Positions 1 to 64,000 are shown, numbered from the stretch's first letter. The stretch: 64,000 bases of DNA from an uncultured Poribacteria bacterium (GCA_958296125.1 OY282444.1:1054001-1118000), one strand, 5' to 3'. Numbers and translations: made by a program. The notes: generated from the sequence alone by a model not told the origin.

Positions 1-378
1 ACGGAGTAACCCTCCTAAAAAACGGGTGATGAATCGAATGCTAGACCATTCATATCTATAGACAAGTAGCATCGTCTGAAGGAACAGGAGCGGTGGGATT
101 AGGATAAAATTGAGGATCAGCAATACCGGGTTTGAATGGATGGCGAATGCAGCCGAGAGTAGAAAAATAGGTATAAACAGAAACCAACCCAAGTCAATTT
201 GAAATGAAATCTGTCTTCGTGAAGCACTCCAAAATAGGCAGTAGAAAACGATGAGGAACAATAGATATGAAACCCCGATCGCCTTTCGATAGAACAGGTA
301 GTCAAAAACAAGCCCTGCTATGAGCGCGAGAACCGCCAGCAATCGAATTTCTCGCGCTGTGGTGTTTGTGTGCTTCAT
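1..378 (-). CDS. Integral membrane protein, DUF4153/DUF4173-like (N-terminus only)
   Basis: This is the first 126 codons of a gene that runs off the left edge of the window. The start ATG at 376-378 follows a good ribosome binding site (AAGGTGGAG, about 2 bases before it). The protein starts with a short polar segment and then has four hydrophobic stretches, roughly residues 12-30, 36-52, 62-80 and 84-102. The opening (LLAVLALIAGLVFDYLFY, then a Gly and more membrane segments) resembles the N-terminus of DUF4153/DUF4173 membrane proteins, whose function is unknown. The family call rests on this pattern alone. The coding frame is convincing because it stays open to the edge and has an appropriate start. 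Confidence 0.6.
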   Translation of the reverse strand, partial: MKHTNTTAREIRLLAVLALIAGLVFDYLFYRKAIGVSYLLFLIVFYCLFWSASRRQISFQIDLGWFLFIPIFLLSAAFAIHSNPVLLILNFILIPPLLFLQTMLLVYRYEWSSIRFITRFLGGLLR

Positions 379-567
379 ACTCCACCTTCACCATTCACCA
401 TTTTATTGAGAAATAAATCGTTAGTTGTTTAAATCAAGCGCAGAAACTACGTAATACGCAATACGTAAAGAAAAGATCTCACCCATTAACCGTTACGTAT
501 TATTTCTTCCGTTCCTCCGATAAGACCAAGACTCAAAGCACTCTGCGTTAAATAAGTCTGTAGCCAT

Positions 568-1551
568 CTACCAAGTCAACACAACCCCCAACGACTTATC
601 GCGTTCATCGCGCAGCAGCCGGTAAGCCTTTCCCGCTTCTGTATAAGGCAATCGGTGTGTGATTAAACGACTCACGTTAAGTTCGCGGCGCTCGATCATT
701 TTCAAGATCTGACGCCGGTTATATTGCTGCGTCCAAGGAAACGCAGGTGTCGTAACCGTTGGACATTTCGGCTGGTGACACCCAACCAGCGTGAGTTCCT
801 TCAAGTGGAAATCCATAAAATCCACCTCAACTTTTCGGTGCCAGATCGACCCCAACGCCATAATCCGCCCACCAATCCGCGCCATATCGAATGCCACCGG
901 CAGCAGCTCCGGATAGCCGGAAGCCTCAATAATTACGTCCAATCCGCGCCCTTCGGCGATGCTTTCAACTTCAGAGCGGAGATCACAGCAGTTCGGATTT
1001 AGAATGTGTGTCGCCCCCGAAGCCTGTGCTACCTCTAACCGCGGATCGCTCAGATCAATTGCAATAAGCATCTCAGCACCCGTTTGTGCTGCAAGCTGCA
1101 ACGCCAACTGACCGACGAGTCCCATCCCTGTAATGCAAGCAAATTCACCAAGTTCAATCCGCGCTTTTCGGACACCGTGCATCGCAACACTTCCAAGTAC
1201 GCCGAAAGTGCCCTCATCGAAGGACACACTATCCGGCAGCTTCGCCAGTGATTGTGGCGAGGCGGAAACCGTTACGTGACTTGCGTGGTGCCCCAGCGAC
1301 AACACACGGTCTCCGATTTCATAGCCCTCCACCCCTTCACCGATCTCGATAATCCGTCCAGTATTTGAGTAACCGGGGGTAAAGTCGTCTGTCCGCCCCT
1401 GTTCTTGCGTGCCGAGCTCCGTTCCCGCGCTAATCAGCGTGGATACCGTCTCGACAAGCACCTCGCCCTTTTCTGGAGAACGAATCTCAGTCGTTTTTGT
1501 TCCAACGCTATTGTCTGGTCTAACAACAACCTGTGTACCTGTTTGTTTCAT
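568..1551 (-). CDS. Medium-chain dehydrogenase/reductase, zinc-binding dehydrogenase type
   Basis: A 327-residue oxidoreductase of the medium-chain dehydrogenase superfamily. The N-terminal GroES-like half begins MKQTGTQVVVRP. The Rossmann half has the dinucleotide-binding motif GMGLVGQLALQLA and a following acidic residue in IAIDLSD, which suggests NAD(H) rather than NADP(H). The catalytic-zinc cysteine of classical alcohol dehydrogenases is missing: the usual GICGTD position reads STLISAGTE, as in the SAGTE-type members often found beside sugar or cofactor dehydrogenases. The frame stays open upstream to 1794, but the ATG at 1551 has a GAGGT site 5 bases before it and starts at the family's usual N-terminus, so I chose it. 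The substrate cannot be read from the sequence. Confidence 0.85.
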   Translation of the reverse strand: MKQTGTQVVVRPDNSVGTKTTEIRSPEKGEVLVETVSTLISAGTELGTQEQGRTDDFTPGYSNTGRIIEIGEGVEGYEIGDRVLSLGHHASHVTVSASPQSLAKLPDSVSFDEGTFGVLGSVAMHGVRKARIELGEFACITGMGLVGQLALQLAAQTGAEMLIAIDLSDPRLEVAQASGATHILNPNCCDLRSEVESIAEGRGLDVIIEASGYPELLPVAFDMARIGGRIMALGSIWHRKVEVDFMDFHLKELTLVGCHQPKCPTVTTPAFPWTQQYNRRQILKMIERRELNVSRLITHRLPYTEAGKAYRLLRDERDKSLGVVLTW

Positions 1552-1592
1552 TGTATACCTCGCATAAGGATAAAGTTGATGATTTATCGCAA

Positions 1593-1826
1593 CTATCGAC
1601 CGTGCGCTATCTTCGCGCTTGTGTGGTTCAAGACCTTTTCCAATGGACCTGTAGTTAGAGGCGCAAATAGCCTGCCAATTATTAGAATCAGCAGAAGCAG
1701 AAACAACATTTTGGATTTCATGGGACATGATTGAGGATCGGTTAAATGAAGCATCGGAGGGGGGCCAAAGGCGACGGTGTCTCCACTGAAACATTCGGGG
1801 GTGATATATCCTTCTTCCGTTCGCAT
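1593..1826 (-). CDS. Possible small membrane protein (77 codons) or gene remnant
   Basis: The ATG at 1826 has a near-perfect ribosome binding site (AAAGGAGG, 5 bases upstream). It opens a 77-codon frame just before the dehydrogenase gene on the same strand. The predicted peptide has a polar N-terminal half and one strongly hydrophobic segment (KMLFLLLLILIIGRLF) near residues 39-54. I recognise no family. It could be a small single-pass protein translated ahead of the dehydrogenase, or the surviving 5' end of a larger gene whose body has been replaced. The ribosome binding site is the best evidence that it is, or was, translated. Confidence 0.35.
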   Translation of the reverse strand: MRTEEGYITPECFSGDTVAFGPPPMLHLTDPQSCPMKSKMLFLLLLILIIGRLFAPLTTGPLEKVLNHTSAKIAHGR

Positions 1827-1939
1827 GGTTTTCCTCCTTTACTGCTTGACTGACAAAAAATCGCAGTTGGGAAAGACTCAGTTTGATTGAACGTGAATGG
1901 GAGGGATTGGGGGGTCACCCCAATCCCCCGATTACAGTG

Positions 1940-2902
1940 TCAGTGAGATTTGATCTCCCCCCAACGCTCTGGAGCCAACCCCAGCGGCGATACTGGCAAC
2001 CGTGGATTCCATTCGTGGGGAGCAATGTCAGTAGCAGGATGATCGGTCAGTTGGATAAGCGGACCGTCTGGAAGGTGGAAACGGTAGATATTCCATTCTC
2101 CACCCTCTTCTCTAGGAGCCTCCCTCAGAGTTACGAGAACTGACTTCCCATCGACACCCCATGCAGCGGTGTTCAGGTGCATCTTTTTAGGCAGCGGCAC
2201 CCGCTCATGCTTGACCGCCTCACGCCTTCTCGGATGCAGCGTCGCGATGACCGGAAACGACTTCATGACTACGTAGTCAATGGCCGCTATATACAGGATT
2301 TTTTTGCCATTCGGCGACCACCCAGCCAAAAACATCCCCGCCTGGGGAATCGGTTCTGACACCTGCCAACGGTTGGTCCCATCGGCGTTTATCACATAGA
2401 TTTGCCGCCCCGCGCCCGGGACTACCATCCCTTCAAAGGCAATCCGTTCCCCATCGGGAGACCACTTAGGGTTGGAGGAAGACGCTCCTTCAGTCAGTGG
2501 TCTGACGTTGGCACCATCGGCATCCATCACATAAATGTTATAGCCCTTGGCTTGGGAACTCGCAAAAGCAATCTGCGATCCGTCCGGTGACCAAGTAGGT
2601 TCACCATCAAGTGCGGGGTGTTGGGTCAGGTTGCGTTGGTTACCTCCATCGGCATCCATCACATAAATCTCCCAGTCCCCGTCCCGCTCACTCATGAATA
2701 CAATCTGTCGCCCGTTGGGGGACCAGGCGGGCTCGCCATCAGATGCCTCGTGATGTGTCAGGCGGGTTTGACTTCCTCCATGTGAAGTCATGGAGTAGAT
2801 TTCAAGATTTCCATCCCGACCGGATTGAAACACGATTTTGCCATAGGCACCCATCGTGCCCAACCAGAGGCAATAGGTGAGGTATATCGTTAGGATACGC
2901 AT
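1940..2902 (-). CDS. Secreted PD40/TolB-like beta-propeller protein
   Basis: A 320-residue protein with an N-terminal signal-like segment (MRILTIYLTYCLWLGTMGAYG) and then tandem PD40 repeats. Typical units are DGDWEIYVMDADGGNQRNLT with following EPTWSPDGSQIAF, and KGYNIYVMDADGANVRPLT with PKWSPDGERIAF. At least five blades are visible, the first complete ones highly regular and the C-terminal ones looser. This is the fold of the TolB propeller and of many lipoproteins in this kind of genome. It probably acts outside the cytoplasm as a binding or scaffold protein; no catalytic residues are seen. The longer upstream frame to 3160 is rejected: the ATG at 2902 has a GGAG site 8 bases away and starts the signal peptide. 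Confidence 0.8.
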   Translation of the reverse strand: MRILTIYLTYCLWLGTMGAYGKIVFQSGRDGNLEIYSMTSHGGSQTRLTHHEASDGEPAWSPNGRQIVFMSERDGDWEIYVMDADGGNQRNLTQHPALDGEPTWSPDGSQIAFASSQAKGYNIYVMDADGANVRPLTEGASSSNPKWSPDGERIAFEGMVVPGAGRQIYVINADGTNRWQVSEPIPQAGMFLAGWSPNGKKILYIAAIDYVVMKSFPVIATLHPRRREAVKHERVPLPKKMHLNTAAWGVDGKSVLVTLREAPREEGGEWNIYRFHLPDGPLIQLTDHPATDIAPHEWNPRLPVSPLGLAPERWGEIKSH

Positions 2903-3052
2903 GGTTAGTTCTCCATCTTCATAAATTCTTTCGCCGCTTCGGGTTGCTTTGACCGTGTCATGATGAATCTTCTTAAAGGTTTGAGGAATAACATCTTGTG
3001 CATCCCCACATAAGACTTGTCCCCATGAAAACGGGGCTGTGAATACCCCCTC

Positions 3053-3072
3053 CCCCGATAGATCGGGACAGG
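3053..3072 (+). repeat. 21-bp palindromic micro-repeat (20-bp variant)
   Basis: CCCCGATAGATCGGGACAGG: a CCCGAT/ATCGGG palindrome followed by ACAGG. It is the same family as the units at 3403, 4646 and 61249. It lies in the gap between the PD40 gene and tnpB element copy 1 (2903-3143), in which I see no convincing gene. Confidence 0.6.
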
Positions 3073-3201
3073 TTGAAACGCTTTCATAGAGTAAGACGGA
3101 TCTCAAAGCCAAAAACTCACATCCGTTGACGATTTTTTTTGTTTTGACAGTAATTCTCACAAGCCCAATGCTCTAGCATTGGGTCAAACGGCATTTTTTT
3201 A

Positions 3202-3230
3202 TTGCAACCATAGTAAAAATGTGTTATAAT
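3202..3230 (+). promoter_or_regulatory. tnpB promoter and two-hairpin leader, copy 1
   Basis: TTGCAA and a perfect TATAAT separated by 17 bases. The same promoter is present in copy 2. The leader that follows (to 3324) has two stems: one closing GTGAGGG with CCCTCAC around 3245-3285, and ATCCTG/CAGGAT just after it. In this copy GTAGCGC in the first stem could also pair with GCGCTAC in the second. Confidence 0.7.
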
Positions 3231-3324
3231 CGGTTTATCTTTCAGTGAGGGAGTAGCGCACCGCCGCTCGGCGGTGTCCCTCACATCCTGCGCTACAGGA
3301 TATAAAAGATAGAAAGATATTCCA

Positions 3325-4566
3325 ATGTTAAAAACTCACACAATCGCATTAGCCCCAAACAACGTCCAAGCGACCCAGTTTGCCCAGCATTGCGGTTACG
3401 CTCCCCGATTCTATCGTCCGTGCCGAGACCAGGGGGACAGGCGTGTCGCCTACAATCACGGATTAGCCGACTTCAAAACAGGACTTGATGAAGGTGTCTG
3501 GCATTCGCATATAGACCTGTGTCGCCGTTTCAATGCTATCAAGCATGATACATACGATTGGTGCGGTGATATGTCACAGAACGCCTCCAAGAATGCGATT
3601 TATACGAATCTCAACGATGCTGTCTCCAGATGGAAGTCAGGTCAAAACAGATTCCCTAAGTTTAAGAAACGGTCTCATAGCAAGAGTTATCAAGCAGATA
3701 GCGGTCGAGGCACCATCTCTGTCGTAGGCAAGCGAATTAAACTCCCCAAAATCGGTTGGGTTCGCATGTTTGAAACACTACGCTACCACGGCACTATCTG
3801 CAAAGTTGTTATTTCTAAACAGGGACATCGGTGGTTTGCTTCTATTCTCGTTGATACATTCGTTGATGACCCAATACCCCTGGTCTCGGAACGGACCGAC
3901 CCGCGTGGCAAACCCGTTGTGGGCGTGGACGTGGGTATTAAACACTTGGCCGTAACGTCTGTCCGTTCCGAGACCAGGGACGGACGGTATTTTGATAATC
4001 CGAAAGCATTGCGTCGGCATGAGCGGAAACTCAAACGGCTTCAACGGCAATTCAGTCGCAAGGTCAAAGGCAGCCGCAACTGGTATAAACTCAAGGACAA
4101 GATAGCCAAGTTGCACTATCGGATAACCTGCATTCGCAAGGATGCTCATCATAAGGCGACAACGGCTATTGTCAAGGGTACAAGTCGTATCGGCATAGAA
4201 TCGTTGAACGTTGCGGGTATGATAAAGAATCATAGACTTGCTAAAGTATTGGCCGATGCGTCCTTGTCAACGTTCCTTGAGATGTTGAAGTATAAATCTG
4301 AACGGACAGACGTAAAAGTAGTTGAAGCCGATCGGTTTTATCCGTCCAGTAAGACGTGCTCGGCCCCGTTCCGAGGGCAGGCTTGCGGTGTGGTAGACAG
4401 CGACTTATCTTTGTCTGATAGAACTTATCATTGCAGTGCTTGTGGTCATACACAAGACCGAGACCTCAACGCTGCGATAAACCTTAGAACCGTCGCCGAG
4501 GGGCACTCGGAGACGCAAAACGCTTGTTGCTTTGAATCCCGATTTATCGGGGTGGAGATTCTGTAA
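3325..4566 (+). CDS. tnpB: TnpB RNA-guided endonuclease, altered by repeat insertions
   Basis: A 413-residue TnpB (OrfB_IS605 family), the RNA-guided nuclease related to Cas12. The RuvC active-site residues are present: Asp202 in VVGVDVGIK, Glu292 in IGIESLN and Asp380 in QDRDLNAA. The C-terminal zinc finger is damaged. Its first pair, CSAC in copy 2, reads CSAPFRGQAC here (Cys345 and Cys354), because an 18-base repeat inserted between the two cysteines. Other in-frame insertions lie after HCGYA (13 residues) and after LAVTS (6 residues). A 26-base insertion near the end changes the C-terminus to CCFESRFIGVEIL. The gene is open throughout, but zinc binding and guide RNA handling are probably impaired. 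Confidence 0.85.
   Translation: MLKTHTIALAPNNVQATQFAQHCGYAPRFYRPCRDQGDRRVAYNHGLADFKTGLDEGVWHSHIDLCRRFNAIKHDTYDWCGDMSQNASKNAIYTNLNDAVSRWKSGQNRFPKFKKRSHSKSYQADSGRGTISVVGKRIKLPKIGWVRMFETLRYHGTICKVVISKQGHRWFASILVDTFVDDPIPLVSERTDPRGKPVVGVDVGIKHLAVTSVRSETRDGRYFDNPKALRRHERKLKRLQRQFSRKVKGSRNWYKLKDKIAKLHYRITCIRKDAHHKATTAIVKGTSRIGIESLNVAGMIKNHRLAKVLADASLSTFLEMLKYKSERTDVKVVEADRFYPSSKTCSAPFRGQACGVVDSDLSLSDRTYHCSACGHTQDRDLNAAINLRTVAEGHSETQNACCFESRFIGVEIL
3403..3441 (+). repeat. Composite micro-repeat: 21-mer with 18-mer nested inside
   Basis: A 39-base insertion relative to tnpB copy 2. It resolves as a 21-base palindromic unit (CCCCGATTCTATCG then GGACAGG) split by an 18-base unit (TCCGTGCCGAGACCAGGG, 3417-3434). 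It keeps the tnpB frame. Confidence 0.8.
3878..3895 (-). repeat. 18-bp micro-repeat in tnpB (shared with copy 2)
   Basis: CCCTGGTCTCGGAACGGA, read in tnpB as part of LVSERTD. Copy 2 has the same unit with one extra base, so this insertion predates separation of the two elements, or the unit was ancestral here. Confidence 0.75.
3962..3979 (+). repeat. 18-bp micro-repeat in tnpB
   Basis: TCCGTTCCGAGACCAGGG inserted between ACGTCTG and ACGGACGG. Copy 2 has GAAGGACAG at the joined site, so exactly 18 bases are extra here. It adds VRSETR-type residues in frame after LAVTS. Confidence 0.85.
4364..4381 (+). repeat. 18-bp micro-repeat (variant) in the TnpB zinc finger
   Basis: CCCCGTTCCGAGGGCAGG, 18 extra bases between TCGG and CTTGCGG compared with copy 2. 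It is a diverged form of the 18-mer and splits the CSAC zinc-binding pair. Confidence 0.75.
4528..4553 (+). repeat. 26-base palindromic insertion at the tnpB 3' end
   Basis: These 26 bases are absent from copy 2, where CGCTTGT joins GGAGATTC directly. They contain the palindrome CCCGATTTATCGGG. As 26 is not a multiple of three, the insertion changes the frame and the TnpB C-terminus. Confidence 0.7.
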
Positions 4567-4577
4567 GCCCTCAGCAG

Positions 4578-4595
4578 TCCGTTCCGAGACCAGGG
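4578..4595 (+). repeat. 18-bp micro-repeat in the element's right end
   Basis: TCCGTTCCGAGACCAGGG, exactly 18 extra bases between CAGCAG and TTGAGGC compared with copy 2. It is non-coding here and lies inside the predicted guide RNA scaffold. Confidence 0.85.
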
Positions 4596-4645
4596 TTGAG
4601 GCGCGAATCGTTGAAGCAAGTTTGGGCTGCGATAGCACAGTAATA

Positions 4646-4666
4646 CCCCGATTCCATCGGGACAGG
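4646..4666 (+). repeat. 21-bp palindromic micro-repeat in the element's right end
   Basis: A 21-base unit: CCCCGATTC, then CATCGGGACAGG. It sits between AATA and AGTGAACAA. Copy 2 has AATAGGTGAACAA, so exactly 21 bases are extra here. This defines the unit boundaries of the family. Confidence 0.8.
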
Positions 4667-4799
4667 AGTGAACAATTATTGCTGTTCAGTCTATCATAGG
4701 AATCCCAAGCATTTATGCTTGGGAGCAGTCAAAACATTTCTCATTTGTGTATAATGGACTGATTCTTGAAGCAATCGTGAAATTCGCTCTATTTTTTCA

Positions 4800-4835
4800 T
4801 TGACATACTCTCCGCCCAGAAGGACGGAGATTCTT
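4800..4835 (-). mobile_element. Solo end of a second IS200/IS605-group element
   Basis: TTGACATACTCTCCGCCC, a short AGAA loop and GGACGGAGATTC form the hairpin and TTGAC-like flank typical of the ends of another tnpB-type element family. There is no tnpB beside it. It is most likely a remnant or a minimal derivative. The rest of 4734-5081 holds the composite repeat at 4912 and no gene that I can support. Confidence 0.45.
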
Positions 4836-4911
4836 TTGATTGCCCTTCAGTCGGAAATTGTGCTATCAACAAAGTTAGCCAATCGAAACTGGACTGACCA
4901 CCTCTCCCCGC

Positions 4912-4950
4912 CCTGTCCCCCTGGTCGCGGCACGGACGATTGATGGTCGG
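4912..4950 (-). repeat. Degenerate composite micro-repeat (21-mer plus nested 18-mer)
   Basis: Read on the plus strand: CCTGTCC, then the 18-mer variant CCCTGGTCGCGGCACGGA (4919-4936), then CGATTGATGGTCGG. The 7 + 18 + 14 arrangement matches the 39-base composite at 3403-3441 in reverse orientation, with the last 14 bases diverged. Confidence 0.55.
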
Positions 4951-5081
4951 ATCGGACTTGAAATCAACCCCCTGAAAAAGCTTCCAATCCAGTTTTTGTA
5001 TCAAGATCAGCGATTTCTCCGTTCTTAAAGGGGGGTCGGAAAATATCTTTTTCCTCTTTTTCCTATACCGGGATAAAACAC

Positions 5082-5110
5082 TTGCACTTTCTTTAACAAT
5101 AAGGTAAACT
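5082..5110 (+). promoter_or_regulatory. Candidate promoter for the DUF488-like gene
   Basis: TTGCAC, 17 bases, TAAACT, about 37 bases before the gene's start codon. The -35 box is good and the -10 box moderate. Confidence 0.45.
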
Positions 5111-5146
5111 AAATAGGATAATTTTTAACAGAAAGGAGTCCGTATC

Positions 5147-5743
5147 ATGCTATATTTGAATTCAGTTGAAAATGCCGCAGCCAGCAAAACAGAGAAAAAA
5201 TACGCAATCTGTCACGAGAAAATTCCCGGTATGCAGAATATCACAGAATTGGCACCATCAAAGGAGTTGCTTGCACAGTGGGAATCCAAAGAGATCGGTT
5301 GGGAAGAATTTCGCAAACAATTTACCGATGAGATGAGAGCAGTATACCGCAACGCAGAGAGCCGACTCAAAGGACTGACAAAGTATAGCTTGAAAAATGA
5401 TGTCACCCTCCATTCACCGGAGTCGAGCGGAGAGCAGACCTATCGCGCGATTTTGGAAGAGATTATTAACAATATCTGGAAACGAGAAGGGCGGCCAGAT
5501 CGCGTAATCAATCTTGCAGCAGAACCGGTTGAGGAATTGCACCTGACGGTGGCAGATCAGAAGCAGATGAAACAGATTGCCGCAAAATGTGAGTTTTTTT
5601 CGCCGATGCAGCCAGACAACCAGCCCCAAACATGCCAACGTTGTAACCATCTAGATCAACAGGTCTATATGTGTCCAACGACCAATCAGGTCGTCATTCA
5701 TTATGAGTGGACAACCCCTGTCTGGATCGGCGTTGAAGCCTGA
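5147..5743 (+). CDS. DUF488-like protein with C-terminal cysteine cluster
   Basis: A 198-residue protein of unknown function. The middle part (LAQWESKEIGWEEFRKQF and, further on, NDVTLHSPESSGEQTYRAIL) resembles the DUF488 core, where a WEEF-type helix precedes a strand with a conserved Cys-His-Arg segment. Here that segment reads GEQTYR, so the usual CHR is not conserved. The C-terminus has four cysteines, CQRC and a later YMCPTT with one more nearby (CEFF), which may form a small metal site. The start ATG has AAGGAG 7 bases upstream. The 3' end overlaps the converging NadD-like gene by 43 bases. Confidence 0.7.
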   Translation: MLYLNSVENAAASKTEKKYAICHEKIPGMQNITELAPSKELLAQWESKEIGWEEFRKQFTDEMRAVYRNAESRLKGLTKYSLKNDVTLHSPESSGEQTYRAILEEIINNIWKREGRPDRVINLAAEPVEELHLTVADQKQMKQIAAKCEFFSPMQPDNQPQTCQRCNHLDQQVYMCPTTNQVVIHYEWTTPVWIGVEA

Positions 5744-6486
5744 TATGCCTGAACCGTTTTGAGGAATTCCTGCACTTCCGATGGCACAAGATGATTCACC
5801 GAATTTCCCGCCTGAATCTGCACACGGATGTCTGTTGAAGAGACCTTCGCATAAAAATCTGGCAACTCAATCGGATCAACGCAGCTTGCGTAACGGCGGT
5901 AATCCAGTTCTTCCATCACCTGCCTCACCGCGTCCACATCATGGGCTTGGCGGTTTGCGACGATGAAGCGACATTGATCGAAAAGGGCTTCCAATGCACC
6001 GTGCAAATCGATATAGTATTTCGGGTCGAAGAGACGGATGAACGTGTCGTAGCCAACAATAAATGAAAAGTGGGTGCCGGGGGGATACGCAGGCTTTAAC
6101 GCTTCGATCTTCTCAATGAATCTGCCATGGCTGCAAGCGGCAACAGAAAAATCCTCGCGGTTCGCTGCGTACAGTTTGAGCATCAATAGACGGTCCGCGA
6201 GAGAAAGACCGAACATTCCCTTATCAACATTTGCCCTTGCCAAAATTAGTAAAATCTCATCCAAATTGTACTTTTTCTGTGCTGCTTCGATCATTTTAAT
6301 GTGGGCAACGGTGAGTGGGTTGAAAGATCCGGAAAATATACCGAGTCTTCTATCACCCTCCTTGATATGTCGATCAGCACGGCACACCCAGCGAATTTGT
6401 GGTTCGCCGTTGGGATCCAGTTGATCAACAAGCGTTTCCAGACGACGGTTCTCCTCGGAATGTTTGGACGTTTGAATATCTCCCAA
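5701..6486 (-). CDS. NadD-like nicotinamide/nicotinate-nucleotide adenylyltransferase
   Basis: A nucleotidyltransferase of the HxGH/cytidylyltransferase-like superfamily, about 261 residues. Near residue 50 it has LGIFSGSFNPLTVAH, the GxFxPxxxxH nucleotide-binding loop, and near the C-terminus KVSSTDIRVQI, the (I/V)SSTxIR signature that binds the triphosphate. This supports adenylyl or cytidylyl transfer to a mononucleotide, most likely in NAD synthesis. It has about 45 residues before the core and is longer than typical NadD, so a specialised relative is possible. There is no ATG. A TTG at 6486 sits 7 bases after AAGGAG and is my chosen start; a TTG at 6534 is the alternative. Confidence 0.75.
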   Translation of the reverse strand: MGDIQTSKHSEENRRLETLVDQLDPNGEPQIRWVCRADRHIKEGDRRLGIFSGSFNPLTVAHIKMIEAAQKKYNLDEILLILARANVDKGMFGLSLADRLLMLKLYAANREDFSVAACSHGRFIEKIEALKPAYPPGTHFSFIVGYDTFIRLFDPKYYIDLHGALEALFDQCRFIVANRQAHDVDAVRQVMEELDYRRYASCVDPIELPDFYAKVSSTDIRVQIQAGNSVNHLVPSEVQEFLKTVQAYQASTPIQTGVVHS

Positions 6487-6605
6487 AATTAAACTCCTTC
6501 GTGAGCTAACCTCAATTGAAGACCAAGATTTCAAGTTCTCATGCTTTTAGGGTAGCATCACCGATGCCAATTATCAAGTGAAAATTCGCACTAAGGATTT
6601 TGGGT

Positions 6606-9600
6606 ATGCCAGTGCTCTGTCAGATAAACGCTAACAACCCGGCTCGCTATCTTGCGTGCTTGGAGTTGAGCAGCCAAGCCGCGCAGCGAGTCATCCATCA
6701 AAACATATTTAACAGTGGACCCACACATGACAACCCCCGTTTGCGGGCAGGTAGCTCCCGTAGAGGCATCGCCTCCCTACTGTTCTGGTCTTTCCGCCAG
6801 ATTGTGCTTGCCATGCTCACTGTGGGCACGTCCATCGTCATGACGGGGAACGTTCCCGCCGACACTGATACGCCAACAACCAGCCATGAAAGGATGCTCA
6901 CCCTTCTCAAGCAAATCGCTGATCAAACAGCCGAAACGAACAACTACATAGGCGAGGGAATGGCACACCAGCTGCGTAGGCATCTCGCCAACTTGCCCAT
7001 CAATGCCTCGGATTTAACCCGATGGCATCTCCATACGGAGTTGGGCGAAGCAGAACTTCGACTCGGCAATGAAGGAGCAGCCATCGATCAACTCACACAG
7101 GCAGGACGATTGCTGCCCCGATTGCAGGGACGACTCTCTCCGCTAATGGCGAATCGGACCCTCTTTCGCCTAGGTGTAGCATACATGCGACAGGCCGAAA
7201 CGCAAAACTGCTGCCCCAATCAGATCGGGATTCCGAGCAACCCCGATAGCTGCATTCTACCGTTGCGAGATAGCGGGGTTCACACGCAGCAAGAAAGCTC
7301 GCTAAAGGCGATAACATACCTTACGGAAGTGCTGCGGAACACAACAACCGAATTACCACTCCATCTGGAGGCAAGATGGTTGATCAACATTGCCTACATG
7401 ACGGTCGGGGGCTATCCAGAGGAAGTACCCAAGCCGTACCTCCTCCCCCCGGAGACATTCCAATCCGAAGAACAAATGCCGCGTTTCGCCAACGTCGCAC
7501 CACATCTGGGGCTTGATACATTCGATCTATCCGGTGGAACGATTGTTGATGACTTCGACAACGACAACTACTTAGATATCGTCGTTTCGACGTGGGACCC
7601 CGCCGGACAAATTCGCTTTTTCCGAAACAACCGAGACGGGACCTTCTCGGAGCGGACGAAACAGGCAGGGCTTCTGGGTTTGTACGGCGGATTGAACCTC
7701 GTCCAAGCAGACTACGACAACGATGATGACGTTGATATCCTTGTGTTGCGCGGGGCATGGCTGGAGGCAGCGGGTCAACACCCTAACTCCCTGTTGCGTA
7801 ATAATGGTGACGGTACATTCACGGACGTAACTTTCGATGCAGGTTTAGGTGAGGTGCATTACCCCACTCAGACAGCATCTTGGGGGGACTACGATAACGA
7901 CGGCAACCTCGATTTGTATATCGGAAACGAATCAACCCAAGCGTTCAACGCCCCTTGTCAGCTATTCCGCAACAACGGCGATGGCACTTTCTCCGATGTG
8001 GCCGCGGAAGCCGGTGTGCAAAACTTCGGTTTTACCAAGTCAGTAATCTGGGGCGATTACAATGCAGATCGATTCCCCGACCTGTATGTATCCAATTTCA
8101 AAGGTGCCAATCGTCTGTATCGCAATAACGGCGACCGCACTTTCACCGATGTGGCGGAGCAACTCGATATCGATCTGCCAATGCACAGCTTTCCCGCTTG
8201 GTTCTGGGACTTCGACAACGATGGAACGTTGGATCTGTATGTGTCCGCCTATTCTGTTGGCATCTCACATCTCGCGGCAAACGCCCTCGGCAGCCCTATA
8301 CACGCCCCATCGCCTGCGGCGGAAGTAGAGCCAACAACGACTTATCATAACCGTCCCAACCTGAGTGAGGACGGGTTAGCCCATCTGTATCGTGGGGATG
8401 GACGCGGTGGTTTCGAGGAAGTTGCGAGACAACACAATCTGGTGCAGCCCAATGCGCCGATGGGCTCGAATTTCGGCGATCTCGACAACGACGGCTATAT
8501 CGATTTTTACCTCGGCACCGGCTATCCGGACTATAAAAACCTCATGCCAAGTGTCATGTATCGCAATCGGTGGGGCATAGGCTTCGTGGACGTGACCTAC
8601 GCTGGAGGCTTTGGACATCTCCAGAAGGGCCACGCTGTCGTCTTCGCTGACCTTGACAACGATGGCGACCAAGACATCTTTGAGCAGATGGGCGGTGCCT
8701 TTCCGGGCGATGGGTATAGTAACGTTTTATATGAAAACCCCGGCTTTGGGACCCATTTTCTCACGATCAAATTTGTTGGTGTACGTTCCAACAGGTCGGC
8801 AATCGGGGCGCGCATCCATGTCAAGGTCGTCGAAAACGGGGAGCGACGATCGATTTATAAGCATGTCAATAGTGGGGGCAGCTTCGGTGCCAATCCGCTT
8901 CAGCAAACAATCGGCTTAGGTCAGGCGGAAAAAATCGAGAGGCTTGAAATCTTCTGGCCCACCACCGGACTCACACAAAGGTTCCACGACGTGCCCCTCG
9001 ATCGGTTCATTCAGATTACCGAGGACGAGGCGCAATACACACCTATCGAACTCAAAAAGCTAAAACTGGAGTCAGGAGCTCAGATAGAGGTCAACGGATC
9101 TGAAGTCTCTCAAAATCATCACAAACTCCACGCCGAAGAGGGCTCACAGGCTGCTCCGGAAGGCAGTGAGCCCTCTGAAATTGCATCCTCCGATTTCGCC
9201 GCATATTACAATCGTGGGCTAGACCTGAGCGAAAGCGAGAATTATTTGGGTGCTGTGGAATCGCTCAAAAAAGCCATCCAAATTGACCCCAATCGCGCGG
9301 AAGCACACCGTCTCCTTGGACGCATCTACCTGCTTTACCTCGCCAAGACCACAGAGGCAATTGGAGCCCTCCAAACCGCGATTGACCTAGCTCCCGACAA
9401 TCCCACCCCCCACCAGATGCTCGGCGTTGCTTACTTCCAGCAAAATCAGTACCCAGAGGCGATTCGGGCGTTGCACCGAGCTATCGAATTGACTCTCGAA
9501 GTCACCCCGGATTACCCTTACCACCCGTATTACGACCTTGGCATGGTTTATCTGAAACAGGGTAACTTTGATGACGCGATTATCTGTTTTGAAAGGGCAA

Positions 9601-10178
9601 TCGAACTGGATCCGGATCAGATCCGAGCGTACTACAGTTTAGGAAATACGTACATCCGACAAGGAAATGTCAAGAAAGGTGCTGAACTAATCAGGAAGTA
9701 TCAGGGGCTCAAACCTTATATGAATCTCGTGTCGCAGCTTGAAATCGCTCTCCGCCGGAATCCAGATAGTCCTGAACGCTGGCATCAACTCGGACGTGTC
9801 CACGCACAGTACGGCAGGTTTGAAAAAGCTATCGAACCTTTAGAACAATCCATCAAACTTAGCCCAGACAACTGGAAGGTTTACAATATACTTGCGGTGT
9901 GTTACATGAAACTCAACCAATTGGACAGGATGCAGCGTGTGTGTGAGACCGCTGTGCGCCTCGCTCCCAATGAACCCAATGCACATAATAATCTTGGGAT
10001 GAGCTACTTTCTCCAGAGAAGGTATTTCGACGCAACACAGTCATTTACCACTGCTATTCGGCTTGACCCACACAACCCAGAATTCCACGAAAATCTTGGC
10101 GAAACGTATAAACGATTGGGTGAAGCAAAAAAAGCCTCTCAGGAATTCAGAATCGCTCAGCAACTCCGATCAAAATAG
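6606..10178 (+). CDS. Large FG-GAP/ASPIC-UnbV protein with C-terminal TPR repeats
   Basis: About 1190 residues, probably exported. A hydrophobic stretch (SFRQIVLAMLTVGTSIVM) lies near residues 65-82. An N-terminal helical region contains the CRTAC1-type motif NCC...PDSCILPLR..GVHT. Then come seven calcium-binding-like FG-GAP/VCBS repeats, for example GDYDNDGNLDLYIGN with LFRNNGDGTFSDVA. An ASPIC/UnbV domain follows (GVRSNRSAIGARIHV to LEIFWPTTG), and then about eight tetratricopeptide repeats. Proteins like this are abundant in marine and sponge-associated bacteria and are thought to bind proteins or surfaces. The start is uncertain: ATG 6606 has AAGGA 9 bases upstream, but a later start near the hydrophobic stretch is possible. 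Confidence 0.85.
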   Translation: MPVLCQINANNPARYLACLELSSQAAQRVIHQNIFNSGPTHDNPRLRAGSSRRGIASLLFWSFRQIVLAMLTVGTSIVMTGNVPADTDTPTTSHERMLTLLKQIADQTAETNNYIGEGMAHQLRRHLANLPINASDLTRWHLHTELGEAELRLGNEGAAIDQLTQAGRLLPRLQGRLSPLMANRTLFRLGVAYMRQAETQNCCPNQIGIPSNPDSCILPLRDSGVHTQQESSLKAITYLTEVLRNTTTELPLHLEARWLINIAYMTVGGYPEEVPKPYLLPPETFQSEEQMPRFANVAPHLGLDTFDLSGGTIVDDFDNDNYLDIVVSTWDPAGQIRFFRNNRDGTFSERTKQAGLLGLYGGLNLVQADYDNDDDVDILVLRGAWLEAAGQHPNSLLRNNGDGTFTDVTFDAGLGEVHYPTQTASWGDYDNDGNLDLYIGNESTQAFNAPCQLFRNNGDGTFSDVAAEAGVQNFGFTKSVIWGDYNADRFPDLYVSNFKGANRLYRNNGDRTFTDVAEQLDIDLPMHSFPAWFWDFDNDGTLDLYVSAYSVGISHLAANALGSPIHAPSPAAEVEPTTTYHNRPNLSEDGLAHLYRGDGRGGFEEVARQHNLVQPNAPMGSNFGDLDNDGYIDFYLGTGYPDYKNLMPSVMYRNRWGIGFVDVTYAGGFGHLQKGHAVVFADLDNDGDQDIFEQMGGAFPGDGYSNVLYENPGFGTHFLTIKFVGVRSNRSAIGARIHVKVVENGERRSIYKHVNSGGSFGANPLQQTIGLGQAEKIERLEIFWPTTGLTQRFHDVPLDRFIQITEDEAQYTPIELKKLKLESGAQIEVNGSEVSQNHHKLHAEEGSQAAPEGSEPSEIASSDFAAYYNRGLDLSESENYLGAVESLKKAIQIDPNRAEAHRLLGRIYLLYLAKTTEAIGALQTAIDLAPDNPTPHQMLGVAYFQQNQYPEAIRALHRAIELTLEVTPDYPYHPYYDLGMVYLKQGNFDDAIICFERAIELDPDQIRAYYSLGNTYIRQGNVKKGAELIRKYQGLKPYMNLVSQLEIALRRNPDSPERWHQLGRVHAQYGRFEKAIEPLEQSIKLSPDNWKVYNILAVCYMKLNQLDRMQRVCETAVRLAPNEPNAHNNLGMSYFLQRRYFDATQSFTTAIRLDPHNPEFHENLGETYKRLGEAKKASQEFRIAQQLRSK

Positions 10179-10323
10179 AAGAATCCAAGTTGCTAGTAGT
10201 AGGCATACCCCGTATGCCGTAACCTCCGTCTCATGAACCCCTTGAGTTCATTAGTTCAAAAGTTCATTATTGCACAGTGGATGTAAATTTCAATAGATTT
10301 AGGTTAAAACAACAGCTAGAAGA

Positions 10324-12000
10324 ATGGGAAAAAAGCTAAAACATTGGTTCAGCCTTATACTTAACCTTCTCACCGCACTCTGCCACGCACAAATCGCCGT
10401 TCAATTCGTTGATGTCACCACAGAAGCGGGCATTACGTTCAAGCACGTCAATGGTGCCAGCGATCGGAAGTTCTATTTGGAAACAATGGGCTCCGGCGCG
10501 ACTTTCTTAGACTATGATAACGACGGGGATTTAGACCTTTACATCGTTAACGGGGCACCATTGCCCGGCTTTGAGACAGCTGCCCCACCCACGAATCTCC
10601 TCTATCAAAACGACGGGACTGGGAGATTTACCGATGTCACCGCGGCAGCGGGCGTGGGGGACACCGGCTACGGTATGGGCTGTGTCGCCGCAGATTACGA
10701 CAACGATGGCGATTCGGATCTATACGTGACCAATTTCGGCGCAAATCTCCTCTATCAAAATAATGGGGAGGGCACGTTCACCGACGTGACAACTCACGCA
10801 GGTGTAAAGGGTGGGGATGAATGGAGTTCAAGTTGTGCCTTCGTGGACTACGACCATGATGGTAACTTAGACCTCTATGTCGTCAACTACCTCGATTATG
10901 ACCTAGCGCAAGACCGGGATTGGTACGATCCACGCGGGCGGCGGGTGTATGCAAATCCGCAAGTTTACCCCGGTGTCTCAGACACCCTTTATAGGAACAA
11001 CGGCGACGGAACATTTACCGATGTAACGAGGCAGGCGGGCGTTTATAACAACGAAGGCAAAGGGCTCGGTGTCACCTGCGGGGATTACGACAACGATGGG
11101 CATATCGATATCTATGTCGCCAACGACACAACGCCCAATTTTCTCTACCGCAATGTTGGCGATGGGCGTTTTGTGGATATCGCTCCTTTTGCGGGTGCCG
11201 CGTATAACGAGCACGGCGTTGCGGAAGGTGGGATGGGGGTCGATTTCGGGGACTATAACAACGACGGTTCACTAGATATTTTCGTCACTAACTTTTCCAA
11301 TGAGACAAACACACTGTATCATAACACCACAGACAGTGCCTTAATCGACTTTACAAACATCGCAGGTCTGGGGGAAGTCAGTTTCCTGAAATTGGCTTTT
11401 GGAACAAAGTTCTTCGATGCTAATAACGATGGCGCATTAGACCTCTTTGTTGCTAACGGGCACCTCTATCCAACAGAATCCGACGCGCTCGAATACGCAC
11501 AAGCGGACCAGCTTTTCATCAACACAGGGGAAGGAACCTTCGTGGAGACCTCCGAGCAGTCCGGCGAGTATTTCTCGATTAAAAGGGTGGGGCGCGGTAC
11601 CGCCTTTGGCGATTACGATAACGATGGCGATGTCGACATTTTTATCGTGAATCTGAATCAGGAAGGGGTGCTGCTCCGCAACAAAGGCGGAAACAAACAC
11701 AACTGGCTGATGATAAAAACCGTTGGGAGCAAAAGCAACCGCGATGGGATAGGCACACGCGTCGAAGTCGTGACCCGCTCCCACTCCCAGATGCGAGAGG
11801 TACAAGCCGGATCGAGCTATCTTTCGGGACACGACTTGCGGCTTATTTTTGGGTTGGGAACAGAAACGAAAGCAACGGCGGTAAAAATTACCTGGCCCAG
11901 CGGTGCGGAGCAAATACTCGTGGATGTTGAAGCGAATCAGCTGCTTATTATCACTGAAGAAATCGGCGTGCAGACTAAGGAACTGAAGTACCAACGGTAA
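10324..12000 (+). CDS. Secreted FG-GAP/ASPIC-UnbV (CRTAC1-like) protein
   Basis: A 558-residue protein with a signal peptide (MGKKLKHWFSLILNLLTALC, cleavage probably after CHA near residue 23). FG-GAP repeats follow and fill most of the chain; units such as DYDNDGDLDLYIVNG, DYDNDGDSDLYVTNFG and DYDNDGHIDIYVAND carry the DxDxDG calcium-binding pattern. The C-terminus has an ASPIC/UnbV domain (GSKSNRDGIGTRVEV, LRLIFGLG, VKITWPSG). It has the same architecture as the neighbour upstream but lacks TPRs. The two are 145 bases apart on the same strand and may form a functional pair. The ribosome binding site before the ATG is weak (AGAAGA). Confidence 0.88.
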   Translation: MGKKLKHWFSLILNLLTALCHAQIAVQFVDVTTEAGITFKHVNGASDRKFYLETMGSGATFLDYDNDGDLDLYIVNGAPLPGFETAAPPTNLLYQNDGTGRFTDVTAAAGVGDTGYGMGCVAADYDNDGDSDLYVTNFGANLLYQNNGEGTFTDVTTHAGVKGGDEWSSSCAFVDYDHDGNLDLYVVNYLDYDLAQDRDWYDPRGRRVYANPQVYPGVSDTLYRNNGDGTFTDVTRQAGVYNNEGKGLGVTCGDYDNDGHIDIYVANDTTPNFLYRNVGDGRFVDIAPFAGAAYNEHGVAEGGMGVDFGDYNNDGSLDIFVTNFSNETNTLYHNTTDSALIDFTNIAGLGEVSFLKLAFGTKFFDANNDGALDLFVANGHLYPTESDALEYAQADQLFINTGEGTFVETSEQSGEYFSIKRVGRGTAFGDYDNDGDVDIFIVNLNQEGVLLRNKGGNKHNWLMIKTVGSKSNRDGIGTRVEVVTRSHSQMREVQAGSSYLSGHDLRLIFGLGTETKATAVKITWPSGAEQILVDVEANQLLIITEEIGVQTKELKYQR

Positions 12001-12022
12001 TTTAGACCACAAATAAGCAAAG

Positions 12023-12223
12023 TCAAGATAAGGGTTGTTGCTCAAATTCAACCGGCATCAAATAACCTAACGCCGAGTGAAGTCGTTTCTGGTTATAAAC
12101 TTGTACAATAAAAGGCCCAATTCGCTCTCTGGCATCCACTATATCATCGTACTCATTGAGATGCACTTCTTCCTTGAGGGTTCGGATAAGTCTTTCGGCA
12201 TAACCGTTCTTCCACGGACACCC
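12023..12223 (-). pseudogene. C-terminal fragment of an IS3-family transposase (rve domain)
   Basis: A 66-codon open stretch ending in TGA at 12023. It reads NGYAERLIRTLKEEVHLNEY, continuing to VYNQKRLHSALGYLMPVEFE. This is the end of the DDE/rve integrase domain of IS3-type transposases; the catalytic glutamate would lie at the AERLIRTLKEE segment. An in-frame stop (12224-12226) and the hairpin at 12235-12256 mark its upstream edge. No other part of the transposase and no inverted repeats are visible, so it is a dead fragment. The rest of 12001-12285 holds no gene. Confidence 0.75.
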
Positions 12224-12234
12224 TTATGCGCTGA

Positions 12235-12256
12235 GGTTGGGCTAGGAAGACCAACC
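12235..12256. repeat. Hairpin repeat next to the IS3 remnant
   Basis: GGTTGG, the loop GCTAGGAAGA, then CCAACC. The loop is shared with the hairpin at 63881-63900 (GTCGGGCTAGGAAGCCCGAC), which suggests a dispersed family. Confidence 0.45.
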
Positions 12257-12285
12257 GACTTAAATAGGTAGCGACTTGAGTGATA

Positions 12286-13338
12286 TTATTCTGCGGCACT
12301 GACTGCAATCTTGATTACCATATCCCCGCCGAGGCGATAGGTTCCGTTAAGCGCGTCAAACCCATCGCGGACGCGGGAAAGCGGCAACTCATGGCTTACC
12401 ATGTCGGCAAACGGGAATTCGTTCTTCTCAAGGATTGGCAATCCACGCACAAAGTGTTCGGGGCGGCTTCCCCAGATCGCTTCAACGCGGATATTTTTAC
12501 GCATCAGCAGTTGATTAATATTGAAATCGATTGAGCCCATGTCCACAAAATGCCCAACCTCAACGAAGGTTCCACTGGACTTCACATAGCCCAAGCCTTC
12601 AGGGGTGGCAGGCAAAAATCCTGCACATTCAAAGACGATATCTGCCCCAGCCCCTTGCGGTGTTTGTGACTTGACTAACTCCGTGCGCTCCTCGACAGAG
12701 GTTACTTCCTCAATATCAATTGTGACATCGGCACCCATCCGCTTGGCAAGTTCTAGACGCCTCGCGGGGCCACCGACGACGATTAGTTTCGCTGCGCCGC
12801 TAATCTTCGCACAGACCAGCGTCACCAACCCGATTGCTCCGGCACCTTGAACCACAACGGTATCACCGATCTGCACCTTGCCACGCATCACGGCATGCAC
12901 GCCAATTGTGAACGGCTCCGTCATCACAGCAACCGCTGGAGAGGCATCAGTTTTGATGAAACAGGTGTTCGGATAAGAAAGGTAGATGTAATCGGCGAAC
13001 CCACCGCGAAAGTGAGGTGCTTCATCCGGGTTCCATTGAAAGCCGTAGGCTCCATAGCTTGTTCCCGGCGCGAGGATGACGCGGTCTCCTTCGCGAATCG
13101 GATTTCCCACGTAATCTGTCTTTACCCCTTCACCGATTGCGTCAATGATGCCAACATTCTCATGGCCGAGTAATACTTCCTGATTGAACCCGTTCTGCCA
13201 GTTGTGGAGGTCTGTTCCGCAGATTCCTGCCAACTCCTGTCGTAGCAGCACCGTGTTCGGTGCCGGATCGGGTACAGGATATTCCCGAACATCAAAATCC
13301 TGTCCATGTGCAACAACTGCTCTACCTGTTCTTGCCAT
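12286..13338 (-). CDS. Zinc-dependent medium-chain alcohol dehydrogenase
   Basis: A 350-residue MDR enzyme. The catalytic zinc ligands are in place: Cys in GICGTDLHNW, His-Glu in GHENVGII and a later acidic residue. The Rossmann motif is VQGAGAIGLVTLVCAK. The four-cysteine structural zinc lobe of classical alcohol dehydrogenases is not visible; that part reads GAYGFQWNPDEAPHFRGG. It probably oxidises a sugar, polyol or amino alcohol with NAD(P). The frame is open upstream to 13680. The ATG at 13338 has AAGGAG 7 bases upstream and starts at the family N-terminus. The gene is divergent from the RDD gene; 126 bases separate the two starts. Confidence 0.88.
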   Translation of the reverse strand: MARTGRAVVAHGQDFDVREYPVPDPAPNTVLLRQELAGICGTDLHNWQNGFNQEVLLGHENVGIIDAIGEGVKTDYVGNPIREGDRVILAPGTSYGAYGFQWNPDEAPHFRGGFADYIYLSYPNTCFIKTDASPAVAVMTEPFTIGVHAVMRGKVQIGDTVVVQGAGAIGLVTLVCAKISGAAKLIVVGGPARRLELAKRMGADVTIDIEEVTSVEERTELVKSQTPQGAGADIVFECAGFLPATPEGLGYVKSSGTFVEVGHFVDMGSIDFNINQLLMRKNIRVEAIWGSRPEHFVRGLPILEKNEFPFADMVSHELPLSRVRDGFDALNGTYRLGGDMVIKIAVSAAE

Positions 13339-13464
13339 TTCTCTTTCTCCTTGTGTGATTTTACAAAAAAGTTTATAATACGCTTTGCCGAAACAATCGC
13401 GATTATACAAGAATTTATACAAGAGAGCAACGGAAAAATAATCCCACGATTGAGGAGGAGCAAG

Positions 13465-13932
13465 ATGCGAACGATTGAAGTTGCTGAAAAAAGGTACGAG
13501 CTTGCCTCGCTTTGGGCGAGATGGTTCGGACAATTTTTGGACGGAGTAATTTACTGCGTCATCATTGTTGTCGGATTGATATTGCTGACGTTTACTGGGC
13601 TCGCAGAAATTGGCGTTGTGATCGCTATAATTTTGGCACTTCTTTATTACTTGTTCCAAGATGGGTTGAGAAATGGGCAAAGTTATGGTAAAAGAATTAT
13701 GAAAACCAAAGTGATTGACTCGAGAAATGGCTCGCCTTGCACGTTTGGTCAGTCCTTTATTCGCAATCTTTTACTTTCGATATTAGGGTTCATTGACTGG
13801 ATCTTTATCTTCGGGGAAAAGCGGCAACTGCTTGGTGACAAAGCGGCCAAGACTCTCGTTGTCAAGTTTACAGAGAAATCAGCATCAGAATTGGCAGATT
13901 TATCGGACAACGGGGATGACCGCAGTCTTTAG
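13465..13932 (+). CDS. RDD-family membrane protein
   Basis: A 155-residue integral membrane protein. The first RDD-type signature is ASLWARWFGQFLDGVIY, where family members have an Arg and an Asp around the first membrane helix. Two helices follow near residues 26-48 and 53-66, then SYGKRIMKTKVID and a final amphipathic or membrane segment near residues 98-114. The RDD family has no settled biochemical role; some members act in ion or solute transport. The ATG at 13465 has GAGGAGGAG 4 bases upstream, and the longer upstream frame to 13306 is not needed. Confidence 0.8.
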   Translation: MRTIEVAEKRYELASLWARWFGQFLDGVIYCVIIVVGLILLTFTGLAEIGVVIAIILALLYYLFQDGLRNGQSYGKRIMKTKVIDSRNGSPCTFGQSFIRNLLLSILGFIDWIFIFGEKRQLLGDKAAKTLVVKFTEKSASELADLSDNGDDRSL

Positions 13933-14099
13933 GAATGGCTGCTAAATAACTTTCACATCTCGTAGAGTGGGCACCGTCCCATACGCAGAAAACTAAGAAT
14001 AACTGCAAGGTAGGAGCAGTCCCAACCCTACCTAGGAGAATTTGACAGTAATTCTCACAAGCCCAATGCTAAAGCATTGGGTCAAACGGCGTTTTTTTA

Positions 14100-14128
14100 T
14101 TGCAACCATAGTAAAAATGTGTTATAAT
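14100..14128 (+). promoter_or_regulatory. tnpB promoter and two-hairpin leader, copy 2
   Basis: TTGCAA, 17 bases, TATAAT, as in copy 1. The leader has a 14-bp stem, GTGAGGGACACCGC with its exact complement (14142-14175), and then ATCCTG/CAGGAT (14176-14192). Confidence 0.7.
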
Positions 14129-14215
14129 TGAGTATCTTTCAGTGAGGGACACCGCTGCTCGGCGGTGTCCCTCACATCCTGCGCTACAGGATATGAAAGA
14201 TAGAGAGATATTCCC

Positions 14216-15443
14216 ATGTTAAAAACACACAAAATCGCATTAGACCCTAACAACAAGCAAGCGACACAGTTTGCCCGACATTGCGGTTACGCTCGTGTCA
14301 CCTACAATCACGTCCTAGCCGACTTCAAAGCGGGGCTCGATGAAAATGTCTGGCGTTCGCATATAGACCTGTGTCGCCGTTTCAATGCCATCAAGTATGA
14401 TACATACGACTGGTGTAAAGCCATGTCACAATGTGTATCAAAAAATGCGATTTACACGAATCTTAACGATGCGGTCTCCCGATGGAAATCGGGTCAAAAC
14501 CGCTTCCCAAAGTTTAAGAAAAAGTCTCATAGCAAGAGTTACCAAGCCGATAGCGGTCGAGGCACAATCTCTGTCGTAGGCAAGCGAATTAAACTCCCCA
14601 AAATCGGTTGGGTTCGCTTATGTCAAAACCTACGCTTCCTCGGCACCATTTGCAAAGTGGTTGTTTCTAAACAGGGGCATCGCTGGTTTGCTTCTATTCT
14701 CGTTGATACATTCGTTGACGACCCAATACCCCTGGTCGTCGGAACGGACAGACCCACGCGGTAAGCCTATTGTCGGTGTAGACGCTGGCATCAAGCATTT
14801 AGCAGTTACGTCTGAAGGACAGTATTTTGAGAATCCGAAGGCATTGCGTCTGTATGAACGGAAACTCAAACGCCTTCAACGCCAATTCAGTCGTAAGGTC
14901 AAAGGCAGTTGCAACTGGTATAAACTCAAGGACAAGATAGCCAAGTTACACTATCGGATAACCTGCATTCGCAAGGATGCCCATCATAAGGCGACAACGG
15001 CTATTGTCAAGGGTGCAAGCCGTATCGGCATAGAATCTTTGAACGTCGCTGGTATGATAAAGAATCATAAACTTGCCAAAGCGTTGGCAGATGCGTCATT
15101 GTCAACGTTCCTTGAGATGTTGAAGTATAAATCGGATGCGATGGACGTAAAGATAGTTGAAGCCGATAGGTTTTATCCATCCAGTAAGACGTGCTCGGCT
15201 TGCGGTGTAATTGATAGTGATTTATCATTATCTGATAGGACATATCATTGCAGTGCTTGTGGTCATACACAAGATAGAGACTTAAACGCTGCAATAAACC
15301 TTAGAACCGTCGCCGAGGGGCATTCGGAGACTGAAAACGCTTGTGGAGATTCTGTAAGACCTCAGCAGTTGGGGCACGAATCGTCGAATCAGGCAGATAG
15401 CACAGCAATAGGTGAACAACTATTGCTGTTCAGTCTATCATAG
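14216..15443 (+). pseudogene. tnpB: TnpB RNA-guided endonuclease, single-base frameshift
   Basis: Compared with copy 1, one extra G at about 14738 shifts the frame just after PIPLV. The first frame (14216-14764) ends in VVGTDRPTR. The second continues as RGKPIVGVDAGIKH to 15443. The extra base lies inside the 18-mer repeat at 14730. The rest looks intact: RuvC Asp in VGVDAGIK, Glu in IGIESLN, zinc finger pairs CSAC and CSAC, and Asp in QDRDLNAA. The protein would be functional if the frameshift were a sequencing error or were read through. The C-terminal tail is longer than in copy 1, running through QQLGHESSNQADSTAIGEQL. Confidence 0.8.
14730..14748 (-). repeat. 18-bp micro-repeat with one extra base
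   Basis: CCCTGGTCGTCGGAACGGA. The extra G at 14738 compared with 3878-3895 causes the tnpB frameshift. Confidence 0.7.
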
Positions 15444-15477
15444 GAATCCCAAGCATTTATGCTTGGGAGCAGTCAAA
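15300..15477 (+). ncRNA. Predicted omega RNA (reRNA) of tnpB copy 2
   Basis: The scaffold is expected to span the tnpB 3' end and the right end to GTCAAA. It lacks the insertions that interrupt copy 1. The guide would start CAATGTATAGTGCTGC, that is, the first codons of the sialidase-like gene. Boundaries are inferred from the family. Confidence 0.45.
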
Positions 15478-15479
15478 CA

Positions 15480-16421
15480 ATGTATAGTGCTGCAAAAATC
15501 TTTGAACAGCTCCCGAACTTCCCATCCTGTCACGCCTCAACAATCACCGAGCTGCCCAACGGCGATCTGCTTGCTGCATGGTATGCCGGATCACGAGAGG
15601 GGGAGAAAGATGTGGCAATCTTCACCTCGCGACGTTTTTACGGCAGCGAAGGTTGGATCGAGCCGGAAATGGTTGTGAACACCCCAGATTGCTCCGAAGG
15701 TAACCCTGTCCTGTTTGTGGATACGAATAATCAAATCTGGTTGTTCTACGTCACAATGTACGGCAACCGCTGGACACAATGCAAAATGTATTACCAAAAG
15801 TCTAGCACGATGGGATATAGTTGGGATGAGAGCGTGATTCTCCGTGAGGAATTAGGATGGATGACGCGCAACAAGCCGCTCCATCTCTCCAATGGCGAAA
15901 TCTTGCTGCCGGTCTACGATGAACGGAATTGGCATTCTATGGCGATGATCTCCGGCAACGGCGGCGAGACGTGGGACACGCATGGGGACTTGTCGAGCTC
16001 GAAGGGAATTATCCAGCCAACGGTTGTTCAGCGAACCGATGGCAGCTTGCTAATGTTGATGCGCAGCCGGGATGGAGAGATTTGGCGTTCGACCTCCAAA
16101 GATTTGGGAAGGACCTGGGAGGCGGCCCGTCCAACGGATTTGCCGAACCCCAACAGCGGCATCGATATGGCCTACTTGCACAACGGAAACATCGCACTCG
16201 TTTACAATGATACGCAGCGTGGGCGCACCCCCCTGACAGTAGCGTTATCAATCAACGAGGGGGAAACGTGGGCATACAAACAACACCTCGAAACCGAGGA
16301 GGGGGAATACTCCTATCCCGCTATTATCCAAGCCCACGATGGCGGCATCCATATCACCTATACCTACCGACGCACCAGCATCATGCACGTTGAAGTCGAT
16401 GAAGAGTGGATTCAAGAATAG
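15480..16421 (+). CDS. BNR-repeat protein, sialidase-like
   Basis: A 313-residue six-bladed propeller of the BNR_2/exo-alpha-sialidase type. Asp-box motifs (S/T-x-D-x-G-x-T/S-W) recur: SSTMGYSWDE, SGNGGETWDT, SKDLGRTWEA and SINEGETWAY. No signal peptide is seen. Relatives are usually annotated as neuraminidases or other exo-glycosidases, but true sialidase activity is not assured because the arginine triad cannot be placed by eye. I chose the ATG at 15480, the first outside the tnpB element; an in-frame ATG at 15459 lies inside it. The nearest ribosome-binding-like sequence (GGGAG, 15465-15469) belongs to the element's right end, so the insertion has replaced the gene's own upstream region. 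Confidence 0.8.
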   Translation: MYSAAKIFEQLPNFPSCHASTITELPNGDLLAAWYAGSREGEKDVAIFTSRRFYGSEGWIEPEMVVNTPDCSEGNPVLFVDTNNQIWLFYVTMYGNRWTQCKMYYQKSSTMGYSWDESVILREELGWMTRNKPLHLSNGEILLPVYDERNWHSMAMISGNGGETWDTHGDLSSSKGIIQPTVVQRTDGSLLMLMRSRDGEIWRSTSKDLGRTWEAARPTDLPNPNSGIDMAYLHNGNIALVYNDTQRGRTPLTVALSINEGETWAYKQHLETEEGEYSYPAIIQAHDGGIHITYTYRRTSIMHVEVDEEWIQE

Positions 16422-16829
16422 TGTAAGCTGTTGATTGCCTATTTAGAAAATCGATCTATCGTTTTTTCCTGTTGCCTTAAATGTTAAATTGTGGTAGAAT
16501 TAATTGTTCCAATTAAATCAACTTGAGGAGTTACGCAACTCACGCAGGATGGATGGAGCGGACAAAGGGGCATGAAAAATGAGTACGGAAGATATTGAGA
16601 TCGCAGTTTAGTTACATGTACATCCACAATCGTAAGCTTGATAGGGACAACTTCAACTGATTGACGAATGCAATTTGTTCTTGCGTCAAAGCGTTTTTTA
16701 GCGTATCATACGTTATCTAAGGGCAATCAGGATGCCATTTTCTTAAACGTTGAGAGCGGGGTTAGCTGCATGACTTCTAAACTGTTGAAATTTTGGTTTC
16801 ATATACCCATATTGTGAACTGCGTGAAGA
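16422..16829. other. Intergenic region, 408 bases, with a candidate promoter
   Basis: The only supported element is a promoter-like sequence on the plus strand, TTGCCT-N17-TAGAAT at 16472-16500. It is followed by a 10-codon frame (ATG 16579, MSTEDIEIAV). No gene family is recognisable, so it may serve a small RNA or the small membrane gene downstream, or be left over from a lost gene. Confidence 0.4.
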
Positions 16830-17166
16830 ATGGTTACAGAAACTTCGAGTTATTTCGTTCTCATATTGGTGGCCCTGATTGTTCTAGTAATCGTCTGCGG
16901 GGTGGTCCGATTCAGTTATCGGCATCAAGACACCCCTGTTCCTCCCAAAATTGAGGGGGAACAAGATCCAACAGAGCGCATGACCTCAACGCCAACGAAG
17001 CCAAATGAACCTCGTAAAGACTTCAGAGGAAACACCCCCTGTTGAGACACTAGAGCAGGTCGAGCGCGAAATAAGTGAAATCATTGAGCATCTTGAAGCC
17101 CTTCATGTGCCAGAACCAGTGAATCAGGGGTTTCTTAGTCAACAAGTTAACACCCGTCAAGCCTAA
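16830..17166 (+). pseudogene. Small single-pass membrane protein with a frameshift
   Basis: ATG at 16830 opens a frame with one clear membrane helix (YFVLILVALIVLVIVCGVVRF, residues 8-28, given in the one-letter code up to VVR) and a proline-rich tail, closing at 17045. If one T is skipped near 17022, translation goes on smoothly through SEETPPVETLEQVEREISEI, IEHLEALHVPEPVNQ and a final QQVNTRQA, ending at 17166. The second part is acidic, helical and protein-like, so the original gene was probably about 111 codons. Either the gene is broken by one base or the assembly carries an error. I recognise no family. The start has only a weak GAAGA site. Confidence 0.5.
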
Positions 17167-17236
17167 GCCGGGTACAATATAGAGGACGTAAGTCCTGAGT
17201 TTCTTAAATTCTACACATAATTGGAGATTGATCCAC

Positions 17237-19273
17237 ATGCCAAATGCCCTTTTTGTTTATCCTGAGTTCCCGCCATCGTATTGGGGCTATAAATATGCCT
17301 TGGACTTTGCGGGCAGAAAATCAGCCATGCCGCCGCTTGGCCTGCTGACCGTCGCCGGAATGTTCCCGAAAGATTATCAACTCAAAGTCGTTGATATGAA
17401 TGTAACCTCCTTGACGGATGCAGATCTCAATTGGGCGGATGTCGTCTTAACCTCCACGATGATCGTCCAAAAAGAATCGTTGTATCAGGTCATTCAGCGA
17501 TGTAATCGAGTTGGGGTTCCCGTTGTCGCCGGTGGGCCGCACCCCACTTCCTATCATGACAATATCAGAGAGGAAACGGATGGAAAAGTTGACCACTTTC
17601 TCCTTGGCGAAGTAGAAGAAATATTTGATGATTTTCTCACAGATCTGGAAGCAGGGGTTGCCAAAGATATATACAAGGAAAAGAGAAAGCCGGATATAAC
17701 TCAAGCCCCCCTGCCCCGTTATGACCTTATTAACATCCACGATTACGGCTCAATGGCACTCCAATTTTCTCGTGGATGCCCGTTTGACTGCGAATTTTGC
17801 GACATCACCAAGCTGTTCGGTCGTGTACCGCGCACCAAGAGCAATGAGCAGATGATGGCGGAGTTCGATCTGCTCCATCGGCTCGGTTGGCAGGGCTCGC
17901 TTTTTGTAGTTGATGACAATTTCATCGGGAATAAACGGGATGCCATGCGTTTGCTTCCTGCAGTGAGCTCTTACCAAAAAGCAAGAAATTATCCGTTCAA
18001 GTTGTTCACTGAAGCGAGTGTGAATCTCGTCGAAATTCCAGAGATGTTAGATGCGATGAGTGATGCCGGGTTTGACATGGTATTTTTGGGAATCGAAAGC
18101 CCGAATGAAGATGCCTTACTGATGACGAAAAAGAAGCAGAACACGAATAAAGAAGAAGATGCAGGCAGCTATTTACTCCGTGCCATTCGCCAGATACAGA
18201 ACAGCGGCATGGAAGTGGCCGGGGGTTTCATTATTGGAATGGATGGGGACAAAGAATTTGATTCGCATATTCGGTTCATTCAAGAGGCTGGGGTTCCAAT
18301 GGCGATGGCGGGTTTGTTGACTGCTTTGAAGGAGACGAATCTTTACCATCGGCTCCAAGGTGAAGGACGTTTGCTTGACGAGTCTACAGGGAACAACACT
18401 GACATCACGTTAAATTTTGTACCGGAACTCCCACGAGAACACTTGATTGCCGAATATAGACGGGTCGTTTCCACGTTGTATGATCCGACTTTGAAGAACT
18501 ATTTTGAACGTTGTCTGACGTTGATTAAGCATCTTAAGCCTGTCAGCCATCCGGCGGGGAAAAAGATTGGCAAGATGGAGCTAATGGCTGTCGCTAGGTC
18601 AATTAAGCGACAACTTTTCTCCAAACAGGGACCGGCTTACCTCCGGTTTTTAATAAAGGTGCTCAAAGATTATCCAAGTATGTTTATGCTTGATAAGGCA
18701 GTGCGCCTCGCCATTCATGGGTATCATTTTGAAAAAATGACCAGCCAGACGGTTGCTGTTGATAATTTCAAACAGTATTTGACGAAGGAGTTCAACGCCT
18801 TTGAGGAGATTGTGTCTCACCCCCAAGGCCATCGGGATTCCGAGCAACTTGGAGCGGTTTTAAAACCGCTAAAAGCAGACGTGGGTCGTATTGGAGAGAT
18901 TCGTTCGCACGCACAAGAACTCTTAGCACGTGTCTACACACAATATGAAGACATCCATGAGGATTTTAGATATAGTGTGCGGGACGCGCTCGATACTTTT
19001 CAGAAATCTGTGTTCAAACATTATCTGGAAGCCGAGTTCGGCGCATTTAAGGAAACTGCTTCCCGGTTCGCCAAAGCGGGCGGTAATCGAATCAGTGAGG
19101 TTGGTGAGCATGCGGGTGAACTTTTGGCGCGTGTTCATGCACAATATGAACGGATTCACAAAGACTTTAGATATGGCATCCGTGATTCCCTTATTTCTTT
19201 CCAAGAATCTGTGAAATCTCATCTGGATCAGCTTGTGGGTCCAGTCCCAATCGAAATCAAAAGTTTCGACTAG
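17237..19273 (+). CDS. B12-binding radical SAM protein with C-terminal helical repeats
   Basis: About 678 residues. An N-terminal cobalamin-binding-like domain (YPEFPPSYWGYKYALDF, then MPPLGLLTVAGM) precedes a radical SAM core with the cluster motif CPFDCEFCDI near residue 180. A region typical of this class, probably DUF4070, follows (FIIGMDGD, then LTALKETNLYHRL). The last 180 residues hold two tandem helical repeats, each with (S/H)A(Q/G)ELLARVxxQYExIHxDFRY and a DxxxxFQxSV close. Their role is unknown. The family methylates or rearranges unactivated carbons in lipids and natural products; the substrate is not predictable. ATG 17237 has GGAG 10 bases upstream. An 18-bp palindrome lies in frame at 18853. 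Confidence 0.85.
   Translation: MPNALFVYPEFPPSYWGYKYALDFAGRKSAMPPLGLLTVAGMFPKDYQLKVVDMNVTSLTDADLNWADVVLTSTMIVQKESLYQVIQRCNRVGVPVVAGGPHPTSYHDNIREETDGKVDHFLLGEVEEIFDDFLTDLEAGVAKDIYKEKRKPDITQAPLPRYDLINIHDYGSMALQFSRGCPFDCEFCDITKLFGRVPRTKSNEQMMAEFDLLHRLGWQGSLFVVDDNFIGNKRDAMRLLPAVSSYQKARNYPFKLFTEASVNLVEIPEMLDAMSDAGFDMVFLGIESPNEDALLMTKKKQNTNKEEDAGSYLLRAIRQIQNSGMEVAGGFIIGMDGDKEFDSHIRFIQEAGVPMAMAGLLTALKETNLYHRLQGEGRLLDESTGNNTDITLNFVPELPREHLIAEYRRVVSTLYDPTLKNYFERCLTLIKHLKPVSHPAGKKIGKMELMAVARSIKRQLFSKQGPAYLRFLIKVLKDYPSMFMLDKAVRLAIHGYHFEKMTSQTVAVDNFKQYLTKEFNAFEEIVSHPQGHRDSEQLGAVLKPLKADVGRIGEIRSHAQELLARVYTQYEDIHEDFRYSVRDALDTFQKSVFKHYLEAEFGAFKETASRFAKAGGNRISEVGEHAGELLARVHAQYERIHKDFRYGIRDSLISFQESVKSHLDQLVGPVPIEIKSFD
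18853..18870. repeat. Perfect 18-bp palindrome in coding sequence
   Basis: AGCGGTTTTAAAACCGCT, translated as AVLKPL within the radical SAM protein. Identical copies lie at 30559 and 32388. Confidence 0.8.
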
Positions 19274-19299
19274 CCTGTTTGAGTTGTACCTCTCGAACC

Positions 19300-21087
19300 A
19301 TGGGTGGCATCGAAATTGAAAATCTCCACTTCACCTACCCAAGTCGCAATACGCCAACGTTACGCGGGATAGAGGCAAAAGTTGATCTTGAAGCGTTTAT
19401 TCTGCTCACAGGTCCCACGGGCTGCGGTAAATCAACACTGCTACGAACGTTGAACGGATTAATTCCTCACGCTTCAGGAGGAAAGTTGTCTGGCAGTGTC
19501 CGCGTCAACGGCGCGAGTGTTGCCGAACAACCAATCGCTGTGACGTGCCAACAGGTTGGACTACTATTCCAGAATCCTGAAGAGCAACTCTTTTGCCTCA
19601 TCGTAGAAGATGAGGTCGCATTTGGATTAGAGAATCTCGGACTCTCCTCCCACGAAATCAATCAACGGATTGATTCTGCCTTGACGCAGGTTGGACTTGC
19701 CGAATTTAGGAGTCGTCAAATCGCTTCACTTTCAAGCGGACAGAAACAACGGGTTGCCCTTGCGTGCGTATGCGCTATGCAGCCACAAATTCTGTTGCTT
19801 GATGAACCGACAAGTTATCTCGACCCACAAGCCACTTATGACATCCTTGCGATTATCCGCGATTTAAATAGGAAACTTGGCATCACCGTTATTGTTGTGG
19901 GACATCAAGTCAACGAGATAGCACCGTTGTGTAGTCGCGTGTGGCTCATGAACGAGGGCAAACTAGTTTCCGACCTACCGATAGATCAAGCATTCACCGA
20001 TCTGAAGCCGTACTCCCAGCTAGGTGTGCAAGTTCCAGAACTCGCGCAAATTGCGGAACAACTCGGCTTTCCTGAACGCCCACTGACCCTCAACCACGCT
20101 GTGCGGCTTTTTGAAAATTCGCCTCAGGATCCAAAGCAATCCCGATTTTATCAGGCTGAAGCATCTGACAGGCTCCTTAGTCCCGATTCTGCATCGGAGG
20201 AGGACGGATTGGCAGACTTAACGCCTTCCGTGACTCCAAGTAATCCTGAAAATCCTGTGAATCCTGATAATATTGTGGCATCGGTGCAAGGGCTCACTTT
20301 TCGTTATCCACAAAAGGGCTCTCAAGAGCCCTCTTCCGCTGATGCACTGAAAAACATTTCATTTCAAGTCAAGCCCGGTGAAGTGGTAGCCATTATGGGG
20401 GCAAACGGATCAGGGAAGACGACGCTGTTCTTGCAGCTGATCTCGCTCCTTCGCCCGTCAGCAGGACAGGTCCTCATTAAAGGACAGGATACCCGGCGTT
20501 CTAAGCCGCGACATCTCGCAGGTCAAGTGGGGATTGTTTTTCAGAATCCCGATCTGCTGTTGCAAGCAGCAACGGTAGCCGAGGAGGTGGCTTTCGGTCC
20601 GAAGAACTTCAGGCTAGCCCGTCAGGAAGTAGAGGAGCGACTCGAAAAAATCTTGCGGATGTTTGATTTGGAAGCCCTCAAAATGGAAGTCCCTTACGCG
20701 CTTTCACGAGGGCAACGCCAACGCACCGCAGTCGCTGCCAATTTTTCCCTCTACCCAGACCTCCTCCTCCTTGATGAACCGACAACGGGCCAGGATTACT
20801 ATCACCTACAACAACTGATGCAGATGCTTTGCGACACTATGAAGACACAAAATAAAACGGTAATCTTCTGTACCCACGATGTCCACCTCACGCTGACATA
20901 CGCAAATCGAGTGCTGCTGCTTCATCGTGGAGCGCTCATCTTCGATGGAACACCTGATGCCGCTTTTGCGAATCCTGAGTACTTAAAGCAGGCATCGCTT
21001 GTCCCACCGCTGACGATGCAACTACAAGGATTTCAAAATGATACGCCTCCAGCCTCACACGAAAATCGTTCTCCTCGCAATCGTTAG
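19300..21087 (+). CDS. ECF transporter energising unit, two fused ATPase domains (EcfA-EcfA')
   Basis: A 595-residue protein with two ABC ATPase domains in tandem, equal to the two EcfA subunits of a vitamin or metal ECF transporter. Domain 1 has Walker A GPTGCGKST, signature LSSGQKQR and Walker B ILLLDEPT. Domain 2 has GANGSGKTT, signature LSRGQRQR and LLLLDEPT. Both keep the switch histidine (VVGHQ and FCTHD). The linker near residues 280-345 is poorly conserved and carries a 16-bp palindrome read as KGSQEP. ATG 19300 has no good ribosome binding site; a TTG at 19279 is the alternative. The gene overlaps ecfT by 50 bases, so the two are coexpressed. No substrate-binding EcfS is nearby. Confidence 0.88.
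   Translation: MGGIEIENLHFTYPSRNTPTLRGIEAKVDLEAFILLTGPTGCGKSTLLRTLNGLIPHASGGKLSGSVRVNGASVAEQPIAVTCQQVGLLFQNPEEQLFCLIVEDEVAFGLENLGLSSHEINQRIDSALTQVGLAEFRSRQIASLSSGQKQRVALACVCAMQPQILLLDEPTSYLDPQATYDILAIIRDLNRKLGITVIVVGHQVNEIAPLCSRVWLMNEGKLVSDLPIDQAFTDLKPYSQLGVQVPELAQIAEQLGFPERPLTLNHAVRLFENSPQDPKQSRFYQAEASDRLLSPDSASEEDGLADLTPSVTPSNPENPVNPDNIVASVQGLTFRYPQKGSQEPSSADALKNISFQVKPGEVVAIMGANGSGKTTLFLQLISLLRPSAGQVLIKGQDTRRSKPRHLAGQVGIVFQNPDLLLQAATVAEEVAFGPKNFRLARQEVEERLEKILRMFDLEALKMEVPYALSRGQRQRTAVAANFSLYPDLLLLDEPTTGQDYYHLQQLMQMLCDTMKTQNKTVIFCTHDVHLTLTYANRVLLLHRGALIFDGTPDAAFANPEYLKQASLVPPLTMQLQGFQNDTPPASHENRSPRNR
20316..20331. repeat. Perfect 16-bp palindrome in coding sequence
   Basis: GGGCTCTCAAGAGCCC, read in frame as KGSQEP in the linker between the two ATPase domains. 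Identical copies are at 21886 and 24188. Confidence 0.8.
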
Positions 21088-21886
21088 CTGTCTGGTCATT
21101 TTACTCGATAGTCCAATTGCCCTATTTGTGTGTTTTCTGGTAAGCCTCTGCTTCCAAGCATTAATCCCGCCGTCATGGCATCAGATGCGTCTGCTCATCC
21201 TCTTTATCGGATTAGGAACGTGGGGATTGATTTACAGCCAAGCAATTTTTTATAATGAGTTCCCACGAACCGTTATTTTTACACTCATCCATAAAGACAC
21301 ACCTATCATCGGGGGGATGACGGGTGGGGTTCATCTCTATCGCGAGGGTTTGTTGCACGGCACTGTTCAATCACTACGGTTTAACACGACGCTGACAATC
21401 AGTTGTTTTATCATCTGGACGACCCAACCCCGTGACCTCCTGCTCACCCTTGTGAAGCTGCGTGTCCCGTACAGTCTCGCATTTATGGTGACGACAGGGT
21501 TGCGCTATATTCCGCTCATCGGTTCGGAGGCGAAAACTGTAATTCGCTCACAGCAGCTACGCGGTTTTCGTTATTTGCAGTTCAATTTCCTTCATACCAT
21601 CAGCGGCATCTTAAACAGTTTACGCCCAATCTTGACGAATAACATCCGACGGGCAACACACCTCAGTGAAGCCGTTGAGAGTCGCGCATTTGCCCCTGAT
21701 GCTGCCCACCGTACTTCCTTGCGTGAGTTGAAAACGGGACAGCCGGATGTCATCTTGATTACCTTGTTATTGGTCTGTCTATTGAGCGTTATCGGTTTGA
21801 AGAGTGTCTACTTTCTCTATGCTAACGGGCTCTATTATGCCTCTTGGCTGAGAGGTGCGTACACCTTCGCGCGCGAAGTGCTATAG
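21038..21886 (+). CDS. ecfT: ECF transporter transmembrane protein EcfT
   Basis: A 282-residue membrane protein with about five helices. Two short charged motifs that couple EcfT to the ATPases are recognisable: SQQLRGF near residue 170 and AVESRAF near residue 210, matching the Ala-Arg-Gly and Ser-Arg-Gly type loops. The ATG at 21038 follows AAGGA by 7 bases and lies inside the end of the ATPase gene. Together the two genes supply the energising module of an ECF importer; the substrate component must be encoded elsewhere. Confidence 0.85.
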   Translation: MIRLQPHTKIVLLAIVSCLVILLDSPIALFVCFLVSLCFQALIPPSWHQMRLLILFIGLGTWGLIYSQAIFYNEFPRTVIFTLIHKDTPIIGGMTGGVHLYREGLLHGTVQSLRFNTTLTISCFIIWTTQPRDLLLTLVKLRVPYSLAFMVTTGLRYIPLIGSEAKTVIRSQQLRGFRYLQFNFLHTISGILNSLRPILTNNIRRATHLSEAVESRAFAPDAAHRTSLRELKTGQPDVILITLLLVCLLSVIGLKSVYFLYANGLYYASWLRGAYTFAREVL

Positions 21887-21901
21887 GGCTCTCAAGAGCC
21901 C
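21886..21901. repeat. Perfect 16-bp palindrome after ecfT
   Basis: GGGCTCTCAAGAGCCC, starting with the last base of the ecfT stop codon. It could form a strong hairpin in the transcript, but no T-run follows, so it is not a standard terminator. Confidence 0.75.
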
Positions 21902-21933
21902 GTGTAGGTAAAACCGTACAGGAGATGTGGAAA

Positions 21934-23316
21934 ATGGCAGAACGTATCTTAGTCGTTGATGATCAAACCGCAATGCAAGATTTACTAACAGACCTGCTCG
22001 AGCAGCGCGGCGCAGAGCCGGTCGCTGTCGGTACTGTGGCGGACGGGTTGGAGATGGTCTCTAAAAGCCCCGATGCCTTTGATTTAGTTATCCTAGACCT
22101 TGACTTTGGTGAAGGACAGACAAGCGGGCTCGCCGGCTTGGAAGAAATCAAGAAAATCAACCCTTCTCTGCCGGTTGTTATCCTAACGGGCAAAGGCACC
22201 ATCTCGACCGCCGTCGAAGCGATTAAACTGGGAGCTCAAGAATATGTCGAAAAGGATTTTTACATTGAAGAAAACATGGAACTCGCCCTCACACGGTTGA
22301 ACCACCTCATCCGCGCCACAATCGATAACAAGCGACTGCGTCGAGAGCGCGAGTTTTACCGCGAGGAATTGAAGGGACAATACAACATCGTCGGCAAAAG
22401 CCGAGTGATTCAACAGGTGCACCAACAAATCGCAGAAGTCGCTTCTATTCCACGGCCGGTCCTGATTCGTGGTGAACGTGGAACTGGCAAGGAACTAGTT
22501 GCTGCTGCAATCCATAATAACAGCAATCGTCAGAAACGCGCGTTCATCACAATTAATTGTGCAGCATTGGCAGAGGGACTTCTGGAGTGTGAACTCTTTG
22601 GGCAGGAAGATAACGCTTTCACAAACTCATCTTTCCGAGAGGGACGCTTTGTGTTGGCGGATAAAGGCACGCTCTTTCTCGACGAGATCGGCAATATGTC
22701 GGTTGAATTTCAGCAGAAGATCCTTCGTGTGTTGGAATATCAGCAATTTGAGCGGGTTGGCGGCACAAAGACGATAAAGGTCGATGTACGGGTTATCGCT
22801 GCAACTAATGGCGATATGGAGGCGGATATAGAGGCGGGCAAATTTCGGGCAGACCTATATGATCGGCTCGCATTTGAAACAATTTGGTTACCGCCGTTGC
22901 GCGAGCGGAAAGAGGATATTGAGTTGCTATGCTACCATTTCATGGAGCGTCTCGCAGGGGAAGTGGCTAACATCAAGCCAAAAAAACTGGCACCTGAAAC
23001 TTTGGAGTGCTTGAACGCATACAACTGGCCCGGCAATGTTCGGGAGCTCAAGTATGTTATCGAACGTATCACATATAAAGTTGATGGAGATACCATCTCT
23101 CCGCGCCACCTGCCCCAAGAGATTCTCACCGCCTACTCACGCTCTGGCGATGGAGAACCGCTCTCGAATCGGTTGGCTCAAGTTGAAAAACAGATTCTGA
23201 TGGATGTGTATGAGCAGTGTCAGGGCGAGTTGGAAGACATCGCTCGTCAACTGAGCCTCCCATTTGAGTCGCTGAAACAATTGATGCAGAAGCACCAGAT
23301 CGACGATGCACAGTAG
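21934..23316 (+). CDS. Response regulator, sigma-54 activator (NtrC) type, with degenerate GAFTGA loop
   Basis: About 460 residues: receiver domain (ILVVDDQ, phosphoacceptor Asp in LVILDLDFG, Lys in EYVEKDF), AAA+ domain and a C-terminal Fis-type helix-turn-helix. Walker A is GERGTGKE and Walker B is GTLFLDEIG; the arginine-finger region VRVIAATN...LYDRLAFE is present. The loop that contacts sigma-54 is changed: family members have GAFTGA after ELFG, and this protein reads GQEDNAFTNSSF. NtrC-family proteins without GAFTGA generally do not activate sigma-54 promoters, so it may regulate another holoenzyme. No partner kinase is adjacent. ATG 21934 has AGGAG 9 bases upstream. The gene follows the ECF genes closely. 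Confidence 0.85.
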   Translation: MAERILVVDDQTAMQDLLTDLLEQRGAEPVAVGTVADGLEMVSKSPDAFDLVILDLDFGEGQTSGLAGLEEIKKINPSLPVVILTGKGTISTAVEAIKLGAQEYVEKDFYIEENMELALTRLNHLIRATIDNKRLRREREFYREELKGQYNIVGKSRVIQQVHQQIAEVASIPRPVLIRGERGTGKELVAAAIHNNSNRQKRAFITINCAALAEGLLECELFGQEDNAFTNSSFREGRFVLADKGTLFLDEIGNMSVEFQQKILRVLEYQQFERVGGTKTIKVDVRVIAATNGDMEADIEAGKFRADLYDRLAFETIWLPPLRERKEDIELLCYHFMERLAGEVANIKPKKLAPETLECLNAYNWPGNVRELKYVIERITYKVDGDTISPRHLPQEILTAYSRSGDGEPLSNRLAQVEKQILMDVYEQCQGELEDIARQLSLPFESLKQLMQKHQIDDAQ

Positions 23317-23321
23317 AACCA

Positions 23322-23341
23322 ACGACCTTTTAAAAGGTCGT
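23322..23341. repeat. Perfect 20-bp palindrome
   Basis: ACGACCTTTTAAAAGGTCGT, 5 bases after the regulator's stop codon. Identical copies are at 29307 and 32439. Confidence 0.8.
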
Positions 23342-23381
23342 ACCCAGATTGAACCAAAAATCAGATTAGGGGAACTTTATC

Positions 23382-24278
23382 ATGACTGTTAAGGCAGCGG
23401 CGGAAGAGAAAGGTCAAGCTGAACATGGCGAAAGCCCCGATTCGAGACCGAGGGAGACCCGGGCCCAACAACTTCCACACGTTATAGAAAAGAAAAAAAA
23501 TCCGCTACCACCGCTGAAGCATGGAGAGCAGCTGACACGGGACGAATTTGAGCGGCGTTACGAGGCAATGCCGCACCTGAAGAAAGCAGAATTAATTGAA
23601 GGAATTGTCTACATGCCATCACCTGTACGGACCGATATTCATAGCGCCCCCCATGCCCGGATTATGACGTGGCTTGGTGTCTATTGGACGGCAACGCCAG
23701 GGGTTCAGTGTGCTGATAATGCAACGGTTCATCTCGATCCTGACAACGAGGCGCAGCCCGATGGGTTGCTCCGGATCGACGAAGATGGCACCTCCCTCCC
23801 CTGGTCTCGGAACGGACTCAGTGACAAGGGTTACATCAAAGGTGCACCGGAATTGATTGTCGAAATTGTCGGGACTAGTGCCGCCTACGATTTGCACGAG
23901 AAATTAGATGCCTATCTGCGTAACGGGGTGGCGGAGTACATCGTGTGGCGGACGCAGGAGGGGCGACTCGATTGGTTCCGTCTTGTCAATGAGGAATACG
24001 TGCCGATGTTGCCTGATGCGGACGGACTGATAGAAAGTCAAGCATTTCCCGGCTTGCGCCTAGCAGTGAAGGCACTTATGGGAGAAGATCTCGCAACAGT
24101 TTTGTCTGAATTACAAAAGGGATTGGAGACCGCCCCTGGTCTCGGAACGGACAAGCATGCCGCATTCGTCAGGCGGTTGCTAGAAAAGGGCTCTCAAGAG
24201 CCCAAAGGAATTAAGGTAATAGAATCGTTCACCGAATTTTCCGAAGATTGGAAAGGAGGAGTCGGAAATTATGTCTGA
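23382..24278 (+). CDS. Uma2-family (DUF820) nuclease-like protein with repeat insertions
   Basis: A 298-residue protein of the Uma2 family, which has a restriction-endonuclease-like fold. Core motifs are LTRDEFERRYEAMP, KAELIEGIVYMPSP (active-site Glu), EAQPDGLLRI (Asp), GAPELIVEIVG (Glu) and YLRNGVAEYIVW. Three short repeats lie in frame: the 18-mer at 23799 (read PWSRNG), the 18-mer at 24134 (read PGLGTD) and the 16-bp palindrome at 24188 (read KGSQEP). They fall in loops between core strands or in the C-terminal tail, so the fold could survive. Uma2 genes are numerous in such genomes and their role is unknown. The end overlaps the next start by 8 bases. Confidence 0.8.
   Translation: MTVKAAAEEKGQAEHGESPDSRPRETRAQQLPHVIEKKKNPLPPLKHGEQLTRDEFERRYEAMPHLKKAELIEGIVYMPSPVRTDIHSAPHARIMTWLGVYWTATPGVQCADNATVHLDPDNEAQPDGLLRIDEDGTSLPWSRNGLSDKGYIKGAPELIVEIVGTSAAYDLHEKLDAYLRNGVAEYIVWRTQEGRLDWFRLVNEEYVPMLPDADGLIESQAFPGLRLAVKALMGEDLATVLSELQKGLETAPGLGTDKHAAFVRRLLEKGSQEPKGIKVIESFTEFSEDWKGGVGNYV
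23799..23816 (-). repeat. 18-bp micro-repeat in the Uma2 gene (reads PWSRNG)
   Basis: CCCTGGTCTCGGAACGGA, inserted between DEDGTSL and the GYIKGAPEL strand. It is in reverse orientation relative to the copy at 3962. Confidence 0.8.
24134..24151 (-). repeat. 18-bp micro-repeat in the Uma2 gene (reads PGLGTD)
   Basis: CCCTGGTCTCGGAACGGA, a second copy in the same gene but in another reading frame. Confidence 0.8.
24188..24203. repeat. Perfect 16-bp palindrome in the Uma2 gene
   Basis: GGGCTCTCAAGAGCCC, read as KGSQEP, the same frame and peptide as at 20316. Confidence 0.8.
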
Positions 24279-26178
24279 CACCTATGAGAAAATCTATGCG
24301 CAGTCGTTAAACGCGCCGGATACTTTCTGGGCAAAAACGGCGGAAGATGTCCACTGGTACAAGAAGTGGGACAAGGTCCTTGATGACTCACGTAAACCTT
24401 TTTACCGTTGGTTTACAGGTGGCATGACCAACAGCTGCTACAATGCCATCGATCTGCATGTGGAAAATGGACGCGCTGACCAGGCAGCACTCATCTACGA
24501 TAGCCCCGTCACAGGAACCATCAAAACTTTCACCTACCGAGAACTTCGGGCCGAAGTTGCACGTTTTGCCGGTGTCCTTGTCGATCAAGGCGTTCAGAAA
24601 GGCGACCGGGTGATTATCTACATGCCCATGGTGCCCGAAGCGGTTATCGCTATGTTTGCCTGCGCTCGAATTGGGGCGGTCCACTCGGTTGTCTTCGGAG
24701 GGTTCGCCGCCAACGAATTGGCGACCCGCATTGATGATGCAAAACCGAAACTCATCCTCTCCGCTTCGTGCGGTATTGAAGTAAACCGGATTGTGGCATA
24801 TAAGCCCCTGCTCGATAATGCCATTGAACTCGCAGCGGAAAAGCCTTCGCGCTGTATTATCCTACAACGCCCCCAAGAACAGGCATCCATGGTTGCTGGT
24901 CGTGATCTGGATTGGTCAGAGCTTGTGGACAGCGCAACCCCAGTTGATTGCGTACCGGTTGCTGCAACAGATCCCCTTTATATCCTCTACACCTCCGGCA
25001 CAACGGGTGTACCGAAAGGCGTTGTACGCGACAACGGTGGTCATTTGGTTGCGCTCAAGTGGAGCATGAAGAATATCTACGGCGTGGACACCGGTGAAGT
25101 ATATTGGGCGGCTTCGGATATTGGTTGGACTGTTGGACATTCCTACACCGTCTATGCCCCCCTCTTCAAGGGCTGCACGACGGTGTTATACGAAGGAAAG
25201 CCGGTTGGCACCCCCGACCCCGGCGCATTCTGGCGCGTCATTTCTCAGCATGGGGTGAGCACCCTCTTCACAGCACCGACCGTCTTCCGAGCCATTAAAC
25301 GCGAGGATCCCAACGGCGATTATATCCGCAAATATGATTTGAGCGGTTTCCGGACCCTCTTTCTTGCTGGTGAGCGATGTGATCCTGACACACTGCTCTG
25401 GGCACAGGAACAACTCAATGTCCCGGTGATTGACCATTGGTGGCAGACGGAAACTGGTTGGCCCGTAGGTGCAAATTGCATTGGCATTGAGACGTTTCCC
25501 GTAAAGCCCGGCTCTTGCACAAAGTCAGTTCCGGGTTACGATGTGCGTGTGCTGGATGGAGATGGCATAGAGGTGGAAGCGAGTCAGATTGGCAACATCG
25601 TCATTAAGCTGCCGTTACCGCCCGGCTGCCTCCCGACGCTGTGGAACAACGACGAAGGCTATCAGTCGTCTTATATCAGCACTTATCCCGGCTATTACCT
25701 GACAGCGGATGCCGGCTACAAGGATGAGGACGGCTACCTCTGGATCATGAGCCGCACGGACGACATTATTAACGTAGCGGGACATCGCCTTTCAACCGGC
25801 GCAATGGAGGAAGTTCTAGCAGCCCATCCCGATGTGGCTGAATGCGCTGTCGTGGGCATCGCAGACGAAATCAAGGGGGAGGTGCCAATCGGTTTTATTG
25901 TGCTGAAAGCCGGTGTTCAACGCTCCGAGGATACAATCATTCAGGAGCTTATCCAGATGGTACGCCAGGAGATTGGTCCTATCGCCTCCTTCCGGGTGGC
26001 GACTGTGGTGCAGCGGCTCCCCAAGACCCGGTCAGGCAAGATTCTACGCGGGACGATGAAGCGGATTGCGGATGGGGTTGAATACCGTGTGCCGGCGACA
26101 ATTGATGAACCGGTTATCTTGGATGAGATTACCGAAGCTTTGGCAATTCTAGGCTATCCCCGCCAAAGCACACAGTAG
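24271..26178 (+). CDS. prpE: Propionyl-CoA synthetase (propionate-CoA ligase)
   Basis: A 635-residue AMP-forming acyl-CoA synthetase of the PrpE/acetyl-CoA synthetase branch. The N-terminal motif FTGGMTNSCYNAIDLHV is characteristic of PrpE. The phosphate loop is YTSGTTGVPKG, the adenine-binding region is HWWQTETGW and the hinge is SRTDDIINVAGHRLSTG. The catalytic acetylatable lysine lies in RSGKILRG. It activates propionate, and perhaps acetate, to the CoA thioester via an acyl-adenylate. ATG 24271 overlaps the end of the Uma2 gene and has AAGGAGGAG 11 bases upstream, so translation is probably coupled. No methylcitrate-cycle genes are adjacent. Confidence 0.9.
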   Translation: MSDTYEKIYAQSLNAPDTFWAKTAEDVHWYKKWDKVLDDSRKPFYRWFTGGMTNSCYNAIDLHVENGRADQAALIYDSPVTGTIKTFTYRELRAEVARFAGVLVDQGVQKGDRVIIYMPMVPEAVIAMFACARIGAVHSVVFGGFAANELATRIDDAKPKLILSASCGIEVNRIVAYKPLLDNAIELAAEKPSRCIILQRPQEQASMVAGRDLDWSELVDSATPVDCVPVAATDPLYILYTSGTTGVPKGVVRDNGGHLVALKWSMKNIYGVDTGEVYWAASDIGWTVGHSYTVYAPLFKGCTTVLYEGKPVGTPDPGAFWRVISQHGVSTLFTAPTVFRAIKREDPNGDYIRKYDLSGFRTLFLAGERCDPDTLLWAQEQLNVPVIDHWWQTETGWPVGANCIGIETFPVKPGSCTKSVPGYDVRVLDGDGIEVEASQIGNIVIKLPLPPGCLPTLWNNDEGYQSSYISTYPGYYLTADAGYKDEDGYLWIMSRTDDIINVAGHRLSTGAMEEVLAAHPDVAECAVVGIADEIKGEVPIGFIVLKAGVQRSEDTIIQELIQMVRQEIGPIASFRVATVVQRLPKTRSGKILRGTMKRIADGVEYRVPATIDEPVILDEITEALAILGYPRQSTQ

Positions 26179-26206
26179 TTGGCATAGAAGCAACTTGCGT
26201 TATACT
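26179..26206 (+). promoter_or_regulatory. Candidate promoter for the GH32 gene
   Basis: TTGGCA, 16 bases, TATACT, ending 14 bases before the ATG. If used, the leader would be very short. Confidence 0.35.
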
Positions 26207-26220
26207 ATGGGGACAAATAG

Positions 26221-27717
26221 ATGACTGAATCAAAGCAGAGCGACATTGATCCGCGCCGTCTGGAACTGGCATCTGACCCGTATCGTCCAGCTTACCATTT
26301 TCTAGCACCGCTCAACTGGATGAATGATCCGAATGGCACCATTTTCTGGAAAGGTAGATACCACATCTTTTACCAGTACAATCCCAACGGAGCTTTCCAC
26401 GGTACAATACATTGGGGACACGCCTCTAGTGCGGATTTGGTTCATTGGACAGACCATCCGATTGCGCTGCCGCCCGGTCCGGAGGGAGCAGACCGAGACC
26501 AGTGCTTCAGCGGTGCAGCGTTTATCAACAAAGAAGGGGTGCCCACATTCATCTATCACGGTTTACCGGACGGTATCTGCCTCGCCACAAGCGACGATGA
26601 TACCCTTATCAGTTGGGAAAAACACCCGGCGAATCCGATTATACCCAACCCGCAGGCGGGAGATGAATATCGGATCGGTGGTGCTCCATGCGCTTGGGTT
26701 GAAGGGGATACCTATTACGCACTGACCGGAAACAGCGGTGCCGCCCCGCCAGATGCGGCGTATCTATTTACCTCCAAAGACCTCGCTCACTGGGAGTATC
26801 TGCACCCCTTCTATGAGGGAGGTCTGTTCACAGAGTGGGGCGAGGACTGCGGCTGTCCCGATTTTTTTCGTTTGGGAGATAAACATATACTCTCCTTCAC
26901 CAGCCACCCACGTGGGGCGCAATTTTATATTGGCACTTATGCTAACCACAGGTTCAGCCCAGAACGTCATAAACGGTTGGCACTCGGTGAAACGGGTCGC
27001 CCCGGTGTCTACAATGAGGGCTTAACGTTGCTGGATGACAAGGATCGACGCATTCTATTCGGCCGCCTCCACGAAGGACGCTATAGTTACGTCCAACGTG
27101 CCGCTGGCTGGGCGGGGATATTTGCCCTCCCGATGGTTCTGTCGTTGTCGGATGACGGCGATCTGCTCATGGAGCCTGTTCCAGAATTGGAGGCGTTGCG
27201 AGGTGAGCACACGCACTTTTCTGACATCCAGTTGACCGCGGACGAAGCGTATCAACTCGATGAAATCAGAGGGGACCGGCTGGAGATTCGAGCGGTTTTT
27301 GAATGGGAGAGTGCCGAAGAATTCGGCCTGAAAGTGTGCTGTTCTCCGGACGGCACCGAACAAACCCTCATTCGTTTCAACCTCAATCCATGGGCAGCCA
27401 ACCGTGCTCCACAGGATATCAGACCGCTCAGGGAGTTGATTCTGGACGCAAATCGATCCAGCATCAGTTCAGAGGTGAGCAATCGTGAATCACAACGGTG
27501 TACGTTTGACCTTCCTTACGGCAAGCCGATAGAATTGCGAGTATTCGTGGATCGGAGCGTGGTGGAGGTTTTCGCCAATGACCGCCATTACTTGGCAAAG
27601 CGCATCTATCCCGCCCACCCGGATAGTCTCGGCGTACAACTATTTGCACAAGGTGGAAAAGCGACTGTGCGATCGCTGGACGTATGGCAGATGGGAGCCA
27701 TTTGGCCCATTGAATAG
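26221..27717 (+). CDS. Glycoside hydrolase family 32 (levanase/invertase type)
   Basis: A 498-residue enzyme with the GH32 five-bladed propeller and C-terminal beta-sandwich. The nucleophile Asp lies in NWMNDPNG near residue 36 and the second conserved motif FSGAAF follows. The region after residue 200, FTEWGEDCGCPDFF, carries the acid/base Glu-Asp-Cys segment. The RDP-type motif is not clear by eye. The C-terminal part (ELRVFVDRSVVEVFAND) is the GH32 sandwich signature. It cleaves beta-fructofuranosidic bonds in sucrose or fructans. There is no signal peptide, so it probably acts on imported or intracellular substrate. No transporter is adjacent. Confidence 0.88.
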   Translation: MTESKQSDIDPRRLELASDPYRPAYHFLAPLNWMNDPNGTIFWKGRYHIFYQYNPNGAFHGTIHWGHASSADLVHWTDHPIALPPGPEGADRDQCFSGAAFINKEGVPTFIYHGLPDGICLATSDDDTLISWEKHPANPIIPNPQAGDEYRIGGAPCAWVEGDTYYALTGNSGAAPPDAAYLFTSKDLAHWEYLHPFYEGGLFTEWGEDCGCPDFFRLGDKHILSFTSHPRGAQFYIGTYANHRFSPERHKRLALGETGRPGVYNEGLTLLDDKDRRILFGRLHEGRYSYVQRAAGWAGIFALPMVLSLSDDGDLLMEPVPELEALRGEHTHFSDIQLTADEAYQLDEIRGDRLEIRAVFEWESAEEFGLKVCCSPDGTEQTLIRFNLNPWAANRAPQDIRPLRELILDANRSSISSEVSNRESQRCTFDLPYGKPIELRVFVDRSVVEVFANDRHYLAKRIYPAHPDSLGVQLFAQGGKATVRSLDVWQMGAIWPIE

Positions 27718-27810
27718 CGTCGTTCACGATTCCAGTTTACGAAATACGACACGATTTTCGCAAACGAAAGGTGTAAATCCTAATCTCATTACCTAAAGGA
27801 GGTAGCTCCA

Positions 27811-28073
27811 ATGGGTGAAAGCAGAGACAAATCATTTGAAGAAAATCTAGCGCAACTTGAGCGCGATGGATTCCTGCTTCTCAAGAATGTCCTCGATATG
27901 GAAACTGTTCAGAAATGGCGGGACAGCCTGTATCGGCGCTACGAGCGGGGAGAATATGATCGCAGAAACAGTGGCAGAACCCGATGTATCCCAGTATCCG
28001 CTTTGTCAGTCATCCACAGTTCACGCTCGATGCCCTTGGTTATGACGGCACTTTCCCCTTTGCAGAAGATTAA
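27811..28073 (+). pseudogene. Phytanoyl-CoA dioxygenase remnant with internal deletion and frameshift
   Basis: The 5' end is intact: a strong ribosome binding site (AAAGGAGGT, 6 bases before ATG) and the N-terminus ENLAQLERDGFLLLKNVLD, typical of phytanoyl-CoA dioxygenases. After about 50 codons the frame becomes unrelated. A second frame then gives NPMYPSIRFVSHPQFTLDAL and GYDGTFPFAED, ending at 28073, which looks like the natural C-terminus. The whole catalytic middle, including the iron ligands, is missing, so this is a deletion derivative that cannot be active. An intact family member is at 58170-58964. Confidence 0.65.
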
Positions 28074-28119
28074 ATCTGTTTAAAAATTCTCAAAATGACA
28101 ATAACAGAGGATATACTTT

Positions 28120-29184
28120 ATGGCAACATTTCGTCCCAAAGTCTTAATTGCTTGTGATGAACGTATTCGCAATGACTACCTACCCCCGAAAGAAATAGAA
28201 CGACTTGAAACCTTCGCTGATTGGGAGTGGTTCTCCTGCGAGGGTGGAGACATCTACAACACAAACGAAAACCCCGAAGCAGCAGCAGAACTCTGTGAAC
28301 ATATCAGCGAGATTAACGGTCTGGTTATCTGCCGCGGCTGTCCCACAATTACACCAGAGGTTATGAATGCCGCGCCAAATCTGAAAATCATCGGTGAACT
28401 GGAGGGCGATCGCTTCGCCAGCCGGATTGACTTGGAAGCTGCATGGGAACGGGGCATCCGCACGGTGGATACCACCAACGGCTCCTCCTATCCAGTATCA
28501 GAGTGGGCGTTGGGCCTTATCCTGATTTCGTTACGCAACGCGGGAGCACAATTCCGCCGCATCATCGCCGGCGAGACGACCCGAGATGGGGACGCACTCA
28601 AATATGCTGGTGGACGGCTCACCGGTAAGCGGGTTGGGTTGATCGGGTGTGGAAATATGGGCAGACGCCTTATCAAGTTTCTCCGCCCGTTCGAGGTTGA
28701 TATCTGGGTATATGACCCCTATCTGCCGCGAGAAATGGCGGAAGCGGTTGGCTTTCTACAAACCTCGCTGGACAACCTGCTGTCGCAGTGCGATGTTATT
28801 GTCTGTGTTGCACCGTTGACACCGGGAACACGGCGGATGATCGGGGAACGCGAACTGAATCTGATTCAATCCGGTGCGGCGTTAGTCAATGTCTCTCGTG
28901 GGCCAATTATTGACCCCGATGCACTCATTGCACGCCTCAAACGTGGGGATATCACCGCTGGACTGGATGTTTTCGATCCGGAACCGATTCCGCCTGATAG
29001 TGAAATTATCAATCTGCCTAACGTCTTTCTGACCCCGCACTTCGCTTCTTATACCGGCGACGACTATCCGCACTTCTTTGAACTGATGGTGGACGAGTTG
29101 GATCGCTTCTTCCACGGTCACGAGACGTTCTTTGATCTGACTCCGCGCTCACTTGCGAATCGTCGGGGGAGTGAACCAGCTTAG
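28120..29184 (+). CDS. D-isomer-specific 2-hydroxyacid dehydrogenase
   Basis: A 354-residue NAD-dependent dehydrogenase. The Rossmann motif is GKRVGLIGCGNMG near residues 167-179, followed by WVYDPYLP. The catalytic Arg lies in LVNVSRGPIID, the Glu in FDPEPI and the His in FLTPHFASY. It has the usual family length and order, and would reduce a 2-keto acid to a D-2-hydroxy acid, or the reverse. Phosphoglycerate dehydrogenase is possible, but no regulatory ACT domain is present. AGAGGA precedes the ATG by 8 bases. Confidence 0.88.
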   Translation: MATFRPKVLIACDERIRNDYLPPKEIERLETFADWEWFSCEGGDIYNTNENPEAAAELCEHISEINGLVICRGCPTITPEVMNAAPNLKIIGELEGDRFASRIDLEAAWERGIRTVDTTNGSSYPVSEWALGLILISLRNAGAQFRRIIAGETTRDGDALKYAGGRLTGKRVGLIGCGNMGRRLIKFLRPFEVDIWVYDPYLPREMAEAVGFLQTSLDNLLSQCDVIVCVAPLTPGTRRMIGERELNLIQSGAALVNVSRGPIIDPDALIARLKRGDITAGLDVFDPEPIPPDSEIINLPNVFLTPHFASYTGDDYPHFFELMVDELDRFFHGHETFFDLTPRSLANRRGSEPA

Positions 29185-29272
29185 CAGGGGGATTCAGATT
29201 GGAAGGATGGAAGCGTAGAAGGATGGGGCTTGATTAACGGTATTTCATTCAAGCTGACAGCAAATGCACTGA

Positions 29273-29292
29273 TGGTTTTCACGTTTCACGCT
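29273..29292. repeat. Intergenic TTTCACG-type repeat
   Basis: GGTTTTCACGTTTCACGCTC, one of four similar tracts in the window (others at 53381, 55864 and, inverted, 63831). Confidence 0.45.
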
Positions 29293-29306
29293 CTTCGCGC
29301 TTTCTT

Positions 29307-29326
29307 ACGACCTTTTAAAAGGTCGT
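29307..29326. repeat. Perfect 20-bp palindrome
   Basis: ACGACCTTTTAAAAGGTCGT, between converging genes. It is identical to the copies at 23322 and 32439. Confidence 0.8.
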
Positions 29327-29344
29327 TTGAGATGAGCCATTCGC

Positions 29345-30331
29345 TTACGCAGGCTGCAGAGTTTCTTCCAACCCCATCAGTGTGGCGTACATTATCTGTA
29401 CTCGCTGCATGGGAATTGAAAGTGCCTGTGCCTCCTCAAGTATCGGACCGACACACGCCTGAAATTCTGTAGGTATGCCTTTCTGTATATCTTGGAGGGC
29501 GGAGTGCGTCGATTGACTTCCAGCTAAAGGCGATGTCAGGACCTTTTCGATCGCTTCTTCCGCCGTGCCTTGACACCACGTTTTGACATGGTAGGGACCA
29601 AGATCTATTAAGGGAATCTCTTTCGCTGCAGCCAGTGCCTGAAGCTCTCTGACCATGCCGATATACTCTGTAGTCAGCTGTCTGTTGGAGAGAACGCCAG
29701 CGTTACTCTGCCTAGAGAGGGTAGCAAGTAGTCCGATGGGTATCCAACCTACCATCTTCGACCACGTGGCGGACAGGATAGCGTCGGAGGACTGCGTGAT
29801 AAGCCCTGCCCGTTGAAAAAGACTCACAATCTCGTCAACACGCCCTGACGTTTGTCCGTCCCTGGTCTCGGAACGGACTAGTTCTCCAAACTGCGTGCCT
29901 CCATCGTATGTCCAATTCACGCTTCCCGGCACTGGACGTTCTCCAGCCACAACGGCAAGACCGCCAACCACTTTCTCCTTCCCAAAGACGTTGATCAACA
30001 ATTCGTCTTTCACCACCCCATTCTGGAGAGAAGTGACACAGTTACTTACCTGTATATGCTCCGTCGTCGTCAGTGCTGCTTGTGTGTCTTGAGCTTTCAC
30101 AGTGTAAATAAGGATATCACATTCTCGAATACTTTTGGGATCATCAGTCGCATCGACATGGATGTTAAACTCCTGAAGCCCAGTTAGACGGAGGGCGCGT
30201 TGTCGCTGAATCGTATCAATATGTGCGCCCGGACGACCGACGATGGTCACATCGCATTCCCCTGTTCGGGCTAAGAGGGCGGCAACGGTCCCACCGAGTC
30301 CGCCCGGTCCAACAATCACTAGTTTTTTCAT
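29345..30331 (-). CDS. Ketopantoate reductase-like protein (ApbA/PanE family)
   Basis: A 328-residue protein. The N-terminal dinucleotide motif VIVGPGGLGGTVAALLAR has one Gly replaced (GPGGLG). The middle has DILIYTVKAQDTQAAL and TSLQNGVVKDELL, the family's Lys and Asn-Gly segment. The C-terminal helical domain contains a Ser/Asn region (LATLSRQSNAGVLSN). It would reduce 2-dehydropantoate or a similar keto acid with NADPH; many homologues in accessory clusters act on other substrates. An 18-mer repeat lies in frame at 29860 and adds residues VRSETRD between GEL and GQTSGR. Strong GGAGG site 5 bases before the ATG. Confidence 0.82.
   Translation of the reverse strand: MKKLVIVGPGGLGGTVAALLARTGECDVTIVGRPGAHIDTIQRQRALRLTGLQEFNIHVDATDDPKSIRECDILIYTVKAQDTQAALTTTEHIQVSNCVTSLQNGVVKDELLINVFGKEKVVGGLAVVAGERPVPGSVNWTYDGGTQFGELVRSETRDGQTSGRVDEIVSLFQRAGLITQSSDAILSATWSKMVGWIPIGLLATLSRQSNAGVLSNRQLTTEYIGMVRELQALAAAKEIPLIDLGPYHVKTWCQGTAEEAIEKVLTSPLAGSQSTHSALQDIQKGIPTEFQACVGPILEEAQALSIPMQRVQIMYATLMGLEETLQPA
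29860..29877 (-). repeat. 18-bp micro-repeat in the PanE-like gene (reads RSETRD)
   Basis: CCCTGGTCTCGGAACGGA on the plus strand. The flanking GTCCGT and C make it match the wider sequence around 3962 over 25 bases. Confidence 0.8.
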
Positions 30332-30671
30332 ATTTTCCTCCGATTCGTTCTGCTATGCGTGACCTACCCCGGCTGTGATTAAAGCTGCAAGGGCACTCAT
30401 CGCAATCTCTAAGTTCTGCTCAAAATCTGCTGCCGCGTGGATATCATACCCATCATAGATCGGGTCCAAGAGCACTACGATAAGGAATATGCACCGAGGC
30501 TCATGTTAAGAGTGAGTGCAAGCGACGAGTTGTGGTATAAATTCAGCAGTCATGCGTTAGCGGTTTTAAAACCGCTGAGGTTAATCCGAAACTCACAAAT
30601 CGCAACAGACGACTTCTCCCCGAAATCATACGTTCCGGTTTGTTCATTTCCAGTATAGCTTTTTGCTTGTA
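30332..30671. other. Intergenic region, 340 bases, with a possible gene remnant
   Basis: On the minus strand a frame ending at 30353 reads IYDGYDIHAAADFEQNLEIA and then MSALAALITAGVGHA. It looks like a natural C-terminus but is cut off upstream near 30490. I cannot name its family. A plus-strand frame (30437-30658) crosses it without a ribosome binding site. The 18-bp palindrome at 30559 also lies here. Confidence 0.35.
30559..30576. repeat. Perfect 18-bp palindrome
   Basis: AGCGGTTTTAAAACCGCT followed by GAGG, as at 32388. Confidence 0.8.
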
Positions 30672-32243
30672 TCAGGAAGGCTCCTCGGCTGACTCCAATG
30701 CCTGATCCCGCAACAAATGTTTCTGAATCTTCCCCACGGAGGTTCTGGGAAATTCGTCACAAAACGTGACTGCCACAGGCACTTTGAACCGTGTGAGTGA
30801 CTGATGACACTGCTCTATAATCTGCTCTTCGGTCAGTGTCGCCCCCGGTTGGGGAATCACAAACGCCTGAGGCACCTCGTCATACATCGGGTCAGGCATA
30901 CCAACGACCGCGACATCAGCAACACCACCAACCTGCTTAATCACCGATTCGATTTCGCTAGGAGCGACATTTTCCCCGCCGCGCTTGATTATATCTTTGC
31001 CCCGGTCAATAAAATAGAAATAACCCCGCTCATCGCAATAGGCGTTGTCGCCGGTATACAGCCAACCGTCCCGCATGGTCTCCTCCGTTGCCTTCGGATT
31101 TTTGAAGTACCCTTTCATCACCGTGCGGCCCGGGTCAGCCCCAATCACAATCTGTCCAATCTCTCCCGGAGGTGTTTCGTTCCCCTCGTCGTCCAAGATT
31201 CGTGCATCGTAGCCCAAGACAGGCTGCCCCATCGAGGACAAGTTGCGCGGCCCGTAGAGTGGACTCATCAGCGGTAGACCAACCGTTTCGGTCATCCCCC
31301 AGAGGTGCTGAAGCGGTGCGCCGAAGCGCGTATCCCACTCGGCAAATTGTTCATCGGTGAGAGCGATGGCGAAGGTAACGTTTCTCAGACGGTGGAATCG
31401 CCAACCTTCGTTGGGAGGTTGGGTGAGCAACATACGCAGCGGCGCGGAGAACAACGCCGCCATCGTGCATTGATGCCGAACCGCCAACCCAAAGAATCGG
31501 GACGGGCTAAATCGCGGAGACACAACGATGCTAGCACCACAAACCAGAGAGGGCCAAAAGGCGTGGCAGTGTGCAGCGGCATGAAAAACAGGCAGTGTAA
31601 TGAGGTGTCGATCTTCGTTGCGTAGACCACTAGCACGCACGAAGACCTCTGCCCCATAAATCAATGCTCTGTTGGTCATCAGCACGCCTTTGGGTTTGCT
31701 AGTTGTGCCAGAGGTATATATCATCTGCACCACATCGTCGGGGAAAGTCTCAACATCGGGTGGGGAGGTATCCTGCCGTGCAACTTCACGCTCAAATATC
31801 GGGTGTCCGCTCGGATGCTCACATTGAGCCAGCACAACCTCCTGCACACAAGCGGTTGCTGCCGCTGCCGCCTGTGCAACTGTCAGTTGATCAAACTCTG
31901 TGATAACAAGTCGCGACTCCGAGTGGTCAAGGAGGTACACAAGTTCCTCAACCGTAGCGCGGTGGTCAGTCGGCACCATGACCGCCCCAACGCGACTCGC
32001 AGCGATAGCAAGCACAACAAAAGCTGGCGAGTTGGGAGCATGAAAGGCGAACGATTCCCCCCGCTTGATTCCTAGCTCCAATAGCCACGCAGCGGTCTGA
32101 TTCACCCGAGCTTCAAACTGTGCAAAACTCCACTGTTGACACCCCCCCTCCAAGTCCTCGAAAATCAGATACGTCTTGTCGGGATGGTATGCCGCAAATT
32201 GGCTAAAGATAGATGATAGTGTACGATTACCAGCGATGTCCAT
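30672..32243 (-). CDS. AMP-dependent acyl-CoA ligase
   Basis: A 523-residue member of the ANL superfamily, class of medium and long-chain acyl-CoA or aryl-CoA ligases. Key motifs are MIYTSGTTSKPKGVLM near residue 180, HLWGMTETVG near 315, GWLYTGDNAYCDERGYFYF near 395 and the hinge DRGKDIIKRGGENVAPSEIE. The catalytic Lys lies in RTSVGKIQKHLL at the C-terminus. It would form an acyl-CoA by way of an acyl-adenylate; the acid cannot be predicted. AGGTG lies 5 bases before the ATG. No fatty-acid oxidation genes are adjacent. Confidence 0.88.
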   Translation of the reverse strand: MDIAGNRTLSSIFSQFAAYHPDKTYLIFEDLEGGCQQWSFAQFEARVNQTAAWLLELGIKRGESFAFHAPNSPAFVVLAIAASRVGAVMVPTDHRATVEELVYLLDHSESRLVITEFDQLTVAQAAAAATACVQEVVLAQCEHPSGHPIFEREVARQDTSPPDVETFPDDVVQMIYTSGTTSKPKGVLMTNRALIYGAEVFVRASGLRNEDRHLITLPVFHAAAHCHAFWPSLVCGASIVVSPRFSPSRFFGLAVRHQCTMAALFSAPLRMLLTQPPNEGWRFHRLRNVTFAIALTDEQFAEWDTRFGAPLQHLWGMTETVGLPLMSPLYGPRNLSSMGQPVLGYDARILDDEGNETPPGEIGQIVIGADPGRTVMKGYFKNPKATEETMRDGWLYTGDNAYCDERGYFYFIDRGKDIIKRGGENVAPSEIESVIKQVGGVADVAVVGMPDPMYDEVPQAFVIPQPGATLTEEQIIEQCHQSLTRFKVPVAVTFCDEFPRTSVGKIQKHLLRDQALESAEEPS

Positions 32244-32387
32244 TTCGCACCTATTTATTTACGTTATGTTCTCCTCGTGAAGTGAACACTACCAGATATG
32301 CGTTGCCATAGCTCCAGAGGGCGAAAGGTGTATAGCAGCTTTTGATAAACATTTACATATCCCCGCATTTTAAAGGAGACCGCGACA

Positions 32388-32405
32388 AGCGGTTTTAAAA
32401 CCGCT
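32388..32405. repeat. Perfect 18-bp palindrome
   Basis: AGCGGTTTTAAAACCGCT followed by GAGG. Confidence 0.8.
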
Positions 32406-32438
32406 GAGGTGCAGCTTTTAATTTCTATTGCCTCGGAT

Positions 32439-32458
32439 ACGACCTTTTAAAAGGTCGT
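32439..32458. repeat. Perfect 20-bp palindrome
   Basis: ACGACCTTTTAAAAGGTCGT, downstream of the 12-gene operon. Confidence 0.8.
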
Positions 32459-32556
32459 GCGATGTCAATGAAGTGTCTTTTTCAACCTCAATCGTAACAG
32501 AACCTCGTGTGCGACCGTAGGCTGAGGACACCTCTTACAGAAATATCTTGAAGGTA

Positions 32557-35157
32557 TCAATTCAGGAAACGGCCTTGGATTTCAGCCACGATCTCCTTTT
32601 CAAAGACACCTTTGGGAAATTGTGGATCATTGAGTCTAATAATAAGTGTATCCTTGACCGTTTTTTTACCGAACAAGCCGCCTGTTGCTTTCATCTTAAT
32701 AAACCTCTCAATAGATTCTCCGGGAAGAAGGGTGCGCTGCTGCGAGGTCAGATGTGGAGAGAGATAAAACCGAAGATATTTAAATCGCAACTCAAATATC
32801 CGCAATTCAGTTTTACTGATGTTGGTAATCACTAACGGTATCCCACCAGATGATAGATTTAGACGTTGTCCCTGAGTGTTAACATCAATCTTCGCTTCAC
32901 CTCCGACAATATCTGCCACGAATTGAATTGGCAGTGCCATCCCGGAATTTGTGTCCATAAGGCGTAAAGTATCCGAAACTCGTCCAGCATTTGTGCGAGC
33001 TTGTGGATTAATAACAAACTCACAATGTCCAGTATTATTTTCCGCAGCCCTGTTCTTAACCTTCAAGAATCCCACCCCTGGTCTCGGAACGGACTCTGTT
33101 AAAGCATCAGGTATTTCAACGCTACACGCAACATTACCTTTACCATCACTGCGTTTTATCGTTATATCTACGTGCTGTGGGTCATCAAACAGATAAACTT
33201 TGGGAAAGCATAGAGCGGGTGGGTCTGAGACAAGGTGAATCATATCATATTTGGCTTTGAAACGATGCACACGGCGGTTCATAAGATAGCAGTCCGTAAG
33301 CAGAGACGCACCAATCTGTTTACGATAAGCGTTAGAAGGTCTTTCAGTTAATACATGGACAAGTGGAGCAACCGCCATCGGTTCAAGTGCTGTTTTGTTT
33401 TGGACATGTAGATCGCCTTCCACAAAACGTAAGACTGTAGATGGCTGAATTTCCCCCTTCAGTTCTCCTTCACCGAAGATATCGATCGCAAGCGGAATGC
33501 CTTCTACTTTCCCCTGTTCCATTTGTGGAAAATCCAACTCTTTAGTTCGGAGAATAGGAACAGCCCCATTTGTCATACCGATAACATAGATTGGCGCGTG
33601 AAACGACCTTTTCGGTTCTTTTACGGTTTCCATCTGGATCCATCCTAAATTGAGCCCCGGCAGCAGACGTTCCGGGCGGAATACCGCAGTTATCTCACCT
33701 TTTTTCCTGGCGGGAAGAACAATTGTCTCAGGTTTAATTCGCATCCATTTGGCAGTAGATCGAAGTTTTAGTTTCCTCCTCCGCTTCGACCTATTTCGCA
33801 GTGTCACCTTTTGTTCAGCCCTGTTAATCTGTAATTTGGACGCTAACCCGTGTTGACAGCAGCCTATTTCGTATAACCGCGCAGGGTCAAGCCGCATTTC
33901 ACCATCAATTTCAGCATGATAACGGTATGTTCCTTCAGAAACGCTTAATGTGACACCGTAGCCATCATCTCTTTTCTCAAGGAACAACGTGCGCGGTATC
34001 CATTGATTAAAGTCGCCCATCAGATAACCTGTCCGTTGATCGCTTGCCAGTGGGAATTGAAAATCTATATCTTCAAAAATCATCAGAGATTGATAAGGTT
34101 CATTTGCTGATACAACTTCAATGGGTAGCGGCCTTTCTCGCTCTGAGAATTGTTCAACGTGGTGGATATTCGGTTGTTCCTGCTCTAACGTCAGTGCTGT
34201 TTCATCGACAATTTTGGACCATACCCATACCTGTATTTTCTTATTGGCTACAACAAGTTCGCCACAATTGCGCCCCGATTCCAATTTTTCAACGTTTACA
34301 GAAACAGGTAAATCGATTATATCATATCCGGTAGTAAAGATTTTAGGCTGCACAATTAACCAGTCAGAATCGGACGTTATCGCATGCTCAGAAAATATGC
34401 GTTGACTAACAATCGGCACAGGAACGGTCCGTTGGAAAGATTTGAGTTTAATTCCAGAACTTTCCTGTCGTGGCATTGCGACACCCGATTTCTGCAAATC
34501 TAATTCGTAAGATAATTCACCTTTTGGTGTGAATATCTTCGCGTCGAAAGAGAATTCATCGATTTGTATAATTTCAAGACGGGTTGGAGGATTATGTGTA
34601 AAATCCCCGATGAGTAAAAACTCGGCAGAGGGTGCTTCCGCATCTTCACGGCAATCGGCAATCAAAACCTTATAGACAGTTATTTCTCCAAAGTTGAGAT
34701 ATTCGGGAAGTGTCAAATTCGTAGACTGATTTTCTGGGGGACGCACACGTAACAATATCTCGCTAAACGTTTTCCATTTTGAATTGGAGTGAACGGTTAG
34801 TTTCACAACATTCATGGATGAAGGGTTCGGCAGTTCTTTTAGCAGAATGTTCAGTTCAATTTCTTCCGGTTCCGAATTTGATGTGAGCGTAGCAAATTGG
34901 GGCCCCTCAACTCTCTTTATCCACCTTTCAAACCCTCGGGGAACGTGAATCCGTTCTACATCTAACCATCCACCCCCAATATTTGATACCTTAACCTTTA
35001 CAGATTGGTTCGGACTATCAAACCTATCCACATAGAGGTTCGCCTCGGTATAAAGGTAGGGGGCATTAATCGGCGTAACCTTGAACGGTGGTTTTATAGG
35101 ATCTGGTGCCTGGGGTAGATATAATTCGCGATGGATTTCTTTGAGATGGTTAATCAT
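32557..35157 (-). CDS. Large multi-Ig-like protein with a glycogen-binding-like module (operon gene 12)
   Basis: About 866 residues, all beta-rich, without a signal peptide or membrane helix. Several Ig-like or abnormal-spindle-like units can be seen, for example LYVDRFDSPNQSVKVKVSNI near the start and LRSTAKWMRIKPETIVLPAR near the middle. Near residues 400-450, GYLMGDFNQWIPRTLFLEKR and GTYRYHAEIDGE match the AMPK glycogen-binding (CBM48-like) pattern. It is the last gene of the operon and most likely a scaffold or recognition protein. ATG 35157 has no good ribosome binding site. A TTG at 35175 overlapping the previous stop codon is an alternative that would couple translation. The 18-mer repeat at 33076 is read as SVPRPG. 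Confidence 0.75.
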   Translation of the reverse strand: MINHLKEIHRELYLPQAPDPIKPPFKVTPINAPYLYTEANLYVDRFDSPNQSVKVKVSNIGGGWLDVERIHVPRGFERWIKRVEGPQFATLTSNSEPEEIELNILLKELPNPSSMNVVKLTVHSNSKWKTFSEILLRVRPPENQSTNLTLPEYLNFGEITVYKVLIADCREDAEAPSAEFLLIGDFTHNPPTRLEIIQIDEFSFDAKIFTPKGELSYELDLQKSGVAMPRQESSGIKLKSFQRTVPVPIVSQRIFSEHAITSDSDWLIVQPKIFTTGYDIIDLPVSVNVEKLESGRNCGELVVANKKIQVWVWSKIVDETALTLEQEQPNIHHVEQFSERERPLPIEVVSANEPYQSLMIFEDIDFQFPLASDQRTGYLMGDFNQWIPRTLFLEKRDDGYGVTLSVSEGTYRYHAEIDGEMRLDPARLYEIGCCQHGLASKLQINRAEQKVTLRNRSKRRRKLKLRSTAKWMRIKPETIVLPARKKGEITAVFRPERLLPGLNLGWIQMETVKEPKRSFHAPIYVIGMTNGAVPILRTKELDFPQMEQGKVEGIPLAIDIFGEGELKGEIQPSTVLRFVEGDLHVQNKTALEPMAVAPLVHVLTERPSNAYRKQIGASLLTDCYLMNRRVHRFKAKYDMIHLVSDPPALCFPKVYLFDDPQHVDITIKRSDGKGNVACSVEIPDALTESVPRPGVGFLKVKNRAAENNTGHCEFVINPQARTNAGRVSDTLRLMDTNSGMALPIQFVADIVGGEAKIDVNTQGQRLNLSSGGIPLVITNISKTELRIFELRFKYLRFYLSPHLTSQQRTLLPGESIERFIKMKATGGLFGKKTVKDTLIIRLNDPQFPKGVFEKEIVAEIQGRFLN
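33076..33093 (-). repeat. 18-bp micro-repeat in the multi-Ig gene (reads SVPRPG)
   Basis: CCCTGGTCTCGGAACGGA on the plus strand; the gene is on the minus strand and reads it in frame 1 of TCCGTTCCGAGACCAGGG. Confidence 0.8.
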
Positions 35158-35168
35158 AGGCGAATCGG

Positions 35169-36200
35169 TTACCAATCTAACGGATTTGTTGATTCGTGTG
35201 TGTCATCATATTCTGTGTCATCATCGTCATCTGAATCTGAAATGATGAAACGATAGACCAGAAACGCAATCGGTATCCCCAAACCGATGAGAATAAAGAG
35301 CGTGGCGATCACCATACCGGCTGCGCTATTTGTTTCTGAAGATTCCGTTTTATCGGGTCGCGGCTTCGGTTTCTCAGGTTCAGGCTCTGGTTGTATAGGT
35401 GGCGGTTCGGGTGTAAGCTCTGGCACTTTCGGTGTAGGCTTAGGCTGCACAGGTGTGGGCGTTGTTGTTTTGTCTGGTTGCGGTGCGGGTCCTATTTTAG
35501 ACGGCGTTAAAGGGATGATTGCTTCCACGGTTTTGCCAACAGACGCAGGGAGTGTGCCGACAGTCCAACCGGTTCCAGTTGTTTCGCAGTAGTAGTATTT
35601 TGTGTTGTTGTAGGTCAGCGAAGCCCCTTTGAAGTCTCCACTGACTCCCAGCGCGATGTGTCCTGGTGTAAAGATTAGTGCTGTCTTTTCTCCTAACCCG
35701 CGCAGGATAGCAGCCACCAAGATGGTTGTGTCTTCGCAGTCGCCGCCGCCTTCAATCAGCGTTTCAATCGCGTATCGTCGAAATTCATCATAACCTGTCG
35801 TCACGTCATCAAGCGTGTACGGCAGGGATTGGACAAAGCTTAAGACGAAATCAACGCGGTCCTGTCTGGTCCAACCCCGGTTTCGTTTGAAGGTGCGTTG
35901 GAACTCACGCGTCAGATTGCCAATCGTTGTTCTCCCCTCTTCGACTAATTTGGGAATATCGTAGCGTTCTTTGCCGGAGTAAGAATTATATCGCTCTAAG
36001 TCGATCGTCATTAGGATGGTATAGTGTCTTCCGCGAAAATTCCACACATACCGCCTGCCAACTGCCTGCCGAGTATTGGGAGGACGCCGCTGGGTAATTC
36101 CGTCTACAATCTGGACAGCACTCAGAGCATCTTTTGCAAAAGCATCCGCATTGATAAGGAGTCCACTATAAATCAAGACAATAAGGAGTCTGATAGACAT
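35169..36200 (-). CDS. Membrane-anchored transglutaminase-like cysteine protease (operon gene 11)
   Basis: A 343-residue protein with a signal peptide (RLLIVLIYSGLLINADAFA), a transglutaminase-like papain-fold domain, a Pro/Glu-rich linker, one membrane helix (near 298-320) and an acidic tail. The catalytic Cys lies in GGGDCEDTTILVAAIL and the His in FTPGHIALGV; a following Asp/Asn is in the strand after it. With the signal peptide the catalytic domain faces outward and the tail (SDSDDDDDTEYDD and a final NPLDW) faces the cytoplasm. It may process or crosslink an envelope protein. A close look-alike of the tail ends the VWA protein (DPLDV). It lies 6 bases after the second GrpE-like gene. Confidence 0.82.
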   Translation of the reverse strand: MSIRLLIVLIYSGLLINADAFAKDALSAVQIVDGITQRRPPNTRQAVGRRYVWNFRGRHYTILMTIDLERYNSYSGKERYDIPKLVEEGRTTIGNLTREFQRTFKRNRGWTRQDRVDFVLSFVQSLPYTLDDVTTGYDEFRRYAIETLIEGGGDCEDTTILVAAILRGLGEKTALIFTPGHIALGVSGDFKGASLTYNNTKYYYCETTGTGWTVGTLPASVGKTVEAIIPLTPSKIGPAPQPDKTTTPTPVQPKPTPKVPELTPEPPPIQPEPEPEKPKPRPDKTESSETNSAAGMVIATLFILIGLGIPIAFLVYRFIISDSDDDDDTEYDDTHESTNPLDW

Positions 36201-36206
36201 TGCGTG

Positions 36207-37406
36207 CTATTCTCCGCGAATCACCACCGGTTTTTGTATGATTTCACCGTCTGCTTTCCGTTGCAATCCCGGTAAAACGACCTCAACAATAGTTCCGGGT
36301 TCGGCATTGGTCTGCCGTGAAGCTTGAATGTCATGCAAACGCGCATCCGCTTGCGTTTTGCCTATCTCAATCGGGACAACTTCATAGCCTATAAGTTGTA
36401 AGCAGCGATCTAAGTGTTCAGGAAGTTGCTCAAAAGAAAGAAACCTTGCTACACCATTGAATAACCTATCCTTGATAAATTGCGGTATGAACTGGTTATA
36501 TTGTTCTAAGTTGTCTATCTCACATCGCTCCTCATAATCGAAAAGTCTATCCTCAAACTGTGCAACGTGAGGCTTACATTTAGCCCGAATTGTCCTTAAC
36601 TCAGTGTCTGTGTTTATATCAGTTTCTAATTCAAGTTGATTTGGCACTGGCGTTGAATCTCCACGAATTGCCTTCAGTCTTTTTTTAATGGCTTGTTCCC
36701 CGTATTTCAGCGTATTAATGAGATTACGATCGGTTCCACCACATTGTTCTAATTCGTTTTTCCACTTTCTGATAGTGCCCCCAACACAATTTAACATCCA
36801 CAAAACGTTCTGACTTGGCGTAGGGTTTTCGATATCTACAAAATCAATTGTTTCCCCATCCTTGTAGGTACGCGCCAATTCTGCTATTTGTTCCCGTGTC
36901 TCTTGAACAATTGTTTCTGCTTCGTGTTGATAATCAATTGCACGTTGCTGAGGCACATTGGTCGTTTCTATGTCAGGTTTTAAATCCCTGTTTATTATAT
37001 CTATTGAGTTGTCTGTTTGTTCTGATTTAGAAATTGAAGGTTCGGTTTTAGGTTGTGGCGGATCATCCTTTATCTGCCGCTTAGCCTCATCCGATAGTTC
37101 CTTTAGATAAGTATTAGGAATAGGTCCAATTTTCTCCCCTACATAAAAGTTGAGTTTTTTCCATTTCTCAAATCCTTCTGGTAATGGCACTTTTTGTTGA
37201 CGATAACTAGGCAGTTCAAATCTTTTCTTCAATAGTGTTTCGATGCCTGGCTTATGAGATTCCTCATAGAAAATACTAATTGATGCTGCTTCTTCACCTG
37301 TATTGTCCAAGATTAGACAAACATTTCCATTTTCATATTCTGCTGTGACAGCTATGTGTTCTATGTTTCCAATTTGAATTGGTGCTCGGGTCTGCTTTTC
37401 CTTCAT
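36207..37406 (-). CDS. Soluble GrpE-like protein (operon gene 10)
   Basis: A 399-residue protein. The N-terminal about 95 residues form a beta-rich unit (IGNIEHIAVTAEYENGNVCL). A helical middle follows, and then a C-terminal segment that matches the GrpE beta-wing: DARLHDIQASRQTNAEPGTI, then VEVVLPGLQRKADG and KPVVIRG. GrpE releases ADP from Hsp70, and an Hsp70 is encoded three genes upstream. The last two thirds are paralogous to the preceding gene (shared YNQFIPQFIKDRLFN), and the final 159 bases are almost identical. There is no signal peptide or membrane helix. The ATG lies 4 bases after the previous stop, with GGAGAG inside that gene's end. Confidence 0.75.
   Translation of the reverse strand: MKEKQTRAPIQIGNIEHIAVTAEYENGNVCLILDNTGEEAASISIFYEESHKPGIETLLKKRFELPSYRQQKVPLPEGFEKWKKLNFYVGEKIGPIPNTYLKELSDEAKRQIKDDPPQPKTEPSISKSEQTDNSIDIINRDLKPDIETTNVPQQRAIDYQHEAETIVQETREQIAELARTYKDGETIDFVDIENPTPSQNVLWMLNCVGGTIRKWKNELEQCGGTDRNLINTLKYGEQAIKKRLKAIRGDSTPVPNQLELETDINTDTELRTIRAKCKPHVAQFEDRLFDYEERCEIDNLEQYNQFIPQFIKDRLFNGVARFLSFEQLPEHLDRCLQLIGYEVVPIEIGKTQADARLHDIQASRQTNAEPGTIVEVVLPGLQRKADGEIIQKPVVIRGE
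36212..36370 (-). repeat. 159-bp near-identical segment shared with 37416-37574
   Basis: The 3' ends of the two GrpE-like genes differ at only about four positions over 159 bases, while the flanking coding DNA has diverged clearly. Confidence 0.8.
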
Positions 37407-37410
37407 CAAA

Positions 37411-38652
37411 TCACTCTCCGCGAATCACCACCGGTTTTTGTATGATTTCACCGTCTGCTTTCCGTTGCAATCCCGGTAAAACGACCTCAACAATAGTTCC
37501 GGGGTCGGCATTGGTCTGCCGTGAACTTTGAATGTCATGCAGACGCGCATCCGCTTGCGTTTTGCCTATCTCAACCGGAACCATCTCATAATCCACAATT
37601 TGTAAAAATTTATCTACTCGTTCAGACAACTGTTCAAATTTGATAAATCGCGCCACCTCATTGAATAACCTATCTTTGATAAATTGCGGTATGAACTGGT
37701 TATATTCTGCTTTGGCTATTTCGCGTCCCAGTTGATAGCCGATAAGCACCCCTTCATAACGCGACACATACGCAGTACACTCATTTTGGAATTCGTTGTA
37801 TGCCGTGTCTGTACTGACATCAGTATCCGAATCAAGCGGTTCTGGTAAAGGCGGTGCCGGTCCACGAACTTTTTTGAGTTTATCTTTAATCGCCTGATTC
37901 GCAGATTCCAGCGTTTGAATGAGACTTGGGTTCGCTGGTCCAGACTGTTCTAAGTCATTTGCCCAAGCCTCTATAGTGTGCACTATCAAATTTAAAATCA
38001 TCAACGCGTTTTGACTTGGTGTTGGATCATCCATTTCAATGATATCGATCGCTTCCCCGTTTTCGTATACCTGTGCTAATGATTCTACTTTGGCTTGTGC
38101 TCCTTGGATAATTGCCTCAACATCAACGGTTTTGTCTGGAACACCGCCTGAACCCATATTCGCCAATGTAAGTTCAAGACCGTCTAAGCGGTTTCCTAAT
38201 TTAGACAAATTTTCTTGTTCATTGCGAATTGCGGAATGTAACTTTTGAGTCCTGTCTTTGCCTTGTTGATTGACATCTTTTAATTGTTCCTTCCAATGCT
38301 GCTCGCTTTCATTTAATCTTTGCTGGAATAGTAGCTCGCTTGCTTCCACTTTGCCTTGCAGCCGTCTAACCCACATGCCCAGAAAAATTGCAATGGCAAG
38401 TACCAGAACAATAAACGCCCCAATCATCGTGTAAATTTGGGATGGATTTTTCAACAGCTCTTGTGATGTATCAGGACTCGGTTCTGGGCCCGGGCTCTGT
38501 TCTTCCTTTGCCGGTTTGGTGCCCTGAGTTTCCAAAGGGGGCGATCCCTCGGAGGATTGCTCGGCAGCTTCCTCTGAATACACAAGCAAAGTAACCCCAA
38601 AAAGCGTTAAGGCTAATAGAAACAACACATACCTGAATTGATGTGTGCTCAT
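37411..38652 (-). CDS. Membrane-anchored GrpE-like protein (operon gene 9)
   Basis: A 413-residue protein. An N-terminal hydrophobic segment (YVLFLLALTLFGVTLLVY) is followed by a Pro/Glu/Ser-rich stretch and a membrane helix near residues 74-92 (TMIGAFIVLVLAIAIFLGMW). Then comes a coiled coil (residues about 95-155) and a helical domain ending in the GrpE wing (ARLHDIQSSRQTNADPGTIV). This would hold a nucleotide-exchange domain at the cytoplasmic face of the membrane, near the MotA/MotB-type complex. The ATG at 38652 is preceded by GAGGGAAAAA. Upstream ATG and TTG codons at 38664 and 38676 are alternatives with poorer sites. The 3' end is nearly identical to the next gene. Confidence 0.75.
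   Translation of the reverse strand: MSTHQFRYVLFLLALTLFGVTLLVYSEEAAEQSSEGSPPLETQGTKPAKEEQSPGPEPSPDTSQELLKNPSQIYTMIGAFIVLVLAIAIFLGMWVRRLQGKVEASELLFQQRLNESEQHWKEQLKDVNQQGKDRTQKLHSAIRNEQENLSKLGNRLDGLELTLANMGSGGVPDKTVDVEAIIQGAQAKVESLAQVYENGEAIDIIEMDDPTPSQNALMILNLIVHTIEAWANDLEQSGPANPSLIQTLESANQAIKDKLKKVRGPAPPLPEPLDSDTDVSTDTAYNEFQNECTAYVSRYEGVLIGYQLGREIAKAEYNQFIPQFIKDRLFNEVARFIKFEQLSERVDKFLQIVDYEMVPVEIGKTQADARLHDIQSSRQTNADPGTIVEVVLPGLQRKADGEIIQKPVVIRGE
37416..37574 (-). repeat. 159-bp near-identical segment shared with 36212-36370
   Basis: The counterpart at the end of the membrane-anchored GrpE-like gene. Selective identity limited to the wing suggests recent gene conversion. Confidence 0.8.
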
Positions 38653-38714
38653 TTTTTCCCTCATAAAGAGACGCAATGAATTGCGCGACTACGAACAAGT
38701 TTTTTCTTGATGTC

Positions 38715-39968
38715 TTAGTCCATCAAAACCGGCACGGTAAATTCAACCGATTCCGGTTCCTGTAGGTTTGGAAGATTTAAAGCAAATGTACCGTGCGTAG
38801 CATCATTCAAGGTAACAGATAGTATAAATTCCATCGAACTGTTCAATGTATACTTTTCATTCTCTGGCGGGACAATCTCAAGCGTAGCTACATAGTGAAC
38901 ATCGCTATTATCCGTTAAGGATAAACCGCAGAAAAGCTGGACATCAAATTTTTCAAGCGATCCTGTGACGCGAAAGGCTTTTTTGCGGTGATAAGGGGGT
39001 GTCCATGTTTTGGGGACAAGTTCAACCCATTTTCCATCAGGTAACCGCACGCCGTAGCAGAAATGATAGACAAAGTGCAGGGGGCTCTCAAGTTTTTTTT
39101 CCTCAAATTGCCGAACCAATTCTGCACCGCCCAAAAGTGTTGCGGTTGCCTGTGGTCCGAGAAAAGTTGCGCTGCACCGCGCGTACAACGATTTAATAAT
39201 AGTTAGTGCAACATCATCGCCAATTCTGCCAGAAAAACCGACTACAACGTGTTGTTCAGCTTCAACCTTTTGCAATACCTTTTGTACACCTGCAATCTTT
39301 TTTTCTGTTTCCGAGAAGTAGTCGGTAAACCGCAGCACATCGGTCAACTCAACCGTAACATTGTCTTCCAGCTGACTACAAATCATTTGATAGACAACAA
39401 AATCGTTCCGTGCAAAATCTATTAGAAATAGATGGCAGTTGTTTACGTCTGTGAGTATATCCATCCATGCCTTCTGATAGTATGCCGAAAGGCACAGAAT
39501 TTGACTGAGCACACCTCGAAGTGTCACAGTTGAAGGGTTGAAAAATGAAACCTGCACATCGCTTTTTACACGCTTGAGTGCCTTTCTGAGTTGTTGGCGA
39601 TGTGTTGGTGCCCACTGATACGGTGTGATGACATATACCGACATCGTATCTATCGGATAGCCATGTTCGGGTAACTGCTGGTGAAAAATCTCCTCAAAAA
39701 AAGCGTTAAATAAGCATCTCAAGGTTGCTCCATCTGTAATTCCCTTGAAATGCACATCTAAATCCCTAAACAAAATCTCTGTGGGGTGGTTTGGGTCGAG
39801 CCGTTCAAGTGCATCTCCGAAACATGCGGACAATTTCTTATCGTTTTCCTGACGAAACCCTACCTCCCATGGCAGACTAAGATTGATGTCTTGTCGTTGA
39901 TTGTCAACTAAAATGGCTATCTGAATTTCCGGTGCTGAAAGATTAATGATACATACACGTTTTGGCAT
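38715..39968 (-). CDS. Degenerate Hsp70/actin-fold protein (operon gene 8)
   Basis: A 417-residue protein with no obvious family. Its order of segments parallels the Hsp70 encoded just upstream. VYVITPYQWAPTHRQQLRKA (111-130) matches CIITYPTMFTPEQREDLRQA of the Hsp70. LFLIDFARNDFVVYQ (180-194) lies where LLVYDFGGGTIDIVL carries the phosphate-2 loop. VVVGFSGRIGDDVAL (241-255) lies where VVLAGQSSKMQLV carries the adenosine motif, and GPQATATLLGGAEL follows as KGAAQYGL does. A beta-rich C-terminus matches the substrate-binding half. The DFGTTNS and DFGGGT loops are gone, so it probably does not hydrolyse ATP. It could be a regulatory partner of the Hsp70. The homology is inferred by eye. Confidence 0.6.
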   Translation of the reverse strand: MPKRVCIINLSAPEIQIAILVDNQRQDINLSLPWEVGFRQENDKKLSACFGDALERLDPNHPTEILFRDLDVHFKGITDGATLRCLFNAFFEEIFHQQLPEHGYPIDTMSVYVITPYQWAPTHRQQLRKALKRVKSDVQVSFFNPSTVTLRGVLSQILCLSAYYQKAWMDILTDVNNCHLFLIDFARNDFVVYQMICSQLEDNVTVELTDVLRFTDYFSETEKKIAGVQKVLQKVEAEQHVVVGFSGRIGDDVALTIIKSLYARCSATFLGPQATATLLGGAELVRQFEEKKLESPLHFVYHFCYGVRLPDGKWVELVPKTWTPPYHRKKAFRVTGSLEKFDVQLFCGLSLTDNSDVHYVATLEIVPPENEKYTLNSSMEFILSVTLNDATHGTFALNLPNLQEPESVEFTVPVLMD

Positions 39969-40013
39969 TGAGGATTATTATGATTGAACGTTTTAGAGTG
40001 GTCCAATACTTGT

Positions 40014-42740
40014 CTAATAGATTTCATCTACAAACTCCGGCTTCTGCTTTTTAACGGCAAATGTATATTCATCACCACCCACAAGCGCAGTTAATTCAAT
40101 TTCACCGTTAGTTTTAACCGCCATTTTCAGGCATGCTTCTTTCAATGCCTGATCCGATACATTTTTCGGCAGACTATGTGTGTATTCAGCGATTAACGAA
40201 GCTTTTTGGAGGTCATCATCCGCCTCGAAATGCTCATAGATTTGGATGGACACCATCCGAGATTGGATCCGGAAATTCGTGGTGTTAACACTTTCTTGGG
40301 GTATCAATTTCCCTTTGGGAATAATTTCACTGAATACCGGTTTTCCTGATCTTATTCGCGCAATACCGAGGCGCGAGAGCGTTTTATTTGCTAGGTCAAA
40401 GATGTCAATTCCACCGTCCACAGGTAATGAACGGGTCAGACCGTATTGTGCTGCGCCTTTTACAACGCATTTTTTAGGATGTTCGTCAAGGTGAATCTCA
40501 ATATCTTTTTGATAGTTTTCTCGGAAGTGGGCAGCCATCAGGTTCTTGACCAACTGCATTTTAGATGATTGACCCGCGAGGACAACGGTGTTCGGCAAAC
40601 ATGCATCATTGTCAACAATCATTGCATCAATCTTTTCAAAAGTTTTCTTTAGTACAGGTTCAATGAACGACTGGAATTGTTGCGCTGAGAGTTTTATGCT
40701 AAAATTATTTTCGATGGGCTCTTGAAGATTGCGGACACTTCCTCCGACAACAACCGCTAAAGAAGAAAAAAACTCTGTTTCCGGCCGTGTATTGAGTTCT
40801 CTTTTCATTTCTTCAGCTCGCTGATACAAGATAGCAGCGTTGCGGCGTGTCGCGCCATCAACTTCTTGATTTCCGGTGGGCTGCAAGATTCGTCCCGGTT
40901 CAAAATATGGAATATCAAAATTGAGCCCCGGATTTTCCCTTTCAATTCGTCGTTCATATTCTTTCAAAACAAAATCAACGATAGCCTGTGTCACGTCATC
41001 ACCACCGTATTGACGTTCCCCGTCGCGTGCGATTGGTTCAATAACGATGTCGCTACCATCAATTGTCACTTGAGAGAGAACAATATCAATGGTCCCACCT
41101 CCAAAATCATAAACCAGTAGTCTATAGTCCGCTTGTAGGGGTTTATAACTTTCAAAGATTATTCCCATAGAAGCTGCTGAAGCTTCATCAATAAGGATGA
41201 GTTCGGAGATACCGATATTCTCAAACGCTTGTCTCAAGTCCTCCCGCTGCTCCGGGGTAAACATTGTCGGGTACGTAATGATACATTTCGTAATCTTTGA
41301 CTCGATACCCTGCTGCTCCAGATAGTCTTCTGCCTCGTTGATAATGTGCTTGAGAATATGAGAGACCACATCAAGCGGTTGATATTCCTGATTGTTGGGA
41401 AATTTGCGATACCACCGGAATCCCAACCAGCGTTTGACGGAGGAAATATAATAAAGACCGTCCCTAACACTTGTGCGGTCGGTCTCTGCATCATACCCGA
41501 CGTGATACATCTTTCCTTCTGTGGGTTGACTGCGATAAATAATGGAGGAAGGCATTATTTTAGATGGATTCGCTTTAGTATCCAGCGGGAGGAGTTTCAT
41601 CTTATAGTTTTTATCAATGTAGGCACAGCAAGAGTTGGTTGTGCCGAAGTCAATGGCAAGGTAGTATGGATATTCTTTTCGCTGTTTTACCGTTACGTTC
41701 AGGACGTATTGATATTGAGGGTCAGCCGCACAATTGGAGTTGATGGTAAAGCTGATAGGGTAAGGTCCGGGCTCAATATCAACCGCAGAAATCTGCAATT
41801 CCACATTATGATGTCCGCCGCCTTCGATGTTTATAGGAAATTCAAGGTTTGTTGGCAGCTGGACTGAATTGGATGGGTTGCTGAATACAATATCTTGGAT
41901 TGTCAAGGGACGTTCACCGATGTTCTGAAGTGTGAGAGGGTGTGTTTTCTTGCGATCCTGTGTTACTTCCAGATTCATTGGGGGCACGAACAGTTTCGGC
42001 GGATCTGGCACTATCTCTCTTTGAATCTCAACTCGCTTTTCAATAGGTTGCGAAAAGCCGCGAAGTCCAAAACTTAGCGTTACCACATTAGATTCATCGT
42101 TGAGTTGGTTGCAATCAATCTCCAATTTGACTTTTTTGAATGTGCTGTTTTCTTGGTGGAGCTGTTCAGTGGAATAGCCAACGCGAAGACCTGATCTTCC
42201 TGTGGCTTTAATATCGCTGATATAAAATTGACTCTGCAGCACCTCAAGGTGGAGTTCTTCTCTAACCTTTTCAGTGCCTCTCCGATAGCGAACTTTTACT
42301 GGATTAGGAGTCAGTTTAAAGTCGGGACGCGGTAATGCCTCAAGATCCAATGATTTCTCACTATTAAAATTCGGCGGGGCATCTTGTGCTCGCACGGTGA
42401 TGGTCTCGGCGTATCGTGCTAAGTGTGCGGGATTTACCTGAATCGGAATGGGGTGTCGTTGACCTGCATTAACTTTGAATGAACCGCCGTTCTCTTGTGG
42501 AAATAGAATTGTGTTATCTCGTGTTGTTCGTATCGACTGGAATGTAATTGGATACACACCGGCATTTTCTACGAGAATGGTTAGATTGTGGATATTCGCA
42601 TCGTCGCCAGCATAAATCCACGGTTCTTGTTCCCATGTCACCGAAAAATCGAAGACTTTACACCCACAATAGCCGCAATGTTTATCATGCGAATGTATAA
42701 CCCATCCAACATCGCATTTCGAGCAGACCGCATCTACCAT
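40014..42740 (-). CDS. Zinc ribbon, Ig-like and Hsp70 fusion protein (operon gene 7)
   Basis: A 908-residue protein. An N-terminal zinc ribbon (Cys6, Cys9, Cys22, Cys25) is followed by about three Ig-like beta-sandwich domains (residues 30-350). Then comes a complete Hsp70 ATPase domain: phosphate-1 loop DFGTTNS at 364-370, VISSVKRWLG-like segment near 432-440, phosphate-2 loop DFGGGTID at 545-552 and adenosine motif LAGQSSKMQ at 721-729. The C-terminal 130 residues look like a substrate-binding beta domain with only a short lid. The Ig-like front is unusual for Hsp70 and suggests a specific docking platform. It should work with the GrpE-like proteins of the operon; no J-domain protein is encoded here. 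The gene starts 6 bases after the tubulin-like gene. Confidence 0.88.
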   Translation of the reverse strand: MVDAVCSKCDVGWVIHSHDKHCGYCGCKVFDFSVTWEQEPWIYAGDDANIHNLTILVENAGVYPITFQSIRTTRDNTILFPQENGGSFKVNAGQRHPIPIQVNPAHLARYAETITVRAQDAPPNFNSEKSLDLEALPRPDFKLTPNPVKVRYRRGTEKVREELHLEVLQSQFYISDIKATGRSGLRVGYSTEQLHQENSTFKKVKLEIDCNQLNDESNVVTLSFGLRGFSQPIEKRVEIQREIVPDPPKLFVPPMNLEVTQDRKKTHPLTLQNIGERPLTIQDIVFSNPSNSVQLPTNLEFPINIEGGGHHNVELQISAVDIEPGPYPISFTINSNCAADPQYQYVLNVTVKQRKEYPYYLAIDFGTTNSCCAYIDKNYKMKLLPLDTKANPSKIMPSSIIYRSQPTEGKMYHVGYDAETDRTSVRDGLYYISSVKRWLGFRWYRKFPNNQEYQPLDVVSHILKHIINEAEDYLEQQGIESKITKCIITYPTMFTPEQREDLRQAFENIGISELILIDEASAASMGIIFESYKPLQADYRLLVYDFGGGTIDIVLSQVTIDGSDIVIEPIARDGERQYGGDDVTQAIVDFVLKEYERRIERENPGLNFDIPYFEPGRILQPTGNQEVDGATRRNAAILYQRAEEMKRELNTRPETEFFSSLAVVVGGSVRNLQEPIENNFSIKLSAQQFQSFIEPVLKKTFEKIDAMIVDNDACLPNTVVLAGQSSKMQLVKNLMAAHFRENYQKDIEIHLDEHPKKCVVKGAAQYGLTRSLPVDGGIDIFDLANKTLSRLGIARIRSGKPVFSEIIPKGKLIPQESVNTTNFRIQSRMVSIQIYEHFEADDDLQKASLIAEYTHSLPKNVSDQALKEACLKMAVKTNGEIELTALVGGDEYTFAVKKQKPEFVDEIY

Positions 42741-42746
42741 AACCGC

Positions 42747-45700
42747 CTACCCCTTCTTAGGTGCGTTATCACGACTCAATACCTTCTTTAGATCGACATC
42801 AGCAATATCAAACGCTTTAGAGGGCTGTGACTGTTTCTTCTGTTCATCAGTTTCAGGTTCGGCTTCAGTCCACACATATTCATTATCGGTTGTATCTGCT
42901 GCGTCTGGCGGTGAGGCTGTGTTTTGAGGCGATGTTGCGCCCACCTCATTATGTTCCGTATCAGACTGATTGAATAACCCAGCATCAATCTCGCTTTCTT
43001 CGGTAGCGGTTCCGCCATAATCATCTGAATTTGCTGTTGGGTTTTGGGCATTTTCGTTGCTGACATCTTGGGGTGGCGTTTGGAAAAAGGTAGAACCTGT
43101 CACTGAGTTAGAACCTGTATTATCTATGGAAGCATCTTTAGAGTAGACATCATCTAAAAACTGACGGAAAAATTGGCTTATTTTGTTAAAGTCGTCGTCT
43201 ATAATATCCTTCAGCAATGAATTAATGAGCTGTGCAATCTGTTCGCGATCCAGATCTGTGAAACACGATCTGACTAATCTCATAAATTTATTATACTCAG
43301 TTTCGTTTTGCTTCTGGGATAGACTTTTAATTCCACCTGGATCGTCATGTAAGCCGAGTCGTTCAGATAACCCGTCAACGTTATATTCATAAACATATCC
43401 GTTCTTAGTTTGATAAAAAACGCCAGAAAATGCGTCTTTGTTGATATGACGGCAAATTTCAGGGACAATCTTTCCTAAAGCAAGACACCAATCTTGCAAT
43501 TTTTGAATTTTGTCGTAAAGCTCAAGGTTATAAAAGTCAACATCTTGATGAGTTGAATGTCCATATTCTCCTGGAGACTGCCTGTATTTATCGGCAAGCG
43601 TGTCGTGAGACACAAGGTCATCTAAGGCAAAACCCGCTTCCTCTTGATAGAAAAAAAGGAGATGATCTACAGAAGAAGGACTTTCTGCAAACAAGAATCC
43701 TTTACCACTCAAACTATCGTTTAAGTCAGTTAAAGCCTTCCCTGAGCTGCCAAAGATGATATTTGGTGAATCCTTGACAACAAACGGTATGAAAGCATGG
43801 GTAAACATTTGGTATGGATTTGAGCGGTTGGCGAGATTCTGGATATCGAAACTCCCCGAGTCTAAAAGTTCCTGCGTCTTTGTAACGACATCATCAACTT
43901 GAATCCGATTTAATGATAGTTGTCGGTAAGTTTCAGTCATCTGATCGGTTATGTCTACCTGTTCTTTTGCTAAAAATGAAGCCATCGATTCCCCGCGGAG
44001 CAATTCAATACCTTCATCAGATTTGGAGATCTGGTGGCTTAGTGTAACTGCATCCGTATCAATTTGATTTTCTGAGTTATTAGCAACAATTTTCACACAT
44101 TCAGATCTTGGTGGATTGATAGCTTCATTATATTCGTTTTTGAATTCCTGAATGCACTTATTTAGATTCCCTTCTATCTGATCCAATCGCTGTTTAATCG
44201 TTCGACGACGGTTAGGTTCACCTTCATCTTTCGGGCTTACGTCAACAAAACCGAGTTCGGAGCGAATTTCCTGCAATATCGGTCTGATGAAATGATTCCG
44301 AACCGACTCATAAAAACCTGTCCCAGGGGCGGTAATCAAATTGCAATATTGTTCGACCATATTTTTTCGATGTGCTTTAACAGAATCATCCCGCAGAAAA
44401 ATAAGCTGCAACCAACGATTATTCTCTGCCCTCTCCATCGTGGAGAAATCCAATTTATCCAAATTTAAAGTCGGCATCCGATCAGGGCAATTTTGTATAG
44501 AGTTTTCTATACTTTTATCGAGCGTTTCAAAGAACATCTTCACGTCTCCCAAGCCTCGCGTTCCCTCAAAATCAATACTTCCTAATTGGTTGTTCAAAGT
44601 TTGTTCAATCGCATCGCGAAACGCTTTTTTGCACTCAGACACCTGCATTTTCATCAATTCAACATACTCTCCGCCTTGCTCTAATTTCTTTCTGAATGAA
44701 TCTCCGCGTGGAAACTCCTCTATATTCCACCTCAATTGGTTGGATGAGATTTCTGTATTGAGCCATTGTTTCCTTGCATTTGCAAGATGCGTATCAATCT
44801 GACTATTAATTGGTGGTTGTCCTTCTAGACTGGTTAATGTATCGATATTCGCGCTTAGAATCTGATCCCATTCCGTTTCTGCATCTCGTACAGTCAAGGC
44901 TTGGGGAATGCGTGATCCCAGCCAGTTTTCACATAATTTATTGCTGATTGAACAGGCAGCAGCACTGGCGATGCGATATTTGGGATACCATACTGCTGTT
45001 AATCCGAAACTTGCCATATAGCGTATCATAGTGGGAATTTCACCCTGTCTCACGGGTTTTAATGTCCCAAAATCTGCATGAGCTGTATAATTTGTGCGGA
45101 TTGCATTTTTTACCCCACCTGTGTCTGCAGCAGATTCAGCAAAAAGATTCAGGGCTACCATCAAGTTCAAACCGTGTTCATCAAAGTCGCCAGCTCCTGT
45201 TGAGAATTGGTTGCCCGCAATTTTGCCGCTGGGTGATACAAACAGCGTATAATCAAACGGCTTTTCTCGCATATTCTCAATATGACGCCCATCTGGAAAA
45301 GTTATATTGTAAGTGGTCTCCTGATGGTGATAGTAATTTAACTCCAAAAGGCTTGCATAACAGTTGGCTGAACGTATGTTAAACATAGCGTCAGGATTCG
45401 CAGCGTGGGTTTCGTCGAACATTGTGAAAATACCATTAATTCTTGATTTATCGCCGTATGTACTGAGGAGATATCTAAAAAAATATCCGACATCAATAAG
45501 CATCCCACTACAAGAACCTCCACAGAGAGATCCAAGCACATAGACCTTAATGGAGCCAGCATCATCGAGTGGGTGTCCTGCAATTTTATTACGCTCTGTT
45601 AAAATATTGATTGTGTTCCTTTTCATAGCGGGTGCCATAATAGCACGGATCGCGTTGTCGAATGTAGATTGGACATTTGCCCAGTTTTCCCATAAACACA

Positions 45701-46055
45701 ATCTACCTGCCATGCGTATATTTGAAGCTCCATCCATAAAACCGCCCGCTTCAATTTTTAAGAGTTCACGATCCAGCCAATCTGCCAAATGTGGGTTGTA
45801 TAGTGGTTCTCCAGACGTTGTCTTAAGGTCAATCGGTTTAACGTTCGGAATTGTTGCCCTTATAAGGTTGATCCGTTCATAATCATCCATTTGGTTTATA
45901 TTTTGCACATTCACTTCACCGTGTGTCTCAATGGCAATATAGCGGAAAAGTGGCAATCCCGCGTGCCCATACTCTTCAGCCATAAGTTCGCGTAACTTTA
46001 TTAATATATTGGTTCCGGTAGTTCCAAGTCCAACAAATATCGTAGGTGTAATCAT
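42747..46055 (-). CDS. Giant tubulin/FtsZ-like protein (operon gene 6)
   Basis: A 1102-residue protein whose N-terminal domain is tubulin-like (Tubulin_2 type). The first strand and loop read MITPTIFVGLGTTGTNILIK, and the nucleotide-binding signature, GGGTGSG in FtsZ, appears as LCGGSCSGM (177-185) after the strand IKVYVLGS. The remaining 700 residues are mostly helical with long charged segments, including likely coiled coils around residues 440-480 and 600-690. The last 120 residues are Asn/Ser/Thr/Glu-rich and disordered, ending in a short helix (KAFDIADVDLKKVLSRD). Members of this family occur in operons with VWA and Hsp70 proteins. Whether it binds GTP or forms filaments is not known. 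AGGGGGAG 4 bases before the ATG. Confidence 0.82.
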   Translation of the reverse strand: MITPTIFVGLGTTGTNILIKLRELMAEEYGHAGLPLFRYIAIETHGEVNVQNINQMDDYERINLIRATIPNVKPIDLKTTSGEPLYNPHLADWLDRELLKIEAGGFMDGASNIRMAGRLCLWENWANVQSTFDNAIRAIMAPAMKRNTINILTERNKIAGHPLDDAGSIKVYVLGSLCGGSCSGMLIDVGYFFRYLLSTYGDKSRINGIFTMFDETHAANPDAMFNIRSANCYASLLELNYYHHQETTYNITFPDGRHIENMREKPFDYTLFVSPSGKIAGNQFSTGAGDFDEHGLNLMVALNLFAESAADTGGVKNAIRTNYTAHADFGTLKPVRQGEIPTMIRYMASFGLTAVWYPKYRIASAAACSISNKLCENWLGSRIPQALTVRDAETEWDQILSANIDTLTSLEGQPPINSQIDTHLANARKQWLNTEISSNQLRWNIEEFPRGDSFRKKLEQGGEYVELMKMQVSECKKAFRDAIEQTLNNQLGSIDFEGTRGLGDVKMFFETLDKSIENSIQNCPDRMPTLNLDKLDFSTMERAENNRWLQLIFLRDDSVKAHRKNMVEQYCNLITAPGTGFYESVRNHFIRPILQEIRSELGFVDVSPKDEGEPNRRRTIKQRLDQIEGNLNKCIQEFKNEYNEAINPPRSECVKIVANNSENQIDTDAVTLSHQISKSDEGIELLRGESMASFLAKEQVDITDQMTETYRQLSLNRIQVDDVVTKTQELLDSGSFDIQNLANRSNPYQMFTHAFIPFVVKDSPNIIFGSSGKALTDLNDSLSGKGFLFAESPSSVDHLLFFYQEEAGFALDDLVSHDTLADKYRQSPGEYGHSTHQDVDFYNLELYDKIQKLQDWCLALGKIVPEICRHINKDAFSGVFYQTKNGYVYEYNVDGLSERLGLHDDPGGIKSLSQKQNETEYNKFMRLVRSCFTDLDREQIAQLINSLLKDIIDDDFNKISQFFRQFLDDVYSKDASIDNTGSNSVTGSTFFQTPPQDVSNENAQNPTANSDDYGGTATEESEIDAGLFNQSDTEHNEVGATSPQNTASPPDAADTTDNEYVWTEAEPETDEQKKQSQPSKAFDIADVDLKKVLSRDNAPKKG

Positions 46056-46104
46056 CGTCTCCCCCTTCGTATTTAGTTAGAGATTTCGCCGACCTCAGTG
46101 TTCA

Positions 46105-46500
46105 TTACTTCTTTTTTGGATTACGAGATTTACGTATTGGTTTTGGCATCGGCACGTCAGTGTCTCTTTTTTTCGTATTTTTGGTTAGTACTGAAAACAA
46201 TAGGCAGACATCAACAATCATAATCACTATATAGAATAACAGATAAAGGGTTGTATACATCCATTCAGCGAATCGGTTATGTGCTCTGTCCCAAAGCCAT
46301 ATTATAAGTGCAGTTCCGCCGATCAGATGTATAACAAGCGCAATTCCCCATGCGAATGCTGCTGCCCGTTCAATACTTACGCGATGCTTGGACAACTGAC
46401 CGAGTGCCCATGCAATCATCCATACAAAAGTGTAAGCAATAAAGTAGACAACTGCTGGCCAGACCAACGGATCTCCAAAAAAATCAGCAATGCCTTCCAT
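46105..46500 (-). CDS. Small membrane protein, three helices (operon gene 5)
   Basis: A 131-residue integral membrane protein with helices near residues 14-35 (WPAVVYFIAYTFVWMIAWAL), 47-69 and 80-105. The C-terminus is strongly basic (TKKRDTDVPMPKPIRKSRNP). No family is recognised. The basic tail could bind the acidic cytoplasmic tails of the VWA or transglutaminase-like proteins in the same operon. TAGGAG lies 6 bases before the ATG. A 115-base gap after the VWA gene is the largest inside the operon and could hold an internal start or processing site. Confidence 0.75.
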   Translation of the reverse strand: MEGIADFFGDPLVWPAVVYFIAYTFVWMIAWALGQLSKHRVSIERAAAFAWGIALVIHLIGGTALIIWLWDRAHNRFAEWMYTTLYLLFYIVIMIVDVCLLFSVLTKNTKKRDTDVPMPKPIRKSRNPKKK

Positions 46501-46615
46501 CTAATCTCCTAATTATCTATATGTTAGTTAATTATCTGAATTGTATGCCCATAAAATATCATGAGCAGAAATATTTTACAACCAATATCCTTAGTGTGTT
46601 TTTGTTTAACGCTCT

Positions 46616-48541
46616 TCATACATCAAGCGGGTCGTCATCAGATGTGTTAGATGCAATAATAGGCTCATCATCTTCCTCCGGTTCGTCATAAGCCTCATCC
46701 GTTATCTCACCCTTGACACGGACATCGTCCTCGTCTTCGTCACGACTTAATGTTAGTGTTTCGGGTAAATCTAATACCTGCCCTTCATCATCCGCATCTG
46801 CAAATAGCATTAGATTTTTCTTGTCGCAATATAGAAAAGCTTCACTCCCGACATCAAAACGTAATTCATTGGGACCCCGAGGACCAAATTCGAGCGTCTT
46901 TTTGTTTTCGAGTGTAAAATGTGCTTTTTCACGCAACGGCGTGCCTGCCTTGCTAACTTGGGTCAACGTAATTCGATGTTCAACTTTATGATTTATCCAT
47001 CCTATTATCTGACGAATCAGCAGAAAGAGGATTACACCTAAAACTGGAGCAAGGAGCACCCACAGCAGCCACATCGGGAAGCCAGTGCCACCACCTACCA
47101 ATTTATAGGGTATCTCGATTATTTTAGATAACGTTTCCTTTTCATATTTATAGTCAATTTCAAGGACAACCTTGTTACCATACCAATCCAAACGATCCTG
47201 CTTCGACACTTCCACGCTAAACGATTCACCGATACGTTTTATTTCTTGGGGCACAACCGCATCACAAAGTTTACGATTATCCTTGTATTGAATATGACAT
47301 CGGATTTGGTCAATCTGAAATGCATCTATCTTGGGACTTTCAGTCTGAATCGTCAAAGATTCACTATATTTGTTGTCAGAAAACAGGAGTTCCAACTGTT
47401 TTACAGGGCGATCAGAATCGTTCGGCCTGGCAACATAGATGATTTTAATTTCCACAGTATAGTTCATCAGGGGTGCCGCAAAAACTTTATCTTCTCCGTT
47501 GAAACTATAGGTAACTTCAAGCTTCATCATTGTGTCCGGGGCAGCGATCTCACGATTGGCGGGAAGTAGGATACGAAATTCATACGGAGGTGAATTCCCA
47601 TGAAGCTCAACAGGATCGACACTGAGAATGCCTGTTGTGTTGTCTCCATTCATTATTTGAAGCGGTTTGTTATCTCGGTCAATGATTTCCACATTGACGT
47701 TATTGAGATTAAATTTCGTTTTTTCGGAGTTCTCCGTGTCAATAGTTAGCGTTTCGCTGAAAAACTTTCCTTCTTCATCTGGTGATAGTTGAATTTCCGG
47801 CACTGACTCTTTCGGCTTTGTAGGTGTAGCAATGAAAATTGAATCGATGTCGCCCCGTTTTTGGAGTCGTCTGACTTCAATTTTTACATGGTTATTGACA
47901 AAGACACCATAAATCATTGGATCAAAGAACTCATCTTCAATTTCAGCATGTCGTTTTAGAACCGAAGCTATACCTGGGTCGCTTTTACCACTGTTATCAA
48001 TGTCGCCATCTGTTACGAAAACCCAATACGTTTCGTCGTCCGCATCCTTATACAGTTTGTCATACACCTCAACTTCTGCGCGCAGCAAGTAAGAGACCAT
48101 TCCATCGAAAGAGGTCTTCAGGGTCATTGGATTCGGCAGCTGCCGTTGAAATTCGCTTTTGCTAACCTGTGCTCTGTCCAGTTTCGCGGATCGCTGCTTT
48201 GCGTATTCGGCGTAGGTCAGGATATCGCCGCTTTGGTATAGCGGTTTACCGACATACGCAGCATCACATTCCTTGATATATGAGTCGTTCACCTTATCGC
48301 GCAAAGCCTGTGAAGTATTTGTGAATAAGAGATTTGTCAGATATCCATTGACACGACGGATATCTTTGGATTCCATGTATGCGTTCACGCGCCCACCAAC
48401 CTTGAGGCTCACCATACTACCAGATACATCATAAATTACGATGATATGTTTGGCAGCTGCTACTATAGGCGAAAACAGGATAAAGATGAGAAATACGCTA
48501 ATAGCGAGTGTGAATCTGGGAACATTTATTAAATGGGGCAT
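46616..48541 (-). CDS. Membrane-anchored von Willebrand A-domain protein (operon gene 4)
   Basis: A 641-residue protein with a signal peptide (residues about 9-30), a VWA domain and beta-sandwich domains outside, one membrane helix near 490-512 (MWLLWVLLAPVLGVILFLLI) and a cytoplasmic tail. The metal-ion site DVSGSM is at 38-43, and VFVTDGDIDNSG gives the later Asp. The cytoplasmic part has a small FHA-like or beta region (residues about 520-590) and an acidic end (EPEEDDEPII, closing DDDPLDV). VWA domains bind partner proteins through a Mg ion. The protein could sense or hold envelope ligands and pass the signal inward. ATG 48541 has AGGAGGT 9 bases upstream. Confidence 0.82.
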   Translation of the reverse strand: MPHLINVPRFTLAISVFLIFILFSPIVAAAKHIIVIYDVSGSMVSLKVGGRVNAYMESKDIRRVNGYLTNLLFTNTSQALRDKVNDSYIKECDAAYVGKPLYQSGDILTYAEYAKQRSAKLDRAQVSKSEFQRQLPNPMTLKTSFDGMVSYLLRAEVEVYDKLYKDADDETYWVFVTDGDIDNSGKSDPGIASVLKRHAEIEDEFFDPMIYGVFVNNHVKIEVRRLQKRGDIDSIFIATPTKPKESVPEIQLSPDEEGKFFSETLTIDTENSEKTKFNLNNVNVEIIDRDNKPLQIMNGDNTTGILSVDPVELHGNSPPYEFRILLPANREIAAPDTMMKLEVTYSFNGEDKVFAAPLMNYTVEIKIIYVARPNDSDRPVKQLELLFSDNKYSESLTIQTESPKIDAFQIDQIRCHIQYKDNRKLCDAVVPQEIKRIGESFSVEVSKQDRLDWYGNKVVLEIDYKYEKETLSKIIEIPYKLVGGGTGFPMWLLWVLLAPVLGVILFLLIRQIIGWINHKVEHRITLTQVSKAGTPLREKAHFTLENKKTLEFGPRGPNELRFDVGSEAFLYCDKKNLMLFADADDEGQVLDLPETLTLSRDEDEDDVRVKGEITDEAYDEPEEDDEPIIASNTSDDDPLDV

Positions 48542-48555
48542 ACGCAATATACCTC

Positions 48556-49926
48556 CTAATAGTCCCGACATAAGAGCCGATCGTTGCACAAAATGAATAA
48601 TTTATCTCCATATCGAATAGGGCGCGCAACGGGTTTTGGATTTGTTGTTTCCCCCATCGCTAACGAATAAGTCTGCCCGTGCCAGTTCCGATTAAGTTCC
48701 CAAATCGTCAATCCGGATGAATGCACAGCGTAAATGCGATTGTTCATCACAATGGATCGGTGCGGAATAAACTTGTGTTGTCCAGCACCGTCTTGCAACT
48801 GCTTAGTCGATAAAGCACCTCTATTGCTATCGTAAGTATAGACGCTCTGCCCATATCTATCGGATAAAAACAACTGTTTTTCATTAGCAAGTGGCGGGTG
48901 TATGAAAAGGGATAGCCGACTTTCAAAATCGCGTTCTGGCAGATGATCCAGATCCGCTACTTTGGATAATCGCCCTGAATTCGGATCAAAACGGGCAAGA
49001 CTCCGATCACCGCTATCACTTAACGCTTCAAAATAGACCAAACCGTTGAGCGAAACAGGTGCCGAAAACGATATTTTTTGAGTGGATAAGTATCGTATTT
49101 TAAATGGTGTTGTGCCAAGATCAAAAACGTCTCCCCGCTTAGAAGTGAAAACGATATATTGGCCACAAAGCGTAGGCGACATCGGGGCGTTTATCGCTTC
49201 AAAGAAATTGTGTTGGATGTATTCACCGGCATCGTCAGCAAAGTTAAACAGCAACATGCCCCGATTCAAACCAATAACCATTGTTGGCTTACCGTTCACA
49301 TAACATTTCAGGGGCGCGCACGCCGGAATAGGTTCAATCTGATCCGCATCTACGCCATTGATATTATTGATAAGTGCTGTTTCTCCGTCAATAACAGAAG
49401 TTTTCTGAATCCCACCCGACACAACCGAATACAGATGGAGTCCATGATAGATAGGTGTCGATCCATAAGTCAACTCACTGTTATAGGAAATGCTCCATCT
49501 CAAGTTTAGGTTTTCCTGATTTGAGTCGTTTACAACTGTATAGGCATCAAGTCTTTTTGCCCGGGGATTTGGCACAACAATAAACCCATCAACTGCGAGT
49601 AGCCCAGGCAAGCTTTCACCTGACTCTATCTCTGGGATATTCGCCACCCATGAACCGAACCCATCATGATTCAGCGAATCGATAGACGGCATTTGCGGTA
49701 GGGTGGCGGTGCGTTGCGGATTACCCGATGCCATACCCCATTGTGCAGGTTTTTCTAGTTTTTGGCTACAATGCGTGCAATAACGCGCAAAGGCACGGTT
49801 CCAATGCCCCGCAGCACACCGAAAAGCGAACTGAGAACACTGGTTGCAATAAGCGATTGTTCCATCTACCTCTGGTGGAAGTAAACCACATGTCGCGCTT
49901 TCATTTGTATAAGGGCAGACGTTCAC
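48556..49926 (-). CDS. Double zinc-ribbon and beta-propeller protein (operon gene 3)
   Basis: A 456-residue cytoplasmic protein. The first 55 residues have paired cysteines (4, 13, 27, 30 and 37, 50, 53 plus His41), fitting two zinc ribbons (CNQCSQFAFRC and YCTHC). The rest is a PQQ/WD-like propeller with repeated strand-turn units, for example STPIYHGLHLYSVVSGGIQK and SAPVSLNGLVYFEALSDSG. No enzyme motif is visible. Zinc ribbons of this type also start the Hsp70 fusion protein of the same operon. The start is GTG 49926, overlapping the previous stop as GTGA, with GGAGGG upstream, so translation is coupled to the MotB-like gene. Confidence 0.75.
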   Translation of the reverse strand: MNVCPYTNESATCGLLPPEVDGTIAYCNQCSQFAFRCAAGHWNRAFARYCTHCSQKLEKPAQWGMASGNPQRTATLPQMPSIDSLNHDGFGSWVANIPEIESGESLPGLLAVDGFIVVPNPRAKRLDAYTVVNDSNQENLNLRWSISYNSELTYGSTPIYHGLHLYSVVSGGIQKTSVIDGETALINNINGVDADQIEPIPACAPLKCYVNGKPTMVIGLNRGMLLFNFADDAGEYIQHNFFEAINAPMSPTLCGQYIVFTSKRGDVFDLGTTPFKIRYLSTQKISFSAPVSLNGLVYFEALSDSGDRSLARFDPNSGRLSKVADLDHLPERDFESRLSLFIHPPLANEKQLFLSDRYGQSVYTYDSNRGALSTKQLQDGAGQHKFIPHRSIVMNNRIYAVHSSGLTIWELNRNWHGQTYSLAMGETTNPKPVARPIRYGDKLFILCNDRLLCRDY

Positions 49927-50549
49927 TGAATTCCCTCCGTTTCGGAATAGACTAAAACAATCTCAATTCTGCGGTTTTTCGCTCGTCCGGGAACTGTGGT
50001 ATTCGGTGCGACAGGATGGAATTCTCCGTAGCCGGTTGCAGTCAACGTTTCCGGGTTAATACGGATTTCATCAACAAAAAGGCGTAAAACCGCAATGGCC
50101 CGTGCTGACGATAGCTCCCAGTTAGATGGGAATTGTGGTGTTACAATAGGAACATCGTCTGTATGCCCTTCAATCTGTATGCTTTGATAAAACCGTGTTT
50201 TGTGTTTCTGTAATAATCTACCAACAGCGATTAAGGTGGACCGTCCAAGTGGCTGAAGTTCTGCCTCAGCGGTTTTAAACAGGATTCGGTCGCTAAACAT
50301 GAAACGTTGTAGGTTACCATCCCGCTCAATAGAGATAATACCTTGTTTTATCTCACTGGCAAACCTGTTTTCAAACGCTTCCTGTATCGTATCCTGCTTT
50401 TTCTCCATTCGGATTTTCAGGAATAGTTTGCTGTTAGAGACAAATTGAATGAAGATAAAAAACAGAAAGATGAGCAGCATCGCTATGAATATATCGGCAA
50501 AAGCGGGCCAGACGTTCAAAACAGAATTCTGACGCATACGAAGGTTCAT
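49923..50549 (-). CDS. MotB/OmpA-type stator protein (ZorB-like, operon gene 2)
   Basis: A 208-residue inner-membrane protein with one N-terminal helix (VWPAFADIFIAMLLIFLFFI, residues about 13-32). Its Asp19 is placed like the proton-binding Asp of MotB. A short linker leads to an OmpA/peptidoglycan-binding domain: DRILFKTAEAELQPLG, IEGHTDDVPI, LSSARAIAVLRLF, TATGYGEFHP and KNRRIEIVL. This is the partner expected for a MotA/ExbB-type channel, and the next gene upstream encodes one. Together they should form a proton-driven, cell-wall-anchored complex. TAGGAG lies 8 bases before the ATG. Confidence 0.87.
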   Translation of the reverse strand: MNLRMRQNSVLNVWPAFADIFIAMLLIFLFFIFIQFVSNSKLFLKIRMEKKQDTIQEAFENRFASEIKQGIISIERDGNLQRFMFSDRILFKTAEAELQPLGRSTLIAVGRLLQKHKTRFYQSIQIEGHTDDVPIVTPQFPSNWELSSARAIAVLRLFVDEIRINPETLTATGYGEFHPVAPNTTVPGRAKNRRIEIVLVYSETEGIQ

Positions 50550-50577
50550 TGAAGCATTCTCCTACGGATATTTATCG

Positions 50578-52299
50578 CTACTTGCGAGCACCTCGGAACC
50601 AACGGCGAATTTCTGACCCCCAACGATACAAACCGGGCTGACTCATGGTGTGGTTCAATGTCTCTATCTTTTCGTTTAGTGCTCCAAAATTTGACGAGAG
50701 TTGCTTCAACATCTTCTCTGTGCGTTGCTGATCATCTGATGCTGCGCTTGAAAAAGTTCGTTCAAGTTGCTTCACATTAGTATCTAATGTTTGCATTATT
50801 TCCCTTTGTTCATCAACCAATTCACGTTGCCCTTGTAGATGTCCTTCAATCCGCCCAAACACTTTATTCTGGACCTCAAGGGTAGGTATAATTTGAAGTT
50901 CACCTATCAATTGCGATAATCTATTACCAATTTCTCGCCGATTTGTTATCAACTCGGTTCCGATTCTTTCAAAAACTTGATTCTGATTCTCAAGTGCAGA
51001 GCTAATCTTCAACTCACCTTCGCGTAGGCCTTCCATCATAACTTGTTGACTATCTGTGATAGGTTGAAGCATTGATTGAAGTTGTTTCTCAAGAGTGTTG
51101 GTAAGGGTGTCAGCAAGGTTGTTAGCAAGTTCGTCAACGAATCTTGCTTGTGAACTCTGAGCCTCACGAATTGTCGTTTTCAATCCTGCATTTTCTGCTT
51201 TGAAATCCAATACGACATTCCCTAAACCCTCAAGCAGTGTAGCCTGATATTTTGAAACCTGAGATATGGCCCCCTCTGTCATCACCGTAAAATCGTTCAC
51301 CATGGTATCTACAGTGGTTTGAAATTCTGAGATTTTATTCATGAACTGTTTTGCCGTTTCTTCAGAAGACTCCACTGTGGATTTAATCAGGACTTGATAT
51401 TCATTTATCCCTCCTAAGCTCCCCCGAAGTTCTGCCGGAATTTCACGCAACTCTTGCGTAATGACATATTGTTGTTCAAGATATGCATCCCATGATTTCT
51501 CTGTTAATTGTTGAATTGCCTGTTCCATCTTCCGAACATTGTCTTCCGTTGCTAATTTAAATTCGTCAACACTCACTTGCAGTCGATCCATAGAGTATTC
51601 AATTGTGGATTCTGGGGCTTGTGTGAAGTGGGGAATTATTTCTGTTGATACAACCGTTTCAAACTTAGTGAGAAAAACAGAGTTTAAAAGGTTAAAAAGC
51701 CAACTACATAACCCTAAACCGAGTGATGTTACTAGTCCGGCTAACGTTGTTACAAACGCGGTGCTCATGCCGCTCAATGTACGTTGGAGTGCATTAGAAA
51801 TTGTGGGGAGCTGGTCAAGGTCTTGAATGTCCTTCAGGAGGGGCTGCACTTCAATAATTGCGGTAATTAATCCCTTTAATGTTCCAATTAAACCGAGGAT
51901 GATGAGAATGCCGAGGATATAGTTCGATAAACCAGCCTTTCTGCTAGCTTCGCCTGCATGAATGTCTCCGAGTACGTCGTGATCAATTTCCCCGCCATTC
52001 TGCTTAATGTGGACTAAATCACGAATTCGCTTGTAAATGCTGCTTCTAACTATGAATTTCTGTGCGCGTAACTTGTCAAGTAAACTAGGAGAAATATCAC
52101 CGAGGCCATGGTTGCTTTTGATATAGCTTTGAACACGTTTGAGGCAAAAATAATTATATTCTATTCGCAGTATATGAACCACATAGTTTATAACACCAAG
52201 CCAAAAGACAAGAAAAATAAACTGGACAATGTTTTTACCAAATGGGTCTTCAAGGCTAAAGATATATTGTAGTAATTCGCCAATTATATTAATCACCAC
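50578..52299 (-). CDS. MotA/TolQ/ExbB-type channel with long coiled-coil tail (ZorA-like, operon gene 1)
   Basis: A 573-residue protein. Membrane helices lie near residues 22-44, 126-148 and 183-210. The MotA/ExbB signature runs through NYILGILIILGLIGTLKGLI and LSGMSTAFVTTLAGLVTSLG. After about residue 230 the chain is a long coiled coil to the end, over 300 residues, with alternating Glu/Gln/Lys-rich heptads. Ordinary MotA, TolQ and ExbB lack such a tail; ZorA of the Zorya defence system has one. It is the first gene of the operon. The start is GTG 52299 (a stop lies 30 bases upstream in frame). No convincing promoter is visible in the 68-base gap to the enoyl-CoA hydratase gene. Confidence 0.85.
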   Translation of the reverse strand: MVINIIGELLQYIFSLEDPFGKNIVQFIFLVFWLGVINYVVHILRIEYNYFCLKRVQSYIKSNHGLGDISPSLLDKLRAQKFIVRSSIYKRIRDLVHIKQNGGEIDHDVLGDIHAGEASRKAGLSNYILGILIILGLIGTLKGLITAIIEVQPLLKDIQDLDQLPTISNALQRTLSGMSTAFVTTLAGLVTSLGLGLCSWLFNLLNSVFLTKFETVVSTEIIPHFTQAPESTIEYSMDRLQVSVDEFKLATEDNVRKMEQAIQQLTEKSWDAYLEQQYVITQELREIPAELRGSLGGINEYQVLIKSTVESSEETAKQFMNKISEFQTTVDTMVNDFTVMTEGAISQVSKYQATLLEGLGNVVLDFKAENAGLKTTIREAQSSQARFVDELANNLADTLTNTLEKQLQSMLQPITDSQQVMMEGLREGELKISSALENQNQVFERIGTELITNRREIGNRLSQLIGELQIIPTLEVQNKVFGRIEGHLQGQRELVDEQREIMQTLDTNVKQLERTFSSAASDDQQRTEKMLKQLSSNFGALNEKIETLNHTMSQPGLYRWGSEIRRWFRGARK

Positions 52300-52367
52300 C
52301 TGTTTTTTGTGTATGTTGCAATAAAGTCATTTGTGAAAATGAAGCAAAGTTAGCTTTCGGAATTCAA

Positions 52368-53123
52368 TTACTCTTTTTTGACTTGCGCGAATTGATACAC
52401 TGACTGCTGTGCCTCCGGTGTCACATAACACCTTTCAAACGCCTCAACCGTCTGCTGCTCCCAGTGTGCGTGGTCGAGAACCCGCATCTCACGCAATAAC
52501 GCTTTGGTTTCAGCTAGTGCAGCCTTCGGACGTGAGGCGAGTTCCTGAATCCAATCACGAAATTGGAGATCAAATTCCTCATCAGACCATACCTTATCAA
52601 CCAAGCCGAGTTGCTGCGCCGATAGTCCATCAAATTGCCCACCACACAGCATCAGTGTTCGGGCAACCTGATACCCAACCAGTTCTACCAAGCGCGAAAC
52701 ACCCCAAGGCGGTGTCCAGCCGTGAGCCACCTCTGGCAGCCCGATGCGGGCCCCCTGTGCAGCCGCGCGGAAATCGTGGTAAACACCCAAGAAAAGCCCT
52801 CCACCCAGAACATACCCCCGCCATGCCGCAACAGTAATCTGTGGAAGCTCCTCTAGCTGTGCAAAAACCTGTCCGTGCACATACTCAAATGCAGCCGCCT
52901 GCTGAGGCGAACATTCTGCCAACTCCTTCAAGTCACTGCCCGCAGAAAACGCTCGCCCGCTGCCTTGCGTGACAAGTACTGTCACTTCTGAAGCCTCCTG
53001 CACCTGACGCAGTGCCTCCTCGAAATCGCGCAATAAGGCTTGATTGATAGCATTAAGGGCTTCAGGACGACACAGGGTCAGCGTGGCAACTCGGTTGGAG
53101 ATTTCCAATTCAATTCGTGACAT
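52368..53123 (-). CDS. Enoyl-CoA hydratase/isomerase family protein
   Basis: A 251-residue crotonase-fold protein. Key parts are the first oxyanion segment GRAFSAGSDLKELAE near residues 65-79 and the second GYVLGGGLFLGVYHDFRAAA near 104-123. The catalytic Glu positions of enoyl-CoA hydratase fall in GLPEVAHGW, where one Glu is present; the other is not clear. The protein could hydrate, isomerise or otherwise process an acyl-CoA. The ATG at 53123 begins the family N-terminus (MSRIELEISNRVATL); a longer start at 53153 is possible. It lies on the same strand just before the 12-gene operon, but its function is unlike theirs. Confidence 0.82.
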   Translation of the reverse strand: MSRIELEISNRVATLTLCRPEALNAINQALLRDFEEALRQVQEASEVTVLVTQGSGRAFSAGSDLKELAECSPQQAAAFEYVHGQVFAQLEELPQITVAAWRGYVLGGGLFLGVYHDFRAAAQGARIGLPEVAHGWTPPWGVSRLVELVGYQVARTLMLCGGQFDGLSAQQLGLVDKVWSDEEFDLQFRDWIQELASRPKAALAETKALLREMRVLDHAHWEQQTVEAFERCYVTPEAQQSVYQFAQVKKE

Positions 53124-53390
53124 TTTCGACGAGCCTTTCTTGGATAGCTGCATTAATGCCAGAATTAGGATTTTCAGGATTGACGCAAAGGAACTAAAAA
53201 GGTATCAGGCACTTGGAGGGTCGGCACACGGAATCGCTCCCGTCGGAACCCCACATCCGACGGTGGGGTTGGATGTGGCAATCCAGACCGAGCGCGCAGC
53301 AGCCCACCTTCAGTTTCCAGCCTCCAGAGTGCGTAAGTCCTAATTTTGTTGTCTTTGCGTCCTTGCGTTCCTTTGCCGACGTTTCACGTT

Positions 53391-54395
53391 TCACGCTACA
53401 CGGTATCTTTCAACCACCTCCATGTCCACCTTGATGCCGAGTCCTGGTCCCTCCGGCACCAGAAAATGTCCCGCCTTAATCGTTAATCCTTCTTTCACAA
53501 CGTCGGCGATGCGCGTGTGGGGCAACTCGTCACAAGGCAGGGTCGCGTTGGGTAGCGTGCATTGCAGATGGACGGAATAGGCAGCCAAAATGCTCAAACA
53601 GAGACCGCCCATCTGTACCCAGCAAGGCACATCTGCGGCTTCAGCCAATCCAGCGGACTTTCGCACACTTTGGGCAGAACCACCCAAGTTCACGTAGTCG
53701 ATGCACTCTGCTTTAAGTGCTGCCAGAACGCCGCTCGGCGGTCCCAAGTGAAGGGCTTGGGGGATATGGGTTTTCTCACGTAACAAGCGATACCAATCCA
53801 AGTTATTTTTGAGAACCGGATCCTCAAAGTTGGCGACCGTTCCGAAAGGTTCAAGTTGTTCCGCCAAACGCGTGGCGACATGTACGTATTTGAATTCTGT
53901 ATTGGGATCCACGCCGACGGTGTAATCCGGGCCCGCCGCTTCCTTTATGAGACGCACCGTTTCCACAATGTTCCAAGAGCGCGCCTTCAGTTTGTGGTTT
54001 GTAAATCCCAAACGCGCCCCCACCTCTGCCTGTGCAGCTGTCTCATGCGGCTCCATGGGACAGGACCAATAGGAGACTGGCACCTCGTCGCGTACCTTTT
54101 GACCCAAAAAGCGGTGGAGTGGAATGCCGTGCATCTGGCCGGTGATGTCCAGCAGTGCACAGGTGAATGCATCGGGTTGGGCGAATGGGTCTAACGCCAA
54201 AACGTCTTGACCGATGTAAGCCTGTGCCGTTCCCTCATGTGCAAATCGTGTGCCATTATACTCTCCCCAACCCTCTATGCCTTCGTCGGTTTGAACGCGA
54301 CAGAGGGTGATGTCGTAGATCTTGGGAATGTATTTAGCTATCGGTGGGATTGGGGGGATTTCTACCTCGTAAAGATCGACTTGCGTGATTTTCAT
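53391..54395 (-). CDS. Enolase-superfamily enzyme (mandelate racemase/muconate lactonizing type)
   Basis: A 334-residue protein. The N-terminal capping domain (MKITQVDLYEVEIPP) precedes the barrel with the catalytic Lys motif HKLKAR near 155. The metal ligands appear as VGVDPNTEF and ANFEDPV, with a third after HLGPPSG. This matches the mandelate racemase group, which abstracts a proton next to a carboxylate and often dehydrates acid sugars. The substrate is not predictable. AAGGAG lies 8 bases before the ATG. The last codons and the TGA stop lie in a TTTCACG-type repeat (53381-53396). Confidence 0.85.
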   Translation of the reverse strand: MKITQVDLYEVEIPPIPPIAKYIPKIYDITLCRVQTDEGIEGWGEYNGTRFAHEGTAQAYIGQDVLALDPFAQPDAFTCALLDITGQMHGIPLHRFLGQKVRDEVPVSYWSCPMEPHETAAQAEVGARLGFTNHKLKARSWNIVETVRLIKEAAGPDYTVGVDPNTEFKYVHVATRLAEQLEPFGTVANFEDPVLKNNLDWYRLLREKTHIPQALHLGPPSGVLAALKAECIDYVNLGGSAQSVRKSAGLAEAADVPCWVQMGGLCLSILAAYSVHLQCTLPNATLPCDELPHTRIADVVKEGLTIKAGHFLVPEGPGLGIKVDMEVVERYRVA

Positions 54396-54596
54396 GTCAA
54401 TATTTCTCCTTGCAAGTGGTAGATAGATGGGACTACCACGGTTTCAGAGTGAGCATCTAGTGAGCATCTTACGGGCTTCTGTGAGTCGTTGGTGTGTAGT
54501 AGCTAAAACCCACGTTGTTATCAGGGTGGGGTTATCAACCATAGCAGATAACGTCGCATGAGGCAACGCAAATCGTGAACTATGTAGTATTCAGAC

Positions 54597-55706
54597 CTAG
54601 GAACGTTCCTGCTGTAACCGTCGAATCCGCGCTGGCAAATCATCATTGACAATCTCTATAGAGCGGATACCCAAGCTACGGTCTGTCAACGGAAGCTTGA
54701 CCTTTGCACCCCCGCGCCGATGCGACTCCCGTAACCCTACAGCGACCTCCAGGGCTGCCCGTCCGTCGTCCCCTGAACATTTCGCGGGCTGCCCTGTTTC
54801 AGCGGCGTTAATCAGGTCTGCGACGATTGTCAGTCCCATACCTTGCATCCGCACGGGCCAAGGAAATGGAACCTTTGCTGGTCTGCCGCGCCCCCGACGA
54901 CCGCCGGGAACGGTGTGGATAAGTTCAAACTCCTCCGCATTGTTTAAGGAACGAATACGCCCCTCTGTACCGATCACATCAACCTCCCAAGAGGCGGCAC
55001 CACAAGGCATACTCCGAAGGTAGGCACGTACCCCGTTATCAAAAGCGAGGTATCCGTTACCCATCAGGTCACCTTCACCGGCGGCGGCTTCATCCGATTC
55101 CATCTCTCCAAAAACCCATTCGACATTCCCGCCAGCCATGTAGCGCAAAATATCGATGGCATGGCTGCCGTTATGGGACAAGCCGCATTGGGCATAAACC
55201 GTCACCTGCAGCAGCTCGCCAAGCTCCCCTGCGTCAATGAGCCGCCGGGCTTCGCTGAAAAATGGATTCCAGCGACGGGCGCAGTTGACCGCCAACGCGA
55301 CACCGTTTTCCTGACAGACGTTCACCATTGTATCCGCTTCCTCTAGGGTCAAGGCAATCGGCTTTTCCGCCCAGATGGCTTTAACCCCCGCCCGGGCGAC
55401 ATCCTGCACGATAGCTGCACGGACGCGTGCCGTTGTGCATACGCTGACAAGGTCTAACTGTTCCTCCGCTATCATCTCCCGATAATCGCTATACAGGTGG
55501 TCAGAGCTGATGCCCCAACGCTCTCCGAAAATAGCTGCCTGTTCCTCGTGGAGATCTGCCCCGGCGACTAATTCGACATTGGATGCGGCGTGGTAACTGG
55601 GCCCATGGCAATAGGGTAGGAACAACGAACCGCCTTGTGTAATCTCATCATCAAAAGTGCTGCCCATTCTACCCAGACCGATAACTGCGGCACGATAGGT
55701 TGACAT
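54597..55706 (-). CDS. Gfo/Idh/MocA-family oxidoreductase
   Basis: A 369-residue NAD(P)-dependent dehydrogenase. The Rossmann motif is AAVIGLGRMGSTFDDE. WAEKPIALTLEEADTMV carries the conserved Glu-Lys-Pro at about residue 98. The C-terminal domain has GLSHNGSHAIDILRYMAGG, with the usual His. The family acts on sugars, inositols and similar polyols. ATG 55706 has GGAGG 8 bases upstream; the longer start at 55736 is rejected. The gap 55707-55928 upstream holds a TTTCACG-type repeat and no gene. Confidence 0.87.
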   Translation of the reverse strand: MSTYRAAVIGLGRMGSTFDDEITQGGSLFLPYCHGPSYHAASNVELVAGADLHEEQAAIFGERWGISSDHLYSDYREMIAEEQLDLVSVCTTARVRAAIVQDVARAGVKAIWAEKPIALTLEEADTMVNVCQENGVALAVNCARRWNPFFSEARRLIDAGELGELLQVTVYAQCGLSHNGSHAIDILRYMAGGNVEWVFGEMESDEAAAGEGDLMGNGYLAFDNGVRAYLRSMPCGAASWEVDVIGTEGRIRSLNNAEEFELIHTVPGGRRGRGRPAKVPFPWPVRMQGMGLTIVADLINAAETGQPAKCSGDDGRAALEVAVGLRESHRRGGAKVKLPLTDRSLGIRSIEIVNDDLPARIRRLQQERS

Positions 55707-55863
55707 AGATTTGTCCTCCGGTAATATATCGTTCAACTCTAATTAACCGAAATCTGAATTTTCACACGACGTTTCTAGTCCTCGGTCAGATAAATGTTAA
55801 TCTCCCCGCTTGCTAGCGAGTGATTTATCACGCTTTATTTGACAGAGCACTAGTGAACAAATT

Positions 55864-55885
55864 GTTTTCACGCATCACGCTTCAC
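55864..55885. repeat. Intergenic TTTCACG-type repeat
   Basis: GTTTTCACGCATCACG followed by CTTCAC. It matches the reverse complement of 63831-63854 over its first 16 bases. Confidence 0.5.
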
Positions 55886-55928
55886 ACCCTTAGCATTTTG
55901 CACTTTTTTAATATGAGCCTTTCCAGCT

Positions 55929-56909
55929 TTAGGCGTATCTCCTGAGCTCTTCGACCTTCGACACTTCATCTAAGGCACCCCGCGCCTCCGGCGTTAATCG
56001 CCAGTCCGCTGAACCGAAAATCTCATCCACATGTTCAGGGAAGTCTGCACCGTGAATCGGGGCGGTAATCTCTGGATGGTCTAAAATCCACGCTACTGCC
56101 ACCTGTGCGGGTGTCCGATCGTGCTCGGAGCCGATGTCAATTAACGTCTGTACAATCCTATCGACCCTCTCGGTCATCGCCTCCTCAAAGTTGTATTTAT
56201 GTGGGCTCAAGCCCCATTCAGGCCCCTTCCCCCAAGGCGTGTTCGCCGGCGGCTCCTGCCCACGCCGAAAGTGCCCACTCAACAGTCCGATAGCGAGTGG
56301 ACTGAAGGTCATGATTCCGAGACCATGTTCGCGGCATAGCGGCATCAAGTCCGGCTCAATTTCCCAGCGGTTCAACAGGTTGTATTGGTTTTGGATGCAA
56401 ACAAACGTCCCCAAGTTCCGGAGCGCGCTGATTCCGAGAGCCTCCATCACTTTCCACGCGCTAAAATTGCTACAACCGATATACCGCACCACCCCCCTCC
56501 TTACCATATCGTCCAGCGCACGCACGGTCTCTTCGAGCGGGGTTGTGGGATCAAAGCTGTGGAGCAGGTAAAGGTCAATATGGTCGGTTTGGAGTCGCTT
56601 GAGACTCGCATCAACCGCCCGCATCAGATTTACGCGCGATAAGCCGGTGTGGTTCGGGCTAGCCCCAAGCGATCCAAAGACTTTGGTACACAGCACAATA
56701 TCGTCGCGTTTCTCCTTTATCGCTTTGCCCACAATGATCTCCGATCGCCCCGCACCGTAGAGGGCAGTGTCGATAAAATTGCATCCGAGATCAATTGCCC
56801 GATCGATAACCTGTATGCAAGTCTTTTCATCCGCCTGACCGCGGAACGCTGTCCCCAAACAGATGCTGGATACCTTGACACCGGTCTTTCCTATGTGTCG
56901 ATATTCCAT
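55929..56909 (-). CDS. Aldo/keto reductase
   Basis: A 326-residue (alpha/beta)8 NADPH-dependent reductase. The catalytic tetrad is visible: Asp and Tyr in GCNFIDTALYGAG (residues about 41-53), Lys in DIVLCTKVFG and His in IDLYLLHSFDP. The C-terminal cofactor region is less conserved (WILDHPEITAPIHG). It reduces aldehydes or ketones, possibly sugar-derived. It is the last of a three-gene minus-strand operon with the Gfo/Idh/MocA gene (9 bases apart) and the phytanoyl-CoA dioxygenase gene. Confidence 0.88.
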   Translation of the reverse strand: MEYRHIGKTGVKVSSICLGTAFRGQADEKTCIQVIDRAIDLGCNFIDTALYGAGRSEIIVGKAIKEKRDDIVLCTKVFGSLGASPNHTGLSRVNLMRAVDASLKRLQTDHIDLYLLHSFDPTTPLEETVRALDDMVRRGVVRYIGCSNFSAWKVMEALGISALRNLGTFVCIQNQYNLLNRWEIEPDLMPLCREHGLGIMTFSPLAIGLLSGHFRRGQEPPANTPWGKGPEWGLSPHKYNFEEAMTERVDRIVQTLIDIGSEHDRTPAQVAVAWILDHPEITAPIHGADFPEHVDEIFGSADWRLTPEARGALDEVSKVEELRRYA

Positions 56910-56918
56910 GTTTTCTCC

Positions 56919-58157
56919 TCACGCAAGCCCTAACACTTCATCGATTTCCGATTGATAGTCGTAAACTTGGCAGGTCTCTATCTCACTCATTTTCACTGCC
57001 CGCCCGGCTCTAGCCGATTCAAATATGGCGTAGATAGCCGCCACATCCTTCAACCCTTCGAGCCCATCTACCTCTATCTCCCGCCCATTGAGCACAGCCT
57101 CAGCCAGTTCATAATACTCAAGGGCGATAATTTTCCAATCTACTTTGCCATCCTTGTCGGTGATTCGGCTGGGAAAGAGATGTTCCGCCAGTGGCTCTAG
57201 AGCAAATCCGTCTATGGCTGCAAGGATGTCTTCCTGACGCATCTCCTCCTCGTCCCGCCGTTTCATGCTGACCCGGCTGCCGCGCGCTCCAAAGCCGTTG
57301 ATGTACCCCTGACCGCCTAAAATAAGTTCACCGCCATAGCTGCCTGTGCCACCACGACTGACTAGCCAGTTTACAGTCACGCCGCTTTCCATCTTGAATA
57401 TCGCCATTGAGGTGTCCTCCGCCGTCGCCGGAACTTCAGTGTCCATCGCCCGATGCCGATTCTGGTAGAAGGTGTAGGTATCGCCGATGCTGTCTGGCTT
57501 GCGTCTCACCGGCTCGACTAACCGCACATCGCCATAGACCTCTGCGATGTCTCCGAGTTGATAACGGATCTGGTCCGCGATATGAACGCCCATATCAACA
57601 ATGGGGCCCCCCTTCTCCTTGAGATGCCGCCACGGGGTAATGAAAATACCATTGCCGGCACCAAGTGAATGGAAAAGCCCCATATAGGGGGTGCCAATCG
57701 CGCCTATTTTCAGCAGATGGTTGACCAGCCGCGCTGAAGGATCGCGACGGTAATTTTCTGCTATCGACAGTTTTCGGTTGTTTCGTTCCGCAGCGTCAAT
57801 CATTTGCTGACACGCCCCAACCGTGATTGCCATCGGTTTCTCGACCATCGCATGTAGGCCCAAGTCGAGTGCCTGACAGACAACGGTGTGGTGAACCGAC
57901 GGATCTGTCACCACATCTACAGCGGCGAGATCAGGGGTCTGACGCGCCATCTCCTCCAGATCGGTGAAGATTGCCGGCCGCACCCCTAGCAGCTTTTCCG
58001 CTTCGGCGGCGGCGAGTTCAGCGTTTTCACGGCGAATGTCGCACAGGGCACACAACTCAACATTATTGAATGGGGTCTGTGTCAACTCTCGCAAACCGTA
58101 GAGATGTCGCGTCCCCATACCGCCGCAGCCTACCAATCCAAGTCTAATTTTGTCCAT
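56919..58157 (-). CDS. Gfo/Idh/MocA-family oxidoreductase
   Basis: A 412-residue dehydrogenase. The N-terminal motif is IRLGLVGCGGMGTRHLYGLR, followed by ALCDIRRENAELAA. MVEKPMAITVGACQQMI carries the conserved Glu-Lys-Pro near residue 107, and GGPIVDMGVHIADQIRYQLG gives the C-terminal Asp and His. Substrate is unknown; the neighbours suggest oxidation of a sugar or polyol followed by dioxygenase and reductase steps. A TAGGAGGG site precedes the ATG by 3 bases. Spacing to the genes on either side is 9 and 12 bases, so all three are cotranscribed. Confidence 0.88.
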   Translation of the reverse strand: MDKIRLGLVGCGGMGTRHLYGLRELTQTPFNNVELCALCDIRRENAELAAAEAEKLLGVRPAIFTDLEEMARQTPDLAAVDVVTDPSVHHTVVCQALDLGLHAMVEKPMAITVGACQQMIDAAERNNRKLSIAENYRRDPSARLVNHLLKIGAIGTPYMGLFHSLGAGNGIFITPWRHLKEKGGPIVDMGVHIADQIRYQLGDIAEVYGDVRLVEPVRRKPDSIGDTYTFYQNRHRAMDTEVPATAEDTSMAIFKMESGVTVNWLVSRGGTGSYGGELILGGQGYINGFGARGSRVSMKRRDEEEMRQEDILAAIDGFALEPLAEHLFPSRITDKDGKVDWKIIALEYYELAEAVLNGREIEVDGLEGLKDVAAIYAIFESARAGRAVKMSEIETCQVYDYQSEIDEVLGLA

Positions 58158-58169
58158 ATTCCCTCCTAG

Positions 58170-58964
58170 CTAATCGTCATCGTTCAACGCTTGAATCCCG
58201 GGCCAATCCCGCCACATATCCTCACACGGAGGCTCCTCTTGCATCTGCTCCAAGTCTTTTTTCCGGAAATCGTATAGCACCGCCTGCCGGATCTGCTTGG
58301 AGAAATTCTGCCCAGCCGCATGTCCAATACGGTGATGCCAGAAGACAATATCCCCCGGGCCGCCGTGACATTCGACATAGGGCATCTGGTTGACCAATGC
58401 TAGTGTCTCATCGTATTCCTCGGTTCGCTCATGCTTGTATTGCGAATGGAATTCGTAATAAAATTTCCGGTGGCTTTTGGGCCAAACCGTAAATCCACCG
58501 CCCCGTGGGGGAACGTGGTCAATATATCCGACAACGCCTAGGTGAAAAGGATGTCCATCCACATGACAGGTAGTCGGCTTTTCAGGCTCATCGCCGTAAG
58601 GGAGCGTGCAGTAGATTCCCCGAATCCGATCGGGCATCTGCAGATTGCCTTCGCCCAGAAACTGCTCTGCCATCCCCCACACATTTGGGTCAGTGGCAAG
58701 TAGCCGCATCATCCAATCTTCGCCCCCCGGTTCGCGGAAGTTCCATCGGAAGCCGGCTTTCCGATTCATTGTGTCTTCGCATTCCTCTTCCTTTTTAATG
58801 GGGCCCGCCCAAGTCTCCGGGGCATACCGGTCAATGGAGGGTGGCGCACCTTCCCACAACCGATCCCTCGCTCGCGCCATCAGATCCGGATTCAAAACTT
58901 TCCGTTTAATCAGATAACCTTCCTGTTTGAAAAAAAGAATATCTTCATTAGACAGTCTAACCAT
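58170..58964 (-). CDS. Phytanoyl-CoA dioxygenase-family protein
   Basis: A 264-residue non-haem iron, 2-oxoglutarate-dependent dioxygenase. The iron ligands are readable: His and Asp in CHVDGHPFHLG near residue 140 and the distal His in FWHHRIGHAAGQN near 212, with the 2-oxoglutarate Arg in KQIRQAVLYDF. The N-terminus (DILFFKQEGYLIKRKVLNPD) is typical. It hydroxylates an unknown organic substrate. The ATG at 58964 has AAGGAGG 7 bases upstream. First gene of the three-gene operon. Such dioxygenases are highly expanded in Poribacteria-like genomes. Confidence 0.87.
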   Translation of the reverse strand: MVRLSNEDILFFKQEGYLIKRKVLNPDLMARARDRLWEGAPPSIDRYAPETWAGPIKKEEECEDTMNRKAGFRWNFREPGGEDWMMRLLATDPNVWGMAEQFLGEGNLQMPDRIRGIYCTLPYGDEPEKPTTCHVDGHPFHLGVVGYIDHVPPRGGGFTVWPKSHRKFYYEFHSQYKHERTEEYDETLALVNQMPYVECHGGPGDIVFWHHRIGHAAGQNFSKQIRQAVLYDFRKKDLEQMQEEPPCEDMWRDWPGIQALNDDD

Positions 58965-59046
58965 GGGTTGAACCTCCTTATGCGTGACAAAGAAACCTTG
59001 CGTATTAAACCTCGGACAGGTTTGCACATCCACAAGGGGTATTTTC

Positions 59047-60135
59047 TTAAATCTGTGGTCTCAGGTCCTTAATGTCTTTCAGCAATGCTTTGCGGTCGTC
59101 AATCGTCAATAGATTTTGAGCCGCGTCTTCCTGTTTCAGCAGTTCTTCCAAGGCCCGATCGGCTTTAATAGTAAATCCCGCATCTTTGATCATTTGCAAG
59201 GTTTGGCTTCTCGATGCCCCCCGCGTATTTAGGTAGCCATCCACAAAGAGTGAATTTGCCGGATACAGTGCCATGACCTGCATACTTCGCAGATGTACCT
59301 CCCTGCCTGCAGCGATTCGGATGTCCGCCTTTGGATTCAAAAAACGATACAGACACAGAACGCGCAGATAATACTCTGGACCGAGATTGGGGGCTTCTGA
59401 GAGCACATTCCCCGGAATCGGGACCAAAAAATTGACGGGTATCGATTGGACCCGGAGCTCCCGTAGAGTCTTGGCAACCTCAACCACATCTTTCTCCGCC
59501 TCTCCCATCCCGACGATGATTCCCGCACACAATTCAATCCCCGCCGTTTGCGCAGCGTGCAATGTGTCCAGTCGGTCCTGATATGTATGGGTTGTGCAGA
59601 TTTTGGGATAGTGCTTTTCTGATGTGTTGAGATTGTGGTTGAGTCGATCCAAGCCAACCGCTTTGAGGGTTCGCGCGTCCTCATCATCAATTAGACCCGC
59701 ACTAAGGCAGACCTGGATTGGGTAACGGGATTTTATTTTCCCAATCAATTTGGCTAGATGCTCAACGCGTTTTTTTGATGGGCCACGACCGGCAAAGACC
59801 ATACAATAGCGATAAGCTCCCGATTCATAAGCACACTGCGCTTCAGCCAGCATTTCTGCATCGGACTTCATCGGGTACGCCTCGATATCCGCGTTTGATG
59901 ATTTCGCCTGCGCGCAATAATGACAGTCTTCAGGGCAGTAGCCATTTTGGGCGTTATTGATGATATGCAGTTGTACCTCGTTGCCGGTGTATTTTTTGCG
60001 CACCTGATAGGCTGCATCAAGCAACGGGAGAAGTTCAATCGCCGATGAAGTTAATATGTGCAGACATAATTCGTCGGGAAGCATGTCCCCCTGTAAACCT
60101 GCTTGGGCAAGTTCATCATAAAATCTTCGTTCCAT
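59047..60135 (-). CDS. bioB: Biotin synthase
   Basis: A 362-residue radical SAM enzyme that inserts sulphur into dethiobiotin. The [4Fe-4S] motif is GYCPEDCHYCAQA near residues 62-74. Further signatures are LNHNLNTSEKHYPKICTTHT, ending in YQDRLDTL, and IRIAAGREVHLR with the Arg that coordinates the [2Fe-2S] cluster. ANSLFVDGYLNTRG closes the core. It has a C-terminal extension of about 20 residues compared with the E. coli enzyme. No other biotin genes lie nearby. ATG 60135 has AGAGGG 10 bases upstream; the frame is open to 60198. Confidence 0.87.
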   Translation of the reverse strand: MERRFYDELAQAGLQGDMLPDELCLHILTSSAIELLPLLDAAYQVRKKYTGNEVQLHIINNAQNGYCPEDCHYCAQAKSSNADIEAYPMKSDAEMLAEAQCAYESGAYRYCMVFAGRGPSKKRVEHLAKLIGKIKSRYPIQVCLSAGLIDDEDARTLKAVGLDRLNHNLNTSEKHYPKICTTHTYQDRLDTLHAAQTAGIELCAGIIVGMGEAEKDVVEVAKTLRELRVQSIPVNFLVPIPGNVLSEAPNLGPEYYLRVLCLYRFLNPKADIRIAAGREVHLRSMQVMALYPANSLFVDGYLNTRGASRSQTLQMIKDAGFTIKADRALEELLKQEDAAQNLLTIDDRKALLKDIKDLRPQI

Positions 60136-60329
60136 TTGTTTACAACCCTCTCTTTTGCCTTTGCATCTAATGAAAGGGTATTGTAATATAAAAACCAATC
60201 GAGATCAAATATTTTCCGTTATCAGGAGATGATTTATTTTACAGTGGGCTATACAGGTTAAGTGAGTTATGCTTAGACCGGTTGCTTTACAAGGGCATAC
60301 GCGCCCATCACAGATAGAGGAGATATCCA

Positions 60330-61091
60330 ATGAAATTGGGGCTTGTAACGTATAATATGGCGAAGGATTGGGACGTGCCAACGATTATCGAAAATTGTGC
60401 ATCGACAGGCTTTCAAGGTGTTGAACTCCGCACCACCCACGCCCATAATGTTGAGGTAAACCTTTCTGCGAATGAACGTCAGGAAGTGCGGAAGCAGTTT
60501 GAGGATTCACCAGTTGAACTGGCGGGATTGGGAAGTGCTTTCGACTATCACTCAACAGATGCCGAGGAAGTACACCAAAATATCGAAGGAACGAAAGTGT
60601 ATGCCCAACTTGCGGCAGATGTCGGTGCACCCGGCGTGAAGGTTCGACCCAACGGTCTCCCTGAAGCCGTTCCTGTGGAAAAAACACTGGCACAGATCGG
60701 GGCATCTCTACGTGAATGTGGAGAGTTCGCTAAAAACTTGGGCGTTCAGATTCGTCTTGAGGTGCACGGTAGGGAGACATCGCATCTCCCGCATATCCGA
60801 ACAATCATGGAGCTTGCTGAGCACGATAACGTGTTTGTCTGCTGGAATTCTAACCCGGGAGAAGTCGAAGATGGGTCTGTTAAAAACAACTTTAATCTAG
60901 TCAAGGAGTGGATCCGGTTGGTGCATATCAACGAGCTGTATCGGCGGGAATATCCGTGGCGCGCGCTCTTCACGCTATTGAAGGCATCGGGATACGAGGG
61001 CTACACACTGGCAGAAATTCCGGGGAGTTCCGATCCCGTGCGTATGATGAACTACTATCGCGCCTTGTGGGAAGCGTTGTGTACTGACTAG
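60330..61091 (+). CDS. Sugar phosphate isomerase/epimerase-like TIM-barrel protein
   Basis: A 253-residue protein of the xylose isomerase-like barrel (AP_endonuc_2) group. Metal-ligand positions are indicated by GVELRTTHAHNVEVNLS, IRLEVHGRETSHLPH, VFVCWNSNPGEVEDG, VHINELYRREYPW and YTLAEIPGSSDP. It may isomerise or epimerise a keto sugar or inositol derivative. AGAGGAG lies 6 bases before the ATG. It is divergent from bioB; 194 bases separate the two start codons. Confidence 0.82.
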   Translation: MKLGLVTYNMAKDWDVPTIIENCASTGFQGVELRTTHAHNVEVNLSANERQEVRKQFEDSPVELAGLGSAFDYHSTDAEEVHQNIEGTKVYAQLAADVGAPGVKVRPNGLPEAVPVEKTLAQIGASLRECGEFAKNLGVQIRLEVHGRETSHLPHIRTIMELAEHDNVFVCWNSNPGEVEDGSVKNNFNLVKEWIRLVHINELYRREYPWRALFTLLKASGYEGYTLAEIPGSSDPVRMMNYYRALWEALCTD

Positions 61092-61393
61092 GTTCTGTTG
61101 ACATGCGGGTGTCGAGATATGAATATAGACCGACAAGCTTCCTGCCGGTATTGAACCGGGCGGGGAGGGGGTGTGCAGTGCAGGTTACGGCATACTCCGT
61201 TCCGAGACCCCCGCGAACGGGCCTGTCCCCGTTCCGAGGGCACGCCCGCCTGTCCCGATAGAATCGGGGATCCAATCGGGGAGTCCGTGCCGAGACCGGG
61301 CAGGCAGTCCGTGCCGTGACCAGGGGCGGAACGGAGAGCCCAGGGATTCAATGCAATATGCCTACTCCTAGCAACTTAGCAACTTGGGTGCAT
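61092..61393. other. Intergenic repeat cluster, 302 bases
   Basis: No gene is seen. At 61196-61325 four 18-mer variants (61196, 61227, 61284 and 61308) and one 21-mer (61249-61269, inverted) are packed together. Their spacing is irregular, so this is not a CRISPR array. It looks like a preferred landing or growth point for the micro-repeats. Confidence 0.65.
61249..61269 (-). repeat. 21-bp palindromic micro-repeat, inverted and intact
   Basis: CCTGTCCCGATAGAATCGGG plus a final G: the reverse complement of the unit defined at 4646, with no 18-mer inside. Confidence 0.75.
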
Positions 61394-61795
61394 CTACTGA
61401 CGGGGTTGCCGGAGCGATTTGGGAGGACGCAGAATTTCGGCAAGGATAATCCCTTGTCGAAAGGTCTGGGGAGACAGCGAGATGCCTGCAATGGTTGGTA
61501 TTGTGCGATCAACGGGAGATTGAGCTGGAGTTTCCTCCTTTACTGGATCAGACGCTGAATCAACTTGAATGGCGGGCATCGGCTCAGGTGGCGTGGTAGG
61601 TGTTTCCTCCTCGATGAATTCAGGAACCGGGGCATCTTCCTCCATTGGCAAGTTTCCCCAAGGTGGCAGAGTTATCTCATCTCCTTCCGGCACGACATCG
61701 GGCTCTTCCTTTGAGTCCCGCTGCCTCAAGACTCTTGTGAATAAAGCGGTCGCCCCAAAAATAATAAAAAGGATTAGTTGAATCCATTCTTCCAT
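61394..61795 (-). CDS. Small single-pass membrane protein next to floA genes
   Basis: A 133-residue protein with one N-terminal membrane helix (WIQLILFIIFGATALFTRVL), then a Pro/Glu-rich acidic region (EEDAPVPEFIEEETPTTPPE) and a more basic C-terminus (RPPKSLRQPRQ). No family is recognised. It lies 33 bases after the first FloA gene on the same strand, with AGGAAG 6 bases before the ATG. It is probably cotranscribed and may be a partner of the flotillin assemblies. Confidence 0.7.
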   Translation of the reverse strand: MEEWIQLILFIIFGATALFTRVLRQRDSKEEPDVVPEGDEITLPPWGNLPMEEDAPVPEFIEEETPTTPPEPMPAIQVDSASDPVKEETPAQSPVDRTIPTIAGISLSPQTFRQGIILAEILRPPKSLRQPRQ

Positions 61796-61828
61796 TGGTA
61801 TCTTCCTGTTGGTATTCGCCAGTGCTTC

Positions 61829-62854
61829 TTACGACAGACCCACCGCATGGGCTGAACGGGTTGTATCCGCATCACCCATAGGGGAGGCAATCGATTGGCG
61901 CATTTCCGTATCCGCAATGACATTTCGCAGTTCATAGTAGGCCATTACACTAATCCTGCCAGATGCGAAAGAATCTGCGATTGCGAGAGGCACCTCGGCA
62001 TCCGCCTCAACCAGGGTCACGGTCATCTCTTCGACCAACGCTTTATTTTCCTCTTCTTGCGCCTGCGCGAGGGCGCGCCTCTCTTCCGCCTTGGCACGAG
62101 CGATTTTCAATTCTGCTTCGGCTTGATCCGTTTGCAGCTTGGCACCCACATTTTCGCCGATGTCAATGTCCGCAATATCAATGGACAGAATTTCAAAAGC
62201 AGTGCCCGCCGCCAAACCTTTTTCGAGCACAACCTCCGAGATCTGCGCCGGATTTTCCAAGACCGCTTTATGGCTCGCGGACGAACCAATCGTTGTAATA
62301 ATCCCCTCGCCGACTCTAGCGATGATGGTTGCTTCGCCTGCGCCGCCGACGAGCCTATCAATGTTGGCTCGCACAGTGACTCTGGCTCTGGCAATCAGTT
62401 GAATCCCGTCGCGTGCCACAGCGGTAATGCCGGGGCTAGTGTCCCCTTTAGCAGGGACATCAATAATCTGTGGATTGACACTCATCTGCACGGCTTGTAG
62501 CACATCTCTACCTGCCAGATCAATTGCGGCAGCTTGTGCAAAGCCCAGCTGAATGTTCGCTTTATCCGCGGCAATGAGTGCCCGCACAACGTCCGTCACA
62601 TTACCACCAGCGAGAAAATGCGCCTCAAGGTTGTCAATTCTGAGTTGCAGCCCTGCCTTCGTCGCTTCAATTTGGGGCTCTACAATCGATTTAGGGGGAA
62701 CACGGCGTAGGCGCATTGCGACGAGGTCACCGAAGATTCGGACGCGGACCCCTGCTGCAAGGGCGGCAATCCAGAGTCCCAGCGGCACGAACCAAGCCAG
62801 CCAAAGGACAAAAAGAATTACGATAATCGCTGGAATGACATATGGAATAACCAT
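61829..62854 (-). CDS. floA: Flotillin-like protein FloA
   Basis: A 341-residue membrane protein of the FloA/UPF0365 family, bacterial flotillins that organise membrane microdomains. There is an N-terminal membrane hairpin ([20 protein letters not shown] and [11 protein letters not shown]), then an SPFH-like domain. Signatures include [78 protein letters not shown] and [15 protein letters not shown]-like segments. The C-terminal EA-rich coiled coil ([20 protein letters not shown]) is typical. The length is normal. AAGGAGG lies 6 bases before the ATG. Confidence 0.92.
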
Positions 62855-62865
62855 CTGAAACCTCC

Positions 62866-63768
62866 TTAATTCTGACTAATTAGATTTCCTTCTCGAAATG
62901 CGCCGGCAATTGCGCGGGGAACGCTTGCTTCCGCTTCAACCACCCTGGAGCGCATCTCCTGTACCCGAGCGGTCATTTCCTGTTTACGAGCGACCGCCAT
63001 TGCCCGCCGCTCTTCCGCTTTGGCTTGTGCAACGACGAGATCAGCCTCCGCTTGTTCCGCTTGGAGTTCGGCACCGATGTTCTTTCCAACGTTCACATCG
63101 GCGATATCAATGGAGAGGATATCAAAGGCTGTTCCTGAATCAAGCCCCCGATCTAATACAGTTCTGGAGATAATGTCGGGATTTTCCAGAACATCCTCGT
63201 ACGTTTCTGAGGCACCAATCGCACTAACGATTCCTTCGCCCACGCGTGCAACGATCGTCTCCTCACCGGCACCCCCGACAAGTCGGTTGATGTTCGCTCT
63301 GACGGTGATCCGCACGGTAGCGATGAGTTGAACCCCGTCGAGCGCGACCGCCGTGATCCTCGGTGTGGTAATCACTCGTGGGTTAACGCTCACCTGGACC
63401 GCATCAAGTACGTCGCGTCCAGCCAAATCAATCGCCGTTGCTTGTTGAAGGCCGAGATCAATTTTCGCCTTGTCAGCGGCAATCAACGCATTGACAACGC
63501 GAATGACGTTGCCACGCGCGAGGTAGTGGGCTTCCAATCGCTCCATATCAATCGTCAGTCCCGCTTTATGGGCACTAATCTGTGCATTTACGATCACCGG
63601 CGGACTGACCCGACGGAGACGCATTCCAATCAATTCAATAATGCGGACGCGCACGCCAGCAAAAATGGCAGCAATCCAAAGCCCAACAGGCACAATCCAG
63701 AAGAGAACTGACAACGCAACAATTATCACAACAGCAAGCAATATGAGAGACATCTGTTCTGGAGCCAT
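62866..63768 (-). CDS. floA: Flotillin-like protein FloA, second copy
   Basis: A 300-residue paralogue of the next gene. It has the same membrane hairpin ([20 protein letters not shown]), [56 protein letters not shown] and the coiled coil [20 protein letters not shown]. It ends about 35 residues earlier and lacks the last FloA segment. Tandem FloA copies could form mixed or distinct assemblies. A strong AAGGAGG site lies 6 bases before the ATG. The gap to the next gene is 11 bases, so the pair is one operon. Confidence 0.9.
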
Positions 63769-63830
63769 ATTTGACCTCCTTGCATAATATGTTTTTGGCT
63801 CAAGTAAAAAGAAAGTGCAACACGCGAAAA

Positions 63831-63854
63831 GCGTGAAACGTGATGCGTGAAAAC
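63831..63854. repeat. Intergenic CGTGAAA-type repeat
   Basis: GCGTGAAACGTGATGCGTGA followed by AAAC: the inverted form of the repeat at 55864. The string AAAAAGAAAGTGCAACACGC occurs just before it and again at about 63957-63976. Confidence 0.5.
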
Positions 63855-63880
63855 CATTTGTTCATAGGTTCATTGGTGCA

Positions 63881-63900
63881 GTCGGGCTAGGAAGCCCGAC
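63881..63900. repeat. Hairpin repeat
   Basis: GTCGGGCTAGGAAGCCCGAC, a 7-bp stem with the TAGGAA loop seen at 12235. Confidence 0.5.
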
Positions 63901-63901
63901 C

Positions 63902-63964
63902 CACAAGGCTCATAGAAAGACCCACGAGGCTCATAGAAAGACCTACGCGGCTCATAGAAAAAGA
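63902..63964. repeat. Three tandem 21-base repeats
   Basis: Three consecutive 21-base units, each centred on GGCTCATAGAAAGACC; the first two differ at one position and the third is more diverged. No gene is seen in 63769-64000. Confidence 0.6.
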
Positions 63965-64000
63965 AAGTGCAACACGCAAAGCGAAACCGGGTTTTTGGCA

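What the first reader, a model, noticed from the sequence alone, without database searches (positions are those of the whole stretch)
32557..52299. Twelve-gene operon joining a MotA/MotB-type complex, VWA, tubulin-like, Hsp70, GrpE-like and transglutaminase proteins
All 12 genes lie on one strand with gaps of mostly under 65 bases or with overlaps. The set has an energy source (proton channel with a wall-anchored stator), an outward VWA receptor, a giant tubulin-like protein, a complete and private Hsp70 cycle (Hsp70 plus two GrpE-like exchangers), a degenerate Hsp70, a protease-like transglutaminase and a large Ig scaffold. Several subunits cross the membrane with domains on both sides. MotAB-type, VWA, Tubulin_2 and Hsp70 families are each known; I know of no described function for this full combination. 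Inference: an envelope-spanning, ATP- and proton-powered machine for sensing, defence or protein remodelling.
Basis: partly seen in the sequence, partly recalled or inferred. Interest (0 to 1): 0.93.

Follow-up and report, generated by a model that had tools for sequence, protein, structure and literature searches.

The report
Mobile envelope machine, probable phage defence
A 20-kb block of twelve genes, inserted as one piece into a sponge-symbiont bacterium's chromosome, encodes a membrane motor, a tubulin-like GTPase, two Hsp70-type proteins, a surface sensor and a protease; the block recurs in distant bacteria and probably works as an antiviral machine of a kind not yet described, though no function has been tested.

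Summary
Twelve co-directional genes (32557-52299) form one unit. In four genus-mates the two flanking genes are adjacent, so the window carries a clean ~20.1 kb insertion; GC is 0.43 against 0.50/0.53 in the flanks. The block is syntenic in six genomes of another family (partly seen in two more). Most of it, including tubulin, Hsp70, degenerate Hsp70, ZorA, ZorB and the g9, g10 and g12 families, recurs in a genome of another phylum. A second cassette ("type B": VWA lipoprotein, tubulin-like, actin-ATPase, ZorA, ZorB, same protease) occupies the same chromosomal sites in other species, so the two look interchangeable. Assignments confirmed: ZorA/ZorB-type motor, Tubulin_2, Hsp70, degenerate Hsp70 (DnaK-like predicted fold), LapG-like cysteine protease; VWA by its MIDAS motifs. 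The "GrpE-like" reading is not statistically supported and no J-domain was found, so a "complete Hsp70 cycle" is unproven. Best explanation: an accessory, envelope-spanning, ion- and NTP-powered defence machine that works like Zorya but is not Zorya (no known Zorya effector) and not a GAP1-N2 GTPase system (no GTPase found). Defence is inferred from mobility, the ZorAB core, and the defence-gene neighbours of some relatives. New variant of known predicted kinds; function untested.

The parts
32244..52367 (.). Inserted cassette, ~20.1 kb, between an enoyl-CoA hydratase gene (52368-53153) and an AMP-ligase gene (30672-32243)
   Evidence: In genus-mates G001-G004 the two flank genes are adjacent, a few tens of bp apart (blastn/tblastn); GC 0.430 vs 0.50/0.53 in the flanks
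50578..52299 (-). g1: ZorA-like MotA/TolQ-family motor subunit with a long C-terminal region after the last predicted TM
   Evidence: PADLOC ZorA3 6.7e-16; Pfam MotA_ExbB 0.0011; predicted TM helices 19-37, 123-141, 180-198
49923..50549 (-). g2: ZorB/MotB-like stator: one TM with invariant Asp19, OmpA-type peptidoglycan-binding domain
   Evidence: PADLOC ZorB3 7.3e-27; Pfam OmpA 2.7e-15; alignment A10
48556..49926 (-). g3: N-terminal Cys pairs (zinc-ribbon-like) plus probable PQQ/BamB-type beta-propeller, no predicted TM
   Evidence: CxxC at 27 and 50; family profile matches UBA9089 homologue L083; positional counterpart in L104 hits Pfam PQQ_2 1.2e-18
46616..48589 (-). g4: signal-like N-terminus, extracytoplasmic VWA domain with MIDAS (DVSGSM ... 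TDGD), C-terminal TM and cytoplasmic tail
   Evidence: motifs conserved in all 7 copies; TM 28-46 and 507-525; no Pfam or PDB hit
46105..46500 (-). g5: small 3-TM membrane protein
   Evidence: TM prediction; syntenic in all A cassettes read in full
42747..46055 (-). g6: Tubulin_2 / FtsZl1 GTPase-like domain plus long C-terminal region
   Evidence: Pfam PF13809 144 bits; T1 loop and CGG(S/T)CSG G-box kept in most copies across phyla
40014..42740 (-). g7: Cys-pair N-terminus, Ig-like domain(s), Hsp70 with intact ATP-binding motifs
   Evidence: Pfam HSP70 8e-28, HYDIN Ig 9e-6; phosphate-1, phosphate-2 and adenosine motifs conserved
38715..39968 (-). g8: degenerate Hsp70 (DnaK-like fold, catalytic motifs lost)
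   Evidence: AF2 model (mean pLDDT 64), Foldseek to DnaK E 3.8e-13, prob 1.00; motifs degenerate
37411..38676 (-). g9: signal-like N-terminus and TM, coiled coil, C-terminal beta domain (GrpE-like by eye only)
   Evidence: TM 14-32 and 85-103; paralogue of g10, 50% over 303 aa; GrpE test inconclusive
36207..37409 (-). g10: soluble paralogue of g9, same C-terminal domain
35169..36200 (-). g11: signal-like N-terminus, LapG/BTLCP-like cysteine protease domain, Pro-rich stretch, TM, acidic tail; shared with the type B cassette
   Evidence: PDB LapG 4fgo 6.3e-5; NCBIfam LapG 0.0013; Cys155, His181, Glu206 conserved in 10 of 10
32557..35175 (-). g12: large soluble protein with Ig-like and AMPK-type carbohydrate-binding-like segments
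   Evidence: Pfam AMPK1_CBM 2e-4, Cep192 D3/D6 0.009; homologue in another phylum 27.7% over 411 aa, E 3e-42
32388..32458 (.). two palindromes (AGCGGTTTTAAAACCGCT, ACGACCTTTTAAAAGGTCGT) between g12 and the ligase gene; copies elsewhere in the window

Best explanation
The block is an accessory genetic cassette, passed between lineages as a unit, that builds one envelope-spanning machine, most likely an anti-phage defence system. Shown: the gene set, its conservation as a unit, the insertion, the exchange with a second cassette type, and the assignments ZorA/ZorB motor, tubulin-like GTPase, active-site-intact Hsp70, degenerate Hsp70 and LapG-like protease. Inferred mechanism: ZorB binds peptidoglycan and ZorA/ZorB passes ions; disturbance of the wall or membrane, together with ligand binding by the outward VWA domain of g4, starts the motor; its cytoplasmic tail changes state and acts on cytosolic components (propeller g3, Ig scaffolds g7/g12, tubulin-like g6, Hsp70 pair g7/g8). 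GTP/ATP-dependent assembly of g6 and g7/g8 sets a threshold or amplifies the signal. Candidate effectors are the LapG-like protease (outside) or the assembled tubulin/Hsp70 structure itself (inside). It works like Zorya at the membrane but with a different cytoplasmic half.
For: Unit: all 12 genes in the same order in G046, G030, G053, G057; G035 lacks the second g9/g10 copy; G023 keeps the order and all families by tblastn; 8 families plus VWA, propeller and small protein in another phylum. Mobile: empty site in 4 genus-mates; no Tubulin_2 in all 5 genus-mates and 3 family-mates searched; AlaRS identity to the other family uniformly 66-68% while g6 ranges 42-81%. Interchangeable with type B at shared sites. 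Motor: PADLOC ZorA3/ZorB3, invariant TM Asp and OmpA motif; peptidoglycan binding, tail and ion flow are needed in Zorya (PMC11890865). Defence context: HEC-01 candidate pair or its ATPase beside type A in G030 and type B in G021/G026; the VWA+Tubulin_2 module lies between HmaC/PDC-S01 and BrxL in Meiothermus and beside brxL in Thermus; Deinococcus plasmids carry Tubulin_2-ZorA-ZorB, in QL22 next to an ATPase related to a PADLOC candidate family. Related predicted conflict systems use tubulin or HSP70 (PMC7159879).
Against: No nuclease, NADase or other standard effector was recognised. At the window's own site the neighbours are metabolic genes, so the defence-island argument rests on relatives and on a handful of loci, not a statistic. 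No activity has been measured for this cassette. Mutual exclusion of A and B (9 and 12 of 85 genomes, none with both) is not significant by itself. The 2010 authors read the wider FtsZl1/VWA family as membrane remodelling (PMC2875224).
Confidence: 0.55

Rival explanations
1. Membrane-remodelling or vesicle machine: the tubulin-like protein polymerises at the membrane with the VWA protein and the ZorAB motor supplies force, for a cell-biological role unrelated to viruses.
For: Proposed for FtsZl1/VWA/OmpA operons in PMC2875224; TM and envelope proteins in the cassette.
Against: Patchy presence, insertion as a unit and swapping with type B suit an accessory function better than housekeeping; some relatives lie among defence genes.
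Confidence: 0.25
2. Envelope-stress sensor or surface-protein processing system: the LapG-like protease, gated by VWA/ZorAB, trims or releases adhesins or repairs the envelope, with Hsp70-like partners handling client proteins.
For: LapG similarity of g11 and its very strong conservation across A and B (66-71%); periplasmic VWA domain; peptidoglycan-binding ZorB.
Against: g11 was not found in the otherwise similar system of G090 nor annotated in the Deinococcus loci, so the protease is not the core; no adhesin is encoded in the cassette.
Confidence: 0.13
3. Chance neighbourhood of unrelated genes.
For: None found.
Against: Order kept in six other genomes with different flanks, recurrence in another phylum, exact empty site.
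Confidence: 0.01

Closest known systems
Zorya defence systems (types I-III)
   Same: ZorA-type motor and ZorB-type stator with TM Asp and OmpA domain; closest PADLOC models are type III.
   Different: No ZorC/D/E model hit in g1-g10 (PADLOC) and no ZorF (DUF3348) or ZorG (DUF2894) reported in the Pfam scans; instead tubulin, Hsp70 pair, VWA, propeller and LapG-like protease.
FtsZl1/VWA/OmpA operons (Makarova and Koonin 2010, PMC2875224)
   Same: FtsZl1 = Tubulin_2 with a long C-terminal region, VWA protein and OmpA-domain protein in one operon.
   Different: Those reported often also carry a GTPase or protein kinases; the MotA/ZorA link, Hsp70 pair, propeller and LapG-like protease are not described in the sections read; OmpA was read as porin-like, here it is a ZorB stator.
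GAP1-N2 GTPase-centric conflict systems (Kaur et al. 2020, PMC7159879)
   Same: Tubulin fused to a C-terminal helical or coiled-coil part, membrane VWA with extracellular domain, FNIII/Ig-like repeats, zinc ribbons; a separate theme with HSP70, GrpE and a second HSP70.
   Different: No GTPase or GAP1 component was found; tubulin and HSP70 themes, described there as non-overlapping, are joined here; a ZorAB motor is present.
LapG (BTLCP periplasmic cysteine protease)
   Same: GGGDCED catalytic motif in the same fold context.
   Different: Carries a C-terminal TM and tail and is part of a large operon; no LapD partner or LapA adhesin recognised in the cassette.

Membership tests
Zorya | ZorA: MotA/TolQ-family subunit with long cytoplasmic tail | tested here: met
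   PADLOC ZorA3 E 6.7e-16 over residues 124-549
Zorya | ZorB: one TM with Asp plus OmpA/peptidoglycan-binding domain | tested here: met
   PADLOC ZorB3 7.3e-27; D19 invariant
Zorya | Zorya effector/accessory set (ZorC+D, ZorE, or ZorF+G) | tested here: not met
   No such model hit for g1-g10 in PADLOC and no DUF3348/DUF2894 among reported Pfam hits; g11 and g12 were not scanned with PADLOC
FtsZl1/VWA operon | FtsZl1 (Tubulin_2) protein | tested here: met
   PF13809 144 bits
FtsZl1/VWA operon | VWA protein with MIDAS | tested here: met
   DVSGSM/DVSSSM and TDGD conserved in 7 copies; profile searches were negative
FtsZl1/VWA operon | distinct P-loop GTPase or protein kinase (frequent, not universal) | tested here: not met
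   No such Pfam hit in the 12 genes
GAP1-N2 GTPase-centric system | GTPase and GAP1 components | tested here: not met
   No GTPase family in Pfam scans of the 12 genes; for GAP1 I had no model to check
GAP1-N2 GTPase-centric system | HSP70 with GrpE and a second HSP70 | tested here: inconclusive
   Hsp70 and degenerate Hsp70 present; GrpE not established
DnaK-DnaJ-GrpE chaperone cycle | GrpE nucleotide-exchange factor | tested here: inconclusive
   Local alignment falls in register on the GrpE beta domain, but 28 of 150 column shuffles score as high
DnaK-DnaJ-GrpE chaperone cycle | J-domain protein | tested here: not met
   No DnaJ domain in Pfam scans of the 12 genes
LapG/BTLCP protease | catalytic Cys-His(-Asp/Glu) with GGGDCED motif | tested here: met
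   LapG 4fgo match, C155/H181/E206 conserved; proteolysis not tested

The most novel reading that the evidence does not exclude
A cytoskeleton-based immune machine: an ion-driven ZorA/ZorB rotor anchored in the cell wall that directly controls assembly of a tubulin-like and actin-fold (Hsp70/degenerate Hsp70) structure in the cytoplasm. It exists in at least two interchangeable versions (tubulin+Hsp70 pair; tubulin-like+FtsA/MreB-like ATPase) that share motor and protease, so prokaryotes would use filament or chaperone assembly, not a nuclease or toxin, as the effector.
Probability: 0.3. Interest if true: 0.92.

Novelty: new variant of a known kind. Interest (0 to 1): 0.78.

Why it matters
Tubulin-like FtsZl1 proteins have been known from sequence since 2010, and I found no paper with a tested function. 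This cassette gives them exact boundaries, a fixed set of partners, a motor (ZorA/ZorB), an empty site and a replaceable sister system, so the function becomes directly testable. If it is defence, it would extend the Zorya motor principle to a new cytoplasmic half built from tubulin and Hsp70 folds, and could explain why VWA-tubulin modules appear beside BrxL, Hma and HEC-01 genes. The Deinococcus plasmid version (tubulin, ZorA, ZorB and a few more genes) is a tractable minimal form.

Tried and rejected
Chance clustering: rejected by synteny and the empty site. GrpE for g9/g10: Pfam, NCBIfam, PDB profile search, Foldseek, hhalign and a column-shuffle control all failed to establish it; VIA-align gave only a GrpE long-helix match, Z 5.3 over 72 residues (rmsd 2.9), which is inconclusive. 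Type B g9-like protein as a bridge to GrpE: nothing. hhalign of g8 against g7: no hit, though the predicted fold is DnaK-like. Phage or viral carriage: no hit in viral contigs or phages. Mobility genes or terminal repeats in the insert: none found. Known ncRNA or tRNA at the site: none. Profiles of g3, g4 and g1 against PDB sequences: nothing. Internal promoter/terminator scans were at chance level and uninformative. Statistical exclusion of A and B: not significant.

Full report
What is there. The window lies in a single-contig 5.16 Mb genome. Its closest named relatives are Candidatus Poribacteria, sponge-associated bacteria (record titles; the sponge habitat is my own knowledge). Twelve minus-strand ORFs fill 32557-52299, with gaps of -34 to +49 bases and one of 115. 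In operon order: g1 ZorA-like, g2 ZorB-like, g3 Cys-pair plus propeller, g4 VWA membrane protein, g5 three-TM protein, g6 Tubulin_2, g7 Ig+Hsp70, g8 degenerate Hsp70, g9 and g10 paralogues, g11 LapG-like protease, g12 Ig-like large protein. Internal promoter- and terminator-like matches do not exceed shuffles, so transcription as one unit is likely from spacing but not shown.

It is an inserted unit. In genus-mates G001-G004 the ligase gene (window 30672-32243) and the enoyl-CoA hydratase gene (52368-53153) are adjacent; the window has ~20.1 kb between them. GC of the insert is 0.430 against 0.50 and 0.53 in the flanks. A Tubulin_2 search found nothing in five genus-mates and three family-mates but full-length hits in other members of the order. 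In six of those the cassette is syntenic, at several different chromosomal sites: all twelve genes in G046, G030, G053 and G057; G035 lacks the second g9/g10 copy; in G023 g11 matches by tblastn but was not called as its own ORF. Two more, G082 and G071, show the downstream part up to a contig edge. The history is decoupled from the species: AlaRS of the window genome is 66-68% identical to all genomes of the other family, whereas g6 ranges from 42 to 81%, and two same-genus genomes (G057 and G035, AlaRS 87.8%) share only 66.5% in g6 although the cassette sits at the same site in both.

A sister cassette swaps in. Searching the phylum with g11 revealed a second set in 12 of 85 genomes: VWA-like lipoprotein, ~157 aa protein, ~490 aa tubulin-like protein (PF13809 33 bits), ~1000 aa protein with an FtsA/MreB-type motif, a weakly g9-like protein, ZorA-like, ZorB-like, and a g11 that is 66-71% identical to the window's. 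Type A and type B occupy the same sites in different species: upstream of the cysteine-synthase-like gene (A in G035, G057; B in G024, G027, G047, G075, G080, G083 and others) and between an SDR gene and a HEC-01 ATPase gene (A in G030, B in G026; G021 similar). No genome has both, but with 9 and 12 of 85 that is not significant by itself. The shared design is VWA outside, small protein, tubulin-like, actin-fold ATPase, ZorA, ZorB, LapG-like protease.

It reaches other phyla. Close g6 relatives outside Poribacteria occur in the phylum of UBA9089 and in a Limisphaerales genome; g3-g4-g5-g6 order is kept in L083. Genome G090 of that phylum holds propeller-VWA-small-tubulin-Hsp70-g8 on one contig, ending at g8, and g9-g10-x-g12-ZorA-ZorB on another, beginning at g9. 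BLASTP against the window: g7 30% (1e-116), g2 46% (6e-57), g12 28% (3e-42), g1 34% (1e-36), g6 25% (6e-27), g8 22% (4e-19), g10 32% (3e-18), g9 30% (1e-15). That the two contigs adjoin is an inference. g11 was not found there. Among 388 Verrucomicrobiota genomes only two have g6-like hits, so the system is rare there. On plasmids, four Deinococcus records carry a small protein, Tubulin_2, a MotA/ZorA-like and an OmpA/ZorB-like gene in order, in one of them with an IS630 element between (ZorA/ZorB of D. radiophilus by PADLOC at 7e-7 and 9e-8).

Assignments, one by one. g2: TM Asp invariant in types A and B, OmpA motif kept. g6: T1 loop and G-box retained, so nucleotide binding is plausible; polymerisation untested. 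g7: the three ATP motifs are intact. g8: motifs lost; AlphaFold model (mean pLDDT 64) matches DnaK structures, Foldseek E 3.8e-13. g11: profile matches LapG exactly at GGGDCED, with Cys155, His181 and Glu206 conserved in ten copies; the third triad residue is my assignment. g4: MIDAS motifs conserved, but automatic searches are negative; the G090 counterpart is weakly VWA_2 (E 0.0013). g9/g10: the C-terminal domain resembles the GrpE beta domain to the eye, and the best hhalign alignment falls there, but 28 of 150 column shuffles score as high, Foldseek has no significant hit, and VIA-align gives only a helix match. I treat GrpE as possible, not shown.

How it probably works. ZorAB in Zorya is a 5:2 ion-driven motor whose peptidoglycan binding, ion flow and ZorA tail are needed for defence (PMC11890865). 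By homology g1/g2 form such a motor. The rest of the cassette lacks known Zorya partners and instead supplies an outward VWA receptor, cytosolic scaffolds, two actin-fold proteins and a tubulin-like protein. I infer that the motor and VWA report envelope disturbance and that NTP-dependent assembly of g6 and g7/g8 sets or amplifies the response, with the LapG-like protease as an optional outer arm (not found in G090 nor annotated in the Deinococcus loci). None of these steps has been measured.

Why defence is favoured. Accessory, mobile, replaceable by a second version at the same locus, fast-diverging, with a ZorAB core. Relatives sit beside defence genes: HEC-01 genes in three Poribacteria; HmaC (1155 bits), PDC-S01 and BrxL around VWA+Tubulin_2 in Meiothermus, and brxL in Thermus. 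Kaur et al. predicted conflict systems with tubulin and, separately, HSP70+GrpE+second HSP70 around GTPases (PMC7159879). Against: no recognised effector, metabolic neighbours in the window itself, a small number of context cases, and the older membrane-remodelling proposal (PMC2875224). I put defence at about 0.55.

Novelty. Parts and partial combinations are published; this full set, its fusion of tubulin and Hsp70 themes with a ZorAB motor without GTPase, its cassette boundaries and the A/B exchange were not found in the papers searched. The library lacks most subscription journals, so prior description elsewhere is possible. New variant of a known kind.

Noticed in passing
L060, L062, L064, L066, L155-L167 (genomes G026, G019, G024, G027, G081, G083, G075, G080, G047, G058, G021, G022): Type B cassette: VWA lipoprotein, small protein, ~490 aa tubulin-like, ~1000 aa FtsA/MreB-like ATPase, coiled-coil membrane protein, ZorA-like, ZorB-like, LapG-like protease; occupies the same sites as the window-type cassette in related species.
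   Followed up: partly
window 18853, 30559, 32388 and 23322, 29307, 32439: Two palindromes, AGCGGTTTTAAAACCGCT and ACGACCTTTTAAAAGGTCGT, three copies each in the window, one pair at the 3' end of the insert; not found in any other fetched locus except the window's own.
   Followed up: partly
L204 (Thermus oshimai pTHEOS01) and L207 (Meiothermus taiwanensis pMtWR-220): VWA + Tubulin_2 + ~680 aa unknown directly upstream of brxL, with HmaC-like, PDC-S01-like or TROVE-domain genes upstream: a possible new defence cluster.
   Followed up: partly
L068, L070, L071-L072, L073-L075 (G066, G009, G073, G044, G007): LapG-like domain 37-48% identical to g11 inside proteins of ~620-1040 aa, without the cassette.
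   Followed up: no
L205 (Azospirillum sp. TSA2s p2): Tubulin_2 gene surrounded by several OmpA-family, DUF4384 and caspase-family genes.
   Followed up: no
L025 (G035): Type A cassette with only one g9/g10 copy, so the second paralogue is dispensable.
   Followed up: no
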